A stretch of 64,000 bases of DNA from Thuidium tamariscinum. Taxonomy: Eukaryota > Streptophyta > Bryopsida > Hypnales > Thuidiaceae. Below the pieces are notes generated by a model. The model saw only the letters and a list, made by a program, of their open reading frames with translations. It had not been told where the DNA came from and did not search any database. Shown here in pieces: positions 1 through 64,000 of this stretch; position 1 is the first letter of the stretch; the number at the start of each line of letters is the position of its first letter. The stretch is taken from contig OX344755.2 of the NCBI GenBank assembly GCA_947034885.2, positions 25,551,052 through 25,615,051 of the forward strand, read 5' to 3'. The position numbers and the translations under genes were made by a program.

Positions 1-172
1 AACAGTAATTGTATAGTGCCCTAATAACATTTGAATAATTTTCAATACTAGGAATAGAATTGAACACGGATTTGTGGAATTTTTGTATATGCCCACATGG
101 TCAATTGATGTAATTGTATGTTTGTTGTTTCTATATCTATATCTTTTTTTTCTAAGAAATTCTGACATGCAG

Positions 173-279
173 GGTAGGAAGAGTGTTTGAATTACATAGT
201 CGGATTAATTCAACAGTGGGTACTGGAATGAACTACGGTATTCGTCCGAGAGGAGGTTGCAGATGTGAAGATGCTTGAG
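173..279 (+). other. Exon-like segment with good splice borders
   Basis: It starts after a T-rich tract ending GACATGCAG (AG at 171-172) and ends before GTGAGTG (GT at 280-281). The frame reaching the donor reads TVFVREEVADVKMLE, but a TGA lies upstream in that frame; another frame is open for about 34 codons and then meets TGA just before the donor. The following candidate intron (280-333) is only 54 bp and ends GCACAG. Good borders with an imperfect frame fit a degraded exon. Confidence 0.3.
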
Positions 280-333
280 GTGAGTGCATGTAATCACTTA
301 CGTATTGGTCATAAAGAAGATGTAATTGCACAG

Positions 334-520
334 ATGGATTCTAATTAACCGGTGCTCAAGGGGAATGCATTACTGGATCCGTCATTGTGCAGGAGTGCCA
401 TTTTCTTGGCATTGTCCAAACCTACCAAAGAAGCCTGTATTAGAAGGGCATTTAGAACTGTCCAGTATTTTCTTCCGTTATGAAGTTCTTGTCATTCAAT
501 GCCATCTGCTTCCCAGATAA
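334..520 (+). other. Exon-like coding island, stop-interrupted (FANCI-like?)
   Basis: It follows a CAG acceptor at 331-333. In frame from ATG at 334 there is a TAA at 346, then 44 open codons (349-480), then TGA at 481. The open run includes LDPSLCRSAIFLALSKPTKE and RRAFRTVQYFLP, an amphipathic-helix-like pattern. It loosely matches the FANCI region around R-D-C-L-I-L-V-L-R-K as I recall it. The two in-frame stops argue that the gene is broken or the splicing is misread. Confidence 0.25.
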
Positions 521-1077
521 TGCATACTTAATTTTTTTCATGGCATATACGTGAATCTAAAAAAATGCATGGGACATAGAAATTGTCAGTTGTTCTTGTA
601 TGGAACATTAGCTTGGCATTAATTTAGCACACTTTGAATATGGAGACAATATTAGTAGACTGCCTTGATTTCGTGGAAGTAGATTGTGAGGAAGTAGGTG
701 CCGAAGTAATTGGTGAACGATGGCAATGTCTTCTTCAAGAAGATGAAACATGTTGCAATCAGGTACTCAAAGTAATGTGTGTTGTCATATATTTCGTTGT
801 CATCTGTCTCATTTTTTATGATGTAACAATATAACCCATTTTGTGTTGTGTATGATTTGGTGCATTTGCGAAATTCAATTGTGGTCAGGGTCAGGGACTA
901 AATACAGTATCGTGGAAGAGTAATCGTGTGGATTTCTGTTCTTCATGCCCTTCTGCAGGCAACAATGACAATTTCGGGTTTTGTAAGGAGATGCATCTCT
1001 AGTTCATGGAACTTCCTTGATGAAGTGGCTGAATGAATGTGAGGGACTTAGCCTTAGATGCGTGTCTTTATTAATTA

Positions 1078-1206
1078 ATGTTGAGAATGTTTTGTGCGAT
1101 CATGCAATTGTCGACGGATTTGAAGAAATTTTTTGTGGAGTATGAGATGAAGTTTTCTTCTTCTGAGTGTCAAGTCAGAGTAGAATGTGTCTGCATTCTT
1201 CGATAG
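1078..1206 (+). other. Exon-like coding island of 42 codons
   Basis: It is open from ATG 1,078 to TAG 1,204-1,206. The peptide runs from MLRMFCAIMQLSTDLKKFF through EYEMKFSSSECQVRVECVCI. The order L-K-x-F-(F/Y)-x-E followed by x-x-E-(A/C)-C-I-L resembles a short conserved stretch of FANCI. An overlapping frame (GLSLRCVSLLINVENVLC) is also open, so the frame choice is uncertain. Confidence 0.22.
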
Positions 1207-1464
1207 CGTATGTTAGTTGGCTTTCCTTTTCATGAGTTCTGTACATACTACATAGTCATTACGAATTGAATGATATTTCTTTTCAGTAGTCTAAAAAGAG
1301 AACTGACTGCACTTGTTTATGTCTTTGTACAGTTATATCTGTAAATTAAAGAGGAAATTAGAAATGATTCACTTTGTAACATTGAAGTCGAAGGCAGTGT
1401 TGAGTTTTAATTTCCGTAAGGTTCGCTTCCATTACTATGGAAGCGACTGTAACTGTAACTTTGA

Positions 1465-1599
1465 TTAAACTGTGAGGACGTCGACAGGGATTTATTTTCA
1501 GGAGATGCATGTGCATCTACTGATGAGAACCTGAATGGAACATTGTCAAGGACTGTACGCCATGAGGCCTATGTCCTAGCTCTTTATTGTCTTCTGTGA
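1465..1599 (+). other. Exon-like coding island of 44 codons
   Basis: It is open between TGA 1,462 and TGA 1,597. It reads CEDVDRDLFSGD, then a polar linker, then RTVRHEAYVLALYCLL, changing from acidic-polar to a hydrophobic helix. A donor-like GTGAGG starts at 1,596, so true splicing could remove the terminal TGA. I do not recognise a family for this piece alone. Confidence 0.22.
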
Positions 1600-2190
1600 G
1601 GTCTCAAATGTCTTATATATTAACGTAGGTTGTTAATTTGTTACTCTCATTAATTATTTCGACGTCAAATCTGTTGCTGTTGTTCCAGTGTCATGTAGTT
1701 TACGTACAAGGTAATCTGCAAATTGGATTTCGAACAAACACAGCATCACTGTCTGTGAGGAACAGTAATGAGGCACACTTTTTTTCGTCCTCTAAGTGGA
1801 ATGGATGTAGGATTGCAGTGTTTTAGGGAAAATGTGTTTGTGCATTTAATTTCATTTTTCGATGTTGAGGTCCATGAAGACGCTATTTCCTTGTACGTAA
1901 GTCAGCTCTTAGTTTCTGCTTCTTGGTATTTCACATTGCTCTGACTGAATGGCGTAAAGCAATCAATTGATTTCTTTTGTTAGTTATAACCTCATGTATT
2001 TGCTGGAAGTTGTTGTTATAGAGGTGGAGAGGCTCGAAGTATTTCACAATGTCAAAACGAATAAGGAGAGGGGGTTCCAGACTCTTCCGACTACCAGGTA
2101 CCTCCACCGCCCGATCGCAATTCGTGGGAGATTTGAGTCGCTAAGGCATATGATGTAGGAGTGCATCGTCCAAGTGATGACGAGAACTGA

Positions 2191-2397
2191 GTAGACGAAG
2201 AATTTCCTGTAACCGACATAATGTTGAAGCAGATTGCTGCAGTTGAACAGGAGTTTCAATTTTGGAGTGCATCTGAAGATGAGATCGATGACCCGAATTC
2301 AGAAACATGTTTTTCTACGTCAATAAAGTGGCCGAGTAAGAGTCTGTGGAACAAAAACTCCTTATGGGACTTGGAGCAGTTGGCGAGGATGGCTTAA
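2191..2397 (+). other. Exon-like coding island of 68 codons, acidic
   Basis: It is open from after TGA 2,188 to TAA 2,395. It reads VDEEFPVTDIMLKQIAAVEQ, then an acidic patch (SASEDEIDDPNSE), then two Trp-containing segments (IKWPSKSLWNKNSLWDLEQL). Usage is coding-like and this is one of the longer islands. An acidic linker at this relative place is compatible with FANCI, whose middle also has one, but acidic linkers are common. Confidence 0.25.
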
Positions 2398-2586
2398 TAG
2401 AACAGTCATTGCTTGTGTACCTTTTTGGATGTCATATGCAGTGGACAATACGGATTGCCTTACAGGTGATGGAGCATTGAAAAGTATGTAGCGTGCATGG
2501 TATTGCCTTCCCGTGTCGGACCATTTCTCTGCCTCGTGTGAATTGCACGCAACTGTCTAAACCTTTTTTCGTGAAATTCGTTATGT

Positions 2587-2982
2587 ATGGAACTTAGTGA
2601 TGCCCTTGTTTTGAACTATGTGGAAGACAGTGGATGACTGAAATGGGCACTCCTTATGTCTGCAGTGAAGTGCTACCGACATGCCATTGAATGCAATTGC
2701 AGTTTGACTTCTGAAAGAATAACGTCTCTGCTCTGTGCGCATTTTAAGAAGAATGCGGGGAATGAAGGTGCACTGCTGGCGGATGTGGTAATAATGTCAA
2801 AGTTGAGTCTCAGGTCAATAATTACATTGTCCAAGAAGGACAGTAAATCCCGTACAGCTGTAGTGCATTCTGTCGTCAAGTTTTCCAGGGTGCAATATTG
2901 TGTGAAATTGTTGGAAGTTCAATATAGTTTGTTGATGCAAATCTTCGCAAGAATGTGTAGAGGGATTTCATTCGCGTGTTGA
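2587..2982 (+). other. Longest exon-like island: 131 codons with one internal TGA
   Basis: From ATG 2,587 the frame runs 16 codons (MELSDALVLNYVEDSG), meets TGA at 2,635, then stays open to TGA 2,980-2,982. After the stop it reads LKWALLMSAVKCYRHAIECN, then CSLTSERITSLLCAHFKKN. The spacing of A-x-L, I-E-x-N-x-S and L-x-x-x-x-K-K is what makes me suggest FANCI. The complementary strand also has a 68-aa ORF here (2,673-2,879), a shadow. If the TGA is real the gene is dead; if it falls in a short intron it may not be. Confidence 0.3.
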
Positions 2983-5362
2983 AATAGAGTTTCTATTGGT
3001 GAATCCAAGGTTGTATTTCCACGAAAGTTAAGTTGAAGATAAGAAGAAGTGTTAGGCTATAGGTTGACTTCCCACGTCGTCTTTGTAATTCATGTTCGTC
3101 TTCTGTTGTTACAAGGAGTTACATCAGTTGAACTACCGAATGTCATGTCTGAATCCGTAGTCTTCATTTGAGATTTGTATTATTGGAGAAAAAAAAGAGC
3201 ATGCGATGCGTACATCAAAGAAGTTGATCGGTTTCATGGAAAGTGTGGTTTGTAGCAGGTAGATGTGAGTTAGCATTTCTTGAAAAAGTTTTGCATTGTA
3301 CTTTATGTAGAATAGCCTAGGTAGACTGAGGTATATCGATGTACATGTAATTAATAGTTGAAATGGTGAGAGTTATATATTATTGTAATGTTGAATGCAG
3401 AGTGAGTGGTTTGATGTTCCTGTCTTGAAATTGAAAGCAGGAAGAAATGCAATTTGAGGAGGGCGATTGTGACGTTCCAGGTGATGAGTGTCCTCTCTTT
3501 GGATTTTATGTTCTCTTTTTTTTTTAAAAAAGGAATGTGTTTTTTAATTAATGAGAAGGTCCAATTCTAGTGCGACTGTAGACTGATTTGTTCGAAGGTA
3601 GTGAACTAACAGACATACAGTTTCTAAGATCGCGTAGAAAGTGTTGAACATGTTTTTCTGCTTCTGCAAAGCTAAGAACAGTAGTGGTGACTGGACGTCA
3701 GTCTTCGTTTCAAACAGTACCATTGAAATATGCAAGATCTGTAGTGAAAACTACTTGTCAAATTGCAGGTTCTGTCGTGGTATTCTCCGAAATTCAGTTG
3801 TACTGAGAAGTGTGTGAATCAGAAATTGGGTTTGAATGTGGGAAGCGAACATGATCATATTCAATGGAACATGAGTGATGTGTGAGGACTATGTGAAAGA
3901 AAACTGAACTGACGTTTGTAATGAAGGCATGCATGGCAGTTCTTCAGGAAAAACCTCCGTCATGGTAACTGACATGTTCCTAATGAATGAAGTCAGTAGC
4001 ACAAAGAGAAGTATGTGTGTGGGGTACGTATATTTCGTTGTGGAGTTTTTGTTCATTATATATGATGAATGCAATGCCCAGAGAACATCGATGCAGTTTG
4101 TGACGATGTTGCAACCTTGTTTGCAGGTATGTGGTATTGTTAGTGGATGCAAGGTTTTTAGGTACTGAAGTGGTCCATGACTCTGATGTGGTCAATTATT
4201 ACATGGTTGATTCAGTGGAAGAAGAAGAAGATGTTCATTTCCGAAGCACACGTAATGTGTGATGTCTCTGTTAGTTCATGCAAATGGCATGACATCCTAT
4301 TCGTAGTTGAGGAGGTGGACTTCAATTCTTCTCGACGTTCATAGCATTCTTGGCAAGTATAGTTGTTTTGTAAATTGCTCTCTCATTTTTGCTTTTAATT
4401 TAAAATCTAGTCGTGTATGGGTAGCGAACAGAATAGTTCATCAGCTTCCAGGCTAATTTTTTTCATTCACGAAAATGTTCCTTCACTGACCTCCATTATA
4501 TAGGTTGTTGGTTCCAGGTGATTATGATAATTGACAGGAGCGTGGCGCTTTCGTGAAGTGCTCGAAGTTTTTCTGTTCCCTGTTTGATTTTAGTAAGGAA
4601 GTTTTATATAGTTTCGGTGCTATTGTTGCAGGTGGAGGCAAACTCACAGAAGATGAAGGAAGCGCTGTTCACTATGGATGTTAGCTTCAATATGTAGGTG
4701 CGGAGAAAAATGAGGTGGTTTGATCGAATATGACCTTGGTTAGTTTTTTGCCTTTGCAATACTGTGACAGTGCATTTTACTTTCTAATTGTTGATGTTTT
4801 GTTGAATGATGTTCTTGAACAACGTGTGGCACTGTCGATGCATTTGGACGGACTGTACTTGAGGAATGACTATTTCTTCTGAATCACATCGTGAGGAATT
4901 GCATGGGGTGACATCGTGAGAAGAAGAACGCTGAAATTGCACTGCTTTGTATTTCAAGAAGGGTTGTAGTGGTGTTAATGTTGGAAGTGTGATGGGAACA
5001 TGGCAAATGGTATTTGTCTTAGAATTCATCTATGTCGGTGTAGAAAATGTCTTGAGAGGAGGGGAGTCCTTCTGGAAGTTATTGTCATGTTGTTAAATGG
5101 ATGAAGTAGCGCAAGGTACTCACGGTATTTGGAGAAGATCATTACTGTGTTGACCTTTGTCGGGTGTAGTGTACACATTTTTGCTCATTACGCACTCTAA
5201 TAATTTTATTAGACGACAGAAACGTGGCAGGGTTTTAGGGTTTGCAACGGTGGAGGGAATTTTGCGGAGTTGTGACATCGCTGTGAATGTGAAGTAACTG
5301 ATGACAGCAACTTCAGAGGCTGGCAGTACTGTGAGTCTCTCACGAGTTACTTGGTGGTGTGA

Positions 5363-5560
5363 ATGTACTTGGGAATTCTGACGTCATTGCGTGCTTTTGT
5401 TTTGCAAAAATGGGTCGAAGATGAGGTGGGTGTTGAGTTTCCAGTGCATGTGCTGGGTACATTTGGACAGTGCTCTTCATCTTATTTGGAGGAAGCATTA
5501 GAAGAATTATGTGTCCAGAAATTGTCATTTGTCAACGACGTGCAATTTAGAAGTTGGTGA
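5363..5560 (+). other. Exon-like ORF of 65 codons
   Basis: The peptide begins MYLGILTSLRAFVLQKWVED and continues through SSYLEEALEELCVQKLSFVN. Two amphipathic helices separated by a short loop suit an alpha-solenoid protein. No family is assigned. It lies on the same strand and has the same G+T-rich composition as the other islands. Confidence 0.25.
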
Positions 5561-5957
5561 TATGGTACACAGTAATAGAGAACTCTGTATTGTAGAATTT
5601 ACTGAAGTGTCCATGGGGATCTTCTGGAAATGAAAACTTAGTGTAGCAGTGGACGAGGAGGTGTATAGTTGCAATAGAGAACTATCCATGAGATGTGTAT
5701 GTCTTGTTTGTACCTTGAGGTTTTTTAACATGTATGCAGGTAAAATGTGTAGGATTGCTTGTTTTTGCAGCTGTAAATGTGAGAGGGGATCGTTGCAAAA
5801 GGTAGCGAAATGTTTCATGTGGAAGCCAGGGAGCAATTATAAATTATTTCGAATATTCTTGGGTCGAGGGCACTGTCAAGAGGGTTTGTTTTCTTCACTC
5901 TGTAAGTACTTTGAAGTGATGCTTGTGTAATTAAGGAGATTATGCAATTGATTACAG

Positions 5958-6017
5958 GAGGATGAGGGGGATAAGCTTATCACAAATGTGCAAATACCTG
6001 GATGGTTTCATGAACAG
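5958..6017 (+). other. Short candidate exon, 20 codons, phase 0 on both sides
   Basis: It is bounded by GATTACAG (AG at 5,956-5,957) and CAG before GTAG (GT at 6,018). It reads EDEGDKLITNVQIPGWFHEQ with no stop. The upstream tract ending in a YAG and the exact 60-nt length make this one of the cleanest single exon candidates in the region. Confidence 0.3.
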
Positions 6018-6188
6018 GTAGTGGAAGACACAATGCCGTAGGTATTGGTGCATAGACCAATTGAGGTTTGTTTCATTGAAGGACATTGACTTGTACGGGA
6101 CAAAGAGCATGTCATTCTTCTGCGTAGAAAGGAAATGGGAATGGAATAGTGACAGAAGCGGATGATGGAGTTCTTAAATTGTGACTGA

Positions 6189-6350
6189 GATTTCATGAAA
6201 ATCTTGGAAGATTTGTTGGACTCCAGTTACACCAGAATTGAAGAAATGTCTGACGATGAGATGCAGAAGTTTGTGAGGACACTGAAGTTGATGTCGGAGA
6301 AGGTGAATTTCTTGTGGTATCATTATATTTCTAGTGCTTACACACAGTAA
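6189..6350 (+). other. Exon-like coding island of 53 codons
   Basis: It is open between TGA 6,186 and TAA 6,348. It reads FMKILEDLLDSSYTRIEEMS, then DDEMQKFVRTLKLMSEK, where an AAG/GTGAAT donor-like site occurs (GT at 6,303). The heptad-like, charged-helical character is strongly protein-like. Family unknown. Confidence 0.3.
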
Positions 6351-8165
6351 TGAATAACCATTATTGATGATGAAGAGTATACTCATGGAAGGAAGTAGGT
6401 AATGAAATACTGAAAAGCGCTATATTTCATAGTGTACACCGTGAGAGCAGTTGTTGCTGAAAAGAACTACAAAGAAGCTGAAATGAAGTGTTGAAAGATG
6501 AGTGGATCTTACTGGTCCCATTGTAGTGTGTGATGTTTTCAGGAAGAGGTGGACGACAAGTATTATGGTAGTATGTTGCCCAGCAGAAAAGAAGTACACA
6601 TTTCTATAGCATGCTATGTCCTCTGTTTTGGATGCTAAATGTTTTCCTGTGCTTCATGAAATCAGAAGTTCTGGAATTTCATAGTCTAGAAGACATTGGG
6701 TAGGGGATGAAGAATATAAATTATTAGGATTGTTCATATAGAGAAGTGTAGTTCATGTGCATATTGTCTGAATGTGCAGCAGTCTATCATGTCCTTCGTG
6801 AATGAGAGGAAAAATTTGGAGCTCAGAATGTGATAACACTTTTTTGTTATAGAGGGGGATAGATGTTGAAGTAGTTATTCACATGCAGATGGGAGAGGAC
6901 AAAAGGGTGCCTTGACGAGATCATATTTTTTGGGGTCCTGTTCTGTTTTCAGAAGAAAATGATGTGTACGACCTACTAATGAATGCAAGTAATTGTTCAA
7001 TAAGGAGGAGTTAAAGGTCCGAAGTACGTGGTGTCTGACTTCCGTGTCTGTAAGACAGTAAGAGTTGGAAGGGAATGAAGTCCTCATGTAAAAGAGGTAC
7101 CTTGAAGCACAAGGTAATGTGCATTGTGCAAAAATATGGAAGTCATTTGCTTTAATTTGACGGGGTGTTATTTGTGACTAGAATTCAGTAGGTGCAGATC
7201 AAAGCTTGTGTGAGTTGCTTAAACTTTTTATGTGTTTTAGCTGAATCCTTCAACTGATAGTGCCTTTTTGTTTTGTTAGCACGGAAGTTGAGATGACAGC
7301 AATAGGAGTAGTACAAGCTAGTGAATGCTGTTTTTCTGGGTTATCTTTGAACGCTCGGAGTGAAAGACTTTGCAGTTGACCTTTGACTGTAAGTACAATT
7401 TGTTTCCAAAGTCGTTCAGAATTTAGTGAATGAAAGAATGCTGAAATGTGGTAGTGAACTTTTCACATGGAGTGAATGTGACATCATATCAGCACTTAAT
7501 TGTGTATGTAATGTAGAGGCTATCTAATGGAAGGCACGAGTTCATCGCTCTTATTGACTGTGCTGGTTTGTTTTGTTTTGTAATAAGTAGTGTCTAATGT
7601 ATTCTTGCACTTCAAACTTGGCATTCATTATTGAAGTGCAGAGTGCTAGAAGTACAGGGCGTGTAAATAAGGAGAACAGTATTATGTGTGTCGTTGTGAA
7701 AAGCAGGTGCGAAGAATTTGTCACTTGTCCTTGAAGTGTTTTCTGAGTGATAAGAGTGTTTGTATATAAGGTAGTTGATATGTATGTGTAATGAATGTTG
7801 ATTATGTGGAACCGTTTAATTGTCATATTGTCATGGGCAAAGAGAACATGTAGATGGAGTTGTGAAATAAAGAAGTAAATGTTTAGGCACGAAGAGTACA
7901 TGTACATTGATTTCTGGAACTAGTAATTAAATTTAATAATAGATGTGTAGTAGTTCAGAAATGACCAAAGAACAACCACTATAAAATAGTGTTGCAGGTG
8001 AGAAGTATTTGCATTTCGATTTTGTGGAAATGTTGTTTAGTAGTGTTTGGTGCAGTAATGCATGTTGGTAATGATGTATTATTTCCTTCCAAAGTTGTAA
8101 GAAATGAAAGCTAACTTAGTCATTGCTGTGTAGGAGAATTCGAATTCTGCATCGAATATTGAATT

Positions 8166-8232
8166 GTACATGAACTTATGGAAGAAAAGGGCCAACTCAG
8201 TGCATTTGATATTCCTATGGAGTCAATCCAAA
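8166..8232 (+). other. Candidate exon before a GTAAGTG donor
   Basis: One frame reads VHELMEEKGQLSAFDIPMES up to a strong GTAAGTG donor (GT at 8,233-8,234). A second frame is open across the same stretch from 8,164 to 8,454 (96 codons). The strong donor favours the first. It is the last exon-like island before the repeat-rich DNA begins near 8,690. Confidence 0.25.
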
Positions 8233-8689
8233 GTAAGTGACATGATGGCTGAAAAGTTCTCTAGTCCTGATTGTGCTGTAGTTGAGTCACATTGCTCTCA
8301 GAAGTGCGTAATTAGTAAGGGTTTCTTTATGTCCACGTACAAAGTTGCAAGTTCTTGTGTTCCTGAACATGATGTACATATCGTGCAGCAGAACCTTCAG
8401 AAGAATGACAAAGTATGCAAGTACTTACTGGAGATTACAAATGCAATGATGTAGATGGTGGAGGCCACAATACAAGTAATGTACATGTATAGGGAATGGA
8501 ATAGCCTGCATTGGAGATGTACCAAGCATGTGAGATGAGGAATGTGTGAATAAAGAAGTTGAGTTCATTACTTGAAACATTATAATGTATTATGTAATGA
8601 TTTCCAATATGAAATGGTTCTGCCCTTGTCTTATGCAAATGCACTTACAGTAGTCAAAGAAGTCCCCAATTGATGTACGTTTGAAGGCT

Positions 8690-9089
8690 TGAAAAGCCTA
8701 TCATTTTTTTCATGACCTCAGAGGAAGAAGGCATCATTTTTTGTCAAACACAGTGGATGGTTCGACAATGATCTTATGGTAATTATACACAGACATGACT
8801 ACATGCATGGACTAATTTGCACAGCAGTAAGCATGAACCAGCACAAAGAAGTTGTTGTGAACAACAACTCATTTAACATTTTTTTGTTATAAATCAACAT
8901 GAACGTGTTACAGTGGATAGACATATGAACATGGTTTTGTTACCTTGTCACTCAAAACTGTTAACAACAACAAGAAAATCAACACTTTGATGTTAAGCAC
9001 GGTCCGGGTCAACATGTCTTAATTAACAGAAAATATCAACACTTTTTTGTTAAATTTCTGTTAATTTGGACATGTTTTCTCTACTAGTG
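8690..9089 (-). mobile_element. CACTA-type (En/Spm) terminus with subterminal repeats
   Basis: Read on the - strand from 9,089 the sequence begins CACTAGTAGAGAAAACATG, sharing its first ten bases with the paired CACTA element at 39,917. Inside it are repeated imperfect palindromes of the type TCAACACTTTTTTGTTAA (near 8,873, 8,979, 9,028, and also 6,833), as expected of CACTA subterminal repeats. No matching left end is found to the left, so the other terminus is probably outside the window and the exon islands at 1-8,690 may be inside this element. Confidence 0.5.
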
Positions 9090-9092
9090 TAA

Positions 9093-9657
9093 GTAGGGTA
9101 CTTGCCTACGAAATTTCAAATTATTTTGGAATTGTACAACATATAGGGAAAAAAATAGTAAGTAGAAAGAAGTAGCAAATGATTTAAAATACAAAATTAT
9201 TAAGAATTTATTTATGAAATTAGAAAATTACAATCCCAATGGTTTCAATGTTGTAATGAACAATTTACATTTCATGATTAAAAAATTGAATAAATAAAAG
9301 ACTTCAAAGTTTATTTTAGAATAGAAGATCCATAATTGCTTGCAAACAAAAACTCCTCATAAATTTTGACTCATTGATCAAAATGAAATGATTCAAAGCT
9401 TTTCACACATTGGCAAATACATAAATGAAGAATGAAAATTTCAAATTTTTGTTTTTGAAAAAAATGATTTTATCCAATCTAGCCAAAATATCGATTTATG
9501 AAAAAAAAAAACATAATAGGATGTAATTTTTGACATATAGTTCCAAATGTCTTGTTTTTTAGTACATATAAAAGATCTTTCTCATCCCCATGTTCTATTA
9601 AAATTTGGATCTTAAATATGGAAATCTCTACCTCGGGGGGGTCTTTCCTTATAAAAA
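9093..9657 (+). mobile_element. TTAA-family element, right part only (copy A1)
   Basis: Homologous to the central and right parts of the intact copies at 20,743 and 56,664: it shares the TTGGAATTGTACAACATATA stretch, the CCAATGG block and the AAAATGAAATGATTCAAAGC block. It begins abruptly three bases after the CACTA terminus, so it looks cut by that insertion. Its right tip is degraded near 9,657. Confidence 0.55.
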
Positions 9658-9659
9658 GT

Positions 9660-12600
9660 AAGGATATAGGTGTGAACATCAAGTAATAAATGGGGAGGTA
9701 TTGTTATTATTATTTTTTGCGCACCCTATCATTATGTAATTTTCAAATTTGATTAATTAAAAAGGGGGCATACATTATTTGTAATCTCCAATTGTCACAA
9801 ATATATCATATGCTATCTTACTTCAATTTTGTTTCTACTACTTTGTTGTCCATGACACTCAGATTTTTTTCCTTATATGTAAATTTCTTGTAAAATGTTA
9901 TAACATTTGTGAAGTCCTATAGAATTTGTAAAGTGCAATTTATTTGTGAAGTGCTATACAAACTACAAAGTAGAAACTCAATGTGCACATTGTCGGGTAG
10001 AGAGGAGCGCGCTTAGAGAACACACAGGGTGTCTGGCTGCATGTTGATGAGTGAAGTTGGGTAAGTCTTCAAAACTCGAATCTTCTCTTGATCTTCACTC
10101 GAATCTTTGCTTGAATCTTCACTTATTCATTCATTGGCCTATCCTGTGGCTGGCTGTATAGGGCCAAGGGTGAAGGTGTGTAATAAGAAACAAGGCTTCG
10201 GACGGGTAAAACGGGACAGCCAACATGAGTGACCATTCGGATGATGGGCCTCTAAACTTCAAACCTACGATGACCAAGAAGCGCCTTTCATCAATGGGAA
10301 CAATATAAAAGATCGACCATGTGGGCCATTAACCCCACTTCGTCGCCACAAACACAAAATGGAGCGCTTATTGGATAACCACGGCTCGTAACAGTTTTAC
10401 AATGCAAAAATTGAATTTTCAACTAGCCTCCAAAACTGGCTGGGAATAACATAAATGAAAACGAGCCACGAGCCACCAACCACAACACAAGGCTAGGTCC
10501 ACGGCATGTACGGCCTTCGAATCTTCAAGTCTTCAAAAGAACCCAAAGAACCCCAAAGAACTTCAAAGAACCCCCTAAGAACTTCAAAGAACCCCAAAGA
10601 ACACTAGAAAACTTCTCCTCTCACTAGCTACGACCTTCTTTCTAGTGCTACAGATGGCTTAAGTCTCCAAATACTTAGTGTAATAGCATTTTGAAAAGAT
10701 AACTTTACAAGGAAAACACCCTCCAAATCTCAACTCTATCTAAACTACTTTCCAAAAGTTATTAGAGTGCAAAGTAGAGGTTCCTCAAATCCCTTGGCAA
10801 CCAACTACTGCCTCTATATTTTTCTATAACTTTTGAACTACAAATCCAAATTGCAAGTGTGATAGCAATTTAGAATCCTCAAACTAATATATACAACCTC
10901 AGAAAGTTTCATGATAAACTAAGACTTAGTCCAAAAGATATTAAGGAACAAAGTCTCGGGTTTCTAAACTATAAAGGCAACACTCCTTCCTATCTTCTAC
11001 ACTCTATGACTTCTTCAATAAGAGTTCAAATGAAGTGAATGAACTCATTATGGATAGGAAATTATACAAAATAACTCCACAAGAATATTCAAAGACATAT
11101 GAAAAACACACCCAAAGTTGTGGTCGTTTCAAGTCACGGCTTTTCTCCTTCCAAACTCCAAATTTCCTCCAAACCTTCAACTCTTCATAACTTTCTCCTC
11201 CAAAATCCAAATCAAATGGGTGATGACTTTTTGAAAAGCTACTACAATGATATACAATCCCTCCAAATCTCAAGACAAGATGAAAAATATTCCAAAAGTT
11301 ATGGCTCAAAGTCTAAGCCTTTGTTCTTCTCAATGGAAGGCCTTAGGTCCTCTCAACTTCAAAACTCTATATCTTTTGATTCACAAGTCCAAATTCAACT
11401 TGCAAGCACAATTTGAAAAAGTCTAATCACAAGGAATCAGATGCCAAAGTTTCAATTTCAAAGATTCAATGCTCAATGAGCTACATCAACCCAAAATTCG
11501 GCTTCAAAACCCCATTAACACTCACACACAAAACTCCATCTCCACACATATTAACCAAAAAAACTCCCCAAGAAAAACTCTCTAAACCCCCCTAAGAGGA
11601 GGAAGAAGATCACTCACCAATCCTACTAGACCCTAAGTTAAGTGAGAGATGCCCAAATGGATCTCCAAACAACTATTAGCCAAAGGAAAAGAACAAGAAC
11701 ATAAGTTCAAGTTTACTCTCCAAAGCCAATGAAACTCAAAGATCAAACTAAAAAATAAACTAATTCTAACTCATAATCTTATCTTCTAAACATATAGATA
11801 AAATATAAGATTAAAATTAGATATTAAACTTCAACTAAACTAAATGGAGGTAAAAACTAAAGTCAAAGAACAATCCTAAGACTCTAAATCTCATGACTTC
11901 ATTAAAACCCTCCAGTTCAACATTTTAGTATTGAACTTCAAACCTAAATATAGATTCTAGAACTTGAATTCTAAAATCTAATTTAAATACAAAATACGTA
12001 TACATTTTAAATAGTGTACATATTTTCATCACGACAATATGATAGATGATAACCAAAGTATATTGTTAAGCAAAAAAATGTGTTGAAAAATACAAAAAAT
12101 TAGCATTCAAATGCTCAAAACTCAAGGTTTACAAAACCTATTACAAGCATGAATTTTACAATTGTGCTTTTAGAAGAGTAATGTAGATAAGCAAAAGTCT
12201 TACAAAACCTATATAATCCATAGAAAAATGAAAGCACAAATGCTAACTTCCACAGCCTCTAGTTTTGCCATGACAAAATCTTCCTTTGCACCACAAAAGC
12301 AATAGCATTAGAAGTGTTTCCATTGAATCAACAGTGTGTGTAAAAAGTATTTATAAAAATATTACAAGTATAGAATATGAGGAGGGTTTAGGTTTCAAAT
12401 GCACATATACTAGAACCCAAACAAAGTATAGCCTCAATTTGAACATTGTGACGATGTGATCTACAATCTTGGATTTGCCTCCAATTTTGCTCTTGGTATA
12501 ACATTGACTTCCTTGGCACCCAAGTCCTTCTACAACTTTGATTGCAGGTCATGCAACTGCAATACAGTCAAATCTTCTAGCAGTACTATGCATAGGATAT

Positions 12601-12960
12601 CATATACATCCATCTACAAAGACCACATATAGGAGAGCATAGAATAAGCCAAGTTATACTTGGCAGCTATCCACACCATATCACCAAAAACCCAAAATCC
12701 CAAACCCAAAACCTTCAATTCAAAATGGAATCAGTATTTTGTCACAATCTCTATTTCTTGTTTCACAAAAGAAAAGAGAAAAGAAATCAACAACCCTAAA
12801 CGGGCCTGAATGAAACAGGTCTAAATGGAACAACTTTGTGACAAACATAAGGACAAGAATACTGAATTTCAATTTCAAAATTTAGGCTAAATGAAGCCAC
12901 CTAAAGCCACTTAAAGTCTATGAAATTATTGAATATGCCACTTACAAGGAATTTGAATTT
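9660..12960. other. No gene seen; A+C-skewed repetitive DNA
   Basis: 9,660-9,980 is AT-rich and featureless. About 9,990-10,520 is GC-richer and not recognised; it could be an old retrotransposon leader or LTR. 10,530-10,620 has a short array of CAAAGAACCCC-like units. About 10,680-11,480 repeats phrases such as CTCCAAATCTCAA and TTCCAAAAGTTAT at irregular 100-170 bp steps. The short ORFs (105 and 101 aa on opposite strands near 11.0-11.4 kb) have repeat composition only. Confidence 0.5.
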
Positions 12961-12973
12961 CACATTGAGGATT

Positions 12974-13204
12974 GCTATTATGTGAGTATAGAAGTGTGAG
13001 CCTATGAGCCTAGAGAACTATACACCTATGATATAAGTGTTTATATCATAGTAACCTTCTACATTAATAGTGTATATATGCTATAAAATACCTATATTAT
13101 AGGTGTTTATGTTATAAACACATTCAATGGTTGCATGATTCATACTTATATATATATATATACTCAAGGCTCACATGTTCACACTTCCATGCTCACATCC
13201 TAGC
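12974..13204. mobile_element. Hairpin MITE, family E (copy 1)
   Basis: The ends are inverted: left GCTATTATGTGAGTATAGAA, right ..CTTCCATGCTCACATCCTAGC. About 40 bp of terminal inverted repeat contains GTGAGCCTATGAGCCT, and the middle has further inverted TAGGTGTTTAT pieces. A second copy with clearer ends is at 23,873-24,100. No coding capacity. Confidence 0.65.
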
Positions 13205-13544
13205 ACCGTTGTTTCACACTTTTGGCCAAAAAAAAAGAATAAAAAGGGGATATCTCAGGTCCATTTTTTTCTAATTGAACCTATTTTTTATACCCTATAT
13301 TAGTTATAACACATGGCATGGCATTTTTGGCACCCTATAGTATAAAATAACAAATTCAAATTTTTATCTCAAATATTTTTTAGGCACCGTATCATTTGTT
13401 CGCATGTAGTTTTCTACTACTAACACTCACTGCCCCCCTTGAGATCTCCACTAACACATACCTACCTGAAATGGCTATATTGCTTGTCTTTTAGGGGTTA
13501 AAATTTCCTTAAACTAAATAGGAATGTTTACTCCTCATTTAAAA

Positions 13545-13562
13545 GGCATGTTTCTTATAGTG
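13545..13562 (-). mobile_element. Unpaired CACTA-type terminus
   Basis: On the - strand from 13,562 it reads CACTATAAGAAACATGCC, sharing CACTATAAGAAAC with the left terminus at 17,426. I found no matching opposite end to the left in this window, so the element is truncated or its partner has diverged. Confidence 0.35.
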
Positions 13563-14019
13563 GATACATTACAACTTAGTACATTTGTTTGTGAAACTTT
13601 AATACAATACATAAGACTATAGGATGTCTAATTGATTTGATGAACATTTTTTTGGAATCCATTGAATATAAAAATGGTGCAATCATGTAGAATTGGTCTT
13701 AATTTTTGAATTTTCTACCAAATGTGTAAGATTAGCTAACTGAATTGTCACTGAGGGAGGAGGTCCATAAAGCATTAGATGTTTTTTCTGCTAGTTAGAA
13801 GACTGCGGGTTCCCGATTGTGGGAATGCAGTGGGGATTTGCCACATATGTGATCTAACATGGCTGAGAGACTTCCATGTCAAATAATAATATTTAAAAAA
13901 TTAAAAAAATATTTTTTTCTTGAATATTTTTTTTTATAATTCTAATTGTTCACAACATTGGGAACATGCCTGAAATAGTCTTCTAATCCCTCAAAAAAAT
14001 CTAATGTGCCCATCTAAGA

Positions 14020-14300
14020 ATTGAGATTGAAATTTGGGGAATTGAAATTTTTTGAACTATTTTTAAACAAGTTTTTTTGGAAAGACAAGAAGAATTGGCA
14101 TCTATACTAAGTCGTTTCATATATTTTTAGAGCTCTATGGAGTTAGTTATCTAATTTTGAAGTCATAATGGTATAGAGCTCTAAAACCATCCACCCTCTC
14201 AAATGTACATTGTTTATACATTTTTGTAAAGATGAAAAAGAAACATGTACAAACAATGTACATTTGAGAAGGTCGGTGGATTTAGAGCTTGAGTGATTTT
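14020..14300. mobile_element. Family F element with internal hairpin (copy 1)
   Basis: It contains GAATTGGCATCTA, a CGTTTCATAT block, then a hairpin (about 14,175-14,288): GAGCTCTAAAACCATCCACC is answered by GGTGGATTTAGAGC across a loop rich in GATGAAAAAGAAACATG. The same organisation is at 16,900-17,200 and in both arms of the palindrome at 52,605-53,262. Confidence 0.55.
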
Positions 14301-15237
14301 TGAGCCTCTTCGTAACATTTTCTAATTTTGCTCAATGTTGAAATTGAGAATTACAACTTTGAGAATCATACCATTGCTTTTACTCCCTTCTTTAGAGTTC
14401 TTTAGCATTGCCACAAACATCTATAAATGGATTTTTGCAAGAAACTCTTTTATATTTCTGGCTCAAAATGACTTGAGTACTATAGTACTATGACTTGTGG
14501 AATAGGTTTGTTTTAATGAAGTAAAATATGGATACTTTATAAAGCACTCTAAGTAATATGTGAGTGAAAATTCTAAACAAGAAAAAAAATTCTCTAAAAG
14601 TTATGTTTTCTCAAAGAGTGATTGAAAATACAAAAAATAGATGATTTGGAATTTAGTTTTAGAAAATATTAAAAAAAATTCAAAAACAAAAAAAAATTTA
14701 AATACATTTTTTGTAACTTAAAGGTGCTTCTATTCAACCATTTGGATCTTCAAGAAAAAAAAATTCTATTACCTCTATGTGCACAAAGGCAATGCACTTT
14801 AAGCATATGTAGAAGGTAGACATTTTATTATTTTTAGAAAATTAGTTCACAAGATTGTATATTTACAGTAGAAGTCTTTGAACTCCAATTCCAACCTTCA
14901 AATTTGCATTTTTGAGTTGGAAATAGTGTCGAAACCCCTCAAAATGGCCAAAGTAGACATCCGTGTGGGGGAATTTCAAAATAGTAAAATACTTTAGGAG
15001 ATTGGGAAAAAAAACCAATGTACGGTAGAAACTACTACATCTACCTTCATTTCAAATTTTATTGCAAATAGACATTCTTTGCAAAACTTATGAGGAAAAA
15101 AAAACTTTATAAAACAAAGGGCACACTAAAAAAGACAAGCGTTTCTTACAACAACTCTAATGTTACAAACTCCAAATTTAAAATCGAATCATTTATGGCC
15201 TCTGGATACTCCACTTACTTATACAAGAAAGAGAAGC
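14301..15237. other. No gene seen; AT-rich DNA
   Basis: About 70% A+T with many short poly-A and poly-T runs. I see no coding region, RNA gene or clear repeat border here. Confidence 0.5.
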
Positions 15238-15241
15238 TTAA

Positions 15242-16184
15242 CCCCTAAAGCCCTCAATTGCAATTTTGGCAAGGTAACAATTTCGGACAACTCATTATGA
15301 ATGGAGATTCTATTTTTTTGTTTAAAATTTTCACAAAATATCTTTCCCAGGAATAGCTATAAGGCCCAACAATTTTCATAACTTTTGACTATATCATGGT
15401 TAAAAAGTTATAGTATAATATGTCTTATTTTTTATTCAAAGGATAGACCGAGCAACTAAAAAAACTTCTATAAAAATTATTTTTTTGAGAAATAAAAAAT
15501 TTGAAATTGGTTTATTAGATTTATATCTATAAAGATAGCTTTGAATCAATCCATTTTGATCGATGAGATGAAAGTTATGAGGAGTTTTAGTTTGAGGTAG
15601 TTTGCGGGTAGTTACGGAATTTCTACTCTACAAAAAAATTTGATATCCTTTCATTAATTCAATTTTTTATATTTTTGAAAAAAGATTAAAACACTTGTGA
15701 AGATTTTTTATTAAGATATTACAACCATTGGGATTGGTATTTTTCATTTCCATAAATAAATTGTTCACAATTTATTTATTTATAATCATTTTCTATTTCT
15801 TCTACTTACTATTTTTTTCTTATATGTTGTGCAATTCCAAATGATTTGAAATTTCTTGAGCATGTAGCTATTTTGCATTGAAGAGTGAATTCAAAGAGTA
15901 ACCACCATTTTGAGCATTTATTCATACAAATGTGATCTTGTGAAGTGCAACCACCTGAGTTTTTGCACAGCTAAAAAAAGGATTTTTGTCAATGCAATTG
16001 TTAATATCTTGCAATCTACATAGCGAAATTTTTTGACATCTTCCCCACATCTTTTCAAAACACCTTACTACAAGATCCTATGGTTATATTTGTCAAGGAA
16101 AAAAATTCTAAAATTTTGCACTCATATTAAAAATTGTTGTTTTGGAGTGTTTTTGATGAAAACATAGTCAAAAACTTTAAGGGG
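15242..16184 (-). mobile_element. TTAA-family element, intact (copy A2, 943 bp)
   Basis: The borders are TTAA (15,238-15,241) followed by CCCCTAAAG, and CTTTAAGGGG followed by TTAA (16,185-16,188). The four-base sites match on both sides, as expected for a target duplication. The terminal inverted repeat is short (about 9-10 bp). The body is homologous, in reverse, to the copy at 20,743. It encodes no protein, so it is non-autonomous. Confidence 0.7.
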
Positions 16185-16559
16185 TTAAGCAATCATATTT
16201 TGAAGTCTAGAATATTGGTGCTTTTTTCAAATCCGACAGTAAGAAGGTATCACCAAAAACTGAGGCTATGGTCGGCAACCTTGTAAGGCATTCTAAAATG
16301 CCCGGTGATACAATCCATAGGTTTATTCATGATTTTTCTTGGTCACTCTGCTCTGAGTTCATTGCTGTACAAATTTTTCCTTAATTTTATTATTTTTGAG
16401 AGTTTTATATTCTCCTGTAGTCTATGCTCCTCCAATATTGCATTGTTAGCTTCAAAATTGAAGCTAAGTTTTGTGGTCTGGTATGTATATTACAGAAGCT
16501 CGATGAATAGCTGTTTTTGACTGAAAGTTTGACAGCAAGAATCATTTACACTGGATCAA

Positions 16560-16700
16560 ATTTCAAGAGATAGTAAGGGAGGAGGTTTGTAAGCTGACAT
16601 AACATTCAGTAGCAGGAGAGCAGACTGCCTCATTCTCGACAGAATGATGTGGAATATTCCACATCATTTCGTCACAATTAGTAACTACTGATTTGCATTC
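16560..16700. repeat. Family G repeat with a 26-bp perfect palindrome
   Basis: 16,643-16,668 is a perfect palindrome centred on TGGAATATTCCA. The flank (GAGGCAGTCT.. and ..CTGAATGTTATG on the other strand) matches the flank of a double palindrome at 44,641-44,760, in opposite orientation, so this is a dispersed repeat and not a chance palindrome. Confidence 0.55.
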
Positions 16701-16899
16701 TCATTTGTGCGGGGAGGCTTGTCATGGTATGCAGGTTCTGAAATGCAGTTGGGCATGCCTAATTGGATGTTAATTGTCTCTTAGGCGAGTTAATTCAATT
16801 CAGTGAACCAATATTCAGCCTGCTGTCAGGGTTTCAGTGAAACTAAAATTTCAAACCAAACTTGTTAGGGACGGAATTCTTCTATTTACTTTCGAGAGA

Positions 16900-17205
16900 G
16901 CAAAAGGTAGTCTGCTCTCCTGCTATTGAATGTTGTGAAACTGAATTTTGAAGTGGCGAAACTTCTTGAACTATTCTTCAATAAATTTTCCTCAAAAGAC
17001 GAGTGGAATTGGCATCTAACCCAAGTTATTTCATATTTTTGGAAGCTTTGTGGAATTAGTTACGAATTGAAGTCAAAACGGCGTAGGGCTCTAAAACCGC
17101 CCTCACCTTCAAATAAACATTTTTTTGTACATTCTTGTAAAGATGAAAAAGAAACATGTACAAAGAGTTTAAGAACCTAAGCGGTTTTAGAGCCTCCTCC
17201 CTAAG
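16900..17205. mobile_element. Family F element with internal hairpin (copy 2)
   Basis: It has the same block order as at 14,020: AGACGAGTGGAATTGGCATC, then TTTCATATTTTTGGAAGC, then a hairpin at 17,088-17,193 whose arms begin CTCTAAAACCGCC and end GCGGTTTTAGAG. The 84-aa ORF over it is accidental. Confidence 0.55.
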
Positions 17206-18984
17206 AATTAATCATAATAGAAACCCCAGTTTAAAATAGGAGTGTCAAAAGGAGGTATAATTGAGAATAGTAGAAAAAAACACCACACCAAACTTTTCTT
17301 GACCTTACTTTTGGTGCTCCAAGGAGTTTCATCCAATGGTTTTCTTTTTCAAACTTTGGCTCCTAGTCTTGCATTGCCTATACTTTATGATTAATTCTAC
17401 TGAGTTCTAAATATTATTTTGATTCCACTATAAGAAACCCATGTTTTTTTGTGTGTCAAGATTTTGCATTGGAATGTTGCATGTGATGTTTTTCCACTTC
17501 AAAATAGACATCAATTTACTTGTGTTGCTATGGACTTGCCAAAAACGTGTTGTGCTAAGGCAAAACATGACATGTAGAAGCTCGGACATAAAAAGAAACC
17601 CTAATCAATGGATCCTCAAAGTTTGCCATGTGGCTACCACCTAGGCATGGGAATGCCAACATGGAAGATTTTTCACTCATTGCACATCAATGATGTGGCA
17701 CTTGACGTAGCACTGACATGGCATGCCATGTAGTAATCAAAAATGGATGATGTGGCATCTAAATATGCTGAGGTGGCATGCCTAGTTAGCACAATTTTGT
17801 GCCACTTGAAAATTTTGAATTATTTTTAGAGACATCAACTTAAACATTTTAATGATTTTTGGGATGTTAGCTCAAACATTCAAACATTTTATGAGATGAT
17901 TTTTGAAACATCAACTTGAATATCTAGATGTTTTACAATGTTAGCTTAGATGTTGACATTTCTTTATAAATGCACATTGAATTGTCCAATTTAATTTAGG
18001 TGAAAAAAATGATGTCACCTTTGACATCTTAGTCATTGAATGCAATATGGAACATGGTGTCAATGTGTACAATCCTATCTATCCACCATAATGCACATAT
18101 GCATTTCAAAATAATTACTAAATACATGTGCAATGCAAGTATAATGTCTACTAAAGCATATCATATAATACACTATACACAAGATTCAATACATCACTTA
18201 CAATACATCATACACACACCATATTTAATACTTCATACAATTTACACATTACAATATACACTATATTTCACCTCATAAGGCATTTGCCTTTGAATATATA
18301 AGTAGGAGAACTCAAGCTCTTTATACATGTTCAAAAGTGGAAGGTAAGACAAACCATATGGGACATTGTCTTAAAATGCAGAAATTGGGGTTACAAGTAT
18401 AGTTTTAGACTACATTTAGGCATAGTAGAGCAATTTTTTTCAAAATAATTTCAACTAAGAAAAGTTGGTAATTAAAGCTAATTTTCATCTCCAAAAATCT
18501 GTTTTAGATTTCAAGTCTTTAACTAAAAGTTATGGGCAAATTTAAAAGGCCAATTGGAAGGGGTAGTTTCTTTGGCATTTTTTTTGACATTTTCATTGAC
18601 ATTAAATCTAATATCCTTTCAAAACTAGTGATGTTGTAGAAGACATGCCATTCCTTATTACATTATTACACTTGGTGTCTCAATGAATATGTTCATGTTG
18701 TTCACAACATTCAAACAAAGGCATTTGTGTTAAGATTTTATCTTTACATTCTAGAAGACATACCTTATTAATAAACTAGAATTTCAACCTTTGGTTTTGA
18801 AATTTATCTAATAATGATTATAAGTTTCTATTACCAAAAACTTTCATCTCAAATAACAAGTGGTATGTATTCTGAAAAAGGTTGAAAAATGAATTGAAAT
18901 GGCATATTTTTTAACTCAAATAGTTGTAGAGATCACATTTAGATGACTATTGCATCAATAATCAAGGAAAATAAAATCTCAATA

Positions 18985-19400
18985 TGAAAGTTTTTGTCTT
19001 ATATAGTATAGGAGTGAAGAAGTTATTTTTAGCTTTACAATGTATCTGTTTACTTAAAAAATTTATAATTATTTACTGTTAATAAGAAAAAATATCAATA
19101 ATTCAAAACTTAAACTTTCAAAATAAGAAAATCTATTCATATTTTTTTCGAGCATTTAAATGTACTCCTTATATATAAATATCTATAAGTAAATAAGTAT
19201 CTATATGTATCTATATGTAAATTTACATACATTTAGGCATTCCACCTTTTAAAAATATGAATAGATTTTACTACTTGAAAGTTTATGCTTTGAATCATCA
19301 ATATTTTTATTTGTTCATTGTAATTAGTTACAAATTTTTGGAATAAGAGAATACACTCAAGAAATAAAAATAACTATCACACCCCTACATTACTATATTA
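18985..19400. mobile_element. Long-hairpin MITE
   Basis: An imperfect inverted repeat of about 415 bp centred near 19,195. The outer arms pair TATAGTATAGGAGTGAAGAA with its complement near 19,380-19,400; the inner arms pair CTTTCAAAATAAGAAAATC with GATTTTACTACTTGAAAG. The loop holds TATCTATATG repeats. Non-coding. Confidence 0.55.
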
Positions 19401-19897
19401 GATAAAAAAATCGTGATAAACATGAATGAAAAATTATAAAAAATTATTATCTATTAAAAATCAATTATCAAGTAATTATGAGTAAAGAAAATAATGTGGG
19501 CTTTTTTAAAATTCTTGTTGAAGACATATGTAGTCGTTGGAAGTGGCTCTCCTTATATTTTGCGTACACCTATAGTAATGACTTATTTAAAAGGGGACTA
19601 TTTACCTTGCAAAATTCATGAAAAAATATAATATTTTTTAAATTAAAGATAAATTTCGGTGATTAATTGTATCATATTAGTACTTATAATTTTTTTGGTG
19701 GGCATTTAAAAATGGGATATGTTACTTATTCCCTAAAAGACCATCTCCCTTCAAAGGACAAATGGGATTTGAGGTAGGTACCTACAAGTTCAAATTTTAT
19801 CTTGATTTTTTAGAATTTTATTTGAAGATAGAAAGTTTGATTATCTTGATGGGAATATAATTTTTTTTCAATTGATGCCTGGGAATAAAATTTATGC

Positions 19898-20250
19898 CCA
19901 AATAAGCTCAAAATAAGGGAGAGCTGGCAATAAAACAAATTTTCAAAATTTGAATTCTGAGAAAAATAAAAATTTCTTCTCATAGATTATATTTTTGTTT
20001 ATATGGGAAGCTTTGATTCATTCCATTTAGATTTGTCATAAAAAAGTGATGGACAATCTTGCTTTTCTGGCAATTTGATCATCTTCTTTAAAGATTAACT
20101 TGTAGTATTCAATTTTGAATGCAATTTTTACTATTTATCAAAAAATAAATTTCCACATGGTTTTTTTTTTTTCTAGAACAATCCCACCATTAGGATTAGT
20201 GCATTCTAATTCCACCTTATAGATATTAATTATTTAACTTTTCCTTTTAT
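19898..20250 (+). mobile_element. Family C fragment
   Basis: It shares 'gattcattccatttagattt', 'agttatggacaatct'-like and 'aatcccaccattaggat'-like blocks with 29,870-30,240 and 49,230-49,465, and in reverse with 46,040-46,400. The copy at 49,091-51,025 shows the complete ends. Here they are not clear. Confidence 0.4.
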
Positions 20251-20302
20251 TTCATACCTACTTCTATATAACAATATTTTAAAGAATTAAAATAATTATT
20301 TT

Positions 20303-20520
20303 TTGGACTTTTCCTACACCCCACTTTTTTTCCTTATCCTCATTTCTTCCATATGCCCAATTTTTTTCTTGCAGTCCATTTTTCTCTTTATCTCCATTTT
20401 TTTCCTTATAGACAATTCTTTATTTGCACCCCTTTTTTTCCTTATCTCCACTTTTTTTTAATCCCCAATTCTTTTTACACCCTCTTTCTTTGCTTAAATC
20501 CAATTTTTTCCCACTTTATT
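20303..20520 (+). repeat. Polypyrimidine tract with degenerate 30-35 bp units
   Basis: About 220 bases almost entirely T and C on the + strand, built from units such as CCTTATCTCCATTTTTTTCC repeated with changes. The 65-aa ORF across it (rich in Phe, Tyr, Pro, Leu) simply reads the repeat. Confidence 0.6.
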
Positions 20521-20742
20521 GAAATTGTGAAAGTACACTATTATTTTTAATCAATATTGAGGATTATGTATGAAAATAAATGAAAAAAAGGCAAACAAGA
20601 TAAAAATAACCCTAAACCAATAACAATTTTGCTTCCAATTTTGCAATCAAGGAAGAAAATTAACAATACCAAAATCCAAACTTTGAATTGAAAACCCTAG
20701 TTGAAATATATACACTCAATTTGTGTGATGTAATTGCAATAA

Positions 20743-21686
20743 CCCCTAAAGGTTTTTGACTATGTTTTCACCAAAACTGCTTCAAAACTGTCATTTTTTA
20801 GACAACTACCAAATTTTAAGAAAAAACATTTTTGGACAAAAGTAACTATATAATAGTTTAGAGCATAAGTTTAAAAAGATGTGGAAAAATATTCATCAAT
20901 TTTCACCATGTAGATTGCAAGATATTAGTGTTTGAAGTGACAAAAATCCTTTTTTTACCACTGTGGGAATCCGGACAGCTGCACTTCACAAGGTTACATT
21001 TGTATGAAAAAAATTTCAAATTGGTGGTTACTCTCTAGATTCATTCTTGAAAGCAAGTTGGCTATATGCAAAAAAAATTCAAATCATTTGGAGTTGTAAA
21101 ACATAGAGGAAAAAAATAACAAGTACAAAGAAGTAGAAAATGAGCCAAAACACTAAATTGTAAACAATTTATTTATGGAATTGAAAAATTCTGATCCCAA
21201 TGGTTAAAATGCTGTAATAAAAAATCTTCACCTATTTCAATTATTTTTATCAAAAAATATTAAAAATTGAATTAAATAAAGGATTTCAAACTTTTTTTGT
21301 AGTGTAGGAATTTTATAACTAGCTACAAACTACCTCAAACTAAACCTCCTCATAACTTTTGACTCAATAATCCAAATGGAATGATTCAAAGATTCTTGCA
21401 AACACAAAACTTGAAATAAACTATTTCAATTATTCATTTTTTCAAAAAATTATTTTTAAAGAAGTTTTTTTATTTGCCCAGGCTGCCCAAAGATCAAAGG
21501 AAATCACATATCATGCAATAACTTTTTGACTATGTAGTCAAATGTTATGAAACTTGTTGGACCTTAAAGATACTCCTTGGGCGCATGTTGTGTGAAAATT
21601 CCAAAGAAAAAGAATAAAAACTCCATTCATAGTGAGCTGCCCAAAATCACTATATTGCCAAAAAACGGAGTTTGGTCCTTTAGGGG
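20743..21686 (+). mobile_element. TTAA-family element, intact (copy A3, 944 bp)
   Basis: It starts CCCCTAAAGGTTTTTGACTA and ends GGTCCTTTAGGGG. It is flanked by ATAA on both sides (20,739-20,742 and 21,687-21,690). The matching change from TTAA to ATAA on both flanks favours a true four-base duplication. The body carries blocks used to recognise other copies, for example GGAATGATTCAAAG and CAATTTATTTATGGAA. Confidence 0.7.
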
Positions 21687-22139
21687 ATAAAAGCCTAAAA
21701 ATATTTTGAATTGAAGTCACCATCTTTCTTTCTAACACCTTCCCAAAAAAACTTCAATCCTATCATTAGATACATGACCTTGGATACTAAATTTTAAAGT
21801 ATTTTTTGCATATACCATATGTACCTTGCAATGAAATATTCTATATAAAATATGGGCAAAACTTTATGACAAATCACCCCATTTATGAATACATTTAAAG
21901 CTTCATCTGGTACCTTTTAACCCTCTTTTTTGTACTCATATTTGCATATACTATTTTACATGTACTATTCACATAATTTATAGTATTGTGTCTAACCCTA
22001 TAGTACATATAATCATGTTTCACAATTTTCAAGCACCCTATGATAAATATAATTTGCTTACAAATTTTACGTGCAAGGAATATATTAAATCCTATATTTT
22101 ATTGCATGTTGTTCCTATGTTTTTCAAGAATGCTTGCCC

Positions 22140-23190
22140 CCAAATCCCCAAATTGTAGTTAATTGTCAATTGTAAGAGAAGGAAGAAATATACAATGTTA
22201 TATTTTTGGTATGAAAAATTTAGTCAATTGTGAGACCTAAAAATAGTGCAAGTCTTGATCTTTTGTAAAAAATCTATTCCACTTTCATTACAAAGAAAGG
22301 GTGTCTTTGTCTTGTAAAGATGTATCCAATTGTAACAATGAAAAAGAAATGAATGTTGATAATTTTTTAAAGGAGTTCAAATAATGAAAAAATTATTTGA
22401 ATTCCCTTATTCTTCTAATGGAAAAGGTCAATTGCCCTAGCAATTGCCTTAGAAAAGGAAAAAATATTGGTGTTATTATATTCACTTGAAGAAATTAATT
22501 ACTCTATGTATTGAAATTTTGAAAAAAGAATTCATGTTTTTAATCTTGCAAATTAAAGATGTTGCATGTAAGAAAATGTAGGTGTTACTAATATTCATGT
22601 GTAATTAATAAAAAAAATATGGGTTCTTAGACTTGTGAAGAGACAATACTGAATTTCAATAGTGAAAAGAATATGAATTGTGTACTTATTTGTTTGAAGG
22701 GAATTTGCTATTGTAATGAAGAAAGAATTGAAATCCTCCAATCTTATATTGAAGAAAATTCTCACCTTTGATTTAAAAAAATACAAGTGTTCTTATTAGT
22801 GCAAGGAAAATACTCAATTGTAATTAATAGTGCAAAAAAATACAAATTGTGTTGTTATTCTTCTTTAGAGCCCTTTCAATTGTAGTAAAAAAATAAGAAA
22901 ATGGGGTTTTACAATCTTGTAATAAAAACAGTACTCAACAACAATAAATTAAAGAATATAAGTGTTTTAGATTTTCTAAAGACAATATTCAATTGAAATA
23001 ATGTCACAAATAAATAAAGGTGTTTTTATTTTTACAAAAAAATATTCTAATTTGAATAATGAAAAAATATAGATATTCTTTTCCTTATCAAGAAAATATT
23101 GCAATTGTAATTATAAAAAAGAAGATGTTTTTTTATCAAGTAAAGAATATGCTCAACAAAAAGAAAGAAAAAAATATGGATATTTTTAGC
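22140..23190 (+). repeat. Diverged tandem array of roughly 65-80 bp units
   Basis: Units repeat a pattern of AATATTCAATTGTAATAA-like sequence followed by GAAAAAATA and GTGTTTTTA-like sequence, with much drift. About a dozen units can be followed by eye. It is inside the 17,426-24,133 CACTA element. Confidence 0.45.
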
Positions 23191-23872
23191 ACATGAAAGC
23201 CCTTGTTGATGGTCATGTTATAGTCATGCTTATATCAAAAAAGACATCATTAATAGCTTGCACAAGGTTTGCTTGCCCTTTTTGATGTTATGAATTGCAC
23301 AATGAACAACATGTGCTTTGATGTTATAATTGCAAGCAATAAATAGCTATTTTGCTAGAAGTAATGTCTCTAAAAACATCTTTATGTCCAATATGACATC
23401 TAAAAAAACATCCAAAGTTGTAACATAGGTCTACCATGACTACTACATACTATGTTCACATCACATAATTTCTACGCCATCGGTTTGCGTTTGATGCCAA
23501 GTCACAAAATTTTCCACACCACCTACCCATTTTCCTCTTTTTTACACTAGACAGTCATTTTACTTCTAATCGAACTAATATTTTGTTGATTATTTTTAAT
23601 TAACTTTGACCAAGGATAATGATGTAGCTATGAATTTTTTCTTGGATGATCTTAAAAACATCTTTATGTCAACAACCATGTTTTAGACTACATTATTGTT
23701 TTTGATAAGACCAATTTGTTGTGACTATAAATTAGTATGCTTTCTACAACATCTAATCAAAATCCTCCCTTTTTTAGCCTCCATTCACTAGACATCCCAA
23801 TGTTTTATGAGACATACGATGTTATTTTAAACATGCTATGTTTTTGGCTTGACACCAAAAAAAACCACAATT

Positions 23873-24100
23873 GCTAGTATGTGAGCATAGAAAGTGTGAG
23901 CCTATGAGCCTAGAATTCTATACACCTATAGTATAGGTGTTTATATTATAGACCCCCCAATGGTTATTGTGTATCCATGTTCTAAACACCTACATTATAG
24001 GTGTTTATGTTATAAACACCTTCAATGAGTGTAGGATATTTACTTATACTTAGGCTCAAGGCTCATAGGCTCACACTTCTATGCTCACATGTATACTAGC
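23873..24100. mobile_element. Hairpin MITE, family E (copy 2)
   Basis: The ends GCTAGTATGTGAGCATAG and CTATGCTCACATGTATACTAGC are inverted, with GTGAGCCTATGAGCCTAG answered by AGGCTCATAGGCTCAC. Total 228 bp. It lies 33 bp inside the right end of the larger CACTA element. Confidence 0.65.
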
Positions 24101-24301
24101 ATTGTTGAAAAAAAACATGGGTTCCTTATAGTGTTTCTAATTTTCATCCCCATTTTTTAAACATAATTCCAAAGACACTCTTCTTGACTATTCTTGAATC
24201 TTGGTCTATTTCATAGCAAACAATTGGATCTAGATTCCTTAAATCGTTTATTCACTCTCTTCTTCTATGTTGTCACAATATGAACTTTGGTAGGCAATTG
24301 C

Positions 24302-24628
24302 ATTAGGGAAAATTTGAAGGCAAGGGAGGGCCGTTCATAGGATGTTTCCTTGCCTATTCTTTTTGCTATCTAAAAATTGTGAACCAATCCATAATAGTTG
24401 AACTTTTGAATTTTTGAAGAAAAAAGATAAATTGTTTTTCCCCAAAATTTCAAAAAGTATTCAGAAACCTAAAATTGATTTTTTTTAATGATTAAAAAAT
24501 TAAAGATAACATTTTTTTGACGCGACTGTACTCTCTTCACTATGTTAGACTATTGATGTGGCATGTTCACATAGTCTAGGAATTCAAGATAATTCACAGG
24601 CTTCCAATGCCTTCAAATCCTCTCTAAT
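24302..24628. mobile_element. Family B inverted-repeat element (copy B1)
   Basis: It starts ATTAGGGAAAATTTGAAGGC and ends GCCTTCAAATCCTCTCTAAT, which is close to its reverse complement. A TGATGTGGCATG block in the middle is shared with other copies. Non-coding. Confidence 0.55.
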
Positions 24629-25196
24629 GGAATCTCTCTTATAAGATCAATTGGTGCTTCTTCTTCATCTTTATAGGCTAAAATTTAAATATTAGGTAGA
24701 GAATGTGTAGGTGATATCTTTTGAGACTCTGTGCTAGGTACAAGTCAATAGAACAACTATAGATGAAAAAGAAATTCTAGAACAACTTTAGATAGATCTT
24801 CTATTGTTCTACATCTACATTTTGTAAACTTGTAAACAACTAATCTAAGGATTGTTGCTTTAGTAAACAAGATAAACTATTGTTGGAATGATGCAACTCC
24901 ACATATAGTCTACACACTAGTGTTTGAATTAGCTTCATCACTTTAGTACTCTCTTGAAAGTCTATCACTTTTTTATTGTTATTCAATACCACCTTAATTT
25001 AGTGTCTGTAGTTGCTTTATTGATTAGAAAAATACTTGTCAAGAATATAAAGATGGTATTGCTACCATGAGAAGTAGAATTAAGCTGGATGTTCAAAGAA
25101 ACATGTGAATGTGATAGGCAAAATGAGTTCATGTTATATGTGAGAAGAATGTTTTAGAAGACATAAAAAAAACCTTGTACACCTTGAAGAATGTCC
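24629..25196. other. No gene seen
   Basis: AT-rich DNA between two family B elements. I see no recognisable gene or repeat border. Confidence 0.45.
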
Positions 25197-25460
25197 ATTA
25201 GAGGAGATTTTGGGGCCTTTAGAAGGCTGTTTCAGAGTTATTCCCTAAAACTTTTTCCAATGCTATAGACCAACCACTAATGGTCTAAATTTTTTACTTT
25301 AAAATATTTAATAATTGATTAAATGATTACTTTATTTTAAGAAATGTGGTAGTCTCCCACCTACATTTAGTTGCTTACATTGCATTGTTTCCATTGTTCC
25401 CACAATGTTTTGACAACCCAAGAACTTGCAGTTTGTCAAAGACTTCAAATCTTCTCTAAT
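25197..25460. mobile_element. Family B inverted-repeat element (copy B2)
   Basis: It starts ATTAGAGGAGATTTTGGGGC and ends AAGACTTCAAATCTTCTCTAAT. A partial internal copy without clear ends lies at about 25,915-26,060 (TTCCTAAAACTATTTTCTATGC). The 105-aa - strand ORF at 25,332-25,649 overlaps the right end and is not recognised. Confidence 0.6.
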
Positions 25461-26060
25461 GCCACCGAAAATGAATTTGCCATATTGGCAAGGGATTTTG
25501 GTTTGTTGTAGTAAGTTTCTAGAAGTCACTAAGACTTGAGGCAAAGTGTTGACTAAATGTGAAAAAACAAACGAAGGATAGCTACATGATATGCTTTTGC
25601 AAAAATAAAAAATAAAAAATGAATGAATGGCAATTGATGTGGCATGCATTGAGGGTGATGTAGCCTTCTACACTAGCACACTTTGACGCCATCCGAGAAT
25701 TTTAACATTGTTTTTTTGATGTCAAGTGAAACTTCAACTAATATATGAAGGTTTTTTTGCAACATGAAATGAAATATCCTAATAGAGAGAACCCAAAGTT
25801 CAAAGCACTTGACATATTCCATATGGTTTTATCCCACTTGTTTGAATATCTTGTCTTTTCATGCCAATATATTCACAATTAATTGCCGTAAATCATCATG
25901 TAACATAGTCATCAAAAGATTATTTTAGGGTTGTTTCCTAAAACTATTTTCTATGCTATAAACCAACTATAGTTGGTTTGAATATTCAATTTTTAAAAAT
26001 TTAATTCTTTTTCAAAGTTCTAAAAAAATATTCAAAAAACAAAGGATAATTTTCAACCCT

Positions 26061-27390
26061 TAAAAAAATTTCATCAACCATAATATGGTCAATCTATTTT
26101 GAGAATAACCATTTCTAGACTTAAGAATGTAAAAAATCACTCTTTCTTGCTCAATCTCAAGAGAATAAATTTAACTATGAAGTGGCTTATATTCAAATAA
26201 AAAAGAAGATTCACTCTTGAGTTCACTATTGAATTTATAAAATCTTCCAAAGCATGGGTGGTTTAGTAGTAAGGAATAAAAAAGTCATTGAATAGAAAAT
26301 TCTAGCCAATGAGGTAGAGGCATGTATTTTTTTAGCTGATCATGGTCTATATCTAGCAACAACCACTAGAATAGACATCTTGCAGTTGGATTTGAGCTAT
26401 TTTTCAAACTTTTTTCTTCCTACTTCACATAATCTCATGTGTTCTTTTACTCTAACATATTTTATCTTTAATTTTGGCTCCAAATTTGTGGCAAATCTTT
26501 CATTCTTCTTATATTTTTTTGAAATTCAATAGTGAAATAGTGACTATTGCAAGACCATTTTATCACTCATTTTTGGTCCCAAAAACACAAGACTTGTTTT
26601 CATGCATGTAGAACTTAGTAACCTCAAGGATGAATATAGGTCATGGGATGCCAACTTTCAACAATGTTATGTGTCCAAAAGAGCTAGGCAAAGTATAATT
26701 TTAGTTACATCCAAATATAGGTTCCTTTGAAATAACCTTCACTTTTATGTTTTAATCTTGCAATCTGTGAGTTGGATTGTAATCAAACTTTGTAGAGATA
26801 ATAAAAAATTGTCTTTCTACGAGATCCTATGATTAATTTTGGCTAAAAATGATTAATCGCCCTTTGAGCTTCAATTCTTTGTAATTTACAAAATTGGAGT
26901 CCAAAACACCTTAAAAGTTGTTGGAAATTTTAAGGGTTAAATTTTTTTTCCAAAGTACTTTTAAATATTTAATAAATAAGATTAAAAATTAATTTGTATT
27001 ATTTGATGTGGTAGTGTCTCGACCATGTGAGATTGTTTACATGGCAAAGCTTACAAGGATCCTACAATCCAAAAACTTGATGTATTTTATATAGTATATT
27101 TTTTTATGGATTCTTTTGTATGGTATATTGTATATGACCTCTTTTGATCAAATTTTAAAAAATAACTTTTTTCAAAGATAAAAACTTCAAATTGATTTTC
27201 TAGATTTGGAGCAAATTTCTATTACTTTGATATTTTTGACAATGCAAACCACGTGGTTTGAAATTAAACTAGTTATAGATTTTTGAAACTTATAGTTGTC
27301 CTAGATGTTTGAAATCTTTACTTTTTCTAGATGTCACTTTCACAATTCAAATTGCTTGGTCTGAAAATGGCACATAGAATACCACCATTC
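26061..27390. other. No gene seen; diverged repeat DNA
   Basis: AT-rich. The part from about 27,130 resembles the left part of reversed TTAA-family copies, but the terminus is not identifiable. The ATTTGATGTGGTAGTG block near 27,002 recalls family B interiors. Confidence 0.4.
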
Positions 27391-28351
27391 TAATAAAATT
27401 TGCCATATTTATACATATATAGAAAACTTTGAATCATTCTATAATGAGTCAAAAGTTATAAGGAGTTTTTACTTGTACCTAGTTATAGATTTTGTAATCT
27501 AAAATAAACTTTGAAGTTCTTTATTTAATTAAAATTTTAATATATCTTGAAAAAATAAATGCAGAGGATGTAGATTGTTTATTACAACATTGCAACCATT
27601 GAAGTTGGCATTTTCAATTCCATGACTAAATTCTTAACAGTTTCATACTTTGAGTCATCTTTCATTTTTTTCTATTTACTATTCCATTTATTTTTTTCCC
27701 TATATATTGTACAATTCCAAATGATTTAAAAAATTTCAAGCATGTAGCCAACTTACCTTGAAGAATGAAGGTAAAAAAGCACCACCATTTTGGACATGTA
27801 TTCATACAAATGTGAACTTGTGAAGTACCGTTTCCCAGTTTTTTTCAAGACCAAAAATAGAATTTTCATGAATTTGAAACCTCATACCTTACAATCCATG
27901 TTGCGGAAATTCTAGAAAATTTTCCTTCATGTTTCCAAGGAGGTCTTTTTCATTTTTTATAAAGTGCCAAAGTGGCAATATAAAGTTATAGAGGTGCTTC
28001 AAATTTCAACATCCATCCACATATAAGACATAAAATATCACATTAACACACATCTCCTACTCATAATTTTGTTTTCATCTACAATTTGGCATTTTCATCT
28101 AAGATCTCTTTTTTAAATTGGATTTTTTCAACAAAAAATTTCACAATTTGTTGCCATTTTTTAAACAAGTTATTTTTTTCTCATGCAATTGGGTACTAAA
28201 AAGTCAGAAAAAGCCTTATCCTCAAATCAGCATACTAAAAGATCCTATGGTTACAGTGTTTGAGAAAAAAAATACCAATACTTAGTACTTGTATTAGAAA
28301 TGGCAATTTTAGAGCATTGTTGGTGAAAATGTAGTCAAGGAACTTAAGGGG
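27391..28351 (-). mobile_element. TTAA-family element, left end unclear (copy A4)
   Basis: It matches reversed copies through TTTGAATCATTC, CTTTGAAGTTCTTTA and CACCACCATTTTGGACATGT, and ends GGAACTTAAGGGG at 28,351 followed by ATAA. The left terminus is lost or lies further left in diverged sequence. Confidence 0.55.
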
Positions 28352-28355
28352 ATAA

Positions 28356-29750
28356 AAAAAGACACATTAAAGATGGTCAAAGCATAAACAAAACCCAAAT
28401 CCATCCTTGTCCTTTAGAGGGGACTATTTCTTATCTACTAGATTCTAATGTGGTCTTTTAACTCCCCACACAATTGCAATGATAATTCAATTACATCCCT
28501 TAAGATTGTAAACTAATGAATGAACCAATGAGGTTGCAATACATTAGGCCTTAGGGCCTAGTTGAAACCAGAATTTGTAGATGTAAATGGGCAAGGCAAA
28601 AAATTTGGACCATTTCCCTTCACTTTAGCTTATGTCCCACAAATGCATACTTATATGTAGCTACATTGAATAGGGGTTTTAAGGAGACCCATACTAATTA
28701 ATTGACTTTTGCATTAAAGTAAACCTATCCATGACAAGCAAATCTTTAATAACAAGTACCTAGAGAACTACCCATAAGAGGCTTATATTAAATTGTAAGA
28801 GACTTTCTTTTAATAAATGGGACTAGGACTACAATAAGTTGATTTGTGTCCAAAATTAATGCCTTGGGAGATGGTCATGGATACTCCATACTAGTGACTA
28901 TCATAATACATTTACACCTTTCTAGTGTAAGTTCATCATAGAAAATTTATTTTTTATTCCTTCATCTCGTAGCCACATTAGAAAATGTTGAGCTTGCTTT
29001 AGGTGGTAAGATGACTATTGTAGAAATATTTTTTGTTGATTCAAGGTAGTTTAGAGACTCTTTTGGATGAATTGGGTAGCACACTTCTAAAAATTTGTGT
29101 GGAAATAAATCTGAATTTTTTGGTTAATGGCAATTGGGTAGACCACTCATTTTGTTTATCATAGGCAAGATTACCTTATATAAACATCTACATATGTTTC
29201 ACATCAATAGTTATTGAAGTGCATTGGGTTTGTACATCATCTTTCAAATATTTGGATTTTTTCATAAGAAGTTCCTTTGATTTATTGGTCCCCTAACTAC
29301 CCCTATTCACTATAGTTACAATATGTATTCTATTGTATAATCCATTAGTCCATAGTGGGTTTTATAGTTTTTGTATATTGTTGCAAACCTTCTAGGATTA
29401 GAATAGGTAATCCATCCTTGATCACTTGTTTATTTTTGCAATATAGGTTGCTATATTTCCAATCACTTATAGTTTACATTATAGCTCACATTGAGTTGGA
29501 TGAGTTGGAGCAACATAAATGTCCAAGAAGTGTACATTGAAAGAATATAATATTAATCACAATATGTACATTGCAAGCCACAATTATTGCTTCCAACAAT
29601 TTTGTAACTAGCTTATGATTGGAAATAAAATGAGTTGTATAACAAGAATAGGTTTTATAGAATCTTCAAGAAAAAAAACTCACAGTAATTTCATTTTTTA
29701 TCAAAAAAATGTAAAAAAACTTCAATTTTTTTTTACCTTTAATGGACCAT
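28356..29750. other. No gene seen
   Basis: Moderately AT-rich and less repetitive than its surroundings. The 61-aa ORF at 29,355 has no recognisable domain. I can support no gene here. Confidence 0.45.
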
Positions 29751-30600
29751 TGTTCATTTGACAAATGTAGGGGATTTGGGGCATATACATATGGCCTCAA
29801 TTAATATGATGATTTTTTGAAACTTTTTTTGAAAATAGAAAAATTAAATAGCTTCATAGGAGATCAAAAGTTATGCCTAGATAAGCTCAAAACATGAGAA
29901 ACTGGACAACAAAAATAAATTTCTAAATTTTGAATTTTTGTGAATATTTTTTTTCATAGATTATATTTTCGTCTACACAGAAAGATTTCATTCATTTTTC
30001 ATTTTGAATAAGTTATGTAAAAGTTATGGACAATCTAGTTTTAGAGACAATCTAAGTATTTTTTTTTAAGATAATAACTCTTATAAATCATTTATGAATG
30101 CAATTCTTACAACTTTTCAAAAAATTGTTTTACATAAGAATTCTCTTGCTAGAATAATCTCACCATCAAGATCAGTGGATTTTAATTCCATCTTAGAAAT
30201 ATTAATAGTTTAGATTTTCCTCCTATCTTATACATATTTCTATTTAATAATTTAAAATAAAATGAAAATCAAGGTTTTTTCAATTCACTTTTTTTCTAGA
30301 CTTTCAATTAAATTTTTTTTTGTGAAGATTTAAAGCTCAAAACTCTATAAAGAAAAATAAAATTAAAAAGGTTCAAAGTCAAATAATTTAGTTTTGCAAT
30401 GTGCTAAATAATTAATTTTTATCACTTAAATGTAGATATCTTCTGTCAAAATATCAGAAATTTATTCCACACATTTTCATGCTAATTAAGTAAAAGATCC
30501 TATGCTTAGATGTCTAAAAATAATAGTTTTCAAATTTTTTTACACTATAAAATAGAAATGGGCAGTTTTAAGTGTTCTTTGGCAAAAAGAAGGCCTTAGT
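29750..30600 (+). mobile_element. Family C element, diverged
   Basis: It shares AGATTATATTTTCGTCTACA-like, AGTTATGGACAATCTAG and 'aatctcaccatcaagatca'-like blocks with the copy at 49,091. The ends are degraded, so the borders are approximate. Confidence 0.4.
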
Positions 30601-30894
30601 TCATTAGGAAGTAATTCTATTTTCCTACATGGGGAATTTTTTTCCTTGAACAAACTTATCCAACAAATATGCCCCAATGCTTAAGTGGTTGGAAATGGGT
30701 TGCTATCCCATACCTTCCCCCCTTGTAGCATTGCCTTTGTATGGAATTAAAGTAGAGGTATCCCTTGTCAATTACTTAAGCAATTTTTAAGCAAACTATG
30801 AACAATATGAGGCAAATCAAATTTTGCCATGTAGGAAGATAGGAAATATAGAGATTGCAAATTTTTTAAAGTTTTATTCCCAAAATTGAAATTA

Positions 30895-31211
30895 CTGTGG
30901 ATTTGGGGAGCAAAAAAGTTGATGGGGCTAATAGACAATGTCTAAACTCTTCCTCCAGACGGCCATTTCATGATTGTTCTTGAAATTGTTCCCAATATTG
31001 TTGATTGTTGTCAAGCCAAAAATTGTCTAAAAATAGAAAATAAAAAAATTGGTCAATGAAATGTGTAAAAAATGTCCTTTTAAAAAGAATTAATGATGTG
31101 GCATGGTCTCAACCACGTCAAATTCTTGTGTTTCTATGTTCCCATAGTAGTTTTTAAATTCCCACAATCTCAACACTCATAATCTTCAAAAGGTCTCAAA
31201 TCCCCCCTAAT
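30895..31211. mobile_element. Family B element, degraded (copy B6)
   Basis: The right end reads AAAAGGTCTCAAATCCCCCCTAAT, and the interior has TGATGTGGCATGGTCTCAACC, as at 57,040. The left end is only partly preserved (ATTTGGGGAGC near 30,901). Confidence 0.45.
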
Positions 31212-31287
31212 GCCTACCTTAAGCTTCCTTGAGTGTGGAGCAACTTAGTTGGTTGTAGAAGGCACAGTCTATTGCGTGGTAGCTAAA

Positions 31288-31537
31288 CCCATAAATACCC
31301 AAGGCACTAGAATCTTGCGTTTTGAAAACTTTGAAGCTAAATAAAACCTAACCAAATTGCTATTTTTAGTAGTTTATATTTTTGGAGTATTATTTTTGAA
31401 GTCTAGTTTAAGCATCAAAAACGTAATCGTGAAAATGATTAATTATGATTTTTTTGTTCAAGATTTATGTGCTAGGGTACTCATTGCAATCTTGACTATC
31501 CATAGAAGCTCAAAATAGGCCTTAGGCATTTAGAATC
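31288..31537. mobile_element. Family K inverted-repeat element (copy 1)
   Basis: The left end CCATAAATACCCAAGGC is answered on the right by GCCTTAGGCATTTAG. A longer relative at 54,389-55,050 shares AAATAAAACCTAACCAA (in reverse) and AGAAGCTCAAAATAGGCC (in reverse). Confidence 0.45.
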
Positions 31538-31539
31538 CA

Positions 31540-32918
31540 AATCAATGATTCAAAAGATACTTTATAGACACTTCAACTCTATATATTTATTTTTGAATTT
31601 TGTTTTACAATTCTTTAGGCTCCTCTAAAGGATTGTGGTCCTATATTTGATGTTTAACTAGGAAGAATGAATAAGCTATAGTAACTTGTATTTTTTCATG
31701 TTTTTCTATTTATAGAATAGATTATAATTTCCAAATCCTTCTTGTAAATCTTTGACTTTGATAGGTTTAAGAAAATAAACTATTTATCATTTTAATTCTA
31801 AGCACGATACTTTGCCCAACTAAAAAAGTTTGAAATTTTCTACAATAGTTAAACAAATTTGATTCTCTATATATAAGAAAATCTTTTAATCATTCAAATT
31901 TGATGACTATATTGAAGGCTATGAATATTTTTTGGAAAGCATAGCAAGTTTTTTGCAATAGTAATGTTTGAATTTTTTTAAGTTCAATTTTCATATCCTA
32001 CAAAATGAACAAAATTCTAGATATACATCACTTTGTAACATATTTATATAGTTGTATGCTAAAAAAATGTATGAAAACATGGATGATTATTTTGATAAGA
32101 TTAAATTGTTGATATTGAAGAATTTAGCTACCAATGTTAAGTGGATCAATCAATGGAATTGTTCAACTATTATCCATTTAGTCATATGCAAATGATCCAT
32201 TTATGAACTTGATTTTTAAAATGAGATGTATTACATTTATTTTCCATCCATAAAATACATAATTCACATAATGTACTATTGTCATTGTTTTTTTTCAACA
32301 AACTTGTTAAAATTTCATCAAAAATATACTAATTATATATTTTCAATGATTTTTATTGTCTATAGCTCAATTATTTGAAATGGATTGAACTTCCAATTTG
32401 TTAATTTGGACTCATTATTTCAGTTTAGTTATTTAGTTTTTCTTAAAGTTTAACTCTAATTTTCTACACAAAAGCCTCCAAAAGAGCATAGAACCAAATT
32501 AGAAATGTTATTTGTCAATATAGTATTTGGTTCTAAATAGAATATGTGGCCCAATACAAATTCAAAACTTGCATGTAAGTAGGTTCAAAACCTAGAAGTT
32601 GTAGATATTCAACAAACAATGACCAAATTGCCTGAACCTACTATGCATGTGACAAAACCTAACTAAAGTGGTATGAAGGAAATCTAATAAGTTAAGTATC
32701 AAGGATAGGTTGCAATTTCCAAATTGATTCTAAGAAAAAGTAGAAACCTCAATTGTTAGGCTACTAGTGGAACAAACTCAAAACAAACTAGTGGAAGGCA
32801 TCTACATCCAAAGAACAATGGTCTAGGGTTGTAATCATACTAGGGACTCAACAATAAAATTATTTTGTTAAGATTCTTCTCCATATAAAAGACTCTTTAG
32901 ACATTGATAACTAATCGA
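31540..32918. other. No gene seen
   Basis: Very AT-rich. No coding frame, RNA gene or clear element border. A weak CTACTAGTGG motif at 32,763 recalls a CACTA tip but lacks matching inner sequence. Confidence 0.45.
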
Positions 32919-32922
32919 TTAA

Positions 32923-33830
32923 ATTCTTTGATTATATTTTCACCAAAATCCGTCCAAAATTGCCATTTCTAATACAAGTACCAAATTTTGAAGAAATTGT
33001 TTTTTTAGACACATACAACTATAGGATCTTGTAGTATGTTGACTTGAAAACATGTGGGAAAAATTCCAAAAATTTCCATTACATTCATTGCATGAATTGA
33101 GGTTTCAAGTTCACAAAAATCTTCTTTTGGGCTATGCAAAAAAACAAGTGGTTGCCCTTTACAAGGTCACATTTGTATAGAAAAATGTTGAAAGTGGTGG
33201 TGCTCTTTTGGTTTCATTCTTCAAGGAAAATTAGATACATGCTTGAAAAATTTTCACATCATTCAAACTTGTACAATATATAGGAAAAAAATAGTAAATA
33301 AAAAAAGTAGATGACTCAAAATACTAAATTGTTGATAATTCAGTTACATAGTTGAAAAATGCCAATTTCAATCATTATAGCATTGTAAAAAACAATCTAC
33401 ATCCAATGATTTTTTTTTTTCCAAAAAAACTGAAAATCTAGTCAAATGGAGGACTTCAAAGTTTATTTTAGAGAAAAGAATCTAAAATTACTTGCAAACA
33501 AAAAGTCCTCATAGTTGTTGACTCATTGATCAAAATGAAATGATTCAAAGCTTTTCATGTGTTTGTTTGTTTCTTTGTCTCTCTCTCCAGACTATATATG
33601 TTTATGAAAAAAGTGATTTTTTCAATATACTTGAATTGTTCTTTTACAAAAGCAAATAACATAAGATATAATTTCTTACTCATATTTCCAAATATCTTGA
33701 GTTAGTGCACAAGTAAGATATTCCTTGTCTACACCTTCTATTAAAGTTTGGGCTCAAAACATAGAAATTTCTAATGATATGTACTTGCCCCAAATTATTA
33801 TATTGCTAGATTTAGCACATTGATGCTTTT
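32923..33830 (+). mobile_element. TTAA-family element, tips decayed (copy A5)
   Basis: TTAA at 32,919-32,922 precedes a decayed tip (ATTCTTTGATTATATTTTCACC in place of CCCCTAAAGG..). The body matches A3 and A8 through the GGATCTTGTAGTATG, CACATTTGTATAG and AAATGAAATGATTCAAAGC blocks. The right tip is not clear. Confidence 0.5.
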
Positions 33831-34188
33831 GAATTAAAGGAGGTAGTAAGATTTTATCCTCTTTCATCCAACGTGTAAAGTAAGAATATGTAACTACATA
33901 TCTTTTATACAATTCGACTGACAAGAGGTTCCTACAAAAATTCCTATAATTTTTTTGACAATAAGATCTTCTTTTGGATGGTCAACTTCTTTGACCAATG
34001 ATGAAGTATTTTTAGAAATTATTTAGATTGCAAAATCTTGCTAAAAATTAGTGTAGCTTTTTTTTATACTAGTAACACACTCTAGCAAGTTTCATGGCAT
34101 TGTGATTGCTAGAAGTATCTGAATCGACATGATTCTCTAATTTCAATGAGAGCCAAGCTTGAGGCATGGTTGATTAGTATTTGTAGAC

Positions 34189-34462
34189 ATTAGAGGAGAC
34201 TTGAGGTCTCTAGAAGATTGTAAGTTCCCAGAATGTGGAAATGCTAGAACGTTGCCATATCAATAATTTGACGTGGTCAGGCAATTACTATGTCAAATAA
34301 TATTAGTTAATTAATCAAATTATTAAATAAATTTTAAGTTTTTTTTAATACATTTTGAAGTTTTTGAAATTAAATCTTCTTTTTAAATTCAAAAATTTAG
34401 GCCAACAATTTCAAGGAACAGCCTTGAAAACAATCTTTTAAAGGGCCCAAATCTCCTCTAAT
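34189..34462. mobile_element. Family B inverted-repeat element (copy B3, best ends)
   Basis: It starts ATTAGAGGAGACTTGAGG and ends GGGCCCAAATCTCCTCTAAT, with about 33 bp of inverted repeat continuing to AGAAGATTGT and ACAATCTTTT. 274 bp. Interior: TTTGACGTGGTCAGG and AT-rich DNA. Non-coding. Confidence 0.7.
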
Positions 34463-35170
34463 GGCATACAAAAGAAATGTAAGGCTAGAATCGGGTCATA
34501 TTCAAATGTTCATCTGAAGCCAATGGCATAATTTCTTTGTGATTTTGAGTCTTTTAGCAAAAAATATAGTTAACTAGTATAGAAAGTAGAAAAAACAAAC
34601 ATAAGATAAAAATGTTAATTGATAAGTTTACCTTAAGGAAAATGAGAGAGATATATGTCCTTGAAAGAGTTTATAAAAGCACCCATTTCCCTCTCTGAAA
34701 AAACAACCCTTGTTGCTATATTGACTATGTTGGGTCTATTACTCCATTTTAGTGGATTTTAGCCATTCTTGAGCCAATTCACCAAACAATTGTTTTTTAG
34801 GGTTTTAGTGTTGCATTGTTGTTTTCCAAGTATTCTAAAGGTCACTGGAGCTCATTAAAAGTTTTTTCTTGTATGTACTTGTTCTTTGTTGTTTCCCACA
34901 AATCCATTCATTTTAAAGTTTGTTGTCGTAATTTCTACTCATTCCAAATCAAGCCCTTTGTATACCTTGGCAATGTCACTTAGGAGGCCCTTTAGTGTTG
35001 TATGAGTTGTGTTTTGTAATAACTTGGTTATCCTAATTCAATTTGTACTAATTTATGTTATACTAATGTGTTTATACTATATATTGTTGTACAAACTCAT
35101 TGGTTACTAATTTGTATTGTAATTGTGCACTCTTTGTTTAAACTTTGTCAATAAATTCCTACTTCTATTA
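34463..35170. other. No gene seen
   Basis: AT-rich, apparently low-copy DNA within this window. There is no convincing coding frame. Confidence 0.4.
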
Positions 35171-35174
35171 TAGA

Positions 35175-35400
35175 TGGTAAAACTTTGAACTCCCCTTATT
35201 TCAAGTGTTAAAATTTTTGTTACAAAATCAAAAAATCAATGAAGCTTTGAACCCCCTTTTTGTCCCAATTGTTTAGATTTTTATTATAGAATCAAATCCA
35301 TGGCAAAGCTTCGAACCCCATTGGTTCTAAGTGTTTATTTTTTCTCTCATAGAATCACCCCCTAGCAAACTTTTAAATTCTAGACAAAACTTTGAATCTC
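35175..35400 (+). repeat. Short diverged tandem repeat, about 65-70 bp units
   Basis: Phrases such as AACTTTGAACTCCCC, AGCTTTGAACCCCC and AGCTTCGAACCCCA recur, each followed by a run like AAGTGTT..TTTTTATTATAGAATCA. About three to four units can be seen. Confidence 0.45.
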
Positions 35401-35729
35401 TTGCTTTTCTTAAGAAAAAAATCTCTAAATTCTCAAAAACAACAAAAGTGTCATTCAAGTTGAGTTCCATAGATAATTTCCATATTTTTTTGTTTCTAAA
35501 ATGAAATTTTAGAATATCCAATTTTAGTTCTAAAAACTTAGCAATTAGAATGCCAAGTTACCCCACTAAGGTATGACCACCCGTTCCTGTAGTCACCTTG
35601 TAATTTTTGAATTTTGACCATTTGTCTTTTTCTATGAAAAACTACTAGTAAACTTTCAGTTTTGGTCAATTGAAATAAGAAGATAGACTAATAGTTTTAG
35701 TTTTGTTGAAATGGACGAAATCATATTAA

Positions 35730-38420
35730 CTAGTAGTACTATGCAAACTAATTGTCTTGGATCGGCAGACTATTAGTCAGCCGGGAGTTCAGGCGGTTTT
35801 GTTTCTTCCATCTCTTCCGCAGCATATAGTTTTACAATTTGTTGTCCCCCCCCCCCCTCTCTCGGTTTTCTTGGTCTTCATTTCGGTTTTCAGTCAAATT
35901 GTATTTGTTGTAATGATGAACTCCTTCAAATTTTAATAAATATATTTTACAAATTGTTGTGTTTGTGTTTGTTTATCTAGTAATTGGACATTTTGGTTGG
36001 TAGAGGTGGAGGTGTTTACAAATTGTCTTGTTGTATATCTAGTGATTGGACTTTGTAAGGAGTGTGTGTGTGTTTGCGGTTGTTGGCTAACCATTTGTGT
36101 TGGTGTGTTTGATTGTTGAAACAAGTTGTGGATTTACTTTGTGTGTGTGATATGTTCTATTGATGGGATGGTATTTGGTTTATCGTACCAAACCAATTGT
36201 TTAGTAAATTTCGGAGAATGAATTTGTAGATGGCGTTTTATTAATTTATCTGTGTGAGATGAGTTGTTTGTGTGAATGCTTGAGCAACCAGTTGTGTTAG
36301 TATGCTGAATTGTCTAAACCAATGGTTGATTTACAATCATGTATTACGTTTCATTAGTAGGATTGTTATTGGTGGTGGGTTAGAACAAGTTGTTTGTTTT
36401 CTTGCAAAGTCTGATTGTGTAACTAGATTCTTCTCAATGTGGATTTGTGTGTTATTGTTTGTGAGAATTGCGGGAGAGATTGTTCACAAGTAGCAGTACT
36501 AACGAATTGTTAATTTCTAACTCTCTTTACTGTGCACTTCTGGCCTTTATAGATTGTTACAAATTTTTATTTGATTATCTTCATTGAGAATAATCGGAGT
36601 ACTAGAGATTCTAGCAATGGTGGAAGTATGCATTTGTGGAGGAAATTAACAAATTGTTCAAGCAAGCAAAAGGTGTTGATGGAGTGATTACAAGTAGAGA
36701 TGGACCAAATGTTCAAGTCTGCAAATTTGGACGGAGCAGTTAATCCAATTGGTGATTGATTCGATAAGTATTTCTACCACTAATTGTTAATTTATGATGT
36801 TGTGGGTGTGTTTGACAATTGATTTATATATAAATTATTATGTTGAATGTACAACCCAGTTCTAAATTTTGCAAGTATGAATAGTCAAAACAAATTTGTT
36901 AAATTGCTTAATTCACAATTCGTATTGATTTGGTAGAGTTGTGAATATATGTTTACAAACCAATTGTTGTGATTAGTGTTGTGAAAGATTTATGTTGGAT
37001 TATTGTTAAAGTAGGAACTACTTGTTGATATACAAATAGTCTAGTGGATATAGATTTACTATGTATGTGGTCGTATATTAGACTGTAACAAATTGTATCA
37101 TGATGTGTTGTTATTAACTAATTGTTTCTTATATGTGTTATTAATAATTTGATGAGTGGGATGGTGAACTTAACAAACTGAATAGGTGTTTGAATAAATT
37201 AAAGTATTATCGGATGCTTGTGATGTTATGTTGGATTAAACGGTTCTTGTTGTAATTTTTGGTTTAATTAATTATTTGGTCAAGTTTGACTAATTGTGGT
37301 GGTTCTTAGGTTGTGTATGAACGTGGGGAGATATCTCCATCAAGAATTAGTTGGAATGTAATTGATTTGTGTTGTTTAGTCAATTCCTGGTTTTATTTTG
37401 TGAACTACAATTAGTCAGTTTGTGTAGAAATTGTTAGTTAATAAAGTGCTAAGCATTGGAATTAATTACAGACTAATTGTTGCAATGGGTTTGAAATCAG
37501 TTGTATAGTATATAGATTATTAAAGGTTGATTATTTAATTATAGAGCTTGTATTTTCTAGCCACAAGCAAATTGTAAATCGAATGGTTTGAAAGTCAAAA
37601 TTCATTCTAACCATTTATTCTGCAATTTGCATTTGAAGTCAGTTCATGCATATGGGCCATATAAACTAGTTGTTTAGTGAGTATCATCATTGTAAACAAT
37701 TTGTTGGGATTGATCGACTTAACAAATTAGTTATTTGATAAGGGTTGTATGAACAAGTAGTAAAATGGAGATGATGGATTAGGTTTGTTAGATATGGTTG
37801 TTGGTAAGGAAGATTTGGTATTGATATAAGATCATATATAAAACAAATTGTTTTCAACCTAGTGTTTGGTATTTGGTCATATCAAGGCTTAATTCCAACC
37901 ACTTTTTTGAAATTGGGAATTAGCCAATTAGTAAACTAATTATGGGACGTTTTAGCCAATGGTTGTGAAGCTGTGCAGATAAAATAAAGGAGCTTGCATT
38001 ACACACTCATGCCCTGCATTTAGATAGTGACAAATTGTTTTTAGATAGGACAGGGACTATTTCCTTGAGCATCCTAATTAGTAATTTGGATAATTAAATA
38101 GTAACAATAACAATTTGTTTGGTAAAGACAATTACTAGTAATTAATGAACCTTGTGTTACTCAATTGTTGTTATATAATATTATATTTAAATTGCATTTA
38201 AGTCTAGATCATGGATGACAAATTGTTGGTCTACATGACTAATTGTTTATAGAAATTGAGCCACACACTAGTCCAAGACTGGGACTGCATTCATACATCT
38301 ATAGCATTGTTAAGGACTGGCCAACAAATTTGTATACCTGGGAATAAGAGTGGATACTAATTGTTAGAATTTTAAGTGTTATTATTGTGTATTTCCTATT
38401 CCATTTCCAATTACAAGTGA
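35730..38420 (+). repeat. T/G-skewed region dense in (A)CAAATTGTT and CTAATTGTT motifs
   Basis: Across about 2.7 kb, variants of AAATTGTT or TAATTGTT recur at roughly 60-150 bp spacing (for example near 35,948, 36,650, 36,783, 36,960, 37,119, 37,470, 37,843, 38,031, 38,219, 38,241, 38,359). The left part holds a run of 11 C (near 35,847) and a GC-richer patch. No coding frame is convincing. It could be a decayed satellite or the internal domain of an unrecognised element. Confidence 0.4.
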
Positions 38421-38879
38421 CTTTAGCCACAATACGTTAGACTATTTGATCATTCCCCTAGATTTGAACCCCTATACTATACTCCTGGGTTTTGTGGAAT
38501 TTATACAAAACTTAGACTACAGTTTCCAACTAGGGATCTATGTCCAACCAAGCCTAAAATATATTTCTAAAAAAGTTTAAACTTTGTTTTTTCCTCCTTT
38601 TGAAGATTGGGCCCAATAAGATCATGATACATATCTCAAAGTAGTGAACAAGAAAGTAGGAAGTAGTGAGTGGGGAAGTACTTAGTCTATGATTGGAATC
38701 GGAAGAATCTAGACATTGTCTATTAGTCCAAACAAATTTTTGGCTCCAAAATATCACAATAATTTCAATTTTGGGGATAAAATCGTGTGAAATTTGCAAT
38801 CCTCATATTTCCTATCTTCCTACATGGCCAAAATTTTACTTGCCTCATATTGCTTACAATTTGCTTGAAAATTGCTTAA

Positions 38880-39785
38880 CCCTGTAAGACTAAAGTACCT
38901 TTTTTGGCAACATAAATTTTTTTGACAAGTATGTGTAACTATAGATTTTTATGTTTGGGGACCAAAATTTAATAGAGGGTGTAGATGAGGAATATCTTTA
39001 AAGACGAATCATTTTTATGACTTTCGATTACATGGTTAAAAAAAATTTATTTCTCAACTTGAGTAGTTCGGGTTGATTAAAGAAATCTCTTTTTTTTAAA
39101 ACAATAAATTTGAAATTGGTTTTGTAGATTTTTATGTATGTGAAAAGCTTTAAATCATTCCATTAGGATTAATAAGTCAAATGTTATGAAGAGTTTTAGT
39201 TTGCAAGTAGTTATGGATTCCTTAGTGTAAAATAAACTTTGAAGTCCTTTATTTTACTCAATTTTCAATATTTTTGGAAAAAAATAAAAACATTGGGTGT
39301 AGATTATTCATTACAGCTTTTGAACCATTGGAATGATCAAGTTTCAATTTTACAAATAAATTCTTAACAATTTAATATTTTAAATCATTTTCTATTTCTT
39401 GATACTTATTATTTTTTTCCTATATGTTGTACAATTCCAAACAACTTGAATTTTTTCAAGCATGTAGCCAACTTGCCTAGAAGAATGAATCCAAAGAAGT
39501 ACTACCATTTTGGACTTTTTTTCATGCAAATGTGAGCTTGTAAAGTGCAGCTGTCCGTCTTTAGGAGGGCCAAAAAAGAATTTTGGTCAATTCAAATGCT
39601 CATATGTTGTAATCTACACAATAGAAATTTTTGAAATTTATTCTTCATCTTTTCAAACTAGCATACTACAAGATCCTACAATTATATGTGTCTAAAATTA
39701 ATACTTTCTGAATATTTGGTACTTGCTTTAGAAATGACAGTTTGGGAGGGATTTTGGTGAAAACATTGTTATGGAACTTTAGTGG
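38880..39785 (-). mobile_element. TTAA-family element (copy A6, 906 bp)
   Basis: Left: TTAA (38,876-38,879) then CCCTGTAAGACTAAAG. Right: GGAACTTTAGTGG at 39,785 then ATAT. The interior matches A2 and A7 in order and orientation, for example CACTACCATTTTGG-like and GCATGTAGCCAACTTGCC blocks. The tips have point changes. Confidence 0.6.
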
Positions 39786-40678
39786 ATATGTGATTGACTA
39801 TGAGTACTTCTACCTTAGTTTACTCAAGAACCATTGCCAATCATCCAACTCATAGTCTGAATACACATTTAAATCTTTCACAAAGTGTAGCCAATCACAT
39901 ATTGCCACATAGTCAACACTAGTAGAAAGCCCTGTTTTTTTAGACAAGGGTGTGAACATGCGTTATGTTGAATGAAACATCACACACGTCTATTGTGCAT
40001 GTCTAGAGAAACCCGTCAAGTTCGACAAGCTAAAAACATAAGAAATTCTGGAAAAACATGCCTTGTTTTTAGAGCAACATCATAGAAAACATGGACAAAG
40101 AAGTTGTCAAAAGTGTGCCATTTGGCAGCCACGTAAGCGCCACGCAAGCAAATAGTGCCACATGGGATTTTTGGGCACCTCACAAAAATTTTGAGAAAAT
40201 TTTAATATTGTTTTTAGCAATGTCAACTGAGACATCTAGAAAAATTTCAACTTTGTTTTCAGCAACATCAACTTAGACACCTAGAAATTTTCTAAAACAT
40301 CAATTGGTGCATCCAACGGAGTAGGCAAGATTGGTGCAAATTTATTACATAATAATAATGATTTTTCATTATCAATCAATTAATTATGATTTAGTTCATT
40401 ATTAATTAATTAATTATTAACTAATTAGTTTATTATTTACTTGTAAGAATGAAGATGAAAGAGGTCATATTTATATCTATGGTCCGCCCTTGTAGAGACA
40501 AAAGATATGGAATAACTGGAATGAACTCAATGAAGAAACTTAACCATTGTAAATCTTAGATGTTGTTATAGACATTGTTTTAACTGTTATTTTAGATGTT
40601 GTTGCAAACATATAGATGTTGTATTTAACATATGGGTGTTTTTTCAAACAATCTACTTTGAATATAGTTCTTGTTTAA

Positions 40679-41599
40679 CCCTTTAAAGACCAACTGAAGT
40701 TGTATTGTTTCAGCAACATAGTGATTTTAGGTAGCTCACTATAAATAGATATTTTTTTCTTTGAAATTTTCAAGCTATATGAAAACAAGGTTTTTTCTTA
40801 ATGCCTAGTACTTTTAAAAAACTTTGACTACATGGTTAAAAAATTCTTATATGATATGTAACTTGTTTTTAATCAAGCAATTTGGGAAAATAAACAAAAA
40901 TCACTTTTTTCATAAACAAAAATTTGGAATTGTTTTTTCAAATTTATACACGAGAAGAAATCTTTGAATCATTCTGTTTTGATCAATGAGATGGAAGTTA
41001 TGAGTTTTAGTTTTGGATAGTTATAGATTTTCTACTTTAAAATAAACTTTGAAGTTCTTTATTTAACTCAAGTTTTCAATTTATCTTGAAAAAATTTATT
41101 TCTTAGAGTTAGATTGTTTATTAAAACAATAAAACCATTGGAATTGATTTTTTAAATTCCATAACTAAATTCTTAACAATGTATTATTTTGAATTGTTTT
41201 CTACTTCTTTTTATTTACTATTTTTGTCCTATATGTTGTACAATTCCAAATGATCTTAAAATTTTCAAGCATGTAGATAGCTTGCCTTTAAAAATGAATC
41301 CAAAAACAACACCAACAACATGGAGAATTTTTCTTACAAATGTGACCTTGGAAAGCGTAGCTTCCTTGTTTTCTGGAGGATCAAAAAAGAATTTTTATCA
41401 ATTCAAATGCTAATATCTTGCAATCTAAATAATGGAATATTTTGAATTTTTTTCTCCACATCTTCTCAAATCAACACACAACAAGATTGTATGGTTACAT
41501 ATTTCTAAAAATATATTTTTCCTAAAATTTGGTATTTGTACTAAGAATGGCTAATTTTAGAGAGGTTTTGGCAAAAACATAGTCAAGAAATTTCAGGGG
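40679..41599 (-). mobile_element. TTAA-family element (copy A7, 921 bp), nested in CACTA
   Basis: Bounded by TTAA (40,675-40,678) before CCCTTTAAAGACC and by TTTCAGGGG before TTAA (41,600-41,603). Reverse orientation, homologous to A2 throughout. It sits inside the 39,917-42,806 CACTA element. Confidence 0.65.
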
Positions 41600-41639
41600 T
41601 TAATATATCCCATATGAGTTATTGCACAATGGGGTCCCA

Positions 41640-42190
41640 ATGAAAATGGCTTTTTGGGATCCGCAGTGAAAATAATTTCAGCTCTGTCAACTTTGATAGC
41701 CTTCCAAAGATCTGAGACCTCAAAAATTGATATTTTCCTATGAAATTTCTTACAACATCATTTGTAAGTGAATAACATGCATGTCAAATTTCAATGCCAA
41801 AAGATTTACCAAAAAAAAATTCAAAATCTACCAACATGTGTAGTAGTGAAAAACATTTTACTACTTCCAACTTTGATACCCTCCCAAGGATTGAGTTTTT
41901 TTTTTAGCCATGAAATTTTTGGCATGAAATAAAATCTATGTTTTTAATATGTGTAATAAATTTCAACGTCAAAAGATTAATTTAAAAAAAGATCTTTGAA
42001 ATCTCCCAACATGCATAGTTTTGAAAAAATTTTAACAATTGCCAACTTTGACACTTTCCAAGGGCTAAAAAATTGGTTTCTTACCATGAATTTTTATTTT
42101 GTGAAGTTAGCTCTATGTTGATAATACGTATTCTAAATTTCAAGTTCAAAACATTAATTTACATCTACAATCTTAAGAACCTCATGATGA
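41640..42190 (+). repeat. Tandem array, about 180 bp units (family J, locus 1)
   Basis: Three diverged units each contain CAACTTTGATA followed by CCTCCCAAGG-like sequence, a CATGAAATTTTT block, a TCAAAAGATT block and ATCTACCAACATGTG. The same unit occurs at 55,595-56,190. Confidence 0.6.
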
Positions 42191-42454
42191 AACATTAAAA
42201 TCTTTCAATCCATAGGTGGTACTGTTGTGTTTTCTTCTCTTAAGTAATATCTAACATTTCATTGCTTAGTTTGTATGGATACATAAATAAAAAATTTAAT
42301 GTAGCCTATTATAAAGTGAAGTTGTTGTACACTTAAGAGGCAATACCTAGAAGCTTAAGAAGGCTTTAGCCAAAAAACTGTTCAAGTGGGTCAGAAATAG
42401 AGAATAATTTTGAAATTTTACCTTCTATATCCATCCATGTTATTTTAGAAAAAA

Positions 42455-42660
42455 AAGATGAGTAAGAACTGCCCCTCCACAATGTTTGGAAGCTTGGTCA
42501 GCGTTTTACCCCCCCTCCCTAGGTGCTTTTCTGAACTTACCTGTAGTAGAGGCAGCCCTATTGCCGACATGGCAGTGACCTGTTCTGAAGTGCAGCAAAG
42601 AAAATGCAACTATGTTTTAGCACGTGTTGTCTGCAACAGGGATGTTACACAAAACAAAAA
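42455..42660. other. GC-richer patch, unrecognised
   Basis: Inside the CACTA element, this stretch (71-aa + strand ORF at 42,458-42,673) is notably GC-richer than its surroundings and may be captured host sequence. I see no domain. Confidence 0.3.
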
Positions 42661-42809
42661 CTCGTTTTTCTAATGACATGCAGTCGTTCAAGAAAACATC
42701 GAACTAAATTATTTTTTTGAGCCCAATATCCCATCTTCCACAATATGTCTTCAGAAACTGCCTTGTTTTCTTCAAACATCCAAAAAAATAGGGCTTTCTA
42801 CTAGTGCAA

Positions 42810-43919
42810 TTTGGTTAACTTATGCAATCAGAAGTAGTAAAGGTAAAGCCAATAAGACAGTGACAGGTGGCAAATACAACAACAAAATTGTTGAGAGGAC
42901 CAATCAACACTTTTGGAGGTTTAGTGAATGAGGAATTGATACTTACCAACCTCTGGCCTCCCTAATCAATAATAGAGGTTTGACCCGTAAGGGGGTGACT
43001 CATGATAAGGGCTCAAGGGACTTGTTGTAGCCTATAGTATTGATCAAGATTCTAGTGTGTATTCAACTTTGGTTGATGTTAGATTTTTTATTTTGTCCTA
43101 AATTTTTGGTTTCATATTAGACTTGTTTGGTTTGCTAAATTTCAAATATGAAAATTTTGAAATTCAAATCATGAGTGGAGATAGAAATTAGGAGTAGGGA
43201 GGGGAAGTAGGGAAGATTTGCACACAATAAAAAATTTGTATCTACTTGTATAATGAAACATTAGAGAGGATAGTAAGGACTAAATTAGAAGGAGGGAAGC
43301 TTAAAATTTTGCTTGCAACTATTATAGGTAGGAATTCAAAAATATAGACACTCCAATTAGCTAAGGAGGAAGGAAGTTGGGACGGTTGGAATTAGCTATG
43401 GAAATTGGATGCAATCTTCATAAATATATTTCTTTATAAATAAATATGATTTCTAATTTCTACAATGACAACCTCCATTTGAACAACAAATGGCTTTGTT
43501 GCCTTTTGGTTGAAAATGAGTCCACAAAAAAATCACTATTATCAATTGACATGTTTAATAACTACTCTACATTCTACAACCAATGAAGTTCCATTGTTGG
43601 GAATGTATTGTTAAAATTTTCAAACTTGCCATAGGGCATCTACCAAGAGAGAAAACTACAATTGTACAAAAACTAGTCAACTCTTGGGCCAATTCAAAAC
43701 TTCCCTATTCATCCTAAGTTGAAGTACTTTGGTAGAATTTAGTGAACCTAGTACTTGGAAAATTGCAATCAATGCCATAGTAGGAGAAGTTTTAGCTCTA
43801 TGACCACATCCTTGCCGTCTTAGTTATGTATGGGGAGCTGGTTTGGGGATGCTCTTGTAACAAAACGAAAATTATTTGCAAGCCTTTGTAGGCTTTAATC
43901 TGATGCTAGAGAATGGTAA
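42810..43919. other. No gene seen
   Basis: AT-rich DNA with small purine-rich patches. No coding frame or repeat border can be supported. Confidence 0.45.
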
Positions 43920-44115
43920 GGGTGAATTGACCCCCATTTATTGCTTTAGGAGAGCAAGTAAAAAAAGACCCCCTATTTTGTGCTCAATTAATTATCTCTT
44001 ACACCTCTCGTAGCTAATTTGATATTTGATTGCAAATATGAATTCAAATCATGCGTGGAAAATTTTTAAAATTCAGCATTTTCCCTTGGGAACAAGTGAG
44101 GGGGTCAATTTACCC
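43920..44115. mobile_element. Small inverted-repeat element, family I (copy 1)
   Basis: The ends GGGTGAATTGACCCCC and GGGGGTCAATTTACCC are inverted; 196 bp. The interior has CCCCCTATTTTGTGCTCAATT. Related ends occur at 46,650-46,930 and near 52,078. Confidence 0.6.
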
Positions 44116-44639
44116 AGCCCAGAGAATTGAACCAACTGCTTGCCCAAGATATCATTGTCAATCAAGTTCTCACTTATTCCTTTGGTGAAGTTAAGGGCTA
44201 GCTTCCATGTAAGTTAGGCTGGTAGAAAAAGTACTAGAAGACAAGAAGCTCCCACCAATTGTCTTGCCGGCCTTGGTGAGCGGAAAAGGAGGATTTCAAG
44301 TTTCATTGATATTGGTGGACAAGTCCATTGGTGGAGATTGGTCAAATTTCAACAAAACCATTACGTGTGCTTTTCTTACTCGATATTTCTCCATCCACTG
44401 AGTCCACATAGAAGTGTCATCACTCACTGTAGTTCTCCCTTCTAAGTTCTAGCGATCCAATTCACATAGAAGTTGGCCCTAAGTTATTTTCGGTTGCAAT
44501 TTTTTTTTTTGACATGAACTGCTGACAATGCTCACCACTATAACATTCAATAGCCCATAAAAGGACTGCCTTTCCCTTTGTGAAGTCCCCATCACTTAAT
44601 TTCATCTGACATTTCTTGAAGTTTGCAACTTTAGTTACT

Positions 44640-44765
44640 GAATGGTGTGGAATATTCCACACCATTTCATTTGCTGGATGGAATGGTGTGGGATATTCCA
44701 CACCATTTCATCTGTTGGGAGGCAGTGTGACAGGCTGCAACTGAATGTTATGACACTACTGATCC
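44640..44765. repeat. Family G repeat with two 26-bp palindromes
   Basis: 44,641-44,666 is a perfect palindrome centred on TGGAATATTCCA; 44,682-44,707 is the same with one mismatch. The downstream GGAGGCAGTGTGACAGGC and CTGAATGTTATGAC match the 16,560-16,700 copy in opposite orientation. The 79-aa - strand ORF over it has no recognisable domain. Confidence 0.6.
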
Positions 44766-45463
44766 CCCAGCCTATTCAGACCCACACTTAATTCTATTTT
44801 ATTTCTAGACAGGTGTCAATCAATCCAGTGACTTATACTACCTCTCATGGAAAGAAAGAGGCCAATGATTGGGACCCTTGGCAAGCCAGTTTTTTTTGCA
44901 AAGCTTGGCAATTTTACTCGATTTGAGATTTAAGAAATTGTATTTATCCATTTGCTTGAGAATGGTCCTAATGAAAAGTTTAAAGTCTTTTCATCATTTT
45001 CACCATTGAGAATTTTAACATGCAAATGTTGATTTAAATTTGTTTGCAATTTCTACTTATAAAAGAAAAGTCCATTTCAACAATTGCAAGGTGGATTGTA
45101 TAATGAATTTGATGGTTTTTCATGTGAAATTAATTTTTTTGAAGTACATTATAGTGTACTAACACACTTCAATGTAGTTGTTCATGTTACCTCCAATCTC
45201 AAAAAACTTTTAAATTCAAATTTCTAAAACATTGTCAACAAAGATAGCATACTAAAAATAAAAAATGTACATTTTCCTTGGCGTAATCTCACAATTTTAT
45301 GAAATTTTGCACTCAAAATTCATGTGCATACTATTAACAAGCTCTACAAACATCTATATGGTTAGATTTGGAAAAAAAGCACAATTTGCTTCATTAGGAA
45401 TAACTACAAGTCAATGCTCTTTTTTCATAGTCAAAACACATTTAGAAAGGTTTGGACATTTAG

Positions 45464-45471
45464 GGGTTAAC
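45464..45471. mobile_element. Right tip of another CCCC..GGGG / TTAA element
   Basis: TTTAGGGG is followed by TTAA at 45,468-45,471, preceded by sequence only distantly like families A and C. The opposite tip was not found. Confidence 0.35.
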
Positions 45472-45666
45472 TTACTCTTTTTTTTTTCCCAGTTACACTA
45501 TTTTATTTTTATTTTATTTTATATTTTATTTTATCTTTAAAACTTTGACACAATAGTTGAATTTCACAGCTCTCACCATCACTTGGAAAGGGATGGGAGG
45601 GAGGATGGTCATCTTCATGTAGGGAGACTCATCAGATTGGTCAATTTACAGGAAGCTTAACTTAAC

Positions 45667-46480
45667 CCCTAACGGACGAAGGTCACTTTTCTGTCAAAAA
45701 TCACTCAAAACTGTCGATTCTCAGTTATGTTCATTCAAGAAAATAAAAATAAATAAAAACTAATCAAAATTTAAGTACAGGGTCTTGTACTTTACTTGTC
45801 TCAAATGACGTGGTAAAAATTTCATGAAGTTTGATCTTAGAAACTGAAAAAATTTTGAATTCAAAGTCGGAAAAAAAGTTTTTTGAAGATGAACTTCATT
45901 GGCTTGCAATTTCAAATGACTTTGAGTGCCATTTGTGTTAAATCTTGCACTATGAATATTGAATTAAAAAAAATTGTATTGAAGAATTGAGTTGAAAGTT
46001 TAAGAAAAAAAACTCAAAAAAGTCGCACATGATTTTCATTTCTTAAAGAATTGTTAAGTAGAAGTGGGCTCAAGATTGAAAGAAAAACTAAATTGTAAGT
46101 AGCTCTAAGATGGGATTGAAACACAATAATCCCTATAGTAAGATTGTTCTAGCAAACAAAATCAATGTTTTCAAAAAAATTGTGAGAAATTGTGAAAATT
46201 GCATTTAAAGGTGAATTTAGTAAGTTATTTTTTCAAGAAGATGCTCAAATTGTCCCCCAAACAAGATTGTTTATAACTTTCACATCACTAATTAATTCAA
46301 ATGGAATGAATTGAAGCTTCAAATGTAAACATAAATATCATTTTGCTACAAAAAGAAATTTAATTTTTAATTTTTAATTTTTTTATGGATTTCTTTTTCT
46401 ACCCAATAGTGTGAAAATTATATTGAAGATGGCATAACTTATGCTCTGAGGCACCTATTGAAATTTTTAAAAATTAAATT
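45667..46480 (-). mobile_element. Family C element, right border lost
   Basis: TTAA (45,663-45,666) is followed by CCCCTAACGGACGAAGGTCA, which pairs with the right tip of the copy ending at 51,025. The body runs in reverse through the GGGATTGAAACACAATAATC and 'attcaaatggaatgaattg' blocks. The far end could not be found. Confidence 0.5.
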
Positions 46481-46649
46481 TTTACAAAATTAATAAATTT
46501 TATTATCTTATGAAATTTTTTTAAAAAGATATATTAAAAATTGAGACTATAAGAACCTACCTAAAACCCATTTTATTCTCCAAGGAAACATTGGTCCTAT
46601 ATAGGTTAAATTAAATTATTGGGCAATCACAACCTTCTTACTACAAGAT

Positions 46650-46930
46650 TAGGGTGAACCAACCCCCTTCAGAGGGTCAGTTTACCCTAGCCTTTCCTGT
46701 AGTAAGTTTACATTAGGAGGCTTGGACGCTTGAAGGGATTGGAGTAATTTGGCCCCCAAGTATAAGCCCCGTATTTTATGCTTGATTAGTTTGCCTTAAA
46801 TATTCTTACAAGCTAATTTGAGGCCTCTAATTGCATATATGAATTCAGAATTTGTAAATTTGATCATGTATGGAAAAAAAATTCAACATTTTTTTAAGGG
46901 GCAAGCAAGGGGGTAGTTCACCTCAGCCAT
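46650..46930. mobile_element. Small inverted-repeat element, family I (copy 2)
   Basis: It begins GGGTGAACCAACCCCC and ends GGGGGTAGTTCACC. The interior shares CCGTATTTTATGCTTGATTA-like and ATATGAATTCA blocks with copy 1 at 43,920. Confidence 0.5.
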
Positions 46931-47024
46931 CTACCCGATGTCTAATAGGCCTGATGCCTCAGCCTACCGGATGAAAATTACTCTCATAGAATGATGCCTC
47001 GTCAATCTTGTACGATAACTTTGT

Positions 47025-47202
47025 ATTAGAGGAGATTTGGGATCTTCGGAAGATTGTTTTAGAGTTGGGAATCAAACTGCTTATGTGGTAGCATTTCCAA
47101 TGTTCCGAAGATCCCACATCAAACTGCTTATGTGGTAGCATTTCCAATGTTCCCACATTTTGAGAACTTGCAGCCTTTTGAAGGCTTGAAAACTCCCCGA
47201 AT
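47025..47202. mobile_element. Family B element with internal duplication (copy B4)
   Basis: It starts ATTAGAGGAGATTTGGGATC and ends TTGAAAACTCCCCGAAT. A stretch of about 38 bp (CAAACTGCTTATGTGGTAGC..) is present twice in direct order (near 47,067 and 47,119), explaining its unusual middle. Confidence 0.6.
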
Positions 47203-47247
47203 GCCTATGATAGGCAAAATATCAACCAATCTTTCATAGGGAGGATT

Positions 47248-47293
47248 ATACTAATGGTGTACATTCCATCTTTGAAATGCACACCATTAGTAT
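47248..47293. repeat. Short perfect-stem hairpin
   Basis: ATACTAATGGTGTACATT is answered by AATGCACACCATTAGTAT with a 10-base loop, 46 bp in all. It could be a very short MITE or a chance stem. Confidence 0.4.
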
Positions 47294-47331
47294 GATTTTG
47301 TTTGTAATGGGCTAGCTAGTATTTTGAATGT

Positions 47332-47437
47332 TATAGGTAGAATTTCTTTAGAATGAATCAAATCTTTCTAAGTATTTTAATAGTCATAGGTAGAATTACC
47401 TTGGAATGAATCAAATCTTTCCAAGTAGACAAAAATA
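47332..47437 (+). repeat. Two-copy tandem repeat, about 54 bp unit
   Basis: ATAGGTAGAATT..GAATGAATCAAATCTTT occurs twice in a row with a few differences. Confidence 0.5.
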
Positions 47438-48259
47438 TTTTCAATATCAATGCTTTGAATAGGAACTCTTGAATGATGCTTATATTGCTTTAGCATCAAT
47501 TTAGTGAAATTGGTAGAAATGCATAACTTTGATACTTTAAGGATGTAGTTTACTAAATCATACTCCCTCTAATTTGGAATAAATTTGTGGTTTCTAGGAA
47601 ATGGCTATATTAATGCATGAGCTACTCTTTTTTTTAATAGGATTGCATAGTTATTATAAATCTTCTAAGTGTGAAAGAATGGAAGTCAACAATGAAGTAT
47701 GGAATGTAGATAGAATATTGAAAATGAGTAGTGAAAGTGACAATTTTTTTCCTTATGGGAATTGCTTTAGTGGTATCAACTTTGATCATTCTCCAAACAA
47801 CATTGGTAAAGTGACATTTATTGATGTTCTTTGTATTTGACCCTAACAATGTCCTATAATTCAACTCTAGGAAATTCTCAACAAAAGATTTGTTAGTAGC
47901 AATTTTTCAAGCAATTTTTTTATAATTGTAAGTTCAATTCTTCACCTTCGGTTGGTTAGAGGTTGAATTTTGATGCCCTTTGCAAGGATCAAATTGCTAT
48001 ATAGTCTTTTAAGCATTGTATCAACAAATGTTTTTACTTTAGGATGTTCGAACTAGCTTTAGTTGTTGTCCATAAAGTTGTAAAGAATCAATTTCAAATT
48101 TAATTTAAAACATGTATATTGAAAATCCTAAATTTATTTCAAAGCAAAAAGAATACATTTTTATCATAGTTCCTATCTTGCTAGGTAGGTACGCAATGTC
48201 TTGTCCCTTGTCCTATATAGGTATAGACACTTGGATATGAATACTTGTCAAGTGCTTGA

Positions 48260-48400
<141 letters not shown>

Positions 48401-49090
48401 TTGTCATGGTGGATACAAATTTGTATGGAAACCAATATAATCACATGTCTTTTGAAGCTCTAAGACTTTTAAAGCTCAAATATATACATACAATACATAT
48501 ATACATACATACATACATGACTATTTTGATTTTCTTTTTCAATGAAGCCTTCCTAAGATACACGACATGGGTGCATTTTGATACTATACATTGAAATTAC
48601 TATGGACTATGTTGAGGTTTACATTTCATCTATAATGGAGGTTTACTAGGCATTGAGGTGCATCAATTTATTCTATTAGTAAGGGGTTACAATATTATTT
48701 CAATTAGCACTAATCTAAAATATTTGTTGTGTGACAATGGTAATTAGCATCATATGCAATAATAGTATGAATTAGTGTACAACATGTGAGTTTGGTTCTA
48801 AAGGTTCAAATTGTTACTATTGACACTAATTTATCACACTATTTTGAATTAGAGTAGGTTAAAATTTTACTCTATTGAACCAATATCCTTCAAAACAAAA
48901 TTTTGTTGTAATATTGAATTTCAACATGATGTTATTTTTTTCCCTCAGTATTAGAACAAATTTGTATAGCTTAAAGCTCTACATGTAAGTGTCTCTTTGT
49001 ACTAGTGCATCATGTTTTATATCTTGGTATAGCTTCTTATTTGTATCCAATGTTTCAAAATATCAAGATTTGGCTCATTCATCACTTCAA

Positions 49091-51025
49091 CCCCTAAAAT
49101 CCCATTGTCTACTTGGGGGACAAAATGGATATTAGGCACGTCCTTATGGTACCAATATTGATGAAGATTTTTTTTAAGCATTTGATGAAGATAGGAAGAC
49201 ACAATAGGTCTAATAAAATATAATTTTTAATTCAATTGGTGCCAAAGAAAAAAAGTTATAGCACAAAGTTTTTTTAGATCTGGCAAGTAGAGACTTCCTT
49301 ACAAAAAAAAATTTAAATACAAAGAAATTAGTTTTTTGTAGATTATAATTTTATACACCAAGGAAGCTTAGACCCATTCCATTTAGATTTGTTATGTGAA
49401 AGTTATGGACAATCTTATTTTTCAAGCAATTAAAGCATCTTCTTGAAAAAATAACTTACATGCGGGTGATCGCAAGAAACACTTGTACTATTTTCACTTA
49501 TATGTTTTGGGTGAGTAGTTTTTTAGCTATAACTTTTGTGTTTTAGTTCCAAATGACTCAAAATTTACAAGAAATTTACTCATAACTATTATATCTATTC
49601 TTTTTTTAAAAGATTTTTCGAAAAGATTTTATTATTTTTAATCAGCCTCTGATGTTTTGTCACACTTTCCAATTTAGGTGTTTTTAGTACTATTTTGAAC
49701 CCAAAAAAACGAATTTTGAGGTGAAATTTGGAAAAGATGTTTTTTAATATACTTGTAGCTATTGAAAAAATAATTTTTTTAAATAGTTAATTTTATGTGA
49801 TGTAGAAGTCCTCAAAGAGACCTTTGTATTGCTTTCTTTTTGAAATGTATGAAATATTATTATTATTATTATTATTTTCAAATCTCATTACCTAATAGTC
49901 TTCTCAAGTGGCCAATTTTAATTTTAATTCTATATTTTCTTAATTTAAACATTGAACTATCTATTTTCTTCACTGGAACTCTATATCAAAAATTCTAATG
50001 AAGAAAATACAACTTTGACATTTTTATTTGTAAAAAATAAGAAAAATAAAATGAATAAAATCTAAAAGTTATCCATCTGAGAAGACTTTTTGGTGATGAG
50101 ATATGAACAAAAAATCCACCAAAATAATGTTTTATATGTTTCAAAAAAGGTCTCTTTGAGCTTTTCCACACCACATGAAATTAACTATCTAAAAAAATTC
50201 CTTTGGTCAATAGCTACAAGTATATTATTAAAAAATCCTCTCCAAATTTCACCTCAAAATTCGTTTTTTTGGATTCAAAATAGTACTAGAAATCCCTAAA
50301 CTGGAAAGTGTCACAAATGAACAAAATTGACTTTTAAATATGAAATGAATTTTTAAATTTTTTGAAAAATAAGGTTATCAATTGCAATCAAGACATCTAG
50401 GAATAGTTTTTTTGTTTTTTTTGCATTGAGTTTATAATTCAAAAGTTAGAGCCTTGTTGAAGAGGGTAAAAAAAACCCGCTACAAATAGTTCAAGTGTTT
50501 CTTGCAATCACTTTTCAAAAAAGTTTATTTGACAAGATCAAGTATATTTGTTGGAACTATCTCAGTGTTCAGATTATTGTGTTTCAATCTCATCTTAGAG
50601 GTTATTAATGATATAGTTTATGGTTCAATCTTGGACCTAATTCAACTTTGTAATTTCTTAAAGAATAAAAATTGAGTGGTTTTTTTTTTTGAAATTCTTT
50701 CTTGGAACTTTAATTTGATTCTTCAACACAAAAAATAATTTAATTCAAAGTTTGTAGTCAAAAAATTTCCACAAATGGTAGTTGAAGTTGGAAGCTAGCA
50801 TTTGAAAAATGCTTTATTTTCCAACTTTGAATTCTAATATCTCTCACTCTACAGGGATAAACTTTGTGAAATTTTTACCACATGATCTTAAACAAGTGAA
50901 GTGCAAGATCTTATGGTTTGATTTTGAAAAAAAAATGTTTTTTTTGCTTTCTTGGGTGAGTGCAATAGAGATGGCAGTTTGGAATCATTTTTTACCAAAA
51001 AAAAATGACCTTCAGATTGTAGGGG
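49091..51025 (+). mobile_element. Family C element with CCCC..GGGG ends, interrupted by a foldback
   Basis: The left tip CCCCTAAAATCC follows TCAA; the right tip GATTGTAGGGG at 51,025 precedes TTAA. Removing the 1,046 bp foldback at 49,466-50,511 leaves 889 bp, in line with other TTAA-family elements. Body blocks TTCCATTTAGATTTG and TTCAATCTCATCTTAGAGG are family C markers. Confidence 0.55.
49466..50511. mobile_element. Foldback element: about 1,046 bp imperfect palindrome
   Basis: The left end GTGATCGCAAGAAACACTTG is answered by CAAGTGTTTCTTGCAATCAC at the right. Further inside, TTTTGAACCCAAAAAAACGA is answered by CGTTTTTTTGGATTCAAAA, and AGTCTTCTCAAGTGG by CCATCTGAGAAGACT, so the arms continue to a centre near 49,990. 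The loop side has an (ATT)n run (49,856-49,875). No coding capacity. Confidence 0.7.
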
Positions 51026-51029
51026 TTAA

Positions 51030-52170
51030 AGTAAAGCCATTTAGTTTGAAATAATACTTTTGCTTTAACCTGCCGGTAATAGATAAAGGATAACAAAACT
51101 GGACAGAATTATAACTTTGGTTCCAGTGCTTGGACACACTGAAACTGTAAGTTAACTTCAATTCGTTTTTGCAAATTTTTTCAGACGCCACAAGATGGTT
51201 GCAATGATGACGTGGCACTCAACCACTACCAGAATTTCCTGCCAGTGAACTGGTGTGACTTGCTTCCTTTACTGTGCTTTGGATGATAAGTTAAGTTACT
51301 ACTGTCTGTGAGAGCATGCACGCCAAAGGGCTGAAAAATGATAATGTAGCGTGTTTGCCTTGTGAAATTGTCCCATGCTAGGCACTCCAAACAAAAAATA
51401 TAATCAGCAAACACTTCAAAGTAACAATGGCACTGAACTTTTGTGTTTGTTCCTTGTGGCTCACTATATCTTGATTTTCACAATTCTAGCACACTCTTAG
51501 GGAATGTTCAGCCCTTTGGAGCTCGGAGGCCCAACACTTGGCCTAACATCTTTCACCTGACTTCATAAAAGTAATTCTTTAGCTTGAGAGACGTGTTTAG
51601 TGAGTGAATTAAGAGTGTAGGCATGGGGCATGAAGCACCTTCATTAGCCATCAGCCCATGTCAAACCCCATTTGGCGCCCCTACTTGAGGGGTCTGGCAT
51701 GGGGATGCTCTTAATTGGGCATTTCATTTTGCAAGACAGTAAATTGGTCCTACAAAGTAGGTCCAGAGGAGTAAAACGTGGCTCCAACGGGGTAAAACTC
51801 ATTTTACTAGGGGTTGATAGAGGTTTGGGGTTTATGTTTTTGTTGGGATTTTTGGTTGTGTTTAATCTTCTGTAAGTGAAATCGTTGTCTTTGATGTCAA
51901 ATATGATCTCAAAATTTGAAAAAAAAAATTTATGCAAAAAATAAAAAAATTCGGTGTTCACCTTTGAGGTAAATTCATGGACTTCGTGGAACCAATTTAA
52001 CATCTCGCCTTGGCTCTAGTCCTAAATCTGGTCTGGTCTGGTTTTTGGCACCCAGTCTCCAGCACCTACAAGTAGGCTGGGGTGAACTGATCCCCCTCAC
52101 TCAGCCACACCAAATTATTCCAATTGTGCTAGCAAGTAAGAATAAATGCCCCCTATTTTGTGCCTCAGTA
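51030..52170. other. No gene recognised; GC-richer, apparently low-copy DNA
   Basis: This stretch has higher GC and more complex sequence than its neighbours. The longest frame is a 119-aa ORF on the - strand (51,644-52,003, low in conserved features) and a 67-aa + strand ORF opposite it (51,672-51,875). Neither shows a domain I know. A family I-like tip (GGGTGAACTGATCCCCC) is near 52,081. Confidence 0.35.
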
Positions 52171-52173
52171 ATA

Positions 52174-52604
52174 TAAGGTAGACCAACCTATTACCACCCT
52201 GATTTGCAATCGGACTATCTTGGGGCCAATTGGAAGAGGGACACATATGTTTTAGAGGTATGTGTATGTTTCACAAATCAAATCCAGGTGGAATTATAAA
52301 GTTTTGATCACAATTGTAATTTTTGAAGTGTTTAGCCCTAAATTACAAAAGTGCCCACAACTAGGGTCATAACCACCCTAATATCAACCCGTAACCACCT
52401 TCTTATGTCCCTATAAGCATCTAGGTATTCACCAATCAGCTATTGCCACATTACCCTAAATGACATAAATGCATTGATTTTGTCAAATTTCTAATCAAAA
52501 TTGGCTCATTTATGGATAGATTTGGATGGTGGAATGGGTGGAAATGGGGCCAAAAATAGGGTGATGGAAATGGGTTGGAGACGGAATTAGGTTGGTCTAC
52601 CTTA
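52174..52604. mobile_element. Inverted-repeat element, family L (copy 1)
   Basis: The ends AAGGTAGACCAACCTA and TAGGTTGGTCTACCTT are inverted; about 430 bp. A relative of similar length is at 53,615-54,016. Confidence 0.55.
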
Positions 52605-53262
52605 CCTAAGATAAGAGGTCTTTAAATGGAGCAGGTGTTAAAATGGAGCACCTCCTTATATGTGCAAAATTTGGATGTGTTTCTTTTTTGTAGCCTTCAG
52701 TATTGTACAAATTGTGTACATTTTAGGAGGTACTTCATTTTAGAGTCCTATACCACTTTAACTTCAAAGTTTTATAACTAATTTCATAAAGCTCAAAAAA
52801 ATATAAAACGACATAGGATAAATGTCAATTCTACTTGTCTTTCAAGGAAAATTTACTGATGAATATTTTTAGAAGTTTTACCTCTCTAAAATTCAGTTGC
52901 AGCCCTTAGATGGTCGATTATAGGACCTCTTATCTTAAGGTAACAGGTCCTATAATGGACCATCTAAGGGCTGAAACAGAATTTCAGGGAAGTAAAACTT
53001 CTAGAAATATTCATCAGTAAATTTTCCTTGAAAGACAAGTAGAATTGACATTTAACCCAAGTCGTTTCATATTTTTCTAAGCTTTTTTGAATTAGTTATC
53101 AAATTTTGAAGTTGAAAGGACATAGAGCTCTAAAATGGTGCCCTAGCTAAAATGTACACTATAAGTCCACTACTGAAGACTATGAAAAAGCAACATGTAC
53201 AAGTACTATACATTTAAAATAGGGCACCGTTTTAGAACCTACTCCATTTAAGAGCCTTCTAC
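52605..53262. mobile_element. Head-to-head family F pair forming a palindrome of about 650 bp
   Basis: The arms meet near 52,935 (CAGCCCTTAGATGGTC on the left, GACCATCTAAGGGCTG on the right). They stay complementary out to GGTCTTTAAATGGAGCAGG on the left and CCTACTCCATTTAAGAGCC on the right. Each arm itself contains the smaller family F hairpin (TTAAAATGGAGCACC.. and ..GGCACCGTTTTAGAA). A transcript across it would fold into very long double-stranded RNA. Confidence 0.7.
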
Positions 53263-53614
53263 CTTAGTTTCCCACCCCTAGCTAATTTGGAGCACGTGTG
53301 CAAGACAAAAAAGCAATTGTCTTCTTCTCCGCATCCCAAACTTAGTTCCCTACATGAACTGATTCATATTTCATGTGTGCACTAAAATTGTGATGCATTA
53401 AATGACCATGCCTATAGTTTCATCACTAAAGAATAGACAAAGATTGCTTCTAGGGTATATTAGGGTGTACTTCATGTATTTTTTTAAGCTTCTACAATAA
53501 GCTCTGTCTTCAAGCAATGGGCTTGAAGACTTTTAAAGGTTAAGATCATGTTTGTGAGTAAAAATTATGATAATGGGCATGTAAAGTAAGTATTTATTTA
53601 GAAAAGAAGAAATG

Positions 53615-54016
53615 TAAGGTAGAACCACCTATAACCAATCGGCCCCCATAGCCAACTTAATGATGAATGTATTTCCAACGAAGGCTAGAATGGGTTTTTT
53701 TCTCATTTTTTAAGTTGGGACTAAAAGTTCATGGCACATGTTCCAAAGTAGTGTGCAAAAAATTAGAAAAGAGTGAGTAAAAATGTAGTTTTTTGTGTGA
53801 TTGAAATTAGAAGACTCCATAGATTGGCATTTGGTCAAGCACACTTTATGCCTTCCAAAATTCATAGTAATTTCAATTCATGTGATAAAATTACCAAAGT
53901 TTTTGCAATCCCATCATTTTTATCTTTACACCTTTGAAAATATTTATTTTACTTTGCACTACACTAGATCATGCCTAAAATACCTTAAATGATCGGTTAC
54001 GGGTGGTTCTACTTTA
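53615..54016. mobile_element. Inverted-repeat element, family L (copy 2)
   Basis: The left end TAAGGTAGAACCACCTATAA continues to CCAATC; the right end is GATCGGTTACGGGTGG followed by TTCTACTTTA. About 400 bp, non-coding. Confidence 0.55.
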
Positions 54017-54388
54017 GTAGAGGATGTTATATGCATCACCATAAACAGTTGTTGACTTTTCAATGCTAACATGACTCTATGCTATGGGCTACCCATCACG
54101 ACCACCAACACAAGTTGCAACTCATAACCTTCTTTCCTTTTAACTTGCTTCCTACACCTTTGGATCATGAAGATCAAAGGTTGTAATTGAAAAATGGACA
54201 ATTGGTTAATATGTCCGATAACCTACTTGCCGCTATTGCGGCTCGTCGATTATCTAATACATAAACATTTTTAACATATGTAGGAGTTATATTTGGAAGA
54301 AATATACAATTAGGCCAAGATTGCTTTAGGTTTGCAAGCCAAGTGTGTTTGAAATCAAATTTCAAAATATATATAGATATGTATGAGT

Positions 54389-55050
54389 GTTTAATCCCTA
54401 AATGCCCAAGGCCTATTTTGAGCTTCTTGGAATTTGCTCTAAAATGAATAAAATGCCATCATTTTGAAAGTTGTATTGATTTCTTAAAATTGTAACCGTA
54501 AAAATTCAAACTAGACATGATACAGATTGCATTTTAGAATATTGGGAAAAGAATATACAACAACATCACTTATAAAGTGAAAGATTATAATTTTTAACCA
54601 TGAAGGTGTTAAAATTGCAAAAGTGATGTAAAGTATTTCTATCCTCTTTTCACACGCCAAATCAGAGAAGTTGGTGACCAAAAATATATGAGGTTAAAGG
54701 GCCTAATATGCATAACTCCAATGAATTTATGGCTTCTCAAAATCTACTCTACAATTTTTATAAATGAATTTTGAATGTGATTTTTTCTTCAAGATCTAGT
54801 GTATTTGAGGCTCATTTTCAAGAGCTCTCAACACTATGGAAAGTCAAATTTACAATAGGTACCCTTGTACAAAATCTTGAATAGAAAAATCACTATCATT
54901 AATTTTCCAGATCAGGCTTCTGACACTAAAATTAGACTTCTAAAAGAACTTTCCAAAAGTATAAATTACTAAAAATAGTAACTTGGTTAGGTTTTATTTA
55001 ACTTCAAAGTTTTGCAAATACTAAATTCTGATGCCTTGGACATTTAGAAG
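54389..55050. mobile_element. Family K inverted-repeat element (copy 2)
   Basis: The left end CCCTAAATGCCCAAGGCC is answered by GCCTTGGACATTTAG near 55,045. It shares AGCTTCTTGG-side and AAATAGTAACTTGGTTAGG blocks (reversed) with 31,288-31,537. Confidence 0.45.
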
Positions 55051-55594
55051 TTACTCCGTATTGCTCTTTGGCTCAAAAATTAGAAAATATTTCCAAAATT
55101 GTCAAAAAATAATACCTTCTGAAAATAGGTATGCTAATCAAAATTTATCTAGTTTTTAGAATATACAATTGTAATATAATGGGGCTTGCATAGAAAAATT
55201 GAGCTCTAATAGTAATGTATATGTGAGATATAGCCAAGCAAAGAGTGACGCATTGTTATTTTAAGGGGGACTAAGTTTTTGACAATTTGTCTTGGTCAAG
55301 CTTTTTAACTCTATAATCCAAATTCTACTTTTGAAAAAGATATGAAGCATTGAAATTTAACTAGAGCTTGAAGTTCAAAAGTATGCAAGTTTTTCGGAGT
55401 AGAAAGTTTTTTATAGATGATTTTTAATGTAATTTTTTGGACAAAGGATAAAGGATTTTTCATTTATTTTAATTTTAGATTTTTGAATGCATTTCTAGTG
55501 GATGGTAGAAGAAATGATCTTATACAAGTATTATTGACCTCTTTTCATAAGAAGATGCTATACAAATAATTGACAATAGAAGCTCTTTAGTATA

Positions 55595-56190
55595 ATTTTG
55601 TCAACTTGTACAATGGGGTACCATTCAAAATGGCATTTTTGCATTTGGAAGGAAAGAAATTTCAAATTTGCCAACTTTGATAGCCTTCCAAGGGCTAAAA
55701 TATTGTTTTTTTACCATATGATTTTTCTTACAAGATCATCTCTAAGTTAATAGAATACATGCCAAATTTCAAAGATAAAGGGTTTACAAAAAGAAAGATA
55801 TTTGAAATCTACCAACATGTGTAGCAATGGAAAAAATTCATTGTTGCCAACTTTGCCAACCTCCCAAGGATTGAAAAAAAAAATTCTTCTGTCATGAAAT
55901 ATTTGTCATAGAATCATCTTTACGTAGATAATATTTTTTGCCAAATTTCACAGTCAAAAGATTCACATAAAAAAAGATATTGAAAATCTACCAACATGTA
56001 TTCTTGTAAGAATGGTTTTCTTAGAACTTGGTATAGTGTCATTTTGTGAGTCAAAGTTTGGCACAAATGTAAGAAATCATTCTTACAACTACACATGTTG
56101 GTAGATTTTGAATATTTTGTTTTGGGTGAACCTTTTAGATTTGAAATTTGGCACAAATGTCAATAATATAAAAATGATCTCAACTTGCTT
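55595..56190. repeat. Tandem array, about 180 bp units (family J, locus 2), with inverted unit
   Basis: Two direct units (GCCAACTTTGATAGCCTTCC.., ATCTACCAACATGTGTAG) are followed by a partial unit in opposite orientation (CTACACATGTTGGTAGAT-like near 56,090). Same family as 41,640-42,190. The 78-aa - strand ORF here is a repeat artefact. Confidence 0.6.
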
Positions 56191-56663
56191 GTGATCTAAA
56201 TTTTGAACATTTAAATTCTTTAAAAATGTAGTCCTACCAATAAAATGAAGTTTACTAAGTCTAATTTCAATTTGAAATTTTGTAAATTACCTATATTGAA
56301 TATTTTATTGCAATTGAGCCTCGGAGCTTACAACCACGGTGTATTAATTTTTTGATTATAGAATGACAAGGGATTTTATTTTATACTACAATGTTCTAAA
56401 CTAGAATATGTAACAATGAAAAAAAATTCCAAATGCTTTTCGAATCTTTTGTATTTTATATAAATTTAATTCAATCATTTATCAAAAATCCATAATAAAC
56501 TCAAATTATCATCATACTTTTTCAAAATATTAGGACAAGAAGAAGACATGTAATTTCATCTTTGAAATCAAAATAAAATTTCAGTCATATTTTGTACAAA
56601 TATATGGCTATCTAGAATATTGCAATTGTATATAGAGTCTCTAAACGTAGGTTTAGGAATTCA

Positions 56664-57886
56664 CCCCTAAAGGTTTTTGACTGTATTTTCACCCAAAATG
56701 TTTCAAAACTGCAATTTCTAATACATGTGCAAAATTTTAGAATTGTTTTTGATACATGTAACTGTAGGATCTTGTAGTAATGTGGTTTGAAAAGAAGTGG
56801 GAAAAATTTCAGAAATTTCCACTATGCAGATTGCAAGATATTACAATTTGAATTGATAAAAATACTTTTTTTATCCCTTCAGAAACTCAAGTAGTTGCAC
56901 TTCAAAAGGCCACATTTGTATGAATAAATGTTCAAAATGGCATATTGTAAGATTTCAGGGCTCCGGAAGATTGTGAGTTCCTACAGTCTATGAATGCAAA
57001 AACTATTGTGGGAACCCAAAAATGTAGAATTCCAATGTGGTCAAGACCATGCCACATCATTAAATTAAAAAAATTAAAAAAACAAACCTTATTATTCACA
57101 TTTTAGGCTCCAAAATTTATTTTATTTTATTTTATATTTTGGTAATTGGTAGCTAATAGTTCCTCAAACAGTTTTGGAAACAGACCCTAAAATGGCCCTT
57201 AGAAGCCCTCAAATCCCTCCTTATGTGGTTACTCTTTGAATACATTCTTAAAATGCAAGTTGGATATATACTCAAAAAATCCCAAATCCTTTGGAATTGT
57301 AGAACATATAGGAAAAAAATAGTTAGAAAGAAGTAAAAAATGATTCAAAATACTAAATTGTGAACAATTTATTTATGGAAATGAAAAATGCCAATCCAAA
57401 TGGTTGTATTATTGTAATAAACAATCTTCACCCAATATTTTAATTTTTTTTCAAAAATATTAAAAATTGTTTGAATTAAAGGTTTTCAAACTCTTTTTTG
57501 TAGAATAGACATTCTATAACTACCCACAAACTATCTCAAACTAAAACTCCTCATAATCTCTATCTCATTAATCAAAATGGAATGATTCAAAGCTTTCCAT
57601 ATAGATATAAATTTAATAGATAAATTTCAGTTTCTAATTTTTTCAAGAAGTGATTTTTAAAGAGTTTTTTGAGCTGTATGGTTGCCCAAAGATTAAAGAA
57701 AATCACATATCATACCATAAAATTTTAATTATGAAGTCAAAAGTTATGAAAATTGTTGGGCCTTAAAGCTATTCCTTGGACACATACTGTGTGAAAAATC
57801 CAAAGAAAAAGAAAAAGAAAACTCCATTCATAATGAGCTGCCAAAAATTGCTATATTGCCAAAAAATGTTGTTGTTCCTTTAGGGG
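56664..57886 (+). mobile_element. TTAA-family element interrupted by family B (copy A8)
   Basis: It starts CCCCTAAAGGTTTTTGACTG after TTCA and ends TCCTTTAGGGG before TTAA (57,887-57,890). Removing the family B element at 56,944-57,224 leaves 942 bp, equal to the intact copies A2 (943) and A3 (944). The orientation matches A3. Confidence 0.7.
56944..57224. mobile_element. Family B element nested in copy A8 (copy B5)
   Basis: The left end ATTGTAAGATTTCAGGGC and the right end GCCCTCAAATCCCTCCTTAT are diverged forms of the family B ends. It splits the A-family block between CACATTTGTATGAATAAATG and GGTTACTCTTTGAATACATT. Confidence 0.6.
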
Positions 57887-57899
57887 TTAATGTGAGAGA

Positions 57900-59200
57900 T
57901 TATAGACCGCAATAATTGACAATAGACAACTCCATTTTCACTCAAAGAATATACTTACTTATCCATCTAATTGTATCAATAGATTTGTTATTCACAAAAG
58001 GACGTAGAGGTGGGATGAACTCCCTAAATGCTTCTTCAATGCAACTTGCAATATATCAACTCACTTTTAAAGTTCAAAATTTGAATAATTTGACTATTGA
58101 TAAAAAGTCAAATATAGACAATTTCATTAATGATTCTTATGCTACATGAGCTTATTAGACTATTATCCTAAATTGCATTTGACAATATATCTTGAAAATT
58201 TAAACTACCTAATAAGATTTGACCTTGAAACATTAGGTTGTCACAAACAACCTTTAGATAATTTTTGTACTTGTATAGGGTGGATTTTCTCAATTTTTTC
58301 TTTAAGATTTTGGATGGACTTGCATGAATACATATGCAAAGGATGGTATTAGAAATTCCTTTTTAGTGATATTGTTGAGTTTTCTACATAGAAATGCTTC
58401 ATATTGTACTCATTATAGTGTATTTAGATAACATCTAGCTTCTTGTTCTTATTCCATTAGAGACTAAGGGATAATCTAGATCTCCAAATTTATTAAGATG
58501 AATTACTAAAATACAATTCAAAATAATAATTTAATGATGATCTTTAAACATGATTACAAAAAAGTAATCCATAGATCATGTTCATATGGTTTGATTTACT
58601 GCTACATGAATAAAAAAATTTCAATAAAATTTGATACAAATGATTGAAATTTCCATCTAAAATTTATTTAGATTGATTACATGTGATTTTCATAAGACTT
58701 TTTTTTCCTCTCTAAATTGAAAAAATTGTGAAGTTTTATGTACAGTGATTATTTAAGGTTTTAAATTTACATACTTACTCTTTTTATTTCTACAAATTAA
58801 TTTTTAGATTAGAAATATAACCTCTTAATGTAAACAATTTGTATTAACCTTTAAAATGATGGACTCGATAGCCATGGAAATTTTCCATTTTGATACCATG
58901 AGAATCATTAGTTTAAGAAAAATTCAAAAGCATTTATTGGAAGTCAAACTATTGGAAGAACCTTCCTTTCCAATGATGAATAGTTGCACTTCTACCCTAC
59001 ACAAAAGAAAGTTTCTTTGTCATCTATTAGACACTAAATGTTTGTATTGATGTTTATGGGTTGAAAAATACCCACAAAATGGTAACAAATTGGAACTCTT
59101 GATTTTCAAATTTATGGACTCATCCATTGAAGATTAACCTTGGGAGGATGCTACAAACCAATGGTATGTTGGATGACAAAATTCTTGCATGTAAGAGAGA
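57900..59200. other. No gene recognised
   Basis: Two adjacent + strand frames (57,916-58,149, 77 codons; 58,146-58,352, 68 codons, overlapping by 4 bases) and a third at 58,856-59,050 are open, but their composition matches the AT-rich background and no domain is visible. I do not call genes here. Confidence 0.4.
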
Positions 59201-59204
59201 AGCA

Positions 59205-59350
59205 ATTGTTCATCCTTGGAATATTGTGCAAAAAGGGGAGGTCATGAACAGTAGTTTGGTCTATAATGAATACTTTTGAATTTTTTTAAATAGATGGTTC
59301 ACACTTTTTCAAGAGGGGTGATTTGCACGGAGACCAGCCCGTTCTTACAT
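59205..59350 (+). repeat. Left copy of a direct repeat flanking the gene island
   Basis: CAATTGTTCATCCT, AAAAAGGGGAGGTCATGAA and TAGATGGTTCACA blocks recur in the same order at 62,929-63,075, with about 80-85% identity by eye. The function is unknown. Confidence 0.6.
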
Positions 59351-60019
59351 GGTTAACATGTCCGCCTGCACTGATGATTGTTGGTGGAGACCATCCTAAA
59401 TGTGTGACCAGATAATGAGGCATCACACGAAAGGTGCATACGCAGAACCCCACGCTTGTGAGATTCTCATAAGTTCAGATTTAATTGAAATCAACAAGCA
59501 ATATCAGTATCTTTGAAAAGCACCATTTGTAAGAACCACCCAAAGATTGCGACGGTTCGACACATTCTGGATCCACACATCGACATTAATCAAAAGAAAC
59601 GAGCATTTCTCAATTCAAAGAGCTTCCCCGTTTTCAAAATTCATAGCACACATACGGAGCATCTTAAAGTGCTTACCAACATCAAATGTGTGACAAATAC
59701 TGCAACCTGTTGCACGTAAAGCCCCCAACCCCCAAAGATTAGTGACATAAACAATATCAAACAACACCCTTCACTCAATAACTCTCCAGCTTCCTAACTG
59801 CAATACTGAGCCCTCCCCAACTAAGCGCACACAAAAGCACAATTTCTGATGTCCTGGAGTCAAAACGAGAAAAAACTCCAACAAGATTCTATACGGAATC
59901 GCTGCACTAGGAAGAAGCAGCTGGTCTCTTTGCTATTATACTAAGTTTATACACAAACAGGGTCCTCGTCCCAAGGATTTCTGGGACCTCAAATGGAAGA
60001 GGAAACAGAAGCATTGCCA

Positions 60020-61682
60020 TTAATCCTCATGCACCTTGTCGTACACTCCCGCTTTAAGGTAGGCAAGGTTCAGATCGGCTCCGTAAGCAACAGACATGAC
60101 ACGTACTCGGTTCTCATTCTCCACAAAGGTAATATAGAAAGCAAAATCCTTGTGCACAGCAGCTTTCTTTGGCGCAAAAATGGTTACATTGTTGGGCATG
60201 TACACCAGGGTGTAGTTGGCCGCTTCTTCATCACTCAGGCCTCCTTTGAAGCCTTGCCACTCCGCCTCCCGCTGCTTCCACTCTAGATTTGGCGATATAC
60301 TCTCCTCGTGACCTCGGTAAGTTCCTTTGGGCTCCTCCCTGCTGTCCACCAGTGGATCCCTGCAGCACCAAAAATCAGTCACCCGTAGCACCGTAAACCC
60401 TAAACCCTGATCTTAGTAAGCGGTAGACTGAACCATTAGAGACCTGATTCCGTCCCCAATACCGATCCCTGGTACGAACAGCAACTCATCTAGTCATGCA
60501 GTAGGTTGCACTTGGTTGGACTTATTCGTGAGTGGTGTAATCATGTCTTGACTGAAGGTCTACGGCCGCTATCTTGTTCTTTGAATGGAAATGGAAATGG
60601 GAATGGGACCAGCATCTTCGCACTTTCACAAAGAAATTCATATTCGGTGATGGAAACCATTTGATCCCAAGGAAGTTTCGTTCTGGTATCCAAAGTGATC
60701 CCTCCACAGCTCCCTACTAATGAAATTTGGTTTCTTCAATGCAGACGAACAGAACCAGTTTGCGTACATGCAGTCAACAACGAATCGCATTTCTCAAGCT
60801 AGAGATGGAAGCGATGTGTGGATCCATGCTATGTGGATGATAGATAAAATTTTCACACCTGGTATGCTTCCAGAGTGTCCCCGACCACGAAGAGTCCATT
60901 TTCTCTTCGTGGTCCTTCACCTCTTCCAGAAGAAGAACCACCCCAAGCTGACCTTCGTGGTCATAGAACACAGGCACGGAGATTCTTTGTTTGGGGTCTG
61001 CCAACAACAGGTTACTTGCCCGTCAGCTTAAGAAACAATACTAGGTCAATGCTGAATGCTCCGATCGGGTAAAGCCTCTGCCGATTGAAAATCAACTGAA
61101 TCCGAAAGAGATGAGGGTTGTGTTACTTACTAACATAAAACATGGGCTCGCTGAAAACGACCGACCTTGGGTCATTCGGCTTGAGATACCTCGCAACCCA
61201 CCCAAGGTTTCCATTGGGGACCAAAAGAACGCGTTGGTCATTAGAGTTTGGATGGAAAATTCCATCCGGTAAGGAGTGCTCCTCCAGTGTCATGTTCCAT
61301 GGCCCATACACCCAGTTGACGTCTTTGCCGAATCCTTTCGCATCATACCACTGGTTTCTGCACGCGAGCCCTAAACAGAGTCAATCGAAACATTAACATT
61401 TGGATACCAAACATACCGTACACACACCACACACTGGAACACGTACCGATGGAACAGCTTTGTTCTCTCCGGGTCCACAATTTGCAGAGACCGGACAGAC
61501 TTATATTCCTTGATGACGTCTTTCCCCTTGAACGGCTGATAATGGATCCAAAAGCCATGCCAGTGCTTCCAATGCGTGTCCGCTTGCCAGTACCAGATGT
61601 CGCGGGGGGTCACTTGCACCACGGTTTCATATCCGAGGCCCTTGCTGTCGGGCACGGTCCATTTCTCAGTGCCCACCTCCAT
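60020..61682 (-). CDS. DUF3598-like (calycin-like) protein, four exons, 313 aa
   Basis: The exons are 61,682-61,447, 61,357-61,131, 60,997-60,859 and 60,359-60,020. All introns are GT..AG and the phases join exactly, giving 942 nt including TAA or TGA stop. ATG 61,682 is chosen because the frame is closed upstream; ATG 61,700 would add six residues if the 5' intron were retained. The N-terminal half (about 45-170) has HWHGFWIHYQP, SVRSLQ, the LPDGIFHP turn, ARYLKPND and a FYDHEGQL strand, a pattern I associate with DUF3598, a beta-barrel calycin-like family of unknown function common in cyanobacteria and plastid-bearing eukaryotes. The C-terminal half (GHEESISPNLEW to the end) may be a second, divergent barrel. 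No transit peptide or membrane segment is seen at this start. The exact family assignment is from memory; that it is a real gene is much surer. Confidence 0.8.
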
Positions 61683-62060
61683 TTCAGCTCCCTGCTTCAT
61701 TCATAGAATTATAACCCATGAGCACGGTGAAACAGAAGCACAGTGACATAAAGAAGCCCCGGGATTGGCCTAAAACTGCCCTTGCTCTTGAAGCGGCTTC
61801 TGACGCGGGTACATTATCAAGTTTTCGATCAGTCAAAAGAGAACATTTCAATGCAGGGACGCTTTTAGCACCCCAACCCAACTCCAAAAATTCATAGCTA
61901 CTTCAATAGCTCAATGAGAGTCCCAAAATATGAATCAAAGTGGGTCACATGCGGCTTCTACTTCTCTTCCAGGGAAAATCGATCGGAAAATGTTCTGAGG
62001 TGTGCAACCCTCAGAAGACCCGGACTAGCGCTCAGAAGGACGCTTTATGGAAAACTCACC
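61683..62060 (-). other. Probable 5' UTR intron of the DUF3598-like gene
   Basis: On the - strand an AAG/GTGAGT donor (exon end at 62,060) and a GAAGCAG acceptor (exon start about 61,691) could remove this stretch. The upstream exon has stops in all useful frames, so it would be untranslated. A 19-codon upstream ORF (ATG GCA AGT..TAA) ends at the donor and might affect translation. Confidence 0.4.
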
Positions 62061-62930
62061 TTAAAACACTTTCAGTGTCATCTGCCTTTGGTTACGAAAG
62101 AATACCTTTGAACTTGCCATCCGTAAACAGCTCTTTGCGAGCTTACGTCTGAAAGTGAGGGTGGTGGCTCCTGCACAAAGGAGACGAAAATTGACCAATA
62201 CGAAGTTCGCTGACACAAACAGCCCCGGAATTTCCTCCTAAGAAGGACGGAATTAGGGATTTCAAAACGTATGGGTCTAACACATGAAAGGAAAATAAGT
62301 TGTGTGAGCCAGGAGTGGCGATCAACCCCCCAAGAAGCAAGAATTCATGGTAAGAAAATGACGAATTCGACTCTCACATTGTGAATCATATAACGGTGTC
62401 CAACTTCATATCACCAAGTAGGTGAGTGTCTTGCACTTATTTGATATTTTCCATACTTTGATAATCTGATTTGACAACCTAGATTGGCTAGTGAACTTCC
62501 GGTCGACAAAATCAGTGCCTTAATGTACCTGCGAAAGACGACGCTGTACTAGTGCTCAAGCTGCGATCAATTCGAACACGGCTGATCGATGCAACTTTTT
62601 GGATGCTACATGTGGGTGTCCAAATAAATCAACAGCAACAGCGTCATTCAAATGCACCCAAAAATTGGTGGCAGTGCGTTACTTCCAAGACAAGCGGCGA
62701 ACCACGACCACCCACTCCCCAACCCAACCCGTCAGCCAAGCTCCCAAATTGAGATGCGCACGCCACTGGGAGTGGAAGTAGCGAACGAGTTCCTGCCGGG
62801 GTTCCGCCTCCGTCCCTTCCAAGACACGCATTGCAGCAAGCTGAGCCATCTGCTTTACCCCTGGAACGCCGCTGCGGACAGTCGGACACTAAGTGTCCGA
62901 TGGATGACAGAGAATTCTGGGGCAGAAGTG
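62061..62930 (-). promoter_or_regulatory. Likely promoter and 5' region of the DUF3598-like gene
   Basis: This stretch is upstream of the gene and includes a CpG-richer patch (62,640-62,900) unlike the AT-rich surroundings. Open frames of 81 aa (-) and 108 aa (+) over the patch show no domain and probably reflect its GC content. I see no clear TATA box that I would defend. Confidence 0.3.
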
Positions 62931-63075
62931 CAATTGTTCATCCTCAAATTTTGTGTAAAAAGGGGAGGTCATGAATAGTAGCTTGGTCTATGGTGAATTA
63001 TTTTTGAATTTTTTAGTAGATGATTCACATGGTTTAAAAATGATGATTTTTACGAGGACCGGTCTATCTTTCTAG
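62929..63075 (+). repeat. Right copy of the direct repeat flanking the gene island
   Basis: Matches 59,205-59,350 in order and orientation. It is followed by an inverted TCTATCTTTCTAGTG / AAAAAGATAGACC pair around a CCCCTAACCCTAAA stretch. Confidence 0.6.
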
Positions 63076-63129
63076 TGATAACCCCTAACCCTAAAAAGAT
63101 AGACCTGTTACCACTGATTTCAAGCCTCA

Positions 63130-64000
63130 TTGTTTTTGTTTTGTTTTTGAACAAATGGGGGAACCATTGCATTAAAAAAAACGGAAACCACAACAGCCAA
63201 GCCAAAAAGGCTGGAATAGAGCATTAAAAAAAGAAAAAAAAGGAAAGTTAACTAAACCTAGATAAAAATACAAGAAGGAGGGCCTTGCCTCCTCTAGATG
63301 ATGGAGGACCCGATTCTAGATGCAATAATTGGAGACTTGAGCCATACACTATCAAATTTGTCCCAAATAGATGTGGCATCGTGTGGACGTTGGTGAGCGC
63401 AACATTGGGCTTTTAGTTGCACAGCTCGGCATGAGTCAAGGAGTGCATCCCAAACAGTGGCCTGTATGAGTTCCAAGGGCCACCGCTGCTATGAAAAGAT
63501 TGTACTGGTACGTGAGAGCCAAATAATCCAAATGCACAACCCCCTGAGTAAGGACCAAATATGTTTGAGTTTTCGAAATCGCTTGGGGGTTGATGATCCA
63601 AAAACGCATTGGGTGAATGTCATCCTGGCCTGAGGTCCTGTGATAAGATGCACATTCTTGAATCTTGAGGTAGTAGAGTATGGATTGAGAGTAATTCCAC
63701 ACCTCCTGAGCTCTTGGGCATGCAAAAAATCGATGGTGTAGCGATTCCTCTTCCCCTAGGTTATAATAGTTGCATTGTGTGTCAATGTTTGGGTTGATCA
63801 AGGCCCTCCAAGAATGCACTGCAATTGCATTGTGGAACACGGACCAAACAAAAGCAGCTTCCTTTTTAGATCTATCTTTTTGCCAAATGTCGTGCCAATC
63901 AAGGAGGAAGGCTTGTGCAAGGTGCCCTATCCACTTAGATGGAATTGACCTACTTAGCTGAGAATTTTTGGTGATAAGGTGCTGTCCTAAGGCTGTCGTG
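63130..64000 (-). pseudogene. 3' end of a LINE retrotransposon (RT C-terminus), damaged
   Basis: The - strand is open from the window edge through GHLAQAFLLDWHDIWQKDRS, VHSWRALINPN and a zinc-knuckle-like segment (C-N-Y-Y..E-E-S-L-H-H-R-F-F-A-C-P-R-A). This is the reverse-transcriptase-associated zinc-binding region of plant LINEs, but the second Cys of the usual C-x2-C is Tyr. The coding sense then moves to another frame near 63,655-63,725 (a frameshift), continuing through HIWSLLRGLCIWIIWLSR, a typical LINE tail. A TAG at 63,489 interrupts it, and it ends at about 63,294. The non-coding 3' region runs to about 63,130 with a CAAAACAAAAACAA tail on the - strand. The 5' part, including the RT core, is outside the window. 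Confidence 0.75.

Follow-up and report, generated by a model that had tools for sequence, protein, structure and literature searches.

Short elements with CCC-starting and GGG-ending tips recur at TTAA-like sites in a 64-kb stretch of DNA, called here the window. They raise the question of which transposon superfamily produced them, and what moved them in this genome. A preliminary description of the locus read six copies as non-autonomous piggyBac-like elements in a plant.

A family of short, non-coding elements

The window contains about 10 related copies or fragments, non-coding and ~0.94 kb long (Table 1). Direct inspection of the sequence confirmed the coordinates, tips and flanks of all six copies initially reported. 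Their assignment to a single family stands for five of them (15242, 20743, 38880, 40679 and 56664), which are 69-81% alike in pairwise self-comparison of the window and which we call family A. It does not hold for the element at 49091-51025, which belongs to a distant sister group, family B, to which the family A profile gives weak matches (50824-51015, E 5e-14; 46405-46082, E 8e-11; 49091-49416, E 3e-7). The excess length of copies 56664 and 49091 is due to nested insertions. Additional copies that had not been reported start at 27400, 32920 and 9080 (family A) and at 45666 (family B).

Table 1. Positions of the elements and related features in the window
Feature	Position	Strand	Characteristics
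Family A fragment	9080..9631	-	Profile 61-641, E 9e-78
Family A copy 15242-16184	15238..16188	+	TTAA both sides; profile match 1-944, E 1e-263
Family A copy 20743-21686	20739..21690	-	ATAA/ATAA; full profile match, E 4e-276
Family A copy without left end	27400..28351	+	Interrupted at ~27939-28215; profile 268-815 and 806-944
Paralogous unoccupied site for copy 38880	30700..31000	-	Single TTAA
Family A copy with decayed ends	32920..33829	-	Profile 6-939, E 2e-142
Family A copy 38880-39785	38876..39789	+	Borders TTAA/ATAT
Family A copy 40679-41599	40675..41603	+	TTAA/TTAA
Family B copy 45666-46605	45662..46609	-	940 bp; TTAA both sides
Family B copy 49091-51025	49087..51029	+	Borders TCAA/TTAA; nested insert of ~1064 bp at 49460-50523
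Family A copy 56664-57886	56660..57890	-	Borders TTCA/TTAA; split by nested insert
Nested insert in copy 56664, not family A	56941..57224		~284 bp; copy 15242 aligns to 57864-57225 and 56940-56664

These repeated elements are not a chance pattern, because the family A profile covers 8323 of the 64000 bases of the window, a DNA search of the 363 Mb assembly gave 9209 first-look candidates (40 of them scored), and the genome has 1918 occurrences of the tip pattern versus 22 of the reversed one. Judging by their divergence, family A is old, since 28 full-length copies differ by 9-26% from their consensus and the closest pair is 91.7% identical.

The longest stop-free stretch of the family A consensus is 93 aa, a length reached by 11 of 200 base-shuffled sequences. 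Family A thus has no transposase of its own, like a MITE. We also considered that it might be a decayed coding element and rejected this idea, as no frame exceeds what shuffled sequences give.

Tips and target duplication

Family A elements have 10-bp inverted tips, CCCCTAAAGG…CCTTTAGGGG, at TTAA; the CCC start and GGG end are those of piggyBac. Among the matches listed for the 363 Mb assembly, TTAA precedes 82 of 100 tips. The left borders of family A are TTAA in 24 of 30 cases and the right borders in 18 of 31. In copies with both ends, TTAA is present on both sides in 16 of 25, and the two 4-mers are equal in 18 of 25, compared with 18 of 2440 shifted 4-mers used as a control; the unequal borders of the other seven count against a piggyBac origin. 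Within the window, the matched borders initially described are found for copies 15242 and 40679 (TTAA/TTAA) and 20743 (ATAA/ATAA), and those of 38880, 49091 and 56664 are unequal.

Non-canonical sites are also repeated as four bases. In element orientation the borders of copy 20743 read TTAT/TTAT, as do those of a further genomic copy (L039), and another copy (L081) has TTAG/TTAG. Similarly, TTAT borders both tips of an inward-facing, presumably paired set at C1:3299033/3299951. We checked 14 non-TTAA left sites on both sides. The right tip was recognizable in six, of which one has the same 4-mer, four have TTAA and one has TTCA. This result is consistent with later one-sided mutation and adds little to the case for a four-base duplication.

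An unoccupied paralogue of the site of copy 38880 lies in the same window. The filled site exceeds it by the element plus four bases, with TTAA, the element and four further bases facing a single TTAA. The left flanks are 82.7% identical over 179 columns, and the right flanks match at 23 of 31 positions in register, a score reached by none of 5000 shuffles and by one of 63969 window positions on the + strand. The right-hand duplicate at copy 38880 is ATAT, two changes away from TTAA, which counts against this comparison. TTAA is therefore duplicated as four bases, as for piggyBac, with exceptions. The preliminary description took the ATAA/ATAA case to favour a four-base duplication, and the TTAT and TTAG repeats and the empty site support one.

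piggyBac transposase genes in the same genome

The genome contains at least 116 scored matches (of 658 candidates) to the piggyBac transposase family PF13843, with a best E value of 6e-80; all those among the matches listed are above the cut-off. The family A and PF13843 matches are not contamination, because they sit on C1-C10. We read 4 of the 116 scored loci out to their ends, and all four are TTAA-flanked, CCC-tipped elements of 5.1-7.9 kb. Their transposases match Pfam DDE_Tnp_1_7, and their main frames match PF13843 only. The protein of one of them, T50, matches the solved structures of piggyBat (9c0f) and piggyBac (6x67). In these elements, the open frames around the transposase are long and reach 1023 aa.

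In the alignment of the four proteins D503, D603, D719 and D722 are invariant, as are six Cys and one His near the C-terminus. The candidate autonomous partner of family A, which is one of the four, encodes a PF13843 transposase with the DDD residues of piggyBac, and the conserved residues near the C-terminus probably form the Cys-rich domain typical of the superfamily. Relatives of the four transposases were also sought in viral contigs, where none of 25 pattern matches was confirmed.

The preliminary description had proposed a tBLASTn search for an autonomous partner with the same tips. Our PF13843 search yielded one, T52 (C1:42.57 Mb), whose tips CCCCTAAAGGAC/CCCCTAAAGGTC are those of family A and surround an open transposase frame. 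Part of the subterminal DNA is also shared. Positions 1-225 of the family A profile align with the left end of T52 (E 9e-23), and positions 421-858 with a stretch close to the right end (E 2e-13); BLASTN alignments of 172 and 145 columns show 69-70% identity. The extreme right of T52 has only the tip itself in common with family A, so the immediate parent of family A may be a transposase family other than the four that were read.

In six of six further T49-type copies, the 110-bp sequences at the two ends are identical to those of T49, the borders are TTAA/TTAA and the flanks differ, implying that at least this autonomous family has moved recently.

Origin of family A and alternative explanations

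The ~0.9 kb elements are almost certainly non-autonomous, MITE-like derivatives of the piggyBac superfamily in a moss genome. The initial piggyBac-like reading is thus sustained by the TTAA duplication, the CCC tips and the co-resident PF13843 elements, including T52. The tips, target duplication, empty site, non-coding content, transposase genes and T52 were observed directly; the mode of movement can be proposed as follows. The elements of family A most likely owe their movement to piggyBac transposases acting in trans from other loci of the genome. The enzyme, a DDD transposase carrying a Cys/His-rich domain at its C-terminus, would bind the tips and subterminal DNA, excise the element and insert it at TTAA with duplication of the target. 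As with the Trichoplusia ni piggyBac, this cut-and-paste process would leave no footprint.

Other superfamilies might produce similar borders. Elements of the Tc1/mariner type, named as the main rival in the preliminary description, would read ACCCC...GGGGT and duplicate TA only, TTAA then being T+TA+A. At a TTAA/TTAA copy, the pure TTAA target makes both readings indistinguishable by sequence logic. However, the outer T on the left and the outer A on the right are nearly fixed, neither of which is predicted by a TA target; the repeats TTAT/TTAT and TTAG/TTAG comprise four bases; neither the borders nor the empty site show a TA-only duplication, and PF13843 transposases are found in elements that have these tips. 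We consequently regard this origin as highly improbable. We give even less credence to a PIF/Harbinger (Tourist-like) origin, although such MITEs are a common plant class and both TTA and TAA are contained in TTAA. Their three-base TWA target leaves the fourth base free on one side, yet both sides are mostly TTAA, and, element excluded, the filled site is four bases longer than the empty one. No three-base TWA duplication was found in these data, and PF13843 is the sole match of the main frames in the four elements read. Kolobok, the other well-known TTAA-duplicating superfamily, hardly deserves more consideration. It is reported in chlorophytes and rhodophytes, with 5'-RR...YY-3' tips, in a passage of PMC9587614, whereas the tips of family A are 5'-CC...GG-3', and the transposases of the four co-resident elements read are of the piggyBac type.

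A different issue is whether the superfamily is right but the partner is not, family A having been made and moved by an extinct or unread piggyBac lineage rather than by that of T52. The 9-26% divergence of its copies from their consensus, the ~70% homology to T52, absent at the extreme right except for the tip, and the small share of transposase loci read to their ends (4 of 116) speak for such a lineage, while the common tips, left 225 bp and right-hand stretch speak for T52. We consider the chances to be even.

Comparison with known systems

The elements of this genome have the TTAA target, CCC tips and PF13843 DDD core in common with piggyBac of T. ni (6x67) and piggyBat (9c0f), and the C-terminal Cys-rich domain of those proteins is also found in the co-resident transposases. 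The first eight bases of the T50 tips, CCCTAGAAGGAC, are identical to those of the T. ni tip (CCCTAGAAAG...). The T. ni element is 2472 bp long according to a passage of PMC10140906, whereas those described here are 5.1-7.9 kb and have a moss host. They also differ from T. ni piggyBac and piggyBat by their family tips, CCCCTAAA-, by the long open frames around the transposase and by the existence of the transposase-less family A.

piggyBac-derived MITEs of animals, such as those of insects, are short and non-coding, with TTAA sites and tips common to their autonomous partner. Family A resembles them in all these respects. In contrast with them, it is ~0.94 kb long, has short 10-bp tips with no long inverted repeat and resides in a land plant. 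Kolobok is alike in TTAA duplication and differs in terminal bases and transposase class.

Host and significance

The genome contains a LEAFY gene whose protein is closest to the solved structure 4bhk, presumably the LEAFY protein of a moss. The gene thus points to a moss, which agrees with the plant host first proposed and narrows it. piggyBac is generally regarded as belonging to animals, fungi and protists. Among the matches listed for the literature searched, none described piggyBac elements from a moss. The kind of element is already known; its host and scale are the unusual part.

We think it likely that the 116 scored loci reflect a moss piggyBac radiation that is long-resident, diversified and still mobile. 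It would comprise more than 100 transposase loci, in lineages ~50-63% different at the protein level, non-autonomous copies that probably number in the thousands, and one or more families with very recent movement. If so, the moss would harbour a thriving land-plant lineage of piggyBac that would supply piggyBac systems native to plants. With more than 100 scored matches, with open frames and with dispersed copies that are identical, this genome makes the origin of land-plant piggyBac, by inheritance or horizontal transfer, directly testable. The moss elements may also give plant-native, TTAA-specific tools; a passage of a 2017 moss paper states that piggyBac 'has yet to be tested in P. patens' (PMC5505980).

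Finally, piggyBac traits include asymmetric subterminal repeats to which the transposase binds; in the family A consensus, a loose direct repeat (TTTTTGG..AACATAG) was spotted by eye near both ends. In addition, a long frame resembling, by eye, a hAT transposase adjoins two family A copies, and this frame has a second copy.

Two related families of short repeats

All six ~0.9 kb copies of the preliminary description, with CCCC..GGGG tips and TTAA-like borders, were recovered by direct sequence check, with tips and borders as reported. They do not, however, form a single family. Comparison of the window with itself, together with a profile derived from these copies, grouped five of them, 69-81% alike, in family A, and assigned that starting at 49091 to a related group, family B, of which the window holds a second copy. 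The same analyses revealed three additional family A copies or fragments (Table). The extra length of two copies is due only to nested insertions, and the one in family B, with inverted ends of its own discerned by eye, is probably another DNA element. Matches to the family A profile make up 13% of the window. Within a 264 kb region comprising the window and its surroundings, the profile has 28 matches, family B pieces counted, amounting to 14352 bases (5.4%).

Other repeats and open frames were observed nearby. Repeats with CCCTAAATG-like tips and TTAA-like borders, 74-79% alike, are another family with a tip of the same kind as family A. A frame that resembles hAT transposases by eye has a second copy of ~93% DNA identity, and a short frame resembles, also by eye, the zinc-binding end of plant LINE reverse transcriptase.

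Table. Features in and around the window (window-based coordinates) and piggyBac transposase loci read to their ends
Feature	Position	Length	Tips or ends	Borders
Family A copy or fragment	9080-9631
Family A copy or fragment	27400-28351
Family A copy or fragment	32920-33829
Family B copy	45666-46605
Family B copy	49091-51025
Nested insert in family B copy	49460-50523	~1064 bp	inverted, GTGATYGCAAGAAACACTTG...
Nested insert in family A copy at 56664	56941-57224	~284 bp
CCCTAAATG-like-tip repeat	54391-55053
CCCTAAATG-like-tip repeat, past window end	82402-82747
CCCTAAATG-like-tip repeat, past window end	86433-86735
CCCTAAATG-like-tip repeat, past window end	94422-95083
hAT-like open frame	C7 ~25.469-25.472 Mb (-81981 to -78694)	1096 aa
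hAT-like open frame, second copy	near +122451
LINE-like short frame	63436-63840, minus strand
T49		5.1 kb	CCCCTAAACGCC/CCCTGAAACGCC	TTAA
T50		7.9 kb	CCCTAGAAGGAC at each side	TTAA
T51		5.9 kb	CCCCTAAGCGCT/CCCCTAAACGCC	TTAA
T52		7.1 kb	CCCCTAAAGGAC/CCCCTAAAGGTC	TTAA

A four-base duplication at TTAA

Borders were counted for matches with E <= 1e-10 whose end was reached to within two positions. On the left, TTAA adjoins 24 of 30 ends, and on the right 18 of 31; of the control 4-mers at shifted positions, it accounts for 18 of 2440. Among 25 two-ended copies, 16 have TTAA on both sides; the two 4-mers are equal in 18 and unequal in seven. A four-base target can be told from the TA of the rival Tc1/mariner reading, or from a three-base target, by non-TTAA sites that are repeated as four bases. 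Such repeats border the copy at 20743 and a family A copy elsewhere in the genome, L039 (both TTAT/TTAT in element orientation), as well as another, L081 (TTAG/TTAG). They bear out the four-base duplication that the preliminary description had favoured because of the first of them, read there as ATAA/ATAA. At C1:3299033/3299951, two inward-facing tips, presumably a pair, have TTAT on each side. Most of the non-TTAA left sites for which both sides could be compared are nevertheless unequal: the right tip is recognisable at six of the 14 examined, with an equal 4-mer in one (L081), TTAA in four and TTCA in one, as expected for the unequal ones if one side was changed by later mutation.

The copy at 38880 has a paralogous empty site. 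Its left flank is 82.7% identical to 30776-30953 in the window self-comparison, and its joined flanks align unbroken to this second place through the insertion point, which holds a single TTAA; the filled version carries four extra bases. The in-register alignment on the right has 23 identities in 31 bases, a score reached by none of 5000 shuffles and by one of 63969 window positions. The right-hand duplicate is ATAT, two changes away from TTAA.

Co-resident piggyBac transposases

The preliminary description had proposed searching for piggyBac transposases, and they are present in the same genome: a search for PF13843, the family of piggyBac transposases, yielded 658 first-look candidates, with 116 matches scored (best E 6e-80) and all those listed exceeding the curated cut-off; 14 control genomes yielded no match. 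They are spread over contigs C1-C10, and many frames are open. The four loci read to their ends (T49-T52) are all TTAA-flanked with CCC tips. Their proteins, 37-51% identical to one another, all match DDE_Tnp_1_7, and that of T50 matches the solved structures of piggyBat (9c0f) and piggyBac (6x67). Four acidic residues invariant in the four proteins (D503, D603, D719 and D722, T50 numbering) align with LTIDE, CDN and GVD..D of piggyBac, and towards the C-terminus all four proteins share six clustered Cys and a His.

T52 has the tips of family A, and the family A profile matches it over the initial 225 bp (E 9e-23) and over a segment close to the right end (E 2e-13), at 69-70% identity. The final segment inside its right tip has no family A match, and hence T52 is a relative of the family A partner rather than its proven partner. 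The TTAA duplication, the CCC tips and the presence of family A tips around a PF13843 transposase in T52 uphold the initial reading: the elements are non-autonomous piggyBac elements, ordinary in kind. What is unusual is the host, along with how many transposase families share its genome and how recent these are.

An open frame of 1023 aa occurs in at least 11 PF13843 matches, ten of which share one score, T49 being the eleventh. Comparison of the ends only, for six of these ten, showed 110/110 identity to T49 on each side in all six, with differing flanks; with T49, all seven have TTAA at both ends. Recent transposition best explains these identical ends at different sites.

Abundance and divergence of family A

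The family A consensus, from 28 full-length copies, is 945 bp long, starts with CCCCTAAAGG and ends with CCTTTAGGGG. It has no recognisable coding content, its longest open stretch (93 aa) being equalled by 11 of 200 shuffles. A DNA search of the 363 Mb assembly (19 contigs), in which the window occupies C7:25551052-25615051, with the 15242 copy gave 9209 first-look candidates, 40 of which were scored, yielding 41 rows. The 20 retrieved, which rank among the top matches to the 15242 copy and are thus biased toward its subfamily, diverge from the consensus by 8.8-12.8%; the eight full-length copies of the 264 kb diverge by 12.8-25.6%. The highest identity among the 28 copies (378 pairs) is 91.7%, with no set of identical copies among them. 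The tip pattern A-NNNN-CCCCTAAAGGNC, with one fixed base five places upstream, occurs 1918 times versus 22 for the reversed pattern, and TTAA precedes 82 of the 100 matches listed, all on C1.

The tip CCCCTAAA of window copies (e.g. 15242-15251) includes CCCTAAA, which we take to be the plant telomere repeat unit. This is probably a coincidence, but could matter for repeat masking.

A moss host

No piggyBac element in a moss is reported in the titles and abstract starts of the open-access matches listed for piggyBac with liverwort, moss or bryophyte, nor in passages of PMC10619864, PMC6890710 and PMC5505980. Those of the first contain only 'piggybacking', and those of the second, a fern paper, one repeat-table row 'PiggyBac' with 1230 pieces. 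Reviews make conflicting statements on piggyBac in plants generally, and protein databases may well contain moss PF13843 proteins that have gone unnoticed.

A SAM_LFY (LEAFY) match (E 2e-27) places the genome within the green plant line having LEAFY. A downstream exon codes for the LEAFY DNA-binding domain, with 4bhk, presumably LEAFY of the moss Physcomitrium, as its best solved match (E 7e-71, 6 differences/106); 2vy1, which we take to be PROTEIN LEAFY of Arabidopsis, gives E 2e-50. Where 2vy1 has H and R, this domain has D and C, as does 4bhk; in 9fwy and 9g19 the two residues are Q and C. We assume D to be the moss state. The proximity to 4bhk and the D and C residues point to a moss host. 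We infer that these two positions correspond to His308 and Arg341 of Arabidopsis LEAFY, which a review (PMC4701952) names as the key residues setting algal, moss and angiosperm LEAFY apart. In addition to the strong SAM_LFY match, the genome has five weaker ones to this LEAFY domain (E 6e-9 to 1.5e-4).
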